Assembly: GCF_040954835.1 (NCBI RefSeq)
Contig: NC_090696.1
Coordinates: 72,353,722 to 72,417,721 of the forward strand
Length of the DNA stretch: 64,000 nt
Reading direction: 5' to 3'
DNA from: Lepisosteus oculatus
Lineage: Eukaryota; Chordata; Actinopteri; Semionotiformes; Lepisosteidae
The notes beneath the pieces were generated by a model. The model did no database searches. It was not told where the DNA came from and saw only the letters and a program-made list of their open reading frames with translations. Position numbers and translations under genes: made by a program. Below, one piece after another: positions 1 through 64,000 of this stretch. Position 1 is the stretch's first letter. Every line of letters begins with the position of its first letter.

Positions 1-1529
1 GCTGGGTGGGTAGGAGCAACTGGAATAAAGTACCTCGCTTAAGGGTACAACAGCAGAGTCTGGAGCAGGGACTTGATCCCATAACATATCGGCTCCACCC
101 ACTTCTACGCTTTTCCCAAGGACACACACCACACTACACAATACACATAAGACATTCCCACAATACTCTCCCGTATCTTACTCACTCTCAGAGAAAGTAC
201 TCACTTGTCTCTGTTGCTGAGGTGCTCCGTACCATCTGTATTGCTGCATCTTTGCCTGCAGAAGAAATCTTTCTTTCATCACTCTGGAAAATGTGGTGTG
301 CCAAAAATGGGGAGCCCCTTAATTGCAGTTAAAACACGAATCCACCCAGCATTTAAATTGCATGTGTAATGTTTCTTCTTAAAGAATGCTAATAGCTACG
401 GATAGCTTTAGCATCTGCAATGCGTTGATTTAGGCATAAATTCTGTAGATTTGATTGCTCTATCCATATAAAGGTATTTTCCATTTAAATAAGTGGTATT
501 TGGGAATTTAGAATGGGTTACTAGCATGAAAAAGAGTTTCAAGGTTTACCTCATGACTATCACTAAAAGCACCAGGAACAATCTGTTAAACATAAAAAGA
601 GTTAGTTTTCAAAAAGTAATGCTTTTGCCAATTACAGTATGTCATCCAGACATATTTACCAAATGCTTATAGTGCTAATAAAACTTGAAGGATGTTTTGG
701 CTTCTTTTTGACACTTAAAGGAGATTACACCACACACTGTGATTTGCATATTTGAAAAATTGTTTGACATTTCCGTGTGAAGCTCTACGCTCAAAACCAT
801 GGTTCCTACTGTTCTAAAAAACACTGAAAAGAATTCAAGAATTCTCAGACTGATCTGTGAAGAAGCACATTGTATTGCATAAACCTTTCAGTTTGAGATG
901 CCTGTTCAAATTATAAATTATAAGTGTCAATTATTGCAAACTACTATTCCAATTATTGCTTGGAAGCCTGTCCAAGTAAGCAGCTCAATGATATAAGCAG
1001 TGAGCATAGTAAACAACATAATATTGAATAGAACATATGTAGGTTTACACTAATGTCTGGCAAGGAAAAGAGATAGAGGTGTGAACCTCTAATTTTCTTA
1101 GTAGGTGTTCCTAATATACTTTAGGAACACATGTGGTGGGGGTAAGTATATAAATATATACAGGTATATACAGTATATAGATTAGATTGCATTGTTTTAG
1201 AATCTAAAAATATTTTACCCCTCAAACAAGGCTGTGAGCATCAGTAAACACTGTATAACGTTCTTCTCTCCTGAGCCAGTGCCCATTCCTGTCTTGTAAT
1301 TGATTGATTTGTTTCCAGGTCTAAAGGATATCCCTTGCCACTTATTTGTATGCGTGTTATATAGACAGATGCTCAGTTGTTTTGTTATTTACCCCATCCT
1401 CATTGATTAATATGTTAACTTGTTTAGAAATTGTTTCACAAAGATGACCTAAGGATAACCAATTGTGAGACTTACTGGAAAGGCCAGCGATGTGCCCAGA
1501 AAGCACAGGACCAATAACGCAATCTTCAT
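1..1529 (-). CDS. SCPP gene A, P/Q-rich SCPP, 5' part (runs off left edge)
   Basis: This is the amino-terminal part of a secreted SCPP protein. The start ATG is at 1529. The exon to 1476 encodes MKIALLVLCFLGTSLAFP, a classic signal peptide, and is followed by a GTAAGT donor. Its acceptor is at 1544 or 1530. Two further phase-0 exons are visible: 582-550 (IVPGAFSDSHE, AG acceptor, GTAAAC donor) and 19-1, which begins LLPTQ after a TTCCAG acceptor and leaves the window. The second exon ends in S-H-E, an S-x-E site for the Golgi kinase FAM20C. A non-coding exon 1 probably ends at the GTAATA donor at 1926, because neighbouring genes have the same layout. Further exons between 1476 and 582 may have been missed. 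The signal peptide is secure; membership of the P/Q-rich SCPP group is inferred from the matching architecture of the neighbours. Confidence 0.8.
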
Positions 1530-2027
1530 CCTGCAAAATTGCACCTGAAAAGAAAAACATTGTGATCCTGATTAAGTGTCATTTTCTTCTGGTAAGGGTG
1601 GTAAGATTTTGAGTACATAAATAATAATACTGGCCGTGCATGTGTATAAAACTAAAAGTTAAGAATTTTACTTTCTTGTTGGCCAGGTTTCTTGTTCGTT
1701 TAAAATAAAACATTTGACAGTAAGAAATTACAGAACTAACTTAAACATTTAGACTTTTGAAAACAAATTAGTTTAACACAAGCCATATGTACAGTATGTG
1801 TGCGACTGACACTTGAAATAATTTTAATATCATAACTTAATGGTTTCAGTATACTTTATGACAAAACCAAAGCTGTTACCATGAAGGTGAATCATAAGGT
1901 TTCTGATCAGTATAATTAGATATTACCTTGCCTTGTTGAATACGAAGCCTGTCCGAGAGCAGAAAACAGATCAATGAGGGTTTACATAAAATAAATAAAA
2001 TAGATTTAGAGTCTCTTATGCTCTTCT

Positions 2028-2092
2028 GCTTGCATTGGAGTTATCTGAGAAGGGCAGAATTTAAACCCTGTTCTGTTTCGGAAGGAACCAAT
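2028..2092 (-). promoter_or_regulatory. Promoter of SCPP gene A (CCAAT + TTTAAAT)
   Basis: On the minus strand, ATTGG (inverted CCAAT, 2092-2088) is followed after 22 bp by TTTAAATT (2065-2058), a TATA-like box. Transcription should start about 30 bp downstream, near 2030, giving a non-coding exon 1 that ends near 1927. Genes B, D and E have the same pair with the same spacing. The CAGGG immediately before the TATA-like box is identical in gene D. Confidence 0.65.
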
Positions 2093-3939
2093 CACAGTTT
2101 AGCTTACAGGCTGTGACACAGTTCAAATTGTAGTTTTGTTAACATTTCATTACTCCTGAGAACTCAGCTAAGGATTAAACATGTAAATTACTCCATTATG
2201 TATAATTATACAGTATAAGATTCTGCTTATTGGACAAGCTCTACCAGATACAGACATACAGTGTGTGTTTAATATTTTGCAAGTTGATGGATAAGAGATG
2301 TTTCCTTATTTTACATGTTTATCAATTATATCTTCTTTAATGAAATTAAAATTGAAAGTTTGAATACTCTCCAACATTGTATATATTTAAAACATTTTTT
2401 ATGCTCTAAATTATAAAAATAAAACAATAAGAGTCGTTATCATCATCATTTTTTGTAGCATTTTGTAATACAGTTCAATAATAAGCCATTTATGTACATT
2501 TCAAATACAGCAAATATATAGTAGATGAGCTGTAGATAGACTAGTTATAAACACAGTTAGGAATGTCTGTCATGTTACCTTGGTATAATATGTGTGTTGC
2601 AATACTGTATGTAAACACAGTATAGGACCTCTGAGGGGAATATGACCATCAAACACTCACCATTTTTGTCTGTAACACTTACAGTACTAACTTTTATGCA
2701 TATTTGCAACTAGTATTAAGAAAATGTTTCGATTTGCTTTACAGACAGGTTGAACACTGATGTAACAGCCAAGCCATTCAAAAAAAAGAACAACTAACCC
2801 TCGTGACTGTGGATCTGGTTAGCCTACAGGAAATGATGACCATTGCCACTAATTAGTCCATTTAAGAGCACATCATTTTATCCACATCCTACGGTCGATG
2901 GATGATGTGTAAATGTTATGTAATGTGTGGCAGTGAATCAAAAATATTTTTTGTTTGTTTTTAGGGACAGACTGATTTTTGCTTTTCAACAATAAAAAAA
3001 TTCACACAATTGGATCTCCTGCATGAAGAGATACGGTAAACAAAATCCCTTGAATGGCTCAAAGCACCAGAAACACTCTAAAACCTAAGATTTTTGTATC
3101 TTTTAAACAAATAAAAATGCTTGTAGTGAGCATAATATAAAAATATATATTAAGGATTACTGTCTTTGCACTCTGCATCGGTTATGTGTCAATACTTATT
3201 TTAACTACAGATCATTGGTTATACAAACCATATTTAACCACCCCTCTCAATTATCGAGCCCTATATTACAACAGTATGCTGGAAATGATGAGTTCCTTAA
3301 ACATTGTTGGTCTAATTGACTCTTACACTCTGCAAAACTACCTTTTCTAGGAGGCTAAAAGATGCTTCCCAGACCCACGTTGAATGGAAACAGTACTAAC
3401 CAATTCATCAGATTGCAGGGATTTTTTTAATTTTCCATTTTCTCAGGCTAGAAATATGTGCAGAAATAATGATTGTGCATTGCTGTGAAATTGTGTTTCA
3501 AAATGAAGGATTAGGGCTTTCCACACCAGACAGCAGGATTGCTGCTGTTATACCCTTGAGCAAAGTTCTTTACCTGAATTGCCCTCCTGTGTAAGTGGCT
3601 AATTTTCCAGGTTGTTATTGTAAAAGGTAATTTATTTCTAGGGGATTTATCTGGTTTAATTAAAGAATAACAAATATCATAAAATAACACAGTATTTTAT
3701 ACCGGACTTTATATAAATTTTGTAGCCATTTCCAGTAATTATTGTGAATGTCGCATTAAGCTGCGTGGAAAACATTTGGTTCCACTATGGGAACAGACCT
3801 CATGTTTACGCTTTCTGTTCATATTTACAGTGCCATTAGGTTTGGTTTGGCAATCGATTTTGGAATAATAGCTCCTATCTTCCTCTGTGGAGAAAGCATA
3901 ACACCAAAAACACAGAAGGCACTGGAGTGTTATTTGCAG

Positions 3940-4940
3940 GAGCAAGTTAAACCCGACTTTTAAGAAGCAGGAGTCCCTTAAAGTAGACTGAACGAGTTCC
4001 AATTTGCTCCTGGCCTTTGCTAGGATGTGAGTGAGGCATGTGCAAGGGATCATCTCACTCCTCTCCTGGGGTCCTTGCACTGGCTTCCTGTTCAATTTCA
4101 ATATCACTTTAAAACCCTCCTACTTACTTTCAAGACTCCACAATATACAGTATGTCTCCCCTGTCTGGCTGTGTGTTCAATATGTTCATCTGCGCTTTGT
4201 GGGTGACAGGGCATGGAGTTGCTACAGTATGTCCCAACTTCAAAAGAAATCAGGGAATCAGATGCATTACTTATATCTAGGTAGTGCCTAAAAGCATACT
4301 TTTATCATTTTTTCTGCTTCTGTATCTGCTTTCTTTTCTTGTATTTGCAATATTCTCTGTGTGGATTGTAAAACTCGTTGAGATTATGCTGTGTTTATTA
4401 TTGTTATTCATTGCTAGTTTCTTAGTGATCCAAGGAGTTCATCATTTCTTGAAGGATTCCAGCAAACATTGCACGCTATCCTTAAGGACAGAGAAGTGAA
4501 GTAGGGTGAATAAAATCATTTGCATGTATTAACCAATCCCCAAAAGAATGTCGCTCTCCGTTATTGACACAGCACTCACTGAATAACACTCTACATCGCT
4601 CCAGAATTCGGACCCACATGAAATGTGAGATAAAGCTACCAAAATTTGATAGAGCTGAGCTTGTTCTTCTAGTCACTATGGGTGAGAGAGCCTTGTCTGT
4701 CTCTGTTCCTCACTTGCAGAGTGACCTCCCTTTCTCATCTCAGACAAGCAGTTTCAACTGTGGCCTTTAAAAAGATCTTAAACCCTTCTCTACCTGCAGG
4801 CCTAACAACATCCAGTAGCATAAATTATTTCATTACCTTTCTTCTTCCTTCTTAGTAATTTTTAAGTACCTTGACTTCTCTTTTAGCATTTTTATGTGAA
4901 GCACATTGAGATTCACTGTAGTGAAATGTGCTATATAAAT
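3940..4940 (+). mobile_element. L2-like LINE relic, 3' end
   Basis: Decayed plus-strand fragments recall the C-terminal part of L2/Rex-type reverse transcriptase ORFs. The stretch near 4075-4125 reads close to the familiar LHWLPV..RI.FK.L block, with shifts. A block near 4679-4715 (GERALSVSVPHLQSDLP) corresponds to the GDRAFSV.AP.LWN.LP block of that family. The region ends in a typical LINE/SINE tail near 4900-4940 (AAGCACATTGAGAT... then GTGCTATATAAAT). Stops and frameshifts show it is dead. Confidence 0.65.
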
Positions 4941-5889
4941 TAAGTGTACTGTTATTATTTGTATTTGTATAAATATGTCTGATGTTAATATACTAACTGG
5001 GCTCAGTACTATAGTAGACAACGAAAATTTCTAGAGATTATGTATGCTTACTGCGAAACTTTTTGCAGGCTAATTTTTTTCAGCCAACAAGACTTTGCTT
5101 AACTACTATCTAGCTTTTAATATACCTTGAACTATATGTCTAACAGCTCTAAAACTGCAAAAATCAAGTACTGGCAAATTTGTCTGAGTAAAACAAAAGA
5201 CAATTTTCTTGATAAGGGTGGCGGAGCGTAAATTATGCATTTTGCAATAGATGTTAAACACAGGTCTAAAAGAACATCCTTACAATATGCTGATCTGCTG
5301 TGAGGCCAAAAAGCATCATCAGTTAGTTGAATAGGATGTCAGTAGAATGAGCGATACATAGGAATCGTCAATGTTTTAAGGGCTATTTAAATTTTCAAAG
5401 GGGGAGGAAGAATTGTTGTGTAGATGTTCATATGCCTAGCTCAGAATGCAGGGGGAAGTGTAGCATTATGGGACAGCAAGGAACCAGTTCTGAAAGAGTT
5501 CTCTGAAAGAGTCACGAACTTGTAACATTCACTAGGAATAACTGCACAATCTGCTGGGGACTGTACGCTGAGTGAAAAATCTGTACAGAATGGTGTGCAT
5601 GGGCTAAAAAAGGATACTTGGGAATGTGCAATGGAGGACATCCCGGGTGGACAGTTTCTGCTGCCCCAGAGGGTAGTGTTCACAACTGGCTGAGGGACCC
5701 GGGCAATCTTGTCATCTTGTTAGGAGGGCCTGCACAACCTGGTGAAGTCATGGCACAAGAGGGCACGTGAGGAAAACACTGTTCACATTGCCCGTGGAGC
5801 AAAATGCATACCTCATCTTCAATTTTGCCTTACTTATTGACTCACTTTCATTTTGGGCATTGATGAAATCACAGAGTTTCCCCCTAGAC

Positions 5890-6165
5890 CAGGTCTTTCC
5901 AGTGCTGGTCCCACAGGGCTTGTACACCAGCAGGTTGGTTAGGTTCCTTTAAAAGAACTGACTTCCTTTTTATAACTGTTCTTTCTAATTCTGGGTTGCA
6001 GAAGATGCTGGAAAGGGCACAAGGCAGGGTGCACCCAGGATGGGATGTTAATCCTGAAGTTTTTTATTTGGTCCAGTTAAGCAAATGGTCGTTTAAAGCT
6101 GAATGAATACCTGCAGACTGACCCTGCAGGACAAAGATTGAACACTTCTGCCTTAGATCAACAGT
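5890..6165. mobile_element. hAT-like miniature element with nested repeat
   Basis: The ends resemble the common fish hAT-type miniature elements. The left end reads TTTCCAGTGCTGGTCCCACAG. The right end, read on the minus strand, is CAGAAGTGTTCAATCTTTGT followed by CCTGCAGGGTCAGTCTGCAG. A short dispersed repeat (GCACAAGGCAGGGTGCACCC, about 5995-6050) sits inside. No transposase is present. Confidence 0.45.
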
Positions 6166-7279
6166 ATTCGAGTCTTTTCTCTCATTAATCTGGAATCTTT
6201 TTAACATAATCTTCTAAATTAAAAATAAATGTTTGGTAAATTAGACCACTTACATGTACTCTATAAATGCATTATAATAGTGGGTGATTTTGTGGGTTTA
6301 AATTTTAACAAAAATGTAAATACAGAAATTGTATTTTATCCCTTTTAGGTCTTGTTATAACTTTTAGGTCAAAGAGGAAGTAGATTACTTATTGCATAAG
6401 ACTTGTTTTTGTTCTGTAAAGTTCCAACATCTATCCACTTAGATATTTTCTCTCTTTGAGAGTTGGTGTAGATAATTGCTATATCTTCTAAAAATCAGGC
6501 ATCCATTTTCTGCATTTGTTTTAAAAATGGACTCCCTTTAGACATACAGTATGTGTTTCATTATTAGTCACTTCATATTTTTGAACATTTGTTAAAAACA
6601 TTTAAAGCCTGTTTTCCTAACAACAGTAGTTTTTGCTAATTAAACACGTGCAGTACAACATAATCACTTTTTTTTTAAAAAGCAACAACAACCATAAACT
6701 GCTGTGTTCGGGGTTTGCAATACATCTTACAAGGCAAAAATTCTTTCATAGGTCTGAGAAGACAGACTGGCAGTGGGATAACTATAATTCATACACAATA
6801 AATATAAAAGTAGATGCTTTTTGCTTGTGCTGTACTGTTACTATGTTATTATACCTATAGTGTTAAGACTTTGCAAAAGGCATGCAACATTTTCATTATC
6901 TGCTGCTCTCAAAATATGCTGAGAGGAAGAAAGAACAATGAAGGGAAATGCTTTTTCTTTCTTTTGAACTCCAGTTTCCAGATTGTTTCACATTTTAAGT
7001 TAACATTTCATTAAGCACAGTGCTATACCACATTATTTTAGAATATGCAGTTCATAGTGCATAGATCATTCTGTTGACAGAACAAAGATCCTGGGATACT
7101 GTATATTATACATGTTATATGCCCCCTTGGGCATATAACTGATGAACTATCACTGTTAATGGAAAAAGATAGATTTTTTGATCATTCACAGAATATTTCA
7201 CAATCGCAAGTGTATTTTAAACATTTTTGTCAATAAGATCAGAATCACATTTTATTAATTAGAAACAGCCACCAATTTG

Positions 7280-8041
7280 CAACTTGTTTGAAGATACTAA
7301 TCTTCAGCATTTGAATTTTATTTGGGAAATTCGATCAGTGGCTGGGAAATTGTGCCTCAGTGTCCCAATGACTACAGATTTTTGCATCCAGCCATTTATA
7401 GTAATGGCTCAATCAAATGGAGGGTTTTCAAAGCCAAGCCCACCAAGCACAGAGGCACTTGGAAGGACTAGAGTCTAGTTGGTACCCCATTGCATTACTG
7501 AGCTCACACACATACGCAGAAGTGCGTTGTAGGGACAAGGCCTATTGTTCCACTTAGAATTAAGTGTTATTAAAGATTTCCAATAATCTTTGTGCTGCCT
7601 TGACTGGTCAGTCTGGCGCCCATCTGACCCATTATCAAGCCGTATCAAGGTTGAACAGTACAATGATACTGTTGCATAGTGCAGATGGGCTCCATCATGT
7701 CTGTACTTTTTCTTCTAAAAAACCATGGGGCGAAGGTCCACTATCTATCACCCAAAGGAAGATCCACCAATTAGGATCTGCAAGTAGGATACCAGAACCA
7801 AACCTGATAGCATCTCAGCCAGTCATCAAAATTGTGATGTCGTACCCTCAAAGCAAGAACTCAGATAATTTTCAGTGGTTAACTCACTGGCCCAATATCT
7901 CTCCAACTGAAATGGCAATCTGACTTTTCCAACCAAGCAGTCTGAGTCAGGACTAAGAACTTTTCTCTGAGATGCCAAGCAGTCAATAAAGTGCAAGGTG
8001 TTCTTCCTGGAACAGAAGAAATCTTGCGTTGACGAACCCAC
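7280..8041. other. Unrecognised stretch with overlapping open frames, possible decayed repeat
   Basis: Open frames occur on both strands (plus 7564-7923, 119 codons; minus 8041-7826, 71 codons) in sequence that is less AT-rich than its surroundings. I recognise no protein domain, signal peptide or SCPP-type exon. The codon content looks non-selected. A decayed transposon is the most likely explanation, but no family is evident. Confidence 0.25.
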
Positions 8042-10355
8042 TATTATTTTCGCCTGATCAACAAAAAAAGACTGTTAGACACTTCGTTTTTGTCAACATT
8101 AAATATCGGAATACATTCTTTTCAAAAGTTTAATTTAATTTAAAAAATGTATAAAGAACCAAGCTATAGCCAGGACAAACCGAATTCTCCCCACCTGACT
8201 GTTTTTAAAGATTGAAGTTCGACAAGAAGCTCATTTTAGCAGAGCTGCCTAAGAACCAACGCAAGCTGTCCAGCAACCCAAAGCAAAGCTCTACTCTTTT
8301 ACTCTCCTCTCCTCACATGGGGTCACCATAAATAAATGTACCTGTAGGTGAGGTGGGGTTTTAATTTACTGTCACAATTTCTAATTATTACAGTCAATTA
8401 AAACTCCACATCACCTACAGGGGAAATTTGGAAATGCCCATTGACCTGGACAGTCTGTCTTTGAACTGTAGGAGGAAAGCAGAGTACTTGGAGGAAACAC
8501 ATACAGTACCTGTACAGAAGCCATCCAGTCCAGAATCAAGCCCAGAACTCAGGACACAGCACTGTGTGTTAAAAGCCATGCCACTATACCACACTTTCAG
8601 ACTTATATTGAGCAAAACTGCTTTTCAAATTATCAGACCTCTTATAATATGAGAATGAAAAGATCCCTCAAAATGTCATTGTAAGATGTAAGGCTGTAAT
8701 TATAATGACCTGACACAGCTTAGATATATGAAGTATATAAAGTGAGTAAAGAAAGATGTAGAACTATACAATTTCAAAGAGTATGGGGAGATGTACTGCA
8801 ACCTTTGGATGGAATTTGAATGTATAGACAATGGTAAGAGGTTGTGATTATTGTATTACATAAGAAGTTGTACTCATTACTTATTTGTATATTTTCCGAT
8901 GTCATTATATTTGTATGTCAAGGTTTTTTGCCTTAATTCTTTTAAAATAATAAAAAAATGTTATTAAAATAAAGAGAGTTAAGTAGAATGATCTTCTGTT
9001 TGCAATTTCCAACAGCTTTGCCTCTTTCCTCTTCCATTAAATTCAACCTAGTTTTAGTCATGTTGCTGTGTATGGCATGTGTGAAAGACATTAACACATA
9101 CTGTACAGTAAAGACTAATGGGCTTACATTCAGTTTTGAAAGCCCAGGTTCACTTACTATTGTCATGAGCACATACAAATAAAACCATTGCTGACTGTCA
9201 CAGAAAATGTTTGCCATGAAATTTGTTTAATCAAAAGGGGGATTTAGATGCCTTTTCCATTCTTAGAAGATACTCACTGTGAAGGAAAACGTTGAGTTTC
9301 GTATGTGGCAACATCTACAGTACATAGTCTGTACCACAGGTTCATGGGACTACAAAAGCAAAGCTATCTCAAACATGACAGCGCCTCTCAGCAACAAGGT
9401 TCATACCACGCAACAAGCTCTCAGCTCTAAGACCAGTGGGTCCCTGAACATAGAGACACTTTACTTTTTTTACATTAGTTTAATCATTGTGTAAATGGAA
9501 AATGGTGCAAATGCACCTGTAGAGAAATGGAATCGCAGTCATTCTTAAAGTAGGGAGAAATGGCAGACTTGTGTGCCCTGATACTTTAATGATGGCACCG
9601 ATGGCGCCTTCTGCTGAAGGCGTATTTAGAAATCTAGTATCTAGACATTTCTGCAATGGTACTGTATATTTGTTGATTCCATATCTACCAGTGTCATATC
9701 ATGTCACATTTTACTGGACTGAATGTAAAACGTCTTACTAATGAAGAGGCATTGTGATAGTGCTTATTTTGTATTGCAGCACAATGAATCCACCAGTACA
9801 GTACTGTAAATAGCACACCCATGAGCTACTGTGTGTGCAATTTGATAGAGAGCAAACCTAGAGATGTTTGATTTTTCAAAGAAATACATACCCAACTTTT
9901 AGCTGCCAAACAACTAGCTTTTTTTCCTTGTACACAGGCTTGCTGGATGAAAGGAATGTGTTGGCAAGTTACTGGTGGTGCTCCTACACAGAAAACTATG
10001 TTTTGTTAACAAAACAGGAAGTCACTATTAATTGTTAATTAAAACTTGACAAAACAGTCAGCTCTTTGAGATTATGTGGTGAAATGGGACCTTCTCATAA
10101 GCATGTTTCATTTTGTTATGGGAGAAAATTTCATGAGTACGCCTTCATTTTTCTTTAATGAAATTCCCATAGCAAATTTGCTAAATTGATTGGAGGTTTT
10201 TGTCTATTACATGGCTAAAGTTATATCAATCCAACCAACCAAACAGATTGGGAATCCTTCAGTTGTACCGATGGAACCACAAAGTCACCAAAATAGTTGT
10301 GCATAGGATTAACTGGGCAAGCTTTACTGTGTCTTACTGTATCTCTTCAGCACAT

Positions 10356-10589
10356 TTACACATCAATTAATCTGGTTAAACTGCTCAAGATGAATAATTC
10401 ATACTTTTTGATTAAATCTACCACATTGAAGTCTTGAATGAACATCTTTGCCAGGTCCTTCATTTCGTTTCCTTCCTGCCAGTACATCAGGTACGACACC
10501 TGAAGACCTGCTCTTGCCTCATCTCGGAGGTTAGGCTGGGCTAAGTTTTGGATCAGAGACCTGGCAGGTAAGGTTTCCTCATCCTGGTC
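10356..10589 (-). pseudogene. Orphan coding-like fragment of 77 codons, not SCPP
   Basis: The minus strand is open from 10589 to a TAA at 10356, with a stop immediately upstream and no initiating ATG at its start. The translation looks like a folded helical protein: an acidic and amphipathic run including ARAGLQVSYLMYWQEGNEMK, then DLAKMFIQDFNVVDLIKKYE. This composition differs from the P/Q-rich SCPP exons nearby. There is no clear acceptor at the 5' edge. I do not recognise the family. It may be a decayed retrocopy, a captured exon or the last exon of an unseen gene. Confidence 0.4.
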
Positions 10590-11109
10590 TTATCCAGCCT
10601 CCTGTCTCTTCTCATTTTTGTTTCAGGCCCGACTGGAATATTTCTGGATTGGCAGCGTTATTGTTTCCCATGGGACTTGTTTGTTGGGGTCTGGAACAAG
10701 TTACAGATTCCTGTTGTTAAACGCGATACCCTGGTTTCTTTCAAGGCTTCTTTCTGGATTTGTTGAAAACCATGTTTTCAAATTTATAATGTGGTACACA
10801 TGCTTTGCTTTGAAGACTGTGTCCCACATTATATGATTATATTAAATTAATATAGATTATAGATTAAATGAAAGTTGTCATTGAAATAAAGCCCAGGTCA
10901 GACCTTATTAATAGATACACCAGTGTTTTTAATTCACACAACAGGATAAAATTCTTTGAATCTTACCCCCTAATCCTCAAACACATAGTTTGTAGTAAGG
11001 TGTATTCAAGAAAAAAGTCCTTACAACAACATTTACTGTATCTTTCCCTTATGAATCTAACTTTCGCATTAGTGAATGTTATCGAAAGAGAAATAATAGA
11101 AAAAAAACA

Positions 11110-11637
11110 TTTTTGATGGACTTAAACTTTATTTCTAGGCACATCATATTTTTCAAACAGCTTAAAAACATTTTTAAATAGCTGGACATTTCTATTATCA
11201 CATTTAACACACCATGATGGAAAAAATAACGACCGCATTTGCTTTTGCACTATTGCTCACATATACATACTGTTCGTCACAAAAGCATTAAATAAGCCTG
11301 AAGAAATTAATGTTAATCAGCGCGTTTATAAACGACCATGCTTTCCAGATCTTACTACTTCCTGTTTCAGTCACATTTCTAAAGTTACATACGTGTAAAA
11401 GGAGCAGTCACATTATTTTTTTTTAAACAGAGAGCTAAATTCTAAAAGCAGAACAAATACGCAGTGACGCTCTAGGCTGCTTATCAATATTCTTCTTTTT
11501 CTACTTGAATCATTATCAAGAGGAAAAGAAAATACGAGGTCGAGCCGAGGATGTGTACGCGCCAGACGAGTAGAAGCACTTCAACATCTTGAATCAGTCG
11601 GAAGACCAGCTTCGCAGCATATCGGTCAAGACACCGT
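11110..11637 (-). terminator. Non-coding last exon and poly(A) signal of gene B
   Basis: A CTTGTAG acceptor before 11637 opens an exon with no reading frame continuing the protein. AATAAA lies on the minus strand at 11133-11128, so cleavage is expected near 11110. The stop codon is one exon earlier, in exon 13. Stop codons outside the last exon are known in several SCPP genes. Confidence 0.55.
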
Positions 11638-12180
11638 CTACAAGAACGAAAAGTTATTTACTTAAAAATGTGAAGAATAAAAACGTCTGTTGATAAACCT
11701 TCGGAATTCCGCCATCACATCTGCACAATCGCAACCTTGTGCCAAGAATGGTCGTAAAAGTAGTTTTGTATCAAACCCTTTTAACTTAAAAAAGAGACAC
11801 ATAGTGTACATTATCTTTGAATGGTCTTTTCTTGATTGGTTGTTTAGCATACTCCGTAAATCGGACGATATAAATACAATATTCCAAATGATACACTCAA
11901 GACTATACTAGTAAGAAAAGAAGTGCACAGTCAACCTTTGTTTTTAACAACTGACTGATTACTTGCAACAAAGGTGGTCTCATATTTTAAAAATGTGCAA
12001 GTTTAATTAAAAACAATCATCAGGGAAATGTTTAAACTGAACGGAGGTAACAGGAAATGCTTTTTCATTAAAGGTATTTAAACAATTTAGAAAAAAAATG
12101 TTAGCAGTTTTTTCATGTTAAAATGTAAAACATGTCATGTTAATTTCGCATAACGTGGCCTTAGGTGATTACTTACGGTA

Positions 12181-13531
12181 TTAATCCTGTTCCTCAACGG
12201 GGGTCTGTAATGAAAAAAAAATAATCGAATTACACACAGCAGTCCAAAGCAACGTGAGAGCACAGCAATGGGTCTGGCCGACAAAGAGCAAATGTGTTTT
12301 TCATTTATTTTCTCAGACAAATACTTTTGGCTTCACGTCTTACAAGACAGTAAATAAACACAGACATCAAGTGAAAAATAATACTGTATATTTATTTTAG
12401 GCGCGCATGGGTGACATGAGCACTTTACACGTGGATAGTCAATGTGTGAGGGTTTCTTGGTACCTCATAATGCACCTGTATAAAAACGATCAAACAGTGG
12501 CACAGGCGGAAGAGTGGGATGGCAGTAAAAGGTCAGTTATCGCCTTACATTCTGACTTGGCTGGACAGGCTGGACGGGCTGGACAGGCTGGACAGGCTGG
12601 ACGGGCTGGACAGGCTGGGTTGGCTCCTGAGGGACAGGCTGGGGTATTCCGAAATTTGGAATAAACTGCAGGGAAACCCAGAGACCCACACCGTTAGTGT
12701 TACAGGACATTGGACTGGCAATGTGCTGAAGCCAGGCAGACCCTGGACACATCTGTTTCACAGGCCCCTTGGTGGATGCGTTGTGATGGGTGCCTTCCAT
12801 TTCTATGGGCAGATTCATGATTTATATCAGGAATATATATCTATATTGGCTAGCCTGTCCTTGCTGTGTGTGTGTATATATATATACAGTATATACTCAA
12901 GAAGAAATCTTTGTTGAAGTTTTGTACAAAAAAACCGCGGTGAAAGATCATGAGGAAGCAGTGATCTTACGTTAGGGGGCAGGTGTGGCAGGTTTCCGAA
13001 GGAGGGGAACAACTGTGGATGGACAGAGAGACAAGATGTATTACACACTCATCTGTCAGGTTCCACGGCGGCCATTAACAGAGTGGAATACAAAATCGGC
13101 GAGTATCTTACATTTGGTGGCACGTTTCCAAAGCCATGGAACACCTTCAGAAAGGAAAGAAAAAATACATAATATTACTGCTCTTCTTTAATACCCGAGG
13201 GAGTGACAATCCATGACTATCTCAACATATCTTACATTCGGGTTCTGCTGTGGTCCTCCTGTCTGGGGCATATTTCCATATGGGAACATCTAAAAAGACA
13301 AAAATGTTGTTTCATTAGTATAAACTGGAGGTATTGCATTGAAATATTAGGAGTCTATGGACAGGAAAGGAGGAAAGAGCAATAATTTACATTGGGTTGC
13401 TGGGGCAGCTGTGGCAGCTGAGGTTGCTGGGGCATCTGAGGTGGCTGAGGCATGTTGGAGGCTCCTGGGAACATCTGTAAACGCAACAGCACAGCCAGGT
13501 ATGAGAGAACAGGAACCTTTTTATGTGGCGC

Positions 13532-13602
<71 letters not shown>

Positions 13603-15969
13603 GGCGTGTATTGCTGACTTTGTCAGGACAAAATCTGAGAAAATGTCCCAACAATGTAAATGAGTTTCGTCCTGTATTCTAAAAGCCCGTTTCCTTTAAA
13701 TCTAATAGTGACCACAATCTTTATCACAGGTACAAGAACAATACACAACTCTGTAATATTTTTTTATAATTAACAGCATGTAGATGTAACGTACCTGCTG
13801 GTGCTGTCCAAAGCTGTAGGGGAAGAGCTGGAAGAAAACAAAAGATTTATCAATTTTTCAAGCCACTTTCAACCCCACCACAGGGGCCCCTGCTATTGTT
13901 CCTGAGGTGTAATCTTGCACAGTGCAGTCCACACATATCAAGTAATTCATATATCCAGTCATTAAGTACAAATCTACATGAAAATATTCCAGTTGATATA
14001 AGCGATTCAGACTTCAGCATGAGCTTTAAAACTGCTGTATTTTGATTACAGTGATTATTCCAGGTGGAAATGGCTATGTGGTGCTAAATGGCTAAATGGA
14101 ATAAAAAAAATGAACCAACTCTTCTACTAAGGTATGAAAAAAAACAAACAATATCCCTAAAAGAAAAACAAAAATCCCAAAACGTACAATTTCAATGCTC
14201 TGTCTACCAGCGGGCTGGGGGATCTTCTGTCTGATAAATGCCTGGGAAGGGAACATCTTCAAGGGAATCAAAACAATAAGTAAACATGATTGACAATTTC
14301 ACACAGACAAAGACATAAATTTAAAAGAAGAATCTGAAACCTACTGCCCCAGCATGCTCAGGACCTCCGAAAGACGGTCTTGGGTATCCATAAGGAAAGA
14401 GCTGCACAGAAATAAGGAATCTGTTAGATTTCCAAGTACTTTTTCAAAAAGAGGTGATAGAATCACTTTCCCTGGCTGACTAAGAAAGATTGTACAAGTA
14501 GATAACTGCTGAGTCTGTTACCGATTAAATCTACCAGACTATTTCTGTTCTGCATTTCAGACAGGGGGAGAGACGTTTATATTTAAAGTTGAAAGAATGC
14601 GAAGGAAAAAAAAAATTGCATTAGGATTTGAAAGCTGCATGAGCATCTGTCAGGCATAACACTTTCTTGAAAAAGAAAAATATGGTAGGAAACTCACAAT
14701 CTCAAAGCTTGCAGGCCGGGTAGGTCCTTGCTGCTGGGGTGTCTGTGATGGTGGAGCATAAGGATTGTTCTGCTAAAACAAATCAATCAGTTTTATTGCA
14801 TAGCAAAATTCAGCAGTTAAATTGGAATTTTAATGTAATTACCAGGAATCAAGTTATAATATTATATACTATTATACTGTATTATACAGCATATACTGTA
14901 GTATAAGGTGCTCAGCTGTTTCATGTCTTAAGGCAGGTTTAAAATGAGATCAGACCAAACCACAACTAATTTCTGTGTAGGAACTAATGCAAATTAGATC
15001 CTTAACCATAAGAAATAAAAGGTGTTTCAGAATTCAGTATTGTCTGTTTTAATAAAATTTATTTGATTCAGAGAAGACATACATCTAGAATATGCAGTAG
15101 AAGATTAATTCAGTTGTGAGGGAAGGAAAGTTGTTATTCATATGGGTGCCGTTTTTCCGAGTATGTTCAGGGCTATACTATTCAGGAGGAGGTAATGAAT
15201 TTGGATAAATCTGAAATTATTATTTTTTTGCTCTGTTTGCGGGACGCTTGCTGTATGCCTCACCTGTTGGGGTTGCTGACGATATGGAGCAGTTTGCTGG
15301 GGTGTCTCCACCTGTGGCAGAAACTCATAAAGAGGCTGCATCTGTAAACGACAGTTTTCATTTTATAAAGAAAACTATATTTGTAACTGGCAGAAAATGA
15401 GACCTTAAAAAACAACATTTCCTTAGAAGTTGTAGTTCCTATAGACATCGCGATATACATACAGATAAAATACAAAATGACATTGTCAAATTTCAAAACA
15501 ACAAAGAAAAAAGGAATTTTGATACATTATTTCTGTTGTCCATATTATCAGATTAAATCCGTAACAATAAAATACTAAAAAGACAGCTAAAAGAAAATCT
15601 CACTCCACAAAAACCTTTAAATATTTACATTTCTGCCTGAAATATTTATTCTTAGCCATGCATGTAGCCATTGCTTTGTTTTTCTCAAGTAAATGTTATG
15701 TGTAAACATAAATTTAACGTAGTCACATACTGTACAGTAGTACCCATTTACACATTTCAGAAATTTACGTCTCTGTCCTTTCTTTTTCAGTTTCAGAAAT
15801 TAGCAACCTACAGTATACTAATAAGCACATTAGTTATATTTTCTGCAGTCATTTAAGTGAAATGGTAAATATTTACATCTGTTTACTTCAGCGCATTCTG
15901 AATACCGGTACTTACTGGTGCTGCAAAGATGCTGCCAAAGAGGCAGGTGAGCAAAATTATGGTCTTCAT
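12181..15969 (-). CDS. SCPP gene B, P/Q-rich SCPP with (PVQ) repeat, about 239 aa in 12 coding exons
   Basis: This is a secreted P/Q-rich matrix protein. All introns are phase 0. Coding exons: 15969-15916 (signal peptide MKTIILLTCLFGSIFAAP), 15341-15264, 14772-14698, 14401-14345, 14256-14188, 13827-13795, 13474-13391, 13289-13236, 13144-13112, 13012-12971, 12665-12549 and 12204-12181 (TPVEEQD then stop). Exons 14772-14698 and 14256-14188 end in ASFEI and QSIEI, S-x-E sites placed right at the donor. Most other exons begin with LFP, MFP or a variant. The five exons from 13474 onward all end in Asn before GTAA. Exon 12665-12549 holds six PVQ triplets. The short acidic C-terminus and Pro-x-Gln repeats recall amelogenin, but orthology is not claimed. 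Exon 13144-13112 has the weakest acceptor. Non-coding exon 1 ends at 16548; the last non-coding exon is 11637 to about 11110. Confidence 0.85.
12556..12620. repeat. 9-bp coding minisatellite (GGACAGGCT units)
   Basis: About six and a half copies of a 9-bp unit, alternating GGACAGGCT and GGACGGGCT on the plus strand. Read on the minus strand in gene B's frame it encodes PVQ repeats. The unit keeps frame, and its variation is silent at the Pro codon (CCT/CCC). Confidence 0.9.
13533..13601. repeat. (GT)n microsatellite
   Basis: About 34 uninterrupted GT dinucleotides, in the gene B intron just upstream of exon 13474-13391. Confidence 0.95.
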
Positions 15970-16065
15970 GTTTGTAATTAACACCTGTGAAAACAGTGTT
16001 CGGTTTTGATTATAATTATTGTAATGCTTAGATTGTACATCTTAAAGTAATTGAAACAAAACTTC

Positions 16066-16184
16066 CATCCCATCCATTTTCTAACCTCTTTACCCTATAC
16101 AGAGTCGCAGGGGAGCTGGAGTCTATCCCAGCCAGCAATGGGCGCAAGGCAGGGTACACCCTGGACTGGACACCAGTCATTTGA
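16066..16184 (-). mobile_element. Fragment of a dispersed fish repeat
   Basis: The sequence from CCATCCATTTTCTAACC through GGCGCAAGGCAGGGTACACC matches a very common ray-finned-fish interspersed repeat of LINE/SINE tail type. It lies in the first intron of gene B. Only a fragment is present; the strand is a guess. Confidence 0.5.
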
Positions 16185-16547
16185 AGTTCTAATTGAAACA
16201 CTCTAGAAAACTAGAGAAGTAATTGTTGCCAGAGACATCCCTCAAAAAATTAATTTATTAAAGTTATGTACGGTAAATAATTTAAAGAAGAACAGTCAGA
16301 ATCTTCAACGTGAATGTTTCTGGTAGGGCCAGTACGGGTATTAACATTGACTGGTAAGTGTAAATTCATTGTGCCCCAAATCTCCTGAACAGCTGTATGT
16401 TTGGCAGAAACTACCCTTAAAGAGTGTTAGCTCCAAAATCCTATGCGGGCTGAAAGACACATAGTCTGCCTTCTTCTTTCTTGGAGAGAACAAATCCCAT
16501 GTATTTAAATAGAAATAAGAAAATAAGTTTTTAAAAACGTACTTTAC

Positions 16548-16657
16548 CCTTGGTGACTCCTCAGAATAAAAGCTCTCCGAAGAAGCTGAAGGAAGTGTGA
16601 AGATTTAGCGGAAAGTTGCTGCATTTAAATACTGAAACCTCTGAGCAGCTAGCCAAT
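16548..16657 (-). promoter_or_regulatory. Promoter and non-coding exon 1 of SCPP gene B
   Basis: The minus strand reads ATTGG (16657-16653), then 23 bp, then TTTAAAT (16629-16623). Exon 1 would start near 16595 and ends CCAAGG at 16548 before a GTAAAG donor. Layout and spacing match genes A, D and E. Confidence 0.7.
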
Positions 16658-16699
16658 CACAGGTTTGTGTGCTGTTGTTGACATCACTTACGCACGCCT

Positions 16700-19600
16700 A
16701 CACTTTCTTATTACATTGGGGAACTGACTGCCCTGCAGCCTCTTTAATTATTTCTAATCACAGAGTGTTGAATTATGCCTATAACAGTACTTTTTTTTTT
16801 GCTTACATAGTAATCTGTTTTTTCATTGTAGGATTTTACACTTACTATTCATAAAATTGAAAAAAAATAAAGCCTTCACCCTGGCAAACTCCTCTCACGT
16901 CTAAATCTTCAGCTTGCATAGGGTTGTAATACATGATTTTTTAAAATGTGAAGTAAAACAAGATGTATAATCTCCCAGATAAGTGAATGATTTATTTGTG
17001 TAATGATTATTACAGTACAGTATGAACACAGTCGTTATTTCCAAAGACTTGAATTTCAGAACATTTGTAAGCCAAGTCCAGTTGGAGATAATTACTGTTC
17101 CTATTCCAGACTAAATTTACCTAAGATTACAATGTGTAAATATATTTCTGTAGTCAAACAAAGTATATTTGTTTAATAGGCTTGAGGAAATGTATACATT
17201 TGTTTACTTAAATCAATACACATGTGATGTGAGAACGTAAAGTAAGAACTGTAAAATAAGAATTAAGTAAGAACCTAAACTGTGAATTTGTTCTAAGCTT
17301 TATTTCCCTTCATGATTATAAAAGGTATTTTTAGTGCACCTGTTGTACACTAATGAGTCACACTGTAGCAATATAGAAAACTGCAAATACAATGTAAGAG
17401 CTAACAAAGCTTCTAAAACATTTTTATAGGTAAATGTTTAATTAATACAACTTTTGGAGTATTTGTAAAAAGCTCTTTCTAAATCTTCGCAAATACCTAG
17501 TGACCATTTCAACAGATGTTCTACTAATTAAACATGAAAATATTTAATGTAGTTAAATATATTCAGATAAAGGATTTTTTTCTGGTTGCTTGTGCAAATT
17601 TTAGAAGTTATTTAGATGTCATACAAACATTCTTTAATAAATCTACACATCTCCTCTGGTCCTGAAAAGCATCTTTTTATGATGCTAAAATTCAATTTTT
17701 GTCATGTTTTGTCATTCTAAATGAAAACACGTGATCATTTACTTTACATGAAACTAATGCAAAATAAAGAAATTGATGGCGATTTCTGTTGTTGATTTAT
17801 AACTACAGATTTGGAAACAAAATCTAAAATCCACTAAGGCTACAATCAATGCAGAATTCAATTAAATTTGTAAATGCAACACCGTAAAGCAGAAGGTAAT
17901 TAGATTAGGGTGGCTGAGTTTACAATTTTGAGCTTCATGTAACATATAAAATTATATGTCTACAGTAAATAGATGCTCTGAGTTTGTGATTAGGCATGGA
18001 AGCCAGAACAAAACATATAATCCAGACTAAATACCGGGCCTACATGTGCTGTGCCTCACTGAATGTCCCAGAGCTGCTGTCTCCAGTGGTTGGTGGTGGA
18101 CATGTGCACACACCTGGATGTGTCTCCCCCACCACACTTTAAGTGCTTGTTGTTCATGTTCTTTGAAGTGCAACAGTACTGTTTTTTAGGAACAAAAAAA
18201 ACATTTAATTTGAAAATACTATTTAAAAACTATTTAAAAGTGCAGATCATGATAAATGAACTGATGACGTCTTTTCTTCAGATACTTCTGAATATATTCA
18301 TATATACTGTATGGATATTGTTAATTTATGCTGTACATGCATAGAAGTATGGGATATTAAATAATAGCAAACAGTGTGTGATCTCAATTGCTAATTCTCA
18401 GAAATTATTTAGGCATTAAAAATAAGAAAGTACAGTACAGTATATGGTTATTGAAATGCAAAAATAATAATGATAATAATAACAACAATAATAATAACTT
18501 AAGCATTCTGTTTAATTTCAAAATTGGTTCCTTAGTATTAGCTCAGTTTGTGTCTCCAAACATATTTCTTAACAGGAGCTGTGATAAAATATTGTATTAC
18601 ATTGCTCAGATAACACCCAGTGTAGTCTTGGATTTTGAGGGTTCAGATTTTGTTGGCAAAATTTTTTTTTTCAGTAAGAAGCCAATGTAACATTTTTAAA
18701 ATGCAACATATGTTACCCTTGCATTTTGTTTTTGTTTATTTTTACAGGTATTCAATTAACAAAGCAAAAAGCAATATGGTCATCCAATATCAACTTAGCA
18801 CGTTTCATTGAAACCCCAGACAACATTAACTCATTAGAGACATCATTACATCATCATTACATCAAATTCAAGTCTACAATTTAATTTGTCTCCACTTTTT
18901 TATTTCCACATCTTGACTTTATAATATTGATGTGGAAGTAAAAATATTAGCAAATTTATTATAAATCTTTTTCTCACTTTTCTAATCATAACTACTGTAT
19001 AATGGTAATAAAGTAAAATTAAGGGGCAAAAAGGTTTGTTTGCTGTGAAAATTGTCTCACAGTTAACATGTTCTTTTTTATTCCAGCGTTACGCTTTTTA
19101 AAACTCCACTATGACCACTACAGACAAATCCATCATCATTGTTTAATACGTACTGTCCAACTCCCTGGGTAGCAACTACTGTTGTTTGTGCGATTTGTAC
19201 CACTTTTAATAAAAATTACATTTGTTGGTCCATAATGAAATTCTGAACGAGATCGCAAAACTACAGTAGGTACAACCTGAAAAGTCAGTTTGCAAATAGA
19301 GACGGTTTTGAAGGACGAATGCAGTACAGGCTCCGTGTTGTTAGGGGATAACATCATGGCAGGTTGGGGAGATTTTGTCCAGTAACCTTAAGAGACGTTA
19401 TCCCAGAGCAACTCACACCCCGGCCTGTGCTCTTTTCCCTCTGCAATGGTGTCTTTCAGTGGGTGAGTGAAGCACTACATTTTGTAAATATTAACAATAA
19501 AAGTTTTGATAGACAAAATGCTTGTCAGGGGTGTGTAATATGAATAAGCAGGCACCTGCTGGAATGATACTATACTCCTGGCGTAATAGCAGGACTGCAG

Positions 19601-20750
19601 ACTCACGCTGATAAAATCCCAAACTCCTGGTGTCCTTCTTACAATTCCTAAATAAGCTTGAAGCGCTAGACTGCTCCCAGAATGAAAAATAGAGGATCAG
19701 CTGCATCTTCAGATTACACTCCCAGATTAGACCCCTGGTCTCCCTCAACTTGGGTATTGTGTCTTGCTCTGTGGAGGAGACCTACTGTAGATAGGAGTAT
19801 TTAATAACTCAGTTTCCCAGCCATGTTCTTTAAGAAAATGGCTGGTTTAGATCCTTGAATCAGTTAGCTCTTAACTGCCAAATGGGTTCCTCCTCATTTT
19901 AAACAGACTAGCAGAACCACAGGTTACACAATAGAGTCTCTTTAGTCTCTAAAACCCCATTGGTGTTTCTGAGATTGAGAGTGACTCAAGTGGACAAAGT
20001 GGACATTAAGGCTCAATGATTTCAAGACTGAGACAGGAGTGTCTGGGAAAGAAATCCATCATAGTTACAAGATACTTGTATAAGTGATTACTTCTTTAAA
20101 TTAATAAGGCATTGGAAAAAATCTTTTTAATAGGTAACGTATTAGTTTACATAGTAACTACGCACACCACATAGATCACTGATGACTTAATCCCTTAGAC
20201 AAAAATCTTATTAGACAAGAAACAATTTAATGTCTGATGGCTCTCCATGGTAAAATGACTAATTAATATTCTAATAATATCTATTCTAATGATTTCAGTG
20301 AAAATAATGAAGCAGACAGGTATTTGATGAATCTTAAGTATTTAATAACACAAATTAAACAACATTATAAAACATGGTTCATTTTAAAGTTTCTGCAATA
20401 CTGAAATTTTGTAAACCATTTTCATTTTGAATTTGACAAGTTTGATGACATAGTGATTAAATGGAACGCGACAAATGATTAGTGATAATGCCCTTTTCAT
20501 TTAATACATTTAATGCTAGTTTCAAATATTCTGATTAGAATTGCAAACAGTATTTTCATTAACAGTTTAACCCCAGATTAGTGTTTGTTCAATTCGTATT
20601 AATCAGGTTAGATGAAACCAGCGACTTCAGCGATGTCAGATATGTGTGTCATAAAAAATAAAACAATTGATCTTATCTTCAATTATAACATACTGTAGAA
20701 GCCCACTCACATACCTAAGGAATCAATGATACAGTACATTACTACAACTA
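16700..20750. other. Intergenic interval between gene B and gene C
   Basis: AT-rich sequence with an (AAT)n-type repeat near 18460-18497. The open frames here (for example 18063-18344 plus and 19748-19491 minus) have no signal peptide, domain or splice context, and I see no gene. Confidence 0.55.
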
Positions 20751-20754
20751 CATG

Positions 20755-20896
20755 CAAATTACAACATTTTTTTATTATTCTATAGATAAAAGAAGCACTG
20801 CAATTATTTCACAATTTTACTAAGATAAATGAAAGCATCATAACATTTTTTGTTAATATTTTTCAGCATCAAAGTAGTCAATTCTGGGTCTTCATT
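20755..20896 (-). terminator. Non-coding last exon and poly(A) signal of gene C
   Basis: A pyrimidine-rich TTCTTTTTTAG acceptor precedes 20896. AATAAA lies on the minus strand at 20776-20771. No coding frame continues here; the stop lies in the exon before. Confidence 0.55.
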
Positions 20897-21117
20897 CTAA
20901 AAAAGAAAAAATAAAGACGCTCATTAGTTACAAAATACTGAAAGGGGTGAATTATTTAAATCAAGAATTTAAATAGTTACTGTTTAGGTTAAATTTAAAG
21001 AGGGATTTTACTATTCAAATATTTTATCTGTTTGCAGTATGCAGTGTATTCTTCTAAATAATGAATAAACTTCCCACTAATTGTAATTATTATAAAATAA
21101 ATGTTTTACTCACATCT

Positions 21118-24100
21118 CTAATCCTCCTTCTCAGGCTCTGTTTGGGTCCCAAGAGCCTGAAATGATACAGGTACAGTATTTCTGGTGAGAGACTCTGTTG
21201 GTATTCTGACAGTCTGTATACAAATAATAATAATATCTATCTCCTTTACTAGCATCTCCACACACAGCATAGATAAACCATTACAAACGAAAACATTCAA
21301 TATTTTTTAAAGACTTAGCTAAAACAAATCTACTCTGAGACAAAAATTATTATTAAATGAAAACAGCATACATAACTACTTCAAAGTATTCACTTACACT
21401 TACATTTCTTTCAATAGAAGAAGTAACTATTATACCAGCAACATAAACATGTTGGTGCACTGTGTTTGCTCTAGTAAGACTCCTATTATGGGTCTCTAGG
21501 AGAAGTTTAAAAGTTTTTTTCAGCTGTATTGTGGGTGGCCTGTATGGTTAAATATAATAAATTGTAACAGAATCTTACTGGAAGCTGTGGTCCCACAATT
21601 GGCCCCATTGGTCCTGTATTTCCAAAGCCAAAGGGATACAGCTGAAGGGAAGATACAAGCATTAATAGGCATTTTTATCTCTTTTATAGTTGCACACATT
21701 TTTAATACTTTGGCAGAAGGAACTTTTAAGCTTACAATCTCAAGGCTTGGTCTGCCAGGCTGGGGGATGGACTGTTTAATAAATCCTCTGGAAGGCAAGA
21801 GCTGAAAATAATTAACACAAAAGTCAATATATTTCATTAATGCATAAGAGAGAATTACTATAAAAGTCTTAAAATACTGATACCCAGACTGCCCATCATT
21901 AAATAGCAGCTTATTCTTATTCATGGTTGCAGCAACGCGGACTTTATCTTTTTAGGATCATAGCACGGTGGAATTACAACCTGGACATGATTCTAGTCAA
22001 TTTTAAATGTATTCCACTAAAATCTGATTTTAACACTAAAATACATAATTAGTTTATATTGAGCATATTTTTCAGCAAGTACAGTACTTCAATAATTCTT
22101 ATTGATACTCAATCGCAATAAATAAAAAAACATATACATGCAGGTGATAATCACAAAATACATATGTGACCTTTTGGGGATGGGCAATTACATTTATCCA
22201 AATTTATCCACTCTATTTTGGGGGCGTTGGTGAGCAAGGTGTTTTTATTTTTAAGAATGACAAAGCATTAGCTTTGCATTCAAGGTTTAAAAAAGAATTC
22301 TGCCTTGAAGGGCTTTGAGCATGTTCAAAATAATTAAATATGAGCTTTATTTATTTAGCTATATTTAGAACTGTAATTCTTCCTTGACTGCATTTATAAA
22401 TGTCTAAGTCTAAAATAAAAGTATTTGACAGGGACAAAATTATCTCGCCTTACTGGATGTGAATGAGTCTACGACCAGTGAGCATAATCTGGACTTTGTC
22501 TTGCTGTAAAATGTAATCATACTGACTTCTCTAGAAATGTATGGTGATTTGCTGTTTGAATCATCTGAAAATATATTTTTTTTTACATGCACGTTTTGAA
22601 TAATGAAGCAACGGACTGCAGTTAAAGATGGATGAGCTGGAATGCAAGAAGGAGAGGAGAGAATCTCCATTCACTCCGGACATTCAAAGGCTCTAGAAGG
22701 GACGAGGCACTATGTAATTCAAGTTGCGGTGCTCTGACATGTTTCATTTTTCTAGGTCTTGGTTGTAATTCCACAAGGAATTGCACAAAGATGCAAATGC
22801 ACGAGGGGGTAACCTCCATGGATTTAGTGAAATCCTTAAAAAAGTACACAATTCACCTGTCCCTTACACACGTCTCCATAAAAAACAACCAACCCATCAA
22901 AAGCCAAAAAAACAAGCTCTGACTTACTGATCCAGGTTGTTGCTGAGCCCCATATGGGACAATCTGTAACACACACAGAAATGGAATTTCAGCAAAACAA
23001 AATCAAATACTCAAAAGAAGGAATGAGGTGTCCTTAACAGGAAAGACTTACGATTTCAAAGCTCGCTCGTCTTGCAGGGCCAACTGATTGTTCACCTCCT
23101 TGCACAAAATCGGGGATTTGCTAAAAATAAGCACAAAAACGTGCAGGTCATTAGTAACTTCAGGGAACAAAAAATATTAATTACTTGCAGAGCTTTGAAA
23201 TACTAGTACACGTGCATAATAACATTTAATGAATGGATAAGCTAGTTTAATGTAATCAGAATCATACTGCTCAAAGGGAGCAGCTACAGGAATATGCAGC
23301 ATAACAACAGTACAAATTCTCTCAGAGAGTACAAAATCGACAACTGGACAATGTATGATGAGGCTGGCCATCTCTAGTCCAGGAGATCCTCCGTCCAACT
23401 GCTGTCACAGGTCACCCTTGAGTTATCAATTCGTAAAGACCTGGAGCATGTGAGTTTTAATCAATTTAGCATGTCAGTTGTTTTGAGTGCGTTAGTAGGT
23501 ACTGTAACTGTGGTACTTGAGAGTTACAGGGTGTTTATATTTGCATTTCAAATGAAACAACTTTAATACATTTGCAAAGCCCCTGCTTAAGGCGTCTGAA
23601 CAAAAGCATTTTAAGTGTGTACAAACCGATGACCTAAGAGAGACCCATTAAGCCTGTGGCACTGTGGCACTGTAGGACAGGGATTGGCTAGTCCAATCCA
23701 TGCCATCAGTAAATTAAAGGAAACTTGTCCATTCTTCAAAGGCGATGACCGAGCAGTGGGCCTGTATTCACCAATATAAGGGAAACCGAAGTGATGCAGC
23801 ACTCTACTGTTCACGTATACGTGTGTGTGAATGAATTTCAGATGTTTGCTGTGTGATGGCATGATGATTTAAAATGTGGTTCTGTTCTGAAGGCTAATAC
23901 CAATTCCTGCTCACCTGCTGGGGCTCTTGCAGTATCTGAGGTGCCATCAGTGCTGGATTATAGTCATAATACAACTGGGCCATCTGCATGCACAAGAAAG
24001 GATTCAGAAGCGTTTGAAGGCTGAGGCCTCTGTCTCATCTTTGTACACTGCATTTTATATTAACTACTAAAAAGTAAACTCAAAAAGTACCACTCATCTT

Positions 24101-24479
24101 TAACTTCAGATATATCATCGCTTCATTAATGCAGTATTACTTAAAATAAACCCAGAGAGAGACTGAACCAAATTTACAGTCCCAGTGGGACTCTGTGTTT
24201 AGGAAATCTGTTTTGAGATTTCTTGATTTTCATGTGCATTCACTTAATTTTGTTTTTTTCTCTCCTATCTATGATTAATCGAACATCTTTCATTAAATGA
24301 GTTATGTCATGTAGTCACAATTAATAAATAAAGCATATTCGTAATAATAATAAGTGCACCATTTGTTAGGAGTTCTGTATTATCACGTACTGTAAGCCCA
24401 TTTAATGCATTTTTGTTATACTTACAGGAATGGCCAAAGTGGAGCCAATGAGACATGCTAGCAGAAGTACAGCCTTCAT
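21118..24479 (-). CDS. SCPP gene C, P/Q-rich SCPP, about 150 aa in 7 coding exons
   Basis: A secreted SCPP protein and close paralogue of B and D. Coding exons, all phase 0: 24479-24426 (signal peptide MKAVLLLACLIGSTLAIP), 23983-23915 (begins MAQLYYDYNPAL, ends QEPQQ), 23120-23052 (ends RRASFEI), 22963-22928 (IVPYGAQQQPGS), 21801-21736 (begins LLPSRGFIKQ, ends GRPSLEI), 21641-21579 (begins LYPFGFGN) and 21213-21118 (ends TEPEKED then TAG). ASFEI and PSLEI are S-x-E sites set right at the donor, as in B. The stop codon's exon continues four bases to a GTGAG donor at 21114, and a non-coding exon follows. The acidic tail is similar in style to B's. Exon 2's acceptor is at 24484; non-coding exon 1 ends at 24534. 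Confidence 0.85.
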
Positions 24480-24533
24480 TTTTTCTGTTAGTGAACCTGC
24501 CAGAGATAACCACAGATCACAGAGCTATTTTAC

Positions 24534-24620
24534 CCTTCTTGAGGAGCATGGTTAACATGGAAACATCTGTGCTGAGAAATTTGAGTTTCAGCTATCAGAA
24601 GAAGCAAACATTGCTTTATA
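24534..24620 (-). promoter_or_regulatory. Promoter and non-coding exon 1 of SCPP gene C
   Basis: A TATAAA box lies on the minus strand at 24620-24615. Exon 1 would start near 24590 and ends AAGAAGG at 24534 before GTAAAA. The inverted CCAAT box found in A, B, D and E is absent from the expected position. Confidence 0.6.
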
Positions 24621-27210
24621 CCTGGCTATCATAATTCTGCTAGTATACTAAGATGTATTAGAACTGATGCTATTCCATATATTGTTTTATTTGATAAAAT
24701 AGAGTAAGTCAGCATTTGTAGCCCAACTCTCTAAAAGACTGCAGATACCAGAAAGTACTGTTGAGAAAAAAACAGAAAAAAAACAGCAAGGTTCGAAACA
24801 AAAGGAGGGGAATTACATTTTAATTTAAATTAATAAATTCACCTGTCATAAATACAAAGTGAAGTCTTACATATATAATATATATAAATAAATGATTTAG
24901 CATTGCTTAAGGTAAGAACTGCTGGGAGAGAGCAAAAGGTTAGCATACAGTACCTTCCACGAGGTTTGAGCAGAAAACTGCGGTGGTTTAAAACTTCAAG
25001 AAAACCTCTACCTATTTATATGCTTCAAGTTCAAGGCAAAAAAAAAACAATCTACACACTGCAAGATCTGGGGAGCAGCCAGTTGGATATTTTTATGCAG
25101 AAGCAGTCTTCACTGCACTCTATCTATTCATTATGTTCTATGCAAAGTAATGCGCTGTTCATAATTATGTATCATGATACTTTTATAAATCTGTCTTACT
25201 GACTTCCTTTATTATCATCATTATTATTTTGCAAATACAGCCAAAAGGTTTATTTCACACCTCAGTAATTGTGAATGCAGAGTTAAAACTGTTGATGCAG
25301 ATGCAGACAACATACAATTGAGTAAAGACATCAAGAATCTGGGAAATGAATCATCTGTGATTATTATTTCAACTGCTACTCTCTTACAAAAATACGGACA
25401 TGACTGTAATAAATACCATGGCTTCATGGCAGTAATTTGGATACTCTCATTAATTGTTAAAGTATACTATTAAAGTTAAAGTTTTCCTTCAGTGCATAGT
25501 ATTTGTACCTCAGATGCGTGGTACAGTTGTATTTCACAGTTGGTACAGTTGTATTTTTTCTGGTTCTACATAAAGGTATGCTCCTAGTACTACAGTCCTT
25601 GTAATCACAAAATGTTATGTTATGTTTGCAAATTATTGTAAATACATTTTTTGTCTTGTAAAGATTGCTGCACTGTTTGCTACTTTTTTTTACCATACGA
25701 AGGAACATGAGCCATTAAGTGTTCTGCTTGCATCCTTTGACAAAAAGTAATAATCACTTCTGTGACTGTTAACTTTTATATTGTGCTTGTTTTCCATATT
25801 TATATTAAAATCTCCTTTATTAATATATTCACACCCACTGGGTTATCGCAGTATAACTGCAGCATTATGTTCAATTAAACAAACTTACGGTATGTATGTA
25901 AATCCCTCTCCATATCTTTTAAGATGAGGTCACAAAATTAACTTATGATTCTTATTAGAATGTAAGATTTTTGTCTTTAGTTGTAAATACCTTTTACGGA
26001 TATAGTTTTATACCTTTTTTGTCCATGTAAGAATAAAATTTACAGAATAAATGGACAACTTCATGCAAAGGATTTGGAAGATAAAGGTGTACATTTTGGG
26101 TATATAAGTAAAAGTTAACATACAAGTCTTCTTTAGAATTGCTGCTCCTCTGATCTGTTATTATAGTGGAAAATTGATATTGAAGATGGCAAGTTCAGAG
26201 AAATGATCGCTTGTGATACTAGAACTGTAATGTTAGCAGGACAATAAGAAAAATGATGAGCTGGTTGAACTCGATTTAGGTGAAAGCAGAACAGCATACT
26301 TTCAACTCTTTATTTTACATTTTCTCATTTGGCAGAATATAATGCTGCAAATGGTTATGTCTCTACTGAGGCAGCTATTTTGTAAACGCAAGCATTTTAT
26401 AAATTGCAACAATGCAATTTAAATGTGTTTTTTTTCCTGGATGGATCATTTTATCGTGATCAAATTGGGTGGTATTAGACTGAAGGTGATTTCCTTATCA
26501 CAGTACTTAAGTACACATCTTTTATGGTCTTAATTAAAGTTTCCACCAAGGAAAAAATGCTGAAGTTAAGGGAAAGATGAACTTGATGATAATATAAACT
26601 GACACAGACCCTTCCTTTGTGAGTCAAGAAACAGACTGAGTTCTACCGACTCCCTGTGCAGTTTAAAGATGGAAATGCCCAATACTGGGTTAGTGGAAAC
26701 TATCAGTTTGCACCATTTAGCTGACTTGGCACATTTAGAGTACACCGAGAAGTAGACATGGGTTTGGCATTTTTTAAAATAAACTTTGATTTAAAAAATC
26801 ATAGAACCAGAATGGGAATTCAATGTTTATTGAATTTTAATCTTTTTTAACGGAATTTTTTTAACAGAAAGGAGCTAAAACGAAGGCTGTGTTTTGTGTA
26901 CATAGGAATATACTGAGAGGAAATAAATGAGAATGAAAAGAAAACATTTACAGAATATTTTGATGGTCAGCATTATTTCTGAATTGCTAAGAGGTCAGTA
27001 AAAAACACAACTTAATTTGCTGAGTTCATGTAATGCCACTTGTGAGGATATCATGGTGTACCTTCATTGTGCACATTCTAACTGAAGTACGGTCTATAAT
27101 GCCACCATTTCATCATTCACCTATATAATGTTACTACTGACACCTGGAGAGGAACTATGCATCAGGGTAAATGAACATTGGAAAGCTGCAGTAATAAGTT
27201 GCACATAGTT

Positions 27211-27555
27211 TTATTGTCCATTCAGCAGCCAATTTGCCTCTGTTCTGCTTTGCTGGGACAAGTGATATGGTAGTATTATCGATTGTATGCCTTCTGGAAG
27301 CTCAAACGCCACCGCATAACAAGACAATTGTTGAACACACACCCAAAGCCACGGCAAATGCTTGCAGCAGAATTTGAAACAAGATAGGCAGTGGCAGAAC
27401 ACACCACTCTTGAGTTTCTGCGCTGGCTGGTTCTGCATCTATTGACAACAAGGAGATGGATTTTCACAGTGTTATGTTGTTGAACAGGATCAGTCTGAAA
27501 GAGTGCAGACTGTGGTTTTTCACACCTGCAATTTCCGATGATAAACTGAAACAAA
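27211..27555 (-). other. Unassigned terminal-exon-like open frame, Cys-containing
   Basis: A TTTGTTTCAG acceptor precedes 27549. An open frame then runs to a stop at 27276, and AATAAA lies on the minus strand at 27215-27210. The frame encodes several Cys residues (for example GNCRCEK and CRGFGCVFNNC). This looks like a 3' terminal exon, but no upstream exon is evident and the composition is unlike SCPP proteins. It may be part of a decayed repeat. Confidence 0.25.
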
Positions 27556-28192
27556 CAAAGATTTTGTCAAATGAACCTTCAGGAAATCATATAACATATT
27601 TCATTCACAGAATGCTCTTTTAGGTGCACAAGAGTGTTATACACAATACAGTTTTTTTGCTGTGTGGGTCACATGGTGCATTTGCGTTTAGACTATAGTC
27701 TACAGCTATAGTATTTAAATAATACATGGTGTACTGTATCTGCCAATAGATCAAACGCAAGTCTGTATGCAGTGTGATGATAAGAATTGGGATTGAGAAT
27801 GATGGTGCACAAGGTCTGCAAAAATGTTCCTCTATTTAATATGCAATGCTTAGATGCCATCTCTGACAATGATGGATGGGCTTTTTCTTGGTAAGGACAG
27901 GCATTATCTCATTGGATATATGACGGATTGTGTGGATGTTGATCTTACTGTAACAGCTGTTGGAACATGTTGAAAGGACAAACTTTTCAAAGTCTCAAAA
28001 TCTATGCACATCCTTCAGTGTTTGACTTGATACATGTCAGTGCTAGTGTCCTTTTGCAGCTAACCATTGTTTCCACTGACCATTATTGAAGGTCCATCAT
28101 TCTCTCCAGGTCCTGGTAATAACATTTTATGGCCCCTGGCTTGTTTCTGTCTTGATAGGTTTTTTTCTCATTTCTAATTTGCCAGCAACTAC

Positions 28193-29071
28193 TGTATATC
28201 ACTCTGCAACTCACAACTGGCAACCCACTGAAGCAAAGCAGGTGTGGGCCTTGTCAGGACCTGGATGGGAGACCTCCTGGGAAAAACTAAGGTAACCGCT
28301 GGAAGAGGTGTTAGTGGGGCCAGTAGGGGGAGGTTACCCTGTGTTCTGTGTGGGTCCTGTCACGGATGTCCAAAGGGACTACCCGTGGGCAGCAGGAGAG
28401 CGGAAAAAGACCCATATGTGTAGCGGCGAGACTGGAAAAAGGCCCGGGCTCATAGTGCAAAGAGTTCAGGAATGCCGTATACAAACCTATGCCCTCAGGT
28501 AGCGGACGTGGGGCGACCTGGTGCTAGGTGGGTCTCAGGACATCCGAACGTCAATGCTGAACCAGGACAGAGTGCAAGACCCGGAAATATATAGGCCAAG
28601 GGAAAGAGAGGGACCGGAAGGACAGCAGGCAGGAAACTAGGGACAGGACAGAGAAGGAGCGCCCTCTGGCTGCAGAGGGCGTGACAGGTCCTAATGCCCC
28701 AGTACAGTGATGGGGACACTATACTGTACAAATACACTGTCCTTTCATAAAACTGAGGGTCCAGACTCTCTGTGAGCATTCAAAATCCCAGGGCATTTCT
28801 TGAAAAGAGTAGGGGTGTTACCCGAGAGTCCTGGCCAAATGTCCCTCTGGCTCTTACCAATCATGGCTTCCAAATAATCCTCATCTATCAAATGGCTTCG
28901 TTGCTCTACTCTCCTATGCACTGATAGCTGATGTGTGATGAGCTGACTGACGCACTCTGGCTGCTGTCGCATCATCCAGGTGGGGCTGCACACTGGTGGT
29001 GGTGGAGGGGATCCCCAGTCCCTGTAAAGCGCTTTGAGTGGAGTGTCCAGGAAAGCGTTATGTAAGTGTAA
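28193..29071 (+). mobile_element. 5S rRNA-headed SINE (SINE3 type), split by an insertion
   Basis: The head (about 28225-28285) carries GAAGCAAAGCAGGTGTGGGC and then GGATGGGAGACCTCCTGGGA, the 5S rRNA internal-promoter region as found in 5S-derived SINEs. The body and tail continue after an insertion, ending near 29010-29071 with TGTAAAGCGCTTTGAGTGGA and a TATGTAAGTGTAAG-type tail. The two halves join as one element when 28358-28686 plus one copy of the target duplication are removed. Confidence 0.8.
28358..28686. mobile_element. LTR-like insertion inside the SINE, GGTCC target duplication
   Basis: A 329-bp element begins TGTCACG and ends CGTGACA, flanked by direct copies of GGTCC (28353-28357 and 28687-28691). 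TG...CA ends with a 5-bp duplication fit a solo LTR. The 7-bp inverted ends would also fit a small DNA element. It contains no coding sequence. A palindrome near its right end (GCCCTCTGGCTGCAGAGGGC) is notable. Confidence 0.7.
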
Positions 29072-30063
29072 GGAATTTTCAATTTCAGGTGAATCTTCTT
29101 GTGAGCCTGAAATAAATGTCTCCCGAGCCAGCAGCCACTAAAGTGTATCCTCTTTAAATAAGAAAACCATGCTTTAAAAATGATTTTTGGGGTGACCCGG
29201 TAGGGCAGTGGTTAGCATTTCCAACTGAATTGGAAGAAATGGTTAAAATTCACATGGGTGGTAACATTGCTGTCTCTCTTAAAACGTGATTTTCTTTGGG
29301 AAACTATGGATGAGAACTAAACCAAACGGTACACATGATCTTCCCTGTGGGAGATGTTGTTCAGTGTCCAGTGGCGGGTTGATGTTCTGGGCGTGGCTGT
29401 AACAGCCATTTATTGGATACTTTGGGTTTAGGTCATGATGTATCTTTTTATGGTGTCCGTACTCTTGCTATTGTGACCAGCAATACTGGGTTTTAAACCT
29501 TCCAGGCTGGACTGTTCACTGATGCAAATACCAATTTGCATCAGGCTGTCTGAATTGAAACATCATCAGCAATTGCCTTTAGTGATCAACAGAGGCATAT
29601 GCCTGGTGTGAGTAATCTCTTATGATAATGCATTCAGCAGCCTTCTTTTCCTTAATTTAACAAGCTGGGTACCCAAACTATTGAATAATTATTGTGTATA
29701 TTTTTGGGTTCAACAATATTTAATTGTACACAACATTCAGTATGTCCATATACTGTACCATATTTAAGTAGGTTTTAGCTGTGCTGGATGAAAGGCCTGC
29801 TAAATGTTATTAAATTAACATGAGCAGTCTACATGTTTGTCTTCCATTAGGGTGCAAATGATACGAATAGGTATGGAATGTTTGTCATTCATAACTTGGG
29901 AATAATTGGTTTAAAGGAAACTTGTTGTTGCTGAAATACAAAGCATGCTTCTGATTAAATATGATTTGATGCAATTTTTCATTCTGGTCATTGAACTCAG
30001 TGACTTATGCATTTAATTCACAAAAATACTACTGAAAATAGAGAAGTATTGCATTATATATAT

Positions 30064-30069
30064 TTTATT
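30064..30069 (-). terminator. Poly(A) signal of gene D
   Basis: AATAAA on the minus strand, about 165 bp beyond the inferred stop codon of gene D. Transcript end expected near 30050. Confidence 0.45.
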
Positions 30070-30232
30070 AAAGACATAATAAAAAGTACATGAAATACCT
30101 AAGCACACAATTATCAGACCATTTTCTCTCCACATAGCAACTCCATTTAGGATGAACTACTTTTTAGGATGTCATTATTCTGTAAAAACAATTATGGAAA
30201 TTACAGGAAAAAATGAAGTGCGAAGTTTTTGT

Positions 30233-33200
30233 TTAAACCGATGTTCGCAGAAAAGGCAGGTGCCTCAGCTTTGCCGATGTAGAGGGGGTTGTCACACTGT
30301 TCATACTTCTGCTTCCCTGGGTGAAAAAAACAAAACTGTTTATAAATCCCACAAAACAGAATTATAGCTGTGGTGTGTTCTGTTAAGTATGTGCCGGACT
30401 GCATACATCTCAGAGAAGCCTTTAAATACGTCTTATATATTAACAGAATATGACTTTGAGGTGCAGATGAAGTAGTTTTTACTTCTGTAACAGTGTGGGA
30501 GTGGGTGGCTCCGCGGCAGGCACCGGTAAAACGTCAACACCCCTAACTGAGGGACGGAAGCACCGGTGTGAGATTAGCAGGGACCACAAATAACACAAAA
30601 AATGGAACAAAAAGGCAAAAAGAAAGGTGAACTGCTGTGCATCCCGACCTCCAGCCTGGGCTTACCCTGTTGAACGGGGTCCAGCCGGGTAGAGCAGGGC
30701 GCGTCAGGCAAAAACAAAACTTGGGACAGGCAAAAATTAAAAGAAAACCTTACATGGGTGCAATCCCCTGCGGGACTGTTGTAAATAACTCCCCCTTTTG
30801 GGGGTGTCCCTGCACGTCCCTTCGTGGGGTATCCAGTGTGCCCTGTATAGGACCTGCACAGCTGTGGCTGGGATAGCTGTGATTACAAAGGTGAGGCGTC
30901 ACCCTTCCTCCAGGGCTCCGCCCCCATACTGGGCACGCCCCCACGTGACGCCACACTTCACTCAAAGGAACTCCTGTTCCAATGGCTACCAGAGAACCAA
31001 AAATTGTCTTGTCTTAGCTTATCAAATCCAGCACGTTTATAACACGTTAACATCCATAATGGTTGCATCTATGGATGTGCAAATGAAGTTGGTCCCCAAT
31101 ATATTCTTGTAGACTTGGGATGACAGCTCTAGATCAATGTTATCATTTATTAGTGTTATTGTCATAATAATATAATAATTACCTTTTTGAATTCTGTGAA
31201 ACAGACACAATTGTAAATGCATCATTAGCAAGAATGCTTACCTTATGATTCTTTTCATATGGTCTATTAATATCCCATATAAAATGGGTACATCTGCAAG
31301 AGAGAAATATAAAATATGTATAAGCCTGGAGAATTATGGAAAACATGTAGAGTCAAAAATAGTCAGATATTTTCTGTTCTTACAGGTTGCTGTGCTTGTG
31401 GTGGGTAGCCAAATGGATAAAGCTGCAAAAACAGGGAATGGATATTATTGAATAATATATACACCGTATACACTGTTTATATAAAATAGTGTTGACTGGT
31501 ATGACAAGTTACAGTTGTATATTGGTGCAAAACCATTTAAAAATAAAAACTGCTGGTATTTTAGAGAATTTACCTTTTGTGGAACTTTATATAGTTTCAG
31601 ATAGTACCCAAAATACTGTATATCTCCAGTAATGGACAACAACCTGTCAGCTGAAGGCAGTTTTACAAACAAATAAACCTCTTCTTTTGCGTAATTCTAA
31701 ATATGTTGTTCCTGCTGTCTTCAGTTATTCATGTGAAATAATAACTGAAAAGTTTAGATTATATCTAGCAACCCATTGGCCCTTGAAGGTATTGCTCTGA
31801 CTTTGTCTCATTGCATGATTATCAGTTGGTTGGTGAAGGTTCTGTTGTAACATTGATGAAGATACTTCCTCTTAACTGCTACAGTAAAATACCCAGCTAC
31901 ATAGAATGGCATGTATTTAAGTAGCTTTGGATAAAAAGCCCAAATTAATATTTAACAAATTCTTGGCAACACTATCCTAGCACTAATTCTAACCCCTGAA
32001 ACCAACCATTATACTTTAGTTCACAATAGTTCATAGCTGATGAAAAACAGCATGCAGAGTCTTGTTTTAAAAAAATCTATTTATCTCTTAAAACCACTAC
32101 TTTTTATCCTTCAGGCTAAGAATCAATAGGAAAAAAATTCTTACAATTTCAAGACTCATTCTCCCTGGGTACTGAGGCATCATGGGGTTAGAGAATCCAA
32201 CAGAAGGCAACATCTACAAAACAAAATAAATAGAGTGTGTGTTAAAGCTACTGTATGAATTTATTGCATTCAGCTCTACTGTGCTACTGTTTGTAAAACC
32301 TCATTAAGTAAAAATGTACATTCCTACCTGCTGGGGATATCCCATAGGCATCACCTGAAAGTTGAAAAAACAAAGAGAATCAAAAAGTATTAGAACTGAG
32401 GAGTGCTAGGAATGTAGTCACTAAAGCTAACACAAAGCCATTGCTATCTGCCTGCCTATCATGGAAAGGAAAATGAATTAACATGCTCTCGGATACCAAT
32501 TCCCTCAGCTTTGTGAAAAGCTCATTTCAAAGACCTGTAGTTCATTGAACTTTGTTCCCATTCTTCAACTTGATTGCCACCTCTTAAAACATAACAAACC
32601 TGAAAGATGTTCATTTTAAGATATCTGTCTATATATTATATAATCTTAAAAGACTTTGCCCCCTTACGTTCTTTTTCATAACTGCTTAAAGAAAGAGGTC
32701 TACTAAAAGAATATTTTTTTATTGGGATTAATGACCCAATATCAAGGAGAAGTCATGGCACTGTCATATCAAGAACCCATGGATGCCAGCACAGGCCAGT
32801 CTGTATATACTCCTTAACATTATAATGGTTGGCCAGATCCAACTAAGAAGAAAACGTGCTCTGTCTCTCCACTGCTGCTGGATGGCTAATGAGTTTGTTG
32901 TACAATTCTCCAACCGATTCTTTGTTTTTATGATGACAGCTAGTAGAAAAACATTAGTACTGTGCCACTCTAAAGATTTGTCTATCGCCTGTGTTCTGTC
33001 CCATGTATCACACTCCCAAATACATCATGTTGCTATTGAAAAGACTCACAAATGGTAACACATTATTATTTTTGCTTAATCTACAGTATACAAAACAAAT
33101 GGTAGTGTGCTGTGACCTAAATAGACACTTCATAAATATTCAGCTTTATTTTCGATGAGAAATTGACAAACACGTACTTGACAATACCTGGATTTCTAAG

Positions 33201-35381
33201 GACCTTCTATGGGCCCTCTATACTAGACAGAGTTTTGAAGAAATCTGATCACTCACTACATCTACATCAAGGTTAGCGGCAGCTCCTTGTCCTTGTGTCG
33301 GAGATGAAGGTGCAAAGGGTGCTGGATGCTGAGGGTGAGAAGGAAAAATCAGTGAACTTACAGCTGCAGAGTTTGGACTCAATCTAACTAATATGAAAAA
33401 TATGACAGATATTTAAAATCATGGACTGTAGTGAAGCAGAACTCGTGTACTGTTTTGAACTCTTTAAGATGTGCACGAGATGACATTTCTTAATGTTGTG
33501 GTCACATATTTAGCCATTTTGCTTCTGTCTGTTACTGTAGGTAAAACAATCTGGCAGCAAATAATGACTAAACGTGTATTTTAGCTGTGTAGAAAATAAC
33601 TCACCATTTCAAATCCAGAAATTTCATTTATTCAGCTCAGTTAGAAAAGCAGATAAAAGTTCCTTCACCTGTATATTTCCGATCAAAGCACTCCACAAAC
33701 TAATAGGTTTGTTGTACCATTCTCCAACTGATTCTTTGTTTTTCGATGATAGCTAGTATAAAAACATTAGTACTGTGGCATTCTAAGGATTTGTCTGTTA
33801 ATTTCATTCTGTCCCATGTAACACACTCCCAGATACATAATGTTGTTCGTTACAACACTCACAAATAGTAACACATTATTACCTCTTCTTTATCTATACA
33901 AAACAAACTGTAACTGTGTACTGCTGTGACCTAAATATGTACTTTTAAAATCATTTCACAAATATTAATCTGTATTTTCCTATGAGGAATCGACAAACCC
34001 GCTAGCAGGATATCTAAGGACCTTCTACACTATGTGAAGTTTTGATCAGATCACTCACTACATCCATATCAAGGATAACAGGAGCTCCGAGTCCTTGTGT
34101 CCGAGATGAAGGCGGGTAGGGTAGAGGCTGTTGAGGGTGAGAAGGAGAAATGACTGAATTCACTGCTGCACAGTTTGGATTCTTCATATTAGACTAAATA
34201 CCATGAAACACATGAAACACACACTGACAGATATTTAAGATCATGTACTGCAGTGAAGTGAAGATCATGTACTGTACTGTTCTGAACTGTTTAAAACAGT
34301 ATATTTCTTAATGTTGTGGTCGTGTGTTTTGCCAATATTTTTCTGTCTGATGGGTAACAAAATCTGGCAGCAAACAATTATTAAACTTGTCATTTATCTG
34401 TGTAGAAAATATCTTTTCTACAAATAAATCTAGAGGTTGGACTAGAATTTATGAACTCAGCTCAATAAGCAAGGCAGATAATATTTCCTTCACTTGCATA
34501 GTTCCAATCAAAATACTCCACAAACTCTACTGTTGAAGCACATACTGCTCCAATTTTTATTTTAAAATTATAAAACTGATTAAAAACAATTCTTAAGATT
34601 TTTAGTTTTTTTTCTTGGACTCAGATTTGGACATGATTGCCTGTTCTATTTCAGTAATAAGAATTTTATATATAATTTTATACACATTCATTTACTTATT
34701 AGCTTTTTTTGTGCAGGTTTGTGTTTGATTTAAGAATGATGTAATCTCCCTACAACACAAATTCTTACTTGTGTGTAAATACACTGGCTTTAAGTTTCTT
34801 ACCTTTGATCCCACATTGCCAAATGGACTCAACTATAAAACAAAAATTAAAGAAAAGTTTTCACACCGGGCATGAGAAATGATCTTAAACATACAGTACA
34901 CAGTGAAACACAAACCACGGGGCACAGATGTAAACTATGTGTAAGTTCTATTAATATCAGGAAGAGGAGGCTCTTCTTTGCCAAGAGGGTTGTAGCAGTA
35001 AGGGGCAAACTACCTTGTAATGCTGTTAATCCTTTTACAATGGATAATTTAAAATTAAAATTGGGTTACGTTTGCTGTTATATGTGTTCCATTCTTTACT
35101 GTGCATTTTTTTAGAGCTACAGTATGTTGTCCATTTATGTACTTATACTGTATATATAGAGTAATCATCAAGAGTTTCAAATCCCAAAAATAAGATGACA
35201 AAAATCTTATTTATATTATATACATTATACATACTGTAAGTGAAGAAAATGCATGAATCTCTGTTAGGCCCAAAGTTGTTCCTTTGAACCAATTGTTTTG
35301 TATCTTATATTTAAAAGCCATACTTACAGGAAATGCCAGGGTTGTCCCAAGAAGGCACACAAGCACAGCTACAGACTGCAT
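30233..35381 (-). CDS. SCPP gene D, P/Q-rich SCPP with duplicated exon, about 147 aa in 8 coding exons
   Basis: A secreted SCPP protein. Phase-0 coding exons: 35381-35328 (signal peptide MQSVAVLVCLLGTTLAFP), 34832-34803 (LSPFGNVGSK), 34127-34059, 33328-33257, 32354-32328 (VMPMGYPQQ), 32213-32145 (begins MLPSVGFSNP, ends GRMSLEI), 31422-31384 (LYPFGYPPQAQQP) and 30316-30233. Exons 34127-34059 and 33328-33257 are duplicates: both carry PSS.TQG and end LD[MV]DV before GTGAGTG. The MSLEI exon ends in an S-x-E site at the donor, and it and the next exon match exon pairs in B and C. The last exon (GSRSMNSVTTPSTS... ending FLRTSV) is the least certain part: its acceptor CACCCAG keeps phase 0 and opens a frame to TAA, but other genes end in acidic residues. 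Exon 1 ends at 36485. Confidence 0.8.
30486..30955. mobile_element. LTR-like insertion in the last intron of gene D
   Basis: About 470 bp, more GC-rich than its surroundings, beginning TGTAACAG and ending GCCACA, flanked by CTTC repeats (ACTTC if the shared A is counted). TG...CA ends with a 4-5-bp duplication suggest a solo LTR. I found no coding remnant of a retroelement within it. Confidence 0.55.
32886..34526. repeat. Tandem duplication of about 815 bp within gene D
   Basis: Two adjacent copies, about 32886-33704 and 33705-34526. Shared landmarks include AAAACATTAGTACTGTG (32948 and 33763), a CATGTA..CACACTCCCA.ATACAT block (about 33002 and 33817), the two homologous exons, and TCCTTCAC.TG near each right end. 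Copies diverge by scattered substitutions and small indels, so the event is not recent. Confidence 0.85.
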
Positions 35382-36484
35382 GATGTTAGCCTAAGGAGCA
35401 AAAGAGAGAACATTAATTTCTTCTCAGACAAACAGATGTGCCATGAAATCTGCATACTGGAAAAGTGATGAACTTAGCAGACTCCAATAATGATAAAGCA
35501 AAAGAATAAAACATAACAGTATAAAAAGGGACGAAAGATCTTTTATTATGGTGGAATGTGTCTGCTTTGTAGGTTTTGGGTTTTCAGTTCATCTACTTTA
35601 AAGATCTCCATGGCTATGCACCACCTAAGATTTGCAACAGCTAACAGTTGCAAGTCGAATCTAACCTGAGGCCCTATTGCCTGGAGAGAGGAAATGTAAA
35701 GAAACACAACTGGGAATTCAGGAGTTCCAGAGACTGAACTTTGAAATGAGCAGGTAGAAATCCAGTAGTACATTTATGAAAAACGTACTGAAGAACAAAA
35801 TATGGTCAAGAAACATGGACTAAAATTGCAGGTGTTAGAATGTTAGTTGAAATAACGAGAGCAGGCATATACAGTAGTTAGAAAAATATCAGTGTCATGA
35901 ATAGAAGTGCTAAAAAAAATACAATTTCAGATTTTTAAAGCTATGCTTATTTTTCATGCAAAGTCTAATAGGTTGACTTCCAAAAATAAATCCTGTATTG
36001 CAGATTTGATCTAAACTCTACATGCTATGTAACGATAGGTATGTAAATATTGCACTCTTAGAGAAAAATTGGAAGTTTATTTTGTTCTTGAATGTCCGTT
36101 TTTATAAATCTCCCTGCAACTTAATTACAAATACTGTAATTTTGGTTATAGTGGTAATTTATAAATCGACTGACAATTTAGAAAACTTTTGTTAGTTTTC
36201 ACTTCATGCCATAGTGTATATTTTTTTACCAGGTAACTTTATAGAAACTGGAACACCACCTGATCTTAGGATCGCTTGACCACTATGAAATGGTGTTTGG
36301 TACGAGGTACACGTGAAGTGCCTTTCGTTTTGAACTTCTAATGAATGCTGTAAAGTCACATCTCTCATATTTATGGATAATTATACAAATAAAAGAGATC
36401 AATAGATCGGTAAATGAAATGCTAGCAGTTATTAGACCTAACCATTGGGGAATTGAATAATTAAAAAAATGTTAATTACTTTAC

Positions 36485-36599
36485 CTTTCCTAGATGACTG
36501 GTGCTTAGATGTGGCAGAGAGATGTCTTTCCTGTTTCTCTGTTCTCTGCACTCTCCAGCGTCCATATTTAAACCCTGCTTCACTTGGACAGCAACCAAT
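36485..36599 (-). promoter_or_regulatory. Promoter and non-coding exon 1 of SCPP gene D
   Basis: Minus strand: ATTGG (36599-36595), 22 bp, then TTTAAAT (36572-36566). Exon 1 starts near 36540 and ends GGAAAG at 36485 before GTAAAG. The box and the CAGGG just upstream are identical to gene A. Confidence 0.7.
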
Positions 36600-39500
36600 T
36601 GGAGCACAACAGGGCTCCAGCAAAACCTAAACTGTAATGCCAAGCAGTTTAATTTTATTTAAAATTAAAGCATAGATTTTATGTAATTGTATAGCATTAG
36701 ATGATGCTTACAGCAGGAAAAAGGAAAGCGATATAAAGCAGTTTTAATATTTATTATGGTTAATTTCATGAGTTCAAGTCTAAGTGGCAACCAGAAAGCT
36801 GATTGTTAATTTTCTAATTTTAAATCAAAGTTTATTGTTTCAGTTGATAAATAATATTTGTTGTTTGTTGCTTGGTGTAGAGATTATACATCAACTCCTA
36901 AATTACAGCTGACATATGCACATAATGCGTCTTGCAGAAAGGGTATTTATCCTTCATGCAAATAAGATTCAGGTGTTTAAGGCATTTCCTGGATATTTTA
37001 AAGTGTATCTTGGAGGCAGACACTTGTTTTGGCTAATTGAAGATTGTGTTAAGTAGTTGTAAAATGGCACTTTAAAAAAATTATAGAGAAAAGATTTATC
37101 TTTCCGTTTCTGCTGACTGTATGCTATATTAACTGTGCTTCATTCTGCACACTTTTGTGTCAGTAAATATCCTTAACCAAATGAAGTATGTTAAATAACT
37201 AATATACCTTAAGAAATAAATGTTTTCTCATCTTGCTGATTCCTTTATCCAAGGCAACATCATTCACAACACAATTACAGTATATTGTTTGTGGGATGCT
37301 TTGAGCACCTTTGTGACTCACCTGGAGGATTAATTTTTGATGTTCAGTACAGCTAGTACTTTTATCTCTCCATGTTAAGGTTGTGTGATGGGAAGGGTGG
37401 TATTTTAGCAAAATAGTGATCACTTAGGGGGAAATAGTTTTAAAACAGTATCAAAAGCATGCTTGTGACAAATGTGAAGCTTTTAGGAAGGCGAGCAGAT
37501 TTGACAAGGTTTATTCGACACGAAAGCCTGAGCTATTCTACTGTATATTGTGGATGGTAACCTCAGCAAAGGAAGCTGACAGGATGGCCTGGCAACAAAA
37601 GTGTGATTTTTTTCCAGGAGATTCAACACTCATCTCTGGATATTTTATGTTACAGAAGCACTAGAAGTGTGAATGGAGGCTCAAGAAATTGTGGTGGAAG
37701 ACACATCAACGATGACTGTTTCTTGAGAAACTCTAGTGCGCACTTTACGTATGTTAAAGATGGAGTTAATCAGAAACAGATAAATACTTAACTTAAGAAA
37801 GAACTCAGGAAAAAGGTGCTTTTGTTCTAACTCATGTAGGAGAGCAGTGCTGGTAGGTTGTGATGCAATGGAACATTTGCTCAATACTGTACACACACAC
37901 TGAATAACTGACTAAGAAGATTGTACAGATCTAATGTTTGCAGACAACTGGTTTTAAAGACAAATGGGATGAAGAGAAGAGAAAGAGTGGATGAGGAAAC
38001 TAGGAGACTGTGTGGGAATGTGCCATCAGATGCCCAGCAGGAAGATTCCCAGTTCTGCATCGATGAGCATGGGCACAAAATTAGTCAAGGGATTAGAAGC
38101 AGGTGTGGGCTGAGTGAGAGAGACAGACCAGGACATTGAAGTTATACAGCCAGTGAAATGCCCCCTAATAGTACAGCAGAAGGGAAGAAGAGAAAATGCA
38201 AGGTAATAAAGGAAACTGTAGCAAACATAAAGAAACTGGTTTTAAGAGAAAGGGAGAAGATCGAAATGTTTCAGTATTTCAAAAAACAATGAAGTCGAAT
38301 CTTACGTACAAGATGGTAGAATAAGAGAATCAACCAGGCTAGTTTTGAGCTGATTTTTGGCATGCAAGTGCAAGTTAGATATTACTGAAGAAATGTCAGT
38401 TATTAAAGGGGAGAAATATAACTTCCTGGTTTATTCGAAAAAGTGCACTGCTGTACAGGCATCTTAGGCAATTTATTCACAACCAGGATTTACAATGTGT
38501 TTTACGAACATCAATAATATACAGTACTAAAAGTCTCTACCTGTGTCTTCTTATATTATAACTTACTACTTGCTGAATTATACTTTGATGTACACCTTAG
38601 TCTGGGTGAAAAGAATCCAAGCCTGTTATTTAGCAAACTTTAATTCCCATTGATCAGAATCTTCAAAAACTTAATATCAACAATTCGTAGTGAAGTACTC
38701 ACAAGCATCCATTATGAAGTGTTGAAGTACCTAATCCATCTCATTTTCCAATCATACTCATTGTCAGGTGTTCCTTGTCATTAATATAACTGGAAACAAT
38801 TTATAATACTGGTAAGCAATCTAGCAATACTAATTTTGAGGTGTTAGCTGTTTCATCATGTTGGTACTGTATACGTAAAAACTGTACTGAGGAAAATAAA
38901 TGTTGATACAGCTCAAGAAGGCCCTAATATTACCAGTATAAATTAGAGTGAATGGCATTGTAGTTCTAGGTTATACACCTGTCATTATAGTGCCCTTACC
39001 TTTTTGTGCACATACTGTATATACTGTATATATTGTGATGAAACATGGCGTTTAAGTGGGTTCTTAGTATGATTTTAGGCAACTCCTTGTAAGTTTGTTA
39101 CTTCTTTTTTATGTCACTAACAGAACATTTATTTTTTATATTTTTAATAGCTACAGTACTTAATTAAAACACTAAAGATACCATAAATTATTGTCTGTGT
39201 TCTAATACATACACAGATTTAAAAATAAAATCTATACACCAGTGTAGCATATAGAATAGTTTTTATGATGGTAATAACTTTCACTAGTGTGGCTAGGGCT
39301 GTGTTTACCATTAGCTTTTTATCTTTAAAATATTTTGCTTTTTAAAAACTTTCTTTCACACTCACTCTGTGACAATATCCACTGGAGACCACATTGTTAC
39401 TAGAATATGGAAAGTCATGGCTTTGTTTATATCAATATAAGTTTCTACTATATTTATATATAGTTGAGTGATGATACCTGACAGGCTTTGCCAATCTCCA

Positions 39501-41429
39501 TTACACTGGCTCTTTTTTCGGGGTCTGTGATAAGGTTAAACTTGTTTTGGCATCATCTTCCCTCTGAATTAATGCGAGACATTATTCATTTTCATTATTA
39601 CTATATTTAGAAGTCTTGGATTGTTCAAGAAAAGATTAATAGTATTTTTATTTTCATTGTCTGGTGGTACAACTTTTGGATCATTCAAAAATAAATCAAA
39701 CTACAACCGTGAATGCAGTTTATTATGAAATCTTAGAAGTTGAGATATAAACAGAAAAATGTGCTTCCTTTTAGAGCAAAGAAACTAAATATAATTAATC
39801 AGTGAAGTCATTGTTCTCCATTTTTAATGCTGTCCTTGCATATACTGTGTTAAGACAAAGGCCATACTTACGCTTTTGAGTTGTTAATAACACCCTTTGA
39901 GTTTACTTGTTGTAAGATGTAAGAAATGAAAGGTTCTTTGCAAATTTCTCCTGCGTGTTGTCGGAGATGAGGAGATGTTTGCTTCTGTGCTGACTTCAGG
40001 AATGTCTGCCCAGGACAGAGACAGGCTGACCCTGCAGTTTTCATCTCATTAAGCAAATGAAGGCTGTCTTTCTTCTTGTTTGCATTTTATCAACGATTCA
40101 TCTTTAGAAGGATTTACAATGCTTATCTTCCCATTGCAAATGCAGTGCTACATTTCATGACTCCAATCTCGTTTATTTTTGCTTGCATTCATGTTTTTAG
40201 GGGATATCTTCTGAGTTACACTCATCCAGCTTACAAATATCCAGAATTACAAAACACAGTAGCTGACATACAGTAGGAGAAGCAGAAATTTACAATACAA
40301 CTTCAAAGAGTGAGAAGACTGGTGTAAACTATGAGCATTAAAACAGATTTATTTAGAATATCATGTTTTGGACAGAAAAAAAGATTGACAAATTCTAAAA
40401 ACATATAAATCATACATTTGTGTTAGAGTTTAAAAAACACAAAAGAACAATACTGTGTATTTTATTGTTTTAACATTGGTCCTGCCTTGCATCCTGTGTC
40501 TTCTGTGTTGGGCTGTGACTCATGATTATAAGGGGTTGACAGTCCTGGTTTTAAGTCATGACTTAGTGTTAAGTAGTAGCTGATGCCTTTAACTCACCCG
40601 CTTTCTGATTTAGACTTCAGAAAAGGTTTACCAATCATGATCCTGGATAACCTACATATATTGATTTTTAGGCCTTTTTAAAAATTGGGTTTCAGCTTTT
40701 AAGATGATGAATAGAAATAGTAATTGATATGAACCACTCTCATGAGGCGTACTGCCCTCGTTCTGTGTTCTGGTGTGCTAACTGAGATCTAACTAATTGG
40801 GCTTAAGGAAAAACTATGACTCACAGTTCATGTCAGTTCATGTCATGCCCACCTGTTCATCAGCATTTGATCAACTATTAAGAACTGATTAGTCAGAAGT
40901 AAAGTAGAAAAATCTTAATTAGCAAGTTCAGGGGAGACTGCTTTAAGTTCTCTTTGCTAGTTGTTGGAAATATTGCACTTTAACTAGGATATTTTTTAAA
41001 TCTCTGCCTGACAGTTATAGTCACCAATTTGCACTAGTAATTGAGGGCCCAGTAGAAACAAACCCAACAGTCACAGGGACAATTCAGGACCTGAACTGAC
41101 AGCTACTGCTCCAAGATGTAGCTTAATTATATATTTTTCCTCATGCATATATCTATCTCAAACTCTAATGACTCAATTCATTTTTTTTCTAAATTGTGAA
41201 AATTACTTAAGATGGTAACTTGTTTTTCTCATGTTCTGCACATATGTTTCTTATTTGTTAAAGGGTTCATGTGTTGTGTGTTGTGTTGTGTTTCACCTGC
41301 TTGCAAAGCACACATTCCATCTGGTACAATAAAGGAAATAAGTAAGAAATCTATTTTCATTCAACCTCTTATCTTAATTACATAACTGAACTAATTAATT
41401 GACGAGGGAGCCGTGTCACCTGTTGTCTT

Positions 41430-41725
41430 AGGTCTTCATCACACTATAAAGCAGCATGTCCCACTCCTGGTTTTCATTCCAGCTGAGCTTGGTTATATAA
41501 TTGAAGCCCTTCCTGAACTCACAAGCTGCTTGAAGGAAATATTTGCAAGTTTCTACTCAAAAGTTTTAGATTTCATTTATAAAAAGCAACAGTTGAAAAG
41601 CCGCCTCCAACATCATTAGGATCTGAAATTAATTATATTTCAAAGTCTGATTGTGTAACTGAATACTAGGCTGGAACAAAAACCAGCAGTGTGGCTCTCC
41701 AGCATGACTGGGAACCCCTGCTCTT
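41430..41725. mobile_element. hAT-like miniature inverted-repeat element
   Basis: The left end reads CAGCATGTCCCACTCCTGGT then TTTCATTCCAGC. The right end on the minus strand reads GCAGGGGTTCCCAGTCATGC then CTGGTTTTTGTTCCAGC. These are the subterminal inverted repeats of a widespread fish hAT-type miniature element. No transposase. Confidence 0.6.
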
Positions 41726-42359
41726 AAAGTAAAAGCTAGTTTTTGAACATGAGTGGATCATTATCATTATTATCAATTGAAAATAATATGAAATCAAATG
41801 ACCAATTCTGTTTGAGTCAGAATTCACAAAAAATCAAATTACATTAGGGAATGCTAATCAATGCTCAGCATTTCTTTGCTCACATGTTTTGCAGTAATAA
41901 ATAACACAAACACCTTTAGAAAAAGCTTTAAAGCAATAAAAGTGAGCTGTTACCTCTGGGGGAAACAAACTAGTTCTATTTTAAAAGAATAAAACAAAAT
42001 ACAGACTTTAAGTGAATGAAAAAATAATGAAGAATCTGTTGTGCATGATGCCGAACAAAAAGCTTAAGACAAGTCAATTGTCAACTCAGCGTTTGTGATT
42101 GCTGGAAAAGTCTCCTCCTCTATCACAATTGCCTACAAATGTAAACAGTTGCTTTAAGTGAGTGTTTGTGAATATAGACATCACTGTGACTACTAATTTC
42201 ACAACACCATGTTGGCAAAAATGGGGATGTCCACAGGATCCTTTTTGTTTTGAAGAAATTAATCCTTATTTCTCATGCTCCAGGCCCACTGATTATACGT
42301 GGTGCAAAGCAAGCAGGGAATATCTAATTTATGCAAAAGTGAGGAGTTGAACTCTCAAC

Positions 42360-43560
42360 CCTGATGGAAATCTTTTTAAAATTATTTTTATTTAAATAAC
42401 AAGGAAAATAACAAGGTAGCAACAAGTGAATGAAACGGGGGAAAAAATACAATAAAACAACCCCCCCCCCAAAAAAAACACTTTGTCCATAGTACAGAGG
42501 TTATGTGATATTAGGGGTTGCATTAAATATGTTTATATGCTAAAAGACTTTTGTAGAAAATAAAATTTTGCAAACAAGAGAATTACATTTACCATTATAC
42601 AGACTTCGTTGTTTGGATTCAAGACACCGAGAACAATTTCTTTAAAAGTTAGATTTATACAAATATTACTATTGTATAGCCTAGAACAAACAGAGTGCCA
42701 GAAAGTTATTGAATGGTGACATTTGAAAAAAATGTGTTCAGTTGTTTCAGTATCTGTTTCGCAGAAGGTGCATGTGTTACAGTCAAAGTTGAACCGTTTT
42801 CTCGGAAATTCCCTAGAGGGATATATGTTATTCAGTATTTTAAAATGAATATCCTTGGTTTTTGGTTGCATGGGGAAAGTGATGTATTCGGTTCTAGCGG
42901 AGAGTAGAGAATCCTCATCTACAATATAGAATTAAAAATTACTTTATCCTTGATGGCTGGGAAGAATCTCTCAGCCATAATAGTATGGATGTATTTATTA
43001 TTGCTTTTTATTCCAAGATATTATAAGTTCCAATTTTGATCTTTGGTATAAGGAGAATTATATTACTATGAATAGAGAAGTTTTTTTACCAAAGCTAGGA
43101 GAACAAGTGGAATTGCCTCAATAATTTCTTCGAATTGCTTTGGGGTTTTTTTGGGTTGAATTGTTTGGGCTTTTCTGTTTGAGTCTCACTTATTACTTGT
43201 GATAATCCATTTCTTAATATGTTAGCATAGACATGTGATACAATCTTGTAATCTATATTTAATAATGAAATTGGCCTCCAGTTGTCAATATATTTTACAT
43301 TTTTACCTGTTTTAGGGATTAATGTAATGACACCTTGTCTCATAGTAGTAGACAAAGTATTATTGGATATGCACTCCAAAAAGGTCTGGTATAGAGAGTT
43401 TCTTAAGTCTTTCCAAAATAATTAATAAAATTCAACAGTTAATCCGTACGTGGCTGGAGCCTTGCCGTTAGCTAGCCTCTTAAATGCCAGATTATCTTCT
43501 TCAATTGTTAAATCTGAATCACACCTACCCTGTAGGACTGGAACAGTAATGGAGAACATT
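42360..43560 (-). mobile_element. Dead L1/Tx1-like LINE, internally deleted
   Basis: The minus strand near 43330-43210 encodes a reverse-transcriptase block (GVITLIPKTGK, then NWRPISLLNIDYKI), preceded upstream by a decayed LANGKAP-like stretch near 43475. The frame at 42871-42533 encodes a zinc-binding tail with CTFCETDTETTEHIFFKCHH, typical of the end of L1/Tx1 ORF2. Most of the reverse transcriptase between the two is missing, and frames are broken. Confidence 0.8.
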
Positions 43561-43939
43561 TCAAACACCAATTAATGATGAAATTCCTTACGTATGTACT
43601 TCAATTCCATTTCTCCTAATTATATGTTTTTTTATTTTGATTATATAAACAGATAATCTCTGAGGGTCTACTTATGTGCTTTTATTCATGCTATAGGTTT
43701 ATTTTAATTGAACGTTTATTTTATAGTATCTCTGACTAAATCCAATAACCCATATCTCATATCTTCATGTACTCTGGAAATCTTGAAAAGAACCTTCAAC
43801 TTCAAAATACCAGTTTGGAACGCTACCTAGAGTACAACTTGCATACCATTTGCAAACCATTTAAACCTTTTCCCCATGATGATCACCTCAGGCTTATGAA
43901 GTCAGAGAGCCTTGATTACCGGTTTTGCATTTGGAAAAC

Positions 43940-43945
43940 TTTATT
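43940..43945 (-). terminator. Poly(A) signal of gene E
   Basis: AATAAA on the minus strand about 270 bp beyond the stop of gene E. It is the best-placed signal; transcript end expected near 43925. Confidence 0.45.
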
Positions 43946-44213
43946 TAAATATCTTTAAATAATGTGTTACATGCATAAAAAAGTACAGTAACATACTGTA
44001 GGTTAACATAAACATTAAAACAATTTTAATTTGTACATAACATAAAAGGAAACAAGATGGAGTTACCGGTTTAAGTTGCACATAGTAATACTATTTCTTT
44101 CGAATATTAAACATAAAGGCTTTGATGGCTGATAGGTCAGTCATCTCTGTTCACTGGAAGTGTGAAACGTCACGGGTGCCGGTCGGCATGTTGGCAAGAA
44201 TGAATTAACATTC

Positions 44214-46946
44214 TCAGGGGTAGATGAAAGGAGCCCTATAGTCATCAGCTTCGGGCATTTCGTCATCGGCGGGAATGTTGCGCTCTGCATGGTTGACATG
44301 CACCCTCTCGGCGGCAGCTGTGGCCGCGGCGGCGGCTGCGTTGGGCTGTGCTGTGCCTGCGGCGGCTGCGGGCGGATTCCCGACTGTCGCGGCCCTGACG
44401 CCGGCCGGTGTGGTCATGCTGAAGGCGGGGTCTCTGGACTGTGGAGCGGGCTGGTTGTTGCTTCCCTGAACTGGCACGGTGCTGCCTGGTGTGGGCGGCA
44501 GGTTGCCGTGCCCTGCTGGGAAGACGGCAGGAGCAGTGGGGCTGCCGCCTTGGCTGACTGGGAACAGCCCGGCGTCGGGGGCTACCGGGAGGATCCCCTG
44601 TCCCGTGGGGAAAACTCCCTCTGTCCCGGGCACCGTGCCACCAAATCCGCCATAGCCCGATCCGGCAAAGCCAGGAACAAACCCTCCAAAGCCAGCCACC
44701 CCTCCTGCTGCCTGTGACGAACACACACGTAATGTAAAAACGTCTGCACCTGAGGACGTGAACTCGGGGGTGCGAGCGTTGTGTCAGACTGGGCAGCGCA
44801 AATGGCTGTCAGACTTGCTACAGTAGGTCTGTAAATTTTGAAATTTCGAATGGAAATTCAAATCTGGACATTTGAATGCCTATAAGCTGCTGCCCTAATG
44901 AGGTCAGTATAGCCTCTGGGCTTGTCCGGTGCATTTTAAATAAGACATCAACATGGGAGAGAATCATACGTAAAGTATTTGTGGTGAAATTTAACTAATC
45001 TAATTATTAAAACACCTCAATAATTTATAATTGGTAACTACTACTGTACGTTCCCTGTGTGTACAATGGTGGATACGGTTTTACATTTACCTGCATTTCT
45101 TCAGAACTAGCACTTCCGAAGCCACCACCCTAGAAGGCAAGAAAATGTCATGGCTGATGATCCGCATTAAAGATGTGCTCAAAAAAGTTTGTTTATATGT
45201 TCAATACAAGTGTAATAAAATTCCATGCTTTTAAATATAGCGCTTTGCATCCGTAAACATGTCAGAAAACTTCACATACAGGAGAGGACCTGGCAGTTCA
45301 GCCTGAGAATTGAGAATGTTTTTTGTCACCAATTGAATTTAGATTAAACATACTGTACAGTAAAGTAGAACTTCTGAGCAAACCCAGCATGGAATTTAGT
45401 TATTACACTGGGTACAGTTAGATCTCAATTTAATATGTCATATTAATTGCTGAGATAAAAATGAATATCTCACAGAGCAGCACCAAATTTTGATCAGAGA
45501 TAAAGAGTGCCACCAGCACCAATAACAGCAGCAATGTGGCTTTTCTCAGAGGTCTCCCATCCCAACACTCACTAGGCCCTGCTTGGAATAACTTCAGAAA
45601 CCTGACAAAATCAGGCTACAAGGTGACAAAACTGCTGGTGCTATGGTTTGGATATTATGCAAGATTGACTTATATTAAATTATACTTTCACTTCATAATC
45701 AATTATTAAATTTAAATATGTAATACAGAAAGTTACAATCTATTAAAATATCCAGCCATTACTGATTTTGATTTAATCACAGGATTCACAGGCTGGGAAG
45801 TTATCAGCTGAATTAGATATCCTGATTGACTCCAGCTCTTTGTAAGTAAATGACAGATTACAATCAAGCACCAACGGCCTTTCTGATTTGCGTTTCACAG
45901 AAATGTTCCTGACTAAATTATGTAAATTAAGAAAAATTGTTCCTGGTTTAAATGATGAAAATAAAGAATGTTGATGGTGCAAATAATAACATTGAAGTGC
46001 TGGTGTTTACCCCCATGGCAGACTGCATTGGCTGGATTTGGAGATAAAGGATTTGTGGAATCATCTGTGGGAATGAAAACAAAAAAGGATTCTGGTGAAA
46101 TACAATACAATACAATCGTAATATAATACAATTATAAAAATAGTAGTGAAGGACATGGTAAGACCCAATGCTTGTCAAATGCTTTTTGAAACTTCTTCCT
46201 TAAATGTATCTCCTTTAGGAGAACACGCCATTGAACAAACCACACAGTGATTAGGGACTGTATAATCCTCAGGTCTTTCTGCAGTTGGCTAAACAAGGCC
46301 TCTGTAAAGCTGCCATCACACACAAACACGGTGGACCCGGCCACTTCTGCCACAGTGCTGTGGTGTAAATAGAAGGTTTTGGCATGAGTCTCTGCGAGGC
46401 GCTAAACTGAGTCACGTTATCACCCCTCTGCATGATTTCCTGAGTCTGCTCCATATTGTGTTACTTGTATGTTACCTCTGTCAATACTGCTCAGTTCGAG
46501 ATGACAGGGCTCTGTCGGCCTAGAACAAGTCTGATGGTTCGCAGTGAACAGCCTGTTTAATTATTCAGGGCTCGTATCGACTGTTTGAACAGTGCTTCGC
46601 CTGCATCACTGCAGCTGCAGGGTGCTGTTATCGAGAAGGAGGCTCGGCTCTCTGCTCCCTGGCAGCGTACGGCCCGTACCTGCTGCTGTGGTGGGGCACC
46701 GGGCTGTGCAGCCTGAGGAGGCTGTACTGGCTGCTGGGGGAAAGCAGTATTGAAAAAGACGCCATAACCAGGAAACTGAAACAACAAGATTAAAGAACAG
46801 CGTTAGTTTGCCCTCAATGGGTTTCGTACTGTAATATGACTAAACTGGGATTGCAAAATATCTGTTGATATCAATCATTACACACAAGTAAACGTGTAAC
46901 TGCTGTTATTTATAATAATTTACTTGTGGATCTCAAATCATGTCAA

Positions 46947-46982
<36 letters not shown>

Positions 46983-49900
46983 GGTCTATAAAATGTCATT
47001 CATATTTGATTAAATGTCATTGTTCATATCAATAGAGTTTTACTAATATATAATATTTACAATACTGTTTTACTGCCATCTACTGGCATGAAAAACGTAC
47101 ATATAACCTTTACAACGTATGTTTAAATATTCAAAGTAGGTGCTTGGGGACCTTTTGTAACAGAGGCAATTATTCAAAAAGCACTATAGAACAGATTCCA
47201 ACCTGCTGTTCATCTTGGGCCTGTGGTGGCATGATGGGTAAAATTCCAAAAGTATTGAACACCTGAATGGATCAACAGCATTGGGAGATGTGTTAAAATA
47301 AAACATGGATCAAGACCTGGCCTCTGTATGGCTGTGGTAGAATTATAAGTTGTACATGGTGAAATCAAATGTTTGAAAGACAAAATGCTGCCATACCAAG
47401 ATAGCTCCTTTTTTCATAACCTTAAGTGGAGATGGTGCTGAATGCTGGTCAGCTCGATTTTGCTTCTGTAACACCCGTGGTGTCCCCCCACCCCCCGCAG
47501 AGTTAGTGATATTAGCGAGCGCTCGTTAGGCCTCACTGACGACACAGCAAGCTCACAGGAGCCAGGTGGGTTACAAGGGTCTCAGGAGGCTGTTTCTCAG
47601 CCTGGACTGAGAAGGATCACACTCTGCAGGGTCTGTTGGTTGAACCACTAACAAAACTCATTTTCTACACAACACTAAAGTTAGCGTTTTGGTTCAATTT
47701 CTCCAGAGTCTTAATTATGAATCTCTGCAGATATTAGATAACACCATTAGGTGCAGACACGACAAATGCAAACCTTGTCAAGGATGAAGCATTAACTTAT
47801 CCAATCGAAACTCTATGCAATTGATTTCTCACTTGCTCACCAGTTATCCTTCAGTCTGCTAGGCCAAAGCCCTCGCTTAAGTTTTTAAAGAGATGCATAG
47901 TTTATGAAATGTGTTCTTGTGCATTTAATTACACAAATAAATGGTTTTCCAAATAAAAATTAAAGAGAAAAATGGTGTGCTTTGCTTGCTTCACTTTTCC
48001 TGACTGACAGGTTACCATTTTCTAACATGGGTGGTATCCATTCGAGCTGTACAGCTTGAAACTATTCCCTTTACAATATCTCAACAGAAACCATGGAGTC
48101 AACCTCTCTTTTGCTTTGTAATGAAATGGCGCCAACATACTGGAGGGAGCTGGGCTGGAAGAGTTGGCTGGTGCCCCTGGGTCCCGGGCTGCGGTCCGTT
48201 GATGCCGGTCTGTGGAATCTGAATGTTAGGCTGCAGCACCTGGATGCCAGGCTGCGGGGCCTGTGCAGTGGGGTGCTGCTGCCCTGCCTGGTCACCCTGC
48301 TGCCTGGGCGCTGCTGGGGCTGTAGGTGTGGCTGGAGCACTTCCTGCTGTAGCACCAACCTGCTGCACAGGAAGGAGGCCGAGATCAATCCGATAATGCA
48401 TTCCGTTGTCCGTGAAGATACCAAAGTTCAGCGGAATTCTGGTTTGTCTACTACCGTGGGGAGTCTGCTTACTCAACAGAGGAACAGAAACCAGAAGACA
48501 GACGTTGAAACTGCGAATGGTTGTGTGAGTGTGGAACAAGGCATCCGAGCCAGGTTGCCGAAGCCTTAACTCAAGTCTCCTCCAAGAAAGGAATGGACCC
48601 TGGCTCAATTAGCTATTAGCTACCAAACAGCCTAGATGGGCCAAATTGCTACACCTTGTTTGCAACCTTACTTTCTCTTAATGTTCTTAATGAAACTAGA
48701 TCTCTTGTTCTAAGATCAGTAATAGTCAAGCGGTATATTAAGTTTACTGTTCAAATAAAGCCCAACCTTCGATCTTCCTTTGTTAGGTCATGAGATACTT
48801 ACAGTAAGTATTTTAAAGTTTTAACACCACTTTTTTATACAATTTTGAATAATTATGCAAAAAAATGATATGCTTACTGGTGTCTGCTGTCCTGGGACCT
48901 GAGGCAACAAGAAAGGAGTTTCATACTCATACTATGAAGTAAGAAAGAACACGACAAATAAGAACAATTAAAGAAACACTATTCTGTCTTATTATTTAAG
49001 TAAATATACCGATATACAGTTCATTTTTACACTATTTGAGAATTATTTTTGGAATCCGTGTGTGTTAGAAATGTACTAAAAAACTCCATATTCGTGTGGT
49101 TATATCTGGACGATTACTTGATAAGATATATTGAAAGTCCCACAACCCATGGCAGCAAAATCAAACGAAGTATAACTCTGTTTTTTCCGTTAAGCGCTAC
49201 AGAAAGCGCCGAGATTCTGAGCAAGGTCGAGGAAACGCGCAAAATGTTTCCAAAGTTACGGATCTCGACCTACCTGCTGCTCCGCGTGTACTAGCTGCAT
49301 CTGCTGCAGGCCTGGCTGATACTCCACGGGCTGAAAGCTAGGAGTCATCTGATGGGGCAGCTGTGAGGGCCCCTGGGGTGGGAGCTGTGATGGGGCCTGG
49401 CTTGTTGGTGTCTGAGACGGCTGAGCCTGGATCGGGGGCTGCAGCCCCGTGTTGTGAGGCAGCTGTACCCCTGTGAACTGAGGGATCTGTGGGGGCTGCA
49501 GTCCAGTGCTGTGTGGTGGCATGTTCAGAGAGGGAAACATCTGGATTGCAACAGAGTCCACATGTTAGTCACAGCGTGGTGTCAGTGTTAAATATATATT
49601 TATAAGCTACTGTATTGGTGTTGCTTTGAAGCAGCAGTGAGTAATCACCATATTTGATCACATATTACTTTCTGGGAGAACCCAACCAAAGTTAAAGAGA
49701 GTTGTATTCTGTATGCTGAATGATCTGAAACATTCACTGTTTTAATCTGAGACCTCTTTGGGTAAGTACTGGCGTACTTCAACACATAAAATCTCGGCTA
49801 TGGCCTGTGCCTTTTTCTACCAAAACTGTGAGTCGGCAAAATCAACAATTAATATTGTGTGTTTGATTGCCTAATGAAAAAAAATCAGCAGCTTACCATC

Positions 49901-50580
49901 GACTGCTGCTGCATGAATGCTTTGTAGCGGGCCATCTCTCGCATCGTCTTAAAAAGAAGTTTCAGAATTTGCATTATTTTTACAATCTTTCTCTTATTGT
50001 TTCAGATTAATTCAGTTTTCTAAAAAAATATTTTTTTTTCTGATCACATTTTATTTAATGTCATTAAATAAATAGCTTATAATCTTTGTGAATGTCCAGT
50101 ATTGTAATAGATGATAGCTGTTTTTATCAAAGGAAATTGAAGGTACTTCAATACTCAACGTTTTAGTTAGATTGAAATCATTGACATTGTCACATGTGTA
50201 ATATTCAGTCTGGGTAAGGCACAATTAAAATACAATACACTTGATGCTGACTCAGTATGTGGTATTTGCTCAAGCTTTCTCAACAATACGGAGGTGAGCT
50301 TCTCATTACCTCTTGGCTCAGACTGAAATATCGTGGGTTCCCAGCCTGCTGCTTCTGAGGCTGCTGCTGATGGTGAATCTGCTGAAGCATCTGGCGCTGT
50401 AACTGCTGATAGACCTGAAGCTAAGAAAAGATAGCTATTTGCACACTGCTGTTTCCTTGAAAAGAAAGTGAGCTGGCTGATAAAATTTTAAGAAAATAAA
50501 AAATATGAAAAATATACTGTACTTACTGGCATACTAAGCGTTGTGCCTATGAGGCACATGAGCACAATTGCCGATCTCAT
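44214..50580 (-). CDS. ambn: Ameloblastin-like SCPP (gene E), about 506 aa in 10 coding exons
   Basis: Likely ameloblastin, a secreted enamel/ganoin matrix protein. Phase-0 exons: 50580-50527 (signal peptide MRSAIVLMCLIGTTLSMP), 50420-50310 (Gln-rich, ends YFSLSQE), 49947-49897 (begins TMREMARYKA), 49540-49274, 48898-48878, 48464-48141, 47262-47203, 46775-46680, 45129-45091 (GGGFGSASSEEMQ) and 44711-44214. The SLSQE/TMRE junction matches the SLSLETMRQ stretch of mammalian ameloblastin. The SSEE exon followed by a GFGG/PGF-rich segment also matches ameloblastin, where SSEE precedes an FPGFGGM-type segment. The terminal exon is GC-rich, with FSMTTPAGVRAAT (resembling an amelotin C-terminal motif), an Ala-rich tract and an acidic end. 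The signal peptide is closer to amelotin's, so an amelotin identity is the main alternative. The start of exon 48464-48141 is inferred from its pyrimidine tract. Confidence 0.75.
46948..46982. repeat. (ATT)n microsatellite
   Basis: About 12 copies of ATT, in the gene E intron between exons 47262-47203 and 46775-46680. Confidence 0.95.
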
Positions 50581-51431
50581 TCTGGAACACTCTAAAAATA
50601 AATAAATCACGGTTTTCTAATATAATTATTTTTCTATTTTAATAAGCAAACAACAACTGCAAAATATTTTAGATGTATTCAGATATGGCTTTCTGCTATG
50701 CTGTACAATATCTGCATCATACAGATTTCATATGTTATCCTTGAACAGACTTTCTGAATGAGTTTCTGTTGTAGGACTGGTCTTTAAAAAATAATTCACT
50801 TCCATTGTAAATAATGATACTGTAAGATCTGAAAGTCACAGATTTGCTAATATTGTATCCTTATATGTATCGACAACTAAGATGTGAAATTAAATAGAGA
50901 AAGTCCCAATGGTGTTCTCCTTCTTTAATTTAACTCAATTTAATCCATGTCAAATAATAATTTTGTTTTCTTTTTTAAAGATTTGTGAAATTGGGAAGTC
51001 TAGCAATACAAACATATCTGTAATATGTATACCTCATTCTTAAGCAGCTGAATTTGGCATATTACCTCCCAAAACTACTGTGTGCATTAATGTAATCTTA
51101 CAAGATATTGCTGCAAATTACACTTCATTTAATAAAATACATCTGATTTTTAATTACAGCTTGAATATCATTTCAATATGTACACTTTCTCATTTATTTG
51201 TAACTCAAAAAAGTTTTCTCTAAGATCCTATTTCACCTTTTCTTTTAGATAGAGAAGATTGTAGTTAGTAATGGACTAATATTCTAAACAAACTTCATTT
51301 GAAGAGGTAGTTTATATAAAATATAACAAAGCAATTTATCAAGAGCGAAAACGAACAAAACAACAACTATGATATAACACAATGATTTATAGCTTTTTAA
51401 CTTTATGAAGCAAAAAAATATACGTTTTTAC

Positions 51432-51582
51432 CTTGTCCTTGGAGTTATGTGCGATCTCTTCACAATAGTTGTCCGTAGAACTGAATGAGATTCACTTGAA
51501 AAAGACTTCTTTCCTTTCCGAATGCGAAATCATTGTGTCCAAGAAGAATTTAAACTCTGTTGACTGGACAACGCCAGCCAAT
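51432..51582 (-). promoter_or_regulatory. Promoter and non-coding exon 1 of gene E
   Basis: Minus strand: ATTGG (51582-51578), 23 bp, then TTTAAAT (51554-51548). Exon 1 starts near 51520 and ends GGACAAG at 51432 before GTAAAA. The coding exon's acceptor is immediately upstream of the ATG (CAG then A-ATG at 50581). Confidence 0.7.
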
Positions 51583-54500
51583 CAGTTTAAGAGAATGCTA
51601 TGATCTCAGTGGACCTACCTTCCACAACATGAAGAAAGTTGACACACAGACAACCGCAAATTATGCTTAATTACATCTTGTCTTGAGCTGCAATACAGCA
51701 GGTGTCTGAAAAAAAAATCAATGTGAAAGTGCGAACACAAAAGCACTTAAGAGATTTTTATTTATTACTATATTTACTTGCAATTACTGTAGCAATGAAA
51801 CTTTAAAAGGGCGAGCTGTTTTTGCAGCTAATTAACAACCAAAATGACTTGTACTGTATGTGAAGAAATTAAATCTACTGTAAACATAGTAATATTATTT
51901 ATGTGTTTTTATGCATTTATCTGTAAACAGACTGTTGCTTCCATTTCAAGATCATTATTTTCCATAGTAAGTTGATATTGATATTCCAGTAGCCTTAGTA
52001 TTTTTTTCTATTTGAGGCTATTTTTATTTTCCAAGCCCCTGAAGGACTGTGATGAAACAAAAGGGGTCAACTCCTACTTATTAGTTTTTGTGCAGCTGAA
52101 AATGACCACCCAATTCAAAAGTGTGTGTTTTTTCATTTGAAACAATACATGACACTGCAGGTGACAATTTAAGACAAAGCGTATTTTATTAAATAATAGA
52201 CAGTTGGAAACTCATATCCACACTCATGTTTTAGTACATACAGTATGAAACAAAAAGAACAAGATGAATACTGCACAAAGTAATGATGGTAGAGTTTTTT
52301 ATGATACTGCATTCAAATTGATTGTACAATATGTCTGTACTGGGTTTTAGTCTTGCATAGTGTAGTGTGCTTACTGAATGTCTCGTTGTATATGAGAAAC
52401 CAGACAATATAAAGATGCATGCAGTCTGTAACACTATATACAGACAATAAACAAATAGAATTCATAAGATGATTAAGTCATTTCCTCAAAATGAAGGGAT
52501 AAAAAAGCCTAACATTGTAATTACTCGTCTTACGCAGAGGGGAGGCAACCAAAACTTATTTGCTATTACAGGAAAAATTAAAGACATTACTAAAGTACGA
52601 TTCAACTCTCAACTCTTATCAGTAATAAAATACTGCTTACCCCTTACAAATAATGTTCATGGGTGATTTGAAAATAGATCGTGCAGTATTAATCTTATAA
52701 ATGGGCATTATAAGACACTTGCTTAAATTGCTGAAGTGAAGGTCACTACATTAAAGATATAACCAAACAACCATTTTGATGAAGCTTGGGGTTGGAAAAA
52801 TATGTCACAACCTTAAATGTCCTTGCATGCCTTGAGATTTATTAAAGCATGTGTTCTATTTAATACCCTCACTGGAAAGTAGTGTTAAATCTTATTCTAG
52901 GACAATAGAGTTTAACTAACCCAGTGATTATGTTTTAACACAGCTGGTGACAGACTTCTGCATGTTGTGTGAGAAGCTTAAACCGGGACTCATTGCTGAA
53001 GTGAACAGCCACCCAGACCAATGAGCCATGCCGTATCAAGGATCTCAGGACCTCTGCGCTGTATTTGACACAGTTTTTTTACTTGGACACTCAGGATACA
53101 CACAAAAAAACAACTAAGGACACTGAGAAGACAATCCTAATTTGTGGCGCCTTGTTGAAACCACAGTGGGTGATCAACAGGAGTGGCAGAGGAGGAGTCG
53201 GAGGCGGTAGGGCCCTGATAGGAAGACAAACGTAGCTACACCGCTTCCAAAATCTGCTGCCATACAAATCCCAAGGAGAGAACTGGTGACTAATGAATTT
53301 CCACACCATCAATCTCTCCTCCCGTGGGTCAAATGATCTGGTCCCTCAGTTTGCAGCTGTAAGCCCCTGGTCGTGTTCAGTGTGTGTACTTTCCTACCCT
53401 CCACCCTCGGGCTCCCAAAGCTTACACCCTCTTGTTGAGTGCAAGTGTGTTTGTGCATAAACATTTACACACTGTACTGTACTATGCACACCCTCACTAG
53501 GTATTAAAAAACATGCTGTAAGTAAACGTAGGCAATTACAGTCTTAAAGGAACTCCTTACAAAGGTAGAACAATCCAGTTTCTGGGCCAAACGACAATAA
53601 ATTCGACCAGCAGGCCTCAGCTCTTGCTGACCGTCCAATCTCTAAATGAACAAACATTTCTGATGTCTTTTATTATTCACTTATTTCTCTGATACCTTTA
53701 CCCAGTGTGACTCTGCAATGGTTGCGGTGAACTGATTGTTTACAACATTCGGTGCCCATTCAAACAGCTGGCCTTGCTGGAGCAAGCTGGGAGAGCACCC
53801 TGGATTTATTGGCAGTGACCACACCTCTCTATAGTTATGACTACAGAGCCCTGTGGTATGTATAATTGGTTCACTGGGACCTTTGAGTAAGAATCAGTCA
53901 GTCCAATCAAATGGCAATCTCCATTTTGGATTCTTATTTAGAGTGTTCTTTCACTTTTTTAAAAGCAATCATCAGACATCCCATCTTTATTAGATATTCA
54001 TTTACCACAACTTTTTGTCAATGCCCCTGTGGTACAGGAATTTTTTTATCATTATGTTTTCTCATTATTCATAATAGTGTACAGTAGTTGTGATTCTGTT
54101 GAGCTGAATGTTGAATTAGTTTGTTCAACAACTGGTGAAAATAAACACACCACCAAACAGCAACGAAGATGTTCAGTGAAAAGCAGGTTCCTTTATTATG
54201 TAATAAGCTGATTTTTAGTGCACTTAAGAGAAAGAAAGTTAGCAAAAAGAAAGTCTGAAGGACCATCACATGACAATAAATACTGAATGCATACACAGTG
54301 AATATATCATTTTGCATGGGTAATCTGCTTTCATTTTCTGGCTTTATGATGAGTAGGATTCAGATGGAGAATACAGGTGAACACAAGTAACGCAGGCAGA
54401 ACAGTGCACTGAGGAATTCCTGAGTGAACAGGTTGTGGTTGTGAGCAGACATGACCTACTCTTGGCTAGCGCTCTCTTCCTTGCACACAGGATGCCATTC

Positions 54501-55794
54501 GCCACAGAAGAGCAGTCATGGAAATTAACGGATTAGTGACTTAACACGGAGAGCCCATGATTCACAGAGTTAACAGCTTATGGTAAAATGTGCACACTCT
54601 ATCAGATTGAATGCCAGAACTAACCTTTCTTCAAATAGTACGGAAAATGTTGGAGAACTTTTCCATGTGACAGTAAAAATGCATTTGATGTTACTGTAAC
54701 ACAGCAATGGTACTGAATGTTTCAAAAAGAGGTGTAATTGAATCAATCTGAAGCAGTGTTAATATTCATATAAATCTCTAACAATAGCAAGACAAACGGT
54801 GGTGCTTTTATTTAGTGGATTTATGTTTAGCAGTGAGTGTCTGGTTTCACTATTAGATTATCGACAAATGCATAACTTTGTAGGAGGAAGCTGTGGATCT
54901 CATGAGATTGGGAAGGTATTAGACATACTGTATTGTTAGAGTAAACAGGTGGTCTTGATACTCATGTTTATCTTATATTATTACTATAGTACGCCATCTT
55001 AGGGGACAGAAGGACTTTGGTTGGTATAATATTTAGGGTTTACCTTCTCAGCATGACGTTTTAGACTGATGATTATGTCAGTTCAGCAACATAAAGACAG
55101 ATTTAGAAGTCACTACTTGATTTCATGTGTTTGTAATGAAAACCTTGAAGCAGTAAGATAATTCTGTAGCTGTTAAAGGAATAACATCATAGGAGATGGT
55201 GATACTGTACTTCTAGAAGGGCCTAGGAGAGGCCTACCTGTTCTTACTTGATTTTTAGATTAATTACACTCATCATGTTGGTTTAAAATGCAGGATATTT
55301 TTAAAGTTCAATGCTAATCACATGTTTAGGCTTCTGTTACTTTTCCTCACACTAATTAACCTTTGCGTAAAACTGTACGTCTGCTAAGATCTTGGTAACT
55401 GCCCATTTGACATCATTTCAAAACACGCACATCACGTTTTTTGTGTTAAGCGAGTAAATTATTGACCTGAAAACCCAAACCATAGATTTATCGTAGTATG
55501 ATTACCAATGTATATACTTTGAGTATTTTATCTTGATCTGATTGGAAGATCACTTCTAAAAGAGTAATGATAGGTGTCAATCATTAGCATGGTGCCCTGG
55601 CTTATTTTTCACTTCAGGTTTGATGATCTGTGTTATCTAAATATCCCAAAGGTTATTTCCCAATTGTCCACCTGACAGGCTGTACAGTGGATTTTCTAAC
55701 ACATAATGTGTTTCACGTTATCATGAAGTGGATCCCTGTCTAGATGTGAAGCACATGGGATTAAAAATTGTGATATTAGATATAGGCATTTACA

Positions 55795-56083
55795 ATTTAT
55801 TAGAATTATTAGATAAGATCACTTTATTGGCCATATACAATTTCTTGTATTAGGAATTTGTCTTTTCGCATACCCCAGCTTGCTCTCCATGGGACACACA
55901 GACAAGGAGAGAAGCTTGGGGTCAGAGCGAAGGGTCAGCCATTTATACTGCGCTCCCTGGAGTAGCTGGGGTTAAGGGCCTTGCTCAGGGGCCCAACGAA
56001 GTACGATTCCTCTGCCGGCCGCAGGATACAAACCGGCAACCTTCCAGCCACAGGCGCAGATCCTTAGCCATAGAGCCACCGCA
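55795..56083 (-). mobile_element. tRNA-type SINE
   Basis: The minus strand begins GCGGTGGCTCTATGGCTAAG (A-box-like), then has GGTTGCCGGTTTGTATCC (B-box-like), then a CCTGAGCAAGGCCCTTAACC body typical of fish tRNA-derived SINEs. The tail near 55800-55850 ends in an A/T-rich stretch. Confidence 0.7.
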
Positions 56084-56531
56084 TAAAAAGGCTTGATCTA
56101 GAAAGCAGAAAAATTAAAAGTAAAATGTCATTGAAATTTCAGTCTGAGATCGTATATATGATCTTAGTTTAATTCAAAACACATACATAAAATAAATATA
56201 TGTATCACGTGTGGATGTGGTAATTTCCTCTGTTTTGGCGTCACTGTTTTTCATGCTATATGAGCTAAACTAGAACATTTGTTGGTATTCTTTCAAAAGT
56301 ATTCAAGATTTTCATTATGTATAATCTTACATTTCTTTTTTTATCTAAGGTACTGACATTAGGGAGATAGATGTTCGACCCGAATCTCTCCCTGTGGTGT
56401 ATGTACAGTACAGTACACTCTTGTGGGAATAAGCACTGTGTTTCAATCGACTTCAAACATTAGCTTCACTGATCCACTGACAGAAACCAGTGGGAGGATT
56501 CAGGGACCTACAGCTGATTTCACCCCCCCAT

Positions 56532-56987
56532 TGTCATGGTCGTAGACCCCTCCTCTTAAGGACGCTCCAGCCCTTCCTTGTTTTCCACTCATCGCCCGCA
56601 CCTGCTCCCTGTCTTAAAAGCCAGGCGCTCACTTTAATCCGGGCTCTGCATTTCATCTCCGTATCGTGCGAGTCCGGGACCTGGAAGCGCCTGGTCCCGT
56701 TAAGGTTTTATTCTCCGTTCCCATTCCTATTCCGCCAGTTCCGATCCAGTTCCCTTTTTTAATTGTGACTCTTGGACGGACTGCCAGGTTTTGGACTTTT
56801 GCTTTCGTTTGGATTTTCTCCTGGATTGTTTGCCTTGGCCACACCTCCCCCGAACACCAGCGCACCAAGGACACCCCCCCACCTCCGTATTCATTCCCGA
56901 TTCCTGCATTACTTTTTCCTAGTGTTTCCCCACTACATCCCGGATTGTGTCGTCCGCATAGGGTCTGGAAAGAACTGTTCCGTTACA
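56532..56987 (+). mobile_element. Solo-LTR-like element, CCCAT target duplication
   Basis: A 456-bp element begins TGTCATGG and ends CCGTTACA, flanked by CCCAT on both sides (56527-56531 and 56988-56992). It has a CTTAAAAGCC TATA-like motif near 56613, as in fish gypsy-type LTRs. It is GC-richer than its flanks and has no internal coding region. Confidence 0.75.
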
Positions 56988-57099
56988 CCCATGGACAAAT
57001 AAACCATTAGGGAGACACTTCATCTCACTAGACAGCCTTCGAATAGAAACAGCTGAGTTCTGATCTGAAATAATTCTGAAAATTATTTCAAGTAGGGAG

Positions 57100-57195
57100 C
57101 TGCGTCAGCGTGCATAGGCTGCAAAGGAACAAGTTAAAGTTTATCACCCGGCTTGACACCCTGAGAAGGCTCCACAGCCGAAACATTGTGTTTCC
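57100..57195 (+). mobile_element. Dispersed repeat with hammerhead-like core, possibly Penelope-like
   Basis: The segment CTGAGAAGGCTCCACAGCCG (57161-57180) followed by AAAC resembles the hammerhead ribozyme core found in Penelope-like retroelement repeats: CTGA..A, a GGCT/AGCC hairpin, then CGAAAC. One core base differs from the CTGANGA consensus, so activity is doubtful. The family is inferred from this motif alone. Confidence 0.4.
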
Positions 57196-59693
57196 TTTTC
57201 CACTCTTTTCAGGATTAGAAAATTATGTTGTCACAAAAGTTAATAAGGCTTTGAGGTAATAAAACACAGTGAAACAATTTCTTCTGAGATTCACAATGCC
57301 TTTAATTTCTTGACTGTATGGCTCTAGGTTGGGCTAACCTTATCAAAATCACACCTGTCTTGTCCCAGTTATTTATACAATAAAAGTGAGACAGACATCC
57401 TATTGACATGGTGTTTACTATCTTTCTACATTTTAAAAGTTTGCTTTAACTTAAGCAGATCTTTAGAAATGGAGGAAATTAATAAGAAATAGTGGGTGCT
57501 TGACTCCTCACTTTAAAATGGATTCTTTGTGGACTAGAATGACATAAGCTTCAATTGGTTCTAATTTAATACTAACCACGGAGTTTTAAAAAAAATCAGG
57601 TTCTTAATGCCTGTAAATAATAATGTAATTTCAATAAATTCCAGTAAAAAAAGAAACGGTTTTTCTCTCCTGTCTCAGGTTTCAGTGATTTCCTGCAGAG
57701 CCGCAGCATGTTAGCTAACCATCGTGTGTTTGTCTGTAGCGCCACCTAGTAACTAAACTTTGCTTAGCTACTATACTTCTGTCTGAATTACTTTTGAATA
57801 ATGTGCTGCGCGTAACTCCGCTTCTGTAATAGGAACAATTTGGTGGTAGGTATTGTAATTCAAGGATTAATTTAGTCAGTGACCAAAACGTTTTACATAT
57901 ACAAAAGACTCACTGCTTTTATAGAGCTTGCAATGAAAATGAACACATATTTATGAGAATGTGTGATAATTCTGTTCTTTAGTTTAACCTTTCCTTGCTG
58001 TGATATTATCAAAGGGGGAGGTACACGTTCTCAAGTTTAAATGAAGTGTAACGAGATGGAAAAGAGGGAATATATTGTGTATTGTGAAAGTGACCAGGAC
58101 AACAGCACAGGCTCAAAGCGCTGGACAACACTAATGGCTTGCTCTTCTGAGATCCTGCTTTAGTTGGAATTTCTATTTATTATATTACATGTCATTGAAA
58201 TTATTTTGAATTTTAACTAAAACTGCAAAAACAAATCAAGACCAGTTAACAATGTCTATTGAGATGATGTTGATTTTGCTTTGCATTTTGTTTTTACAAA
58301 TTTGAAACAGAGTGAAGTTAAGCTTATTTGCTCATCCATGAACAAGTTTACTGTACCTCATTCATCCCATGTCTTCAGTTGGCATCTCCTCCTTAGTAAA
58401 ACAGGGACACATGAGTGTTTTATTATTGCCACCAGTTGGCAAAGGGGTGACCTGTTAATTATTCTTTCCATCTGAAAAAGCCATGTACAAGGATCACAGG
58501 TACAATGTTTAAAATATTTTATTTCTTATAGAAGCAAAGGCAAACTCAGGATGCGGAAGTGGTTCAATAACTATTGCCTACTGTTTATACTGTGCGTCAG
58601 TAGAGGGTTGGAAATTTAGAACTACAATAAAATCTGAAAATATGTGTCCAATATATGCTACCAGTACCGACAAGCATCAGGATAACTAGGATAGCACCAA
58701 TAATCAATGCTTTCAGGCTGAATTGTCATTTCCTAAGTAGTTTCATTGTTTAAGAAATGATTAATTCTCTGCTTTACTGAAACCATTGTTTCCACATTAC
58801 CATACTGTATATTTCTAATGGGTATTGAAGGCTAGGACTATCCTTAAATTTGGACTCAGACATGTCAATTTCTAAAAATAAGCAGTGAATCAAGTATGGA
58901 TTCTATTATTGTCATAAAATATTGCTACTGTGGCTCTAAAAGGTAACATACATACAAAAAAACAAGTAGCTTAATATCTAGTATTCATTAAAACCAATAA
59001 ATCAAGGCATGATACTAGTTATACTATAAAAGGCTGGAAGATATCATTGGATTAATTAGCTACCATGAAGAAAGCAAGCTAGATGAAACAAATGTCTAAT
59101 AAATGAAAATAAAATTCCATTATACATTGAAATGCATTTGAAATCAGAAAATTATTTATTAAAAAATGCTCCATTGTACATTGCAATGCTTTTGCACTGA
59201 CCCCTCAATACAATGACAGACACCTTCAAAGCCCAGAAGCTGCTCACATGATCCAGCACATGAACATCAGAACAAAAGACAAATTGTCCCGAGAAAGGTA
59301 AAAAGAACAAAAAACATGAAATGCTCACTCTCATCAATCGTGTTCACATCAGAGTTGCCAAAACAATAATACAACACGGTATTCAGACTATAAAAAGGGG
59401 ATTTAAGAATCATGAACAAATAATGCATCAGCATGCAGGCTCTGAATGACACTTTTCGTAACAAGAATGACCTGCAATTCTAAAATGTTCCTGTTATGAT
59501 ATTGTACACAATAATGGTGCCGTGCTCGATAAAATCTGAGAAAATTTATCGGCGAAAAATAAAGTGCATCACAAAAAAAGTAAAAAAAAAAACACGTGTA
59601 AAGTGAGTGAAATATGTAATAATACAACTACTTCAAAATAAGTATTGAAAGGGAAACCGGGGGTCAGAACAGATCCTCAGTGAGGGTAATGAT

Positions 59694-59699
59694 TTTATT
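59694..59699 (-). terminator. Poly(A) signal of gene F
   Basis: AATAAA on the minus strand about 185 bp after the stop of gene F. Transcript end expected near 59675. Confidence 0.5.
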
Positions 59700-59881
59700 C
59701 ACTGCTTGAAGTGGGGATGAACTGTTCCCCTTTTGCGACCGAGAGATAGCTGAACAGTTTCTGAGGATGCCTGGCCGAAAATCATGGGAATGGGTCTTAA
59801 CCCAACATGCTTTGCCTAAACCCCGCGACTCTAAATGTTGAGTTGCCACCTGCTAGTGGGCACAGACACGGGGTTTAGATT

Positions 59882-60441
59882 TTAGACGACGTCGCCTCGG
59901 GGTATCCCTGCGGCTCCCTGAGCGGTCACTGCGGCCGCCGTGGTCGGAGACAGACGCGAGAAGCCCCGAGGAAGGGTTTCGGCTGTCGCTGTCGGCTCCA
60001 CAAACACGGCCCCGTCGCCCGGTCTCGTCGACGGCGTCTTCCTTAAGGTCGCCGGTGTCGCTTCGCACGGAGTCACCTCGCCCGCGCCACCGCCCCTGTG
60101 GACGCCGGCTGGCTTTCTTCTCTTAGCCGACGGGTGAGGACTTTCAGGGACTGCGCCGGTTCCCCCCGGGAGTTCAGGCATTGCAGTGGTTGGGCTACTC
60201 CCCTGGTGGGCAGGATCTGTGCCTTGGTCCCCTCTACCGTCCGTAGGTTCACGGTTTTCTGGGGTTGGCAAAATACCCCTAGGAGTAGGGATGTCTTCCT
60301 CCGTTGCTCCGCCGCCCTCGTTCTTTGTGATGCCTCTGTTAATTCCTCCAGTAATTACTGGGATTAAAATTCCGCTGTATACAATCTAAAGTGTAGGGAT
60401 GGAGAAACATGTTAATTTTACGTGGATGTTGTTGGGTTTTT

Positions 60442-60480
<39 letters not shown>

Positions 60481-63313
60481 GTTTATTTATCAAATGCACT
60501 ACAATACAGCGTGCAGCAGTAGTTGCTGGCAATAAAATGTATTTTCTGCGAGCTCACCGGGGGACGGTAAAAATCACTAAATTAAAGCTACAGAATAAGG
60601 TTCCATACATTATGTTATGTTAATACACAGAAATAGAAATTAAATAAAATAAACTCAGACAGAGCTCAAAATAAATAGAGCTGCGATGTGTCCAGGGTGT
60701 ATGCAATACATTATGTCCAAGTAGTGCAGTGTGCCGAAAACAGTGGAAACTGTATGTCCATGTAGCAATTACGGGTGATTTGCTGAAGGAACTGCAGCTT
60801 GGCTATTAAGCCTGACAGTTTTGCCAAATTGTTTTAATCTGTAAAGCTAAGGAATCTGATTAAACCCAAATTCTACTCATCTGCTAATTATAAATAGCAA
60901 ACCTACTGTATAACTCAATGTTTGGATTCCACTAGGTAGAAAAAAACATCTGGCCACCATCATGCCTTCGTGCATTATACTATCATCAAGTACTGCGTGT
61001 GTAAATTGCATTTGGTGGGTGGCTGATTTTTTAAAATTTCATCTGGGCCTTGAAGTGAATCAAGTTGATACACCCTTCATTCGAATCTTTCATGAAATAA
61101 AAAAAACGGTGTAAAACTAAACAAAGACCTGGCAGTGACGTGTAGAGTTGAAGACTTATAGATATAAAACCGGAAACGATGAGCTTGACATGGACACGTC
61201 AGTTACACTTTCTAATCGACACGATAGGGGAAGCAAGAAAAACCTGAAGAGAATGCTGGGAAATGTAGTTAAAACTGTCAAATATTTAATCAAGGGGTTT
61301 ATGTTACATTTGTACAAGGCAGTAGTGAGATATCACTTAGAATGCTTGATACAATGTTATGGAACAAGCTATCCAGCAATGTTGTTGAAGTCGGTACCCT
61401 GTTTTTTTTCCCCAAGAAACAGCTGGATAACCCAGCCCTTGGCTGCTACTGTAGCTACTAGCTTAGTTACTATGTTAGGTACTAGCTACAGCTACTAGCA
61501 AACAAACAAAGCTATAAGGGATGAGTGAGTTACACCTCTTTTCCAGTGTGAGCCCCAGTGGCCTAATGGATAAGGCACTGGCCTCCTAAGCCAGGGATTG
61601 TGGGTTCGAGTCCCATCTGGGGTGTCTTGTTTTAAGAGCTCTGTGATGAGTGAACAACTTGACTGTGTGTGTTAATAAACACACCTCTTTCCAGCTTTTC
61701 TTATGTTTCTTATAAACAATAATGTGCAAATAAAGTATGGAAAAAAGTAAATACAGTGTTTGCTGTACCCAAAATGTCAGTAAATGTAATTAAAATAGAA
61801 AGACTACTTTCCCTAACACACAGCTTACAGTAAATGTAACCCTCAGGAGGTGAAATAGGAAAATAATTTTATTCTAATAGTAAAGGTAATATTAGTACAG
61901 TGCTAACACCTCATACTCTAAAATTCTAAATGGCAAGACTGCAGATGAGAGAAAAAATAAAGAATACATTTATAAGTAATTGCACAGGTTAATAATATAA
62001 TTCAATTAATGGTTCCCTTCTTTGATTTTACCATTTTTTATGAAAATGAAGTTCTGTACATCAGTACTTGAAATTGTGCAAAAATAAGCTACAGTTTTAA
62101 TTCATTTTACTTACTGGTTGAAGCTGGGGTTCTTCAGAACTTGCTGACCCAGCCTGGAAAAGACAGATTATCAAAGAACTGGTCAGTTTATTATAAGTAT
62201 TGAAATTACATCCAGACTTACATTGAAGTTTGTGAATATTTTTGGAGCAAACAATTACAAAATAGCAATATTGTTTATAATATGACTCCTCAAATGAAAA
62301 ACACTTACTGTTTGTGCCTGCTGAATCATGATTGTGTACATCTGGAAAGAAAAAATATTATTTCATTTTCAAGAAAAGAACAGCAATAACAAATCAAGCA
62401 GAAATTCATTATACATCATAACCATATTAGTGCTAGTGCTTTTGTATTGAAGAGGCAAATGTGCTGCTTCTCAATTAAAGATGAAAAGTGAATTGCTATT
62501 CGATACTCTAGGATAAGTTTTAGAATAGAATAGAACAAAAATATTTTCTGTTCTATAATACAATAATAATGGAAAAGACCTTAAGATGACCATAATACAC
62601 AGAATAATCAGAGCAAAACTTACTGGTGGCTGAACATCAGTGTTGGAGAGAGGACTTATAAGTTGTATCGCTGGAAGGTATGTGAATCCACCCTGATACA
62701 ATGGAAGAAAGATGTGGTTATACTATAGTTTGATGTAGAATTTTTTTTTTTAGTTTTTCTCACCAGTTCATTATTTAATAAACTGCTTTTCAGAGGCATT
62801 TGTATACGTTATGATTACGTGTCTATATGCAGTACAGTATTAAATCTAAAATATGAAATCATAGAAATTTAATTTTAAAAGTAGGAATTAATCATTGTCT
62901 ATTTTCAGCAATCAGTTACGGTAGGAAAGATCATTAAAAATCATCAATACATTTGAAAGTTGATGAATTGCCATACCATAATTACATTTTGTAACATAAG
63001 GACTACATGGCTATGAAAAGTAACTACAGTAAAAGCAGATGTAATGATGAGTTGAATTATTCAATGTGTTTATTGAATTTAATAAATAAGATGTATGTTA
63101 AAGTTGATCTACTGTATATCGACTGTGAAGTATAGCTATCAGACAATGAGAACATATAAGAAGGGACAGAAGAATAAAATATTAAGAATTCTAAGTTAAT
63201 AAAAGGATTAATTATGTTAATATTACCTGAGTCTGTTGATCTGACACTATTGGAACCTGAGGCATAAATGATATCAATTGGAAATTTCCATACATGGGAT
63301 CCATATTCATAAC
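59882..63313 (-). CDS. SCPP gene F, amelotin/ameloblastin-related, 3' part (runs off right edge)
   Basis: The C-terminal part of an SCPP protein; its signal-peptide exon was not found and should lie beyond the window. Phase-0 exons: 63313-63227 (begins VMNMDPMYGNF, ends SDQQTQ), 62692-62624 (begins GGFTYLPAIQ, ends NTDVQPP), 62341-62309 (MYTIMIQQAQT), 62153-62115 (AGSASSEEPQLQP) and the terminal exon 60385-59882 (begins IVYSGILIPVITGG, 167 codons then TAA). The SASSEE exon has the same size and place as in gene E, so E and F are paralogues. The order IMIQQAQ, SSEE, PQ, hydrophobic run, GILPT is reminiscent of amelotin. In tetrapods amelotin lies directly upstream of ameloblastin in the same orientation, as F does to E. 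Identity remains tentative; another P/Q SCPP such as scpp5 is possible. The terminal exon is strikingly GC-rich. Confidence 0.75.
60442..60479. repeat. (AATC)n microsatellite next to a SINE/LINE-like tail
   Basis: About nine AATC units immediately left of AAAGTTTATTTATCAAATGC, a typical tail context of fish retroelements in minus orientation. It lies 57 bp upstream of gene F's terminal exon, within the intron. Confidence 0.85.
61148..61420 (+). mobile_element. CR1/L2-type LINE remnant
   Basis: A plus-strand frame contains LHLYKAVVRYHLECLIQCYG, which corresponds to the LYKSLVRP.LEY..Q.W block at the end of many non-LTR reverse transcriptases. It lies in an intron of gene F, antisense to the gene, and is too short and diverged to function. 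Confidence 0.6.
61552..61624 (+). tRNA. tRNA-Arg (anticodon CCT)
   Basis: A 73-nt cloverleaf. The acceptor stem GCCCCAG pairs with CTGGGGT, followed by discriminator G. The A box is TGGCCTAATGG and the B box GGTTCGAGTCC. The anticodon stem-loop CTGGCCTCCTAAGCCAG presents CCT. A TTTT run for RNA polymerase III termination follows at about 61629-61632. No intron. It lies in the last intron of gene F on the opposite strand, and the intact stems suggest it is functional. Confidence 0.93.
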
Positions 63314-63639
63314 CTGAAATGCAGACCAAAAATATTTTCTCTTAGTAGTGTTTACGTCTACTAGCGAGCTGAAAAATATTTTAGACAAAGCAAGACCAAG
63401 GCTTTTTGAAATTGTGTTTTCTCAAAACCTAAAAAATAAGTATTCATTTTAACTGCTCTTATTATCAATATTGACTTACTCTTAGTTCTTTCTTGTCTGC
63501 TTAACTGAATCAAAGAAGCACAGTCCAGAAAATCAGGGTATTACTTCTGAATAATGACCAATATTTTTTTTTATTCATGTGTGGATTGCAGATGAGATTT
63601 TCATGCGCATCTTAAGCACTTTTTAAAGTTTTGATTCCC

Positions 63640-64000
63640 ACTTAATTATTATGCCCCCCACAGGGACAACGAGAAGGAATTGCAGAAAAACACATATGCA
63701 ATCCACTCGTCCACTGAGTCATTCACTGGAAACGGGACGAACACTTCAGCAGCAGCCAGGAAGAGACACGCCTCTCTCACTGACATCAGTGCCAGTCTGC
63801 AGACACACAGTAAATCACAGAGTCCAAGAGAGGCCAATCATAGAGTCCAGGAGACCACAGGCAGACTTCTCCCAACCCCACCTCTGAGCTCCACCACTCG
63901 GGGAATCCTGTATAATCGGCGATTGACGGGACCCACACTCTAACTCAAGACGTCTTGACTCAAGAATTCGAGAGCGAGCCCAACCTGCTCTCCCTTTTAC
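63640..64000. other. Unassigned GC-richer edge segment
   Basis: From about 63650 the composition shifts abruptly to less AT-rich sequence, with overlapping plus-strand frames (63651-63887, 63680-63943) and a minus frame (63837-63649). I see no recognisable domain, signal peptide or splice context. It may be the end of an LTR or other repeat that continues past the window. Confidence 0.3.

Follow-up and report, generated by a model that had tools for sequence, protein, structure and literature searches.

Six leftward P/Q-rich genes, very probably of the gar enamel/ganoin-matrix SCPP cluster, in a 64,000-nucleotide window of the Lepisosteus oculatus genome

SCPP genes encode proteins of mineral matrix. 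Work of Kawasaki in 2017 and of Mikami in 2022 is said to place enam, ambn and further P/Q-rich genes in gar SCPP cluster I. Bichirs and gars carry 39-43 SCPP genes, with enam and ambn listed in cluster I (PMC13367325). Passages of PMC8423624 report enam, ambn and scpp5 in both gar and bowfin, and expression of the gar LG2 SCPP genes mostly in scale-forming skin.

The window considered here is the whole 64,000-nucleotide stretch at C1:72353722-72417721 (C1, contig NC_090696.1), studied together with 100 kb on either side (264 kb); negative coordinates lie to its left and those above 64000 to its right. Taken together, exon models, strand counts and shuffles confirm the observation, made in an earlier note from the letters alone, of a six-gene tandem SCPP cluster on one strand. 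The window very probably holds six consecutive P/Q-rich SCPP genes of the gar enamel/ganoin-matrix cluster (cluster I), all read leftward; in the downstream direction they run from a candidate with amelotin likeness (gene 6) through ameloblastin (gene 5) and three tandem paralogues (genes 4, 3 and 2) to enamelin (gene 1). This reading rests on: signal peptides in exons of their own; short symmetric exons; S-x-E motifs; P/Q-richness; strand bias; the common modules of genes 2-4; and the match of gene 5 to the AMBN N-terminus.

Gar SCPP clusters of this kind have already been described. Its tandem genes lie near SPARC-family genes, as P/Q-rich SCPP genes do, with SPARC-family exons on both flanks (C1:72310703 and C1:72553526-72556155) and a USO1 C-terminal exon further out than the left one. 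The USO1 C-terminal exon and the SPARC and Kazal exons (L013 551-925, 6877-7194, 9756-9971) lie to the left at a distance of 40-50 kb from the window, close to the cluster's left edge. Because of these flanks and the published gar SCPP sets, the window is assigned as a whole to the known enamel/ganoin-matrix cluster, the identities of the single genes being putative. An acidic gene containing SSDSSNSDES and RGDSYVEMDS adjoins the SPARC-family gene (window coordinates -33496 to -36084); candidates for its identity are spp1, dmp1 and other acidic SCPP genes.

Five minus-strand frames in the window encode signal peptides: MKIALLVLCFLGTSLAFP at 1529; MKTIILLTCLFGSIFAAP at 15969; MKAVLLLACLIGSTLAIP at 24479; MQSVAVLVCLLGTTLAFP at 35381; and MRSAIVLMCLIGTTLSMP at 50580. 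The earlier note gave them a common motif, M[KQR]xxxxLxCLxGxxxA[AIFM]P, followed directly by GTAAGT. The GTAAGT is present in all five, but the motif as printed is a little narrow, fitting three of the five literally: the frame at 1529 carries V and F at L positions, and that at 50580 carries S at an A position. Relaxed to [LF] and [AS], the motif fits four of the five and has no match on the plus strand; when the 64-kb minus strand is shuffled 200 times under a first-order Markov model, it never appears. Each of the five exons has an acceptor-like AG 9-17 nt upstream of its ATG, and each signal peptide occupies its own exon with little 5'UTR, as in P/Q-rich SCPP genes. The strand bias extends across the 264 kb, where exons that begin with ATG, encode a hydrophobic core and end in a donor number 18 on the minus strand and none on the plus strand; a scan under other settings yields 16 and 2, respectively.

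The gene models are ab initio. The exon finder combined generic weights for splice sites with a coding model for P/Q-rich sequence, both set on general grounds, and accepted only phase-0 exons that are bounded by AG and GT and consist of whole codons, so that the 66 exons making up the six models show these borders and whole codons by requirement. Inside the window lie 42 of these exons, 38 of them shorter than 200 nt. That long-ORF methods would miss most of them was a fair statement: four of the nine window ORFs of at least 120 aa contain a model exon, whole or in part, in frame. Short-exon matrix genes, for the most part absent from ORF lists, are within reach of plain sequence reading. All six models contain S-x-E and are rich in P (13-22%) and Q (7-18%), as expected of P/Q-rich secreted proteins of this type. 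The earlier note's statement that all introns are phase 0 is not proved by models in which that phase was imposed; as a control, symmetric candidate exons on the minus strand number 34, 11 and 8 in phases 0, 1 and 2. It is very improbable that some of the short exons arose by chance and that some of the genes are partly pseudogenes; the ab initio nature of the models, the missing last exon of gene 4 and the picking or discarding of several candidate exons by eye would suit that reading, whereas at a score of at least 12 the window carries 34 non-overlapping symmetric phase-0 exons on the minus strand and 4 on the plus strand, against a mean of 0.25 and a maximum of 1 in Markov shuffles (n=20).

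Gene 1 enters the window with its 5' part (1..1529, minus strand), comprising the signal-peptide exon 1529-1476 and exon 255-205, and extends leftward to about -9435, with numerous short repeat exons and a last exon of 876 nt. It is apparently the fish counterpart of enamelin, an assignment less sure than that of gene 5 to ameloblastin. A possible minus-strand S-x-E exon at 582-550 (IVPGAFSDSHE) was dropped from the model, as were candidates at -1259..-1372 (or -1208..-1372), -4110..-4175, -8216..-8263 and -8377..-8424; the discarded exons named here and below are the main ones.

Genes 2, 3 and 4, all on the minus strand, have modules in common and, as part of the overall cluster reading, are very likely tandem paralogues; one of them may be scpp5, a name guessed from the published gene set. 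Gene 2 (12181..15969) begins with the signal-peptide exon 15969-15916, followed by exons 15341-15264, 14772-14698 (ending RPASFEI), 14401-14345, 14256-14188 (ending RQSIEI), 13827-13795, 13474-13391, 13289-13236, 13144-13112, 13012-12971, 12665-12549 (VQP repeats) and the last exon, 12204-12181 (TPVEEQD and stop). Gene 3 (21118..24479) comprises the signal-peptide exon 24479-24426, exons 23983-23915, 23120-23052 (ending RRASFEI), 22963-22928, 21801-21736 (ending GRPSLEI) and 21641-21579, and the last exon 21156-21118, which reads ALGTQTEPEKED and stop. Gene 4 (31384..35381) comprises the signal-peptide exon 35381-35328 and exons 34127-34059, 33328-33257, 32354-32328, 32213-32145 (ending GRMSLEI) and 31422-31384. 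The exon finder gave no convincing last exon for gene 4; candidates at 34832-34803, 30876-30754, 29021-28956 and 28517-28338, and a last exon at 28356-28189, were dropped. An 873-bp tandem duplication, 71.7% identical, lies within gene 4, and exons 34127-34059 and 33328-33257 fall one in each half.

The proposed mechanism would involve: secretion of the window proteins by scale- and tooth-forming epithelium; phosphorylation of their S-x-E serines; and assembly of the disordered chains into an extracellular matrix that would guide calcium-phosphate mineral. Phase-0 introns and whole-codon exons would allow exons and genes to duplicate with the frame intact. Such frame-safe duplication would account for the tandem paralogues as well as for the repeats that genes 1 and 4 contain.

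Gene 5 (44214..50580, minus strand) is, judging from its sequence, apparently the fish counterpart of ameloblastin. Its signal-peptide exon (50580-50527) is followed by exons 50414-50310 (ending YFSLSQE) and 49947-49897 (beginning TMREM), which together carry the AMBN N-terminal pattern SLSxE TMRxx, then by exons 49540-49274, 48931-48878, 48362-48141, 46775-46680, 46064-46011 and 45129-45091 and the last exon, 44711-44214. The small penultimate exon (45091..45129) reads GGGFGSASSEEMQ, with an SSEE motif, and thus supplies the small SxxE exon that precedes the last part of AMBN. Candidate exons at 47601-47557 and 44788-44729 were dropped. Pfam Amelin has no secure match anywhere in the genome; this test is weak, and gar ambn is reported all the same. 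The six genes could instead belong to cluster II (gar LG2, flanked by sparcr1 and spp1), which is scale-only; they would then be a lineage expansion that includes neither ameloblastin nor enamelin, and their AMBN/ENAM likeness would reflect convergence or common SCPP ancestry. This is unlikely: the AMBN match of gene 5 spans 19 residues across an exon border, is not of low complexity, and is equalled by none of 1000 shuffles, and Pfam Osteopontin, a weak test, has no match here. The earlier interpretation, a lineage expansion of P/Q-rich matrix genes of a sort known in gar, is partly supported.

Gene 6 had been recognised from its exons. Those in the window (59882..64000, minus strand) were recovered: 63313-63227, 62692-62624, 62341-62309, 62153-62115 and the last exon, 60385-59882. 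Beyond the window lie exon 64560-64453 and a likely 17-aa signal-peptide exon, 65621-65571, with a donor and without a clear acceptor near its ATG; the gene probably starts there, at 65621, reading MKALIFMLCLVMSSGRP. Candidates at 64936-64892 and 53776-53702 were dropped. Within the last intron, a plus-strand tRNA-Arg (CCT) match (61552-61624; 67.4 bits in Rfam) is either a gene or a tRNA-derived repeat.

Passages of the amelotin study PMC4373244 define AMTN by a small SSEE exon, a long last exon and, in non-mammals, a C-terminal RGD. Gene 6 has this architecture: the small penultimate exon (62115..62153) reads AGSASSEEPQLQP, with SSEE, and the 504-nt last exon (59882..60385) ends IPRGDVV, that is, RGD, two residues and stop. 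It also lies directly upstream of gene 5 on the same strand (stop 59882; gene 5 ATG 50580), the position of AMTN if gene 5 is AMBN, and the hydrophobic-core ATG-exon scan found no further signal-peptide exon between them. The S-x-E exon 2b of AMTN was not found among five candidates in 65571-64400, one of which has S-x-E; that candidate, 64455-64342 (SCE), has a weak donor and runs into the end of exon 64560-64453. X. tropicalis AMTN also lacks exon 2b, according to the same passages. Pfam Amelotin, a weak test, has no match in the genome at E 10. That gene 6 is a fish amelotin is a doubtful possibility; that it is a ray-fin-only duplicate of ameloblastin, with an RGD end unrelated to that of amelotin, is just about probable. 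A fish amelotin would be news, if true: it would place the gene in the bony-vertebrate common ancestor, and would answer a question left open in PMC4373244, passages of which ask for data from polypterids and lepisosteids. No gar amelotin is named in the portions consulted of the amelotin literature (including PMC4373244, PMC6117938, PMC6785452 and PMC10568847), a result that extends to those portions and not to print as a whole. Among last-exon candidates whose open stretch is 50 codons or longer, four terminate in RGD and one or two residues (71865 to the right; 59899; -15682 and -26114 to the left), a recurrence that suggests a common C-terminal integrin-binding design in the cluster.

To the right of the window is a seven-copy tandem array (C1:72436670-72477794; window coordinates 82949-124073; neighbour spacing 5.5-8.2 kb), each copy encoding an identical 18-residue signal peptide and then a variable secreted peptide. 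Compared in pairs, the copies have a mean identity of 0.995 over the signal exon; the means for the two introns are 0.858 and 0.805, those for exons 3 and 4 are 0.798 and 0.664, respectively, that for the 5' flank is 0.763, and those for two downstream stretches are 0.924 and 0.795. The frames are open in all seven copies, and the exon 4 acceptor is recognised in six, the copy at 124073 differing there. With exon 4 alignment uncertain, exons 3 and 4 together have a mean dN of 0.411 versus an intron divergence of 0.198 (dN higher in 20 of 21 pairs); under the same uncertainty, dN exceeds dS (mean 0.351) in only 11 of 21 pairs. In five copies, shuffles seldom match the C-terminal amphipathic segment (2 of 500 or fewer); the case is less clear in the other two (38 and 52 of 500). 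The peptides may be diversifying, and are perhaps of host-defence type and derived from SCPP genes; if expressed, the array would be a case, in a fish, of secreted peptides that evolve fast and have their origin in a mineral-matrix cluster. Three further signal-peptide exons lie right of the array (128579, 139903 and 158534), the latter two each preceding a long P/Q-rich exon (303 and 348 nt); from these long exons, the SCPP cluster continues past the array.

Gar SCPP cluster I resembles the locus in its tandem P/Q-rich genes near SPARC-family genes and in its ameloblastin- and enamelin-like genes, the correspondence being one of clusters and not of single genes, with gene 6 and the neighbouring seven-copy array as possible members of the published set. 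The gar LG2 cluster (cluster II) likewise has tandem P/Q-rich SCPP genes, but enam and ambn are listed in cluster I (PMC13367325). In the sarcopterygian AMTN-AMBN-ENAM block, the order and orientation of amelotin-like, ameloblastin-like and enamelin-like genes are as found here, and passages of PMC4373244 place AMTN 5-73 kb upstream of AMBN, the distance from gene 6 to gene 5 being 9.3 kb. Gene 6 differs from sarcopterygian AMTN in having no plausible exon 2b and slight sequence likeness. Unlike that block, the gar locus carries three extra tandem paralogues between genes 5 and 1.
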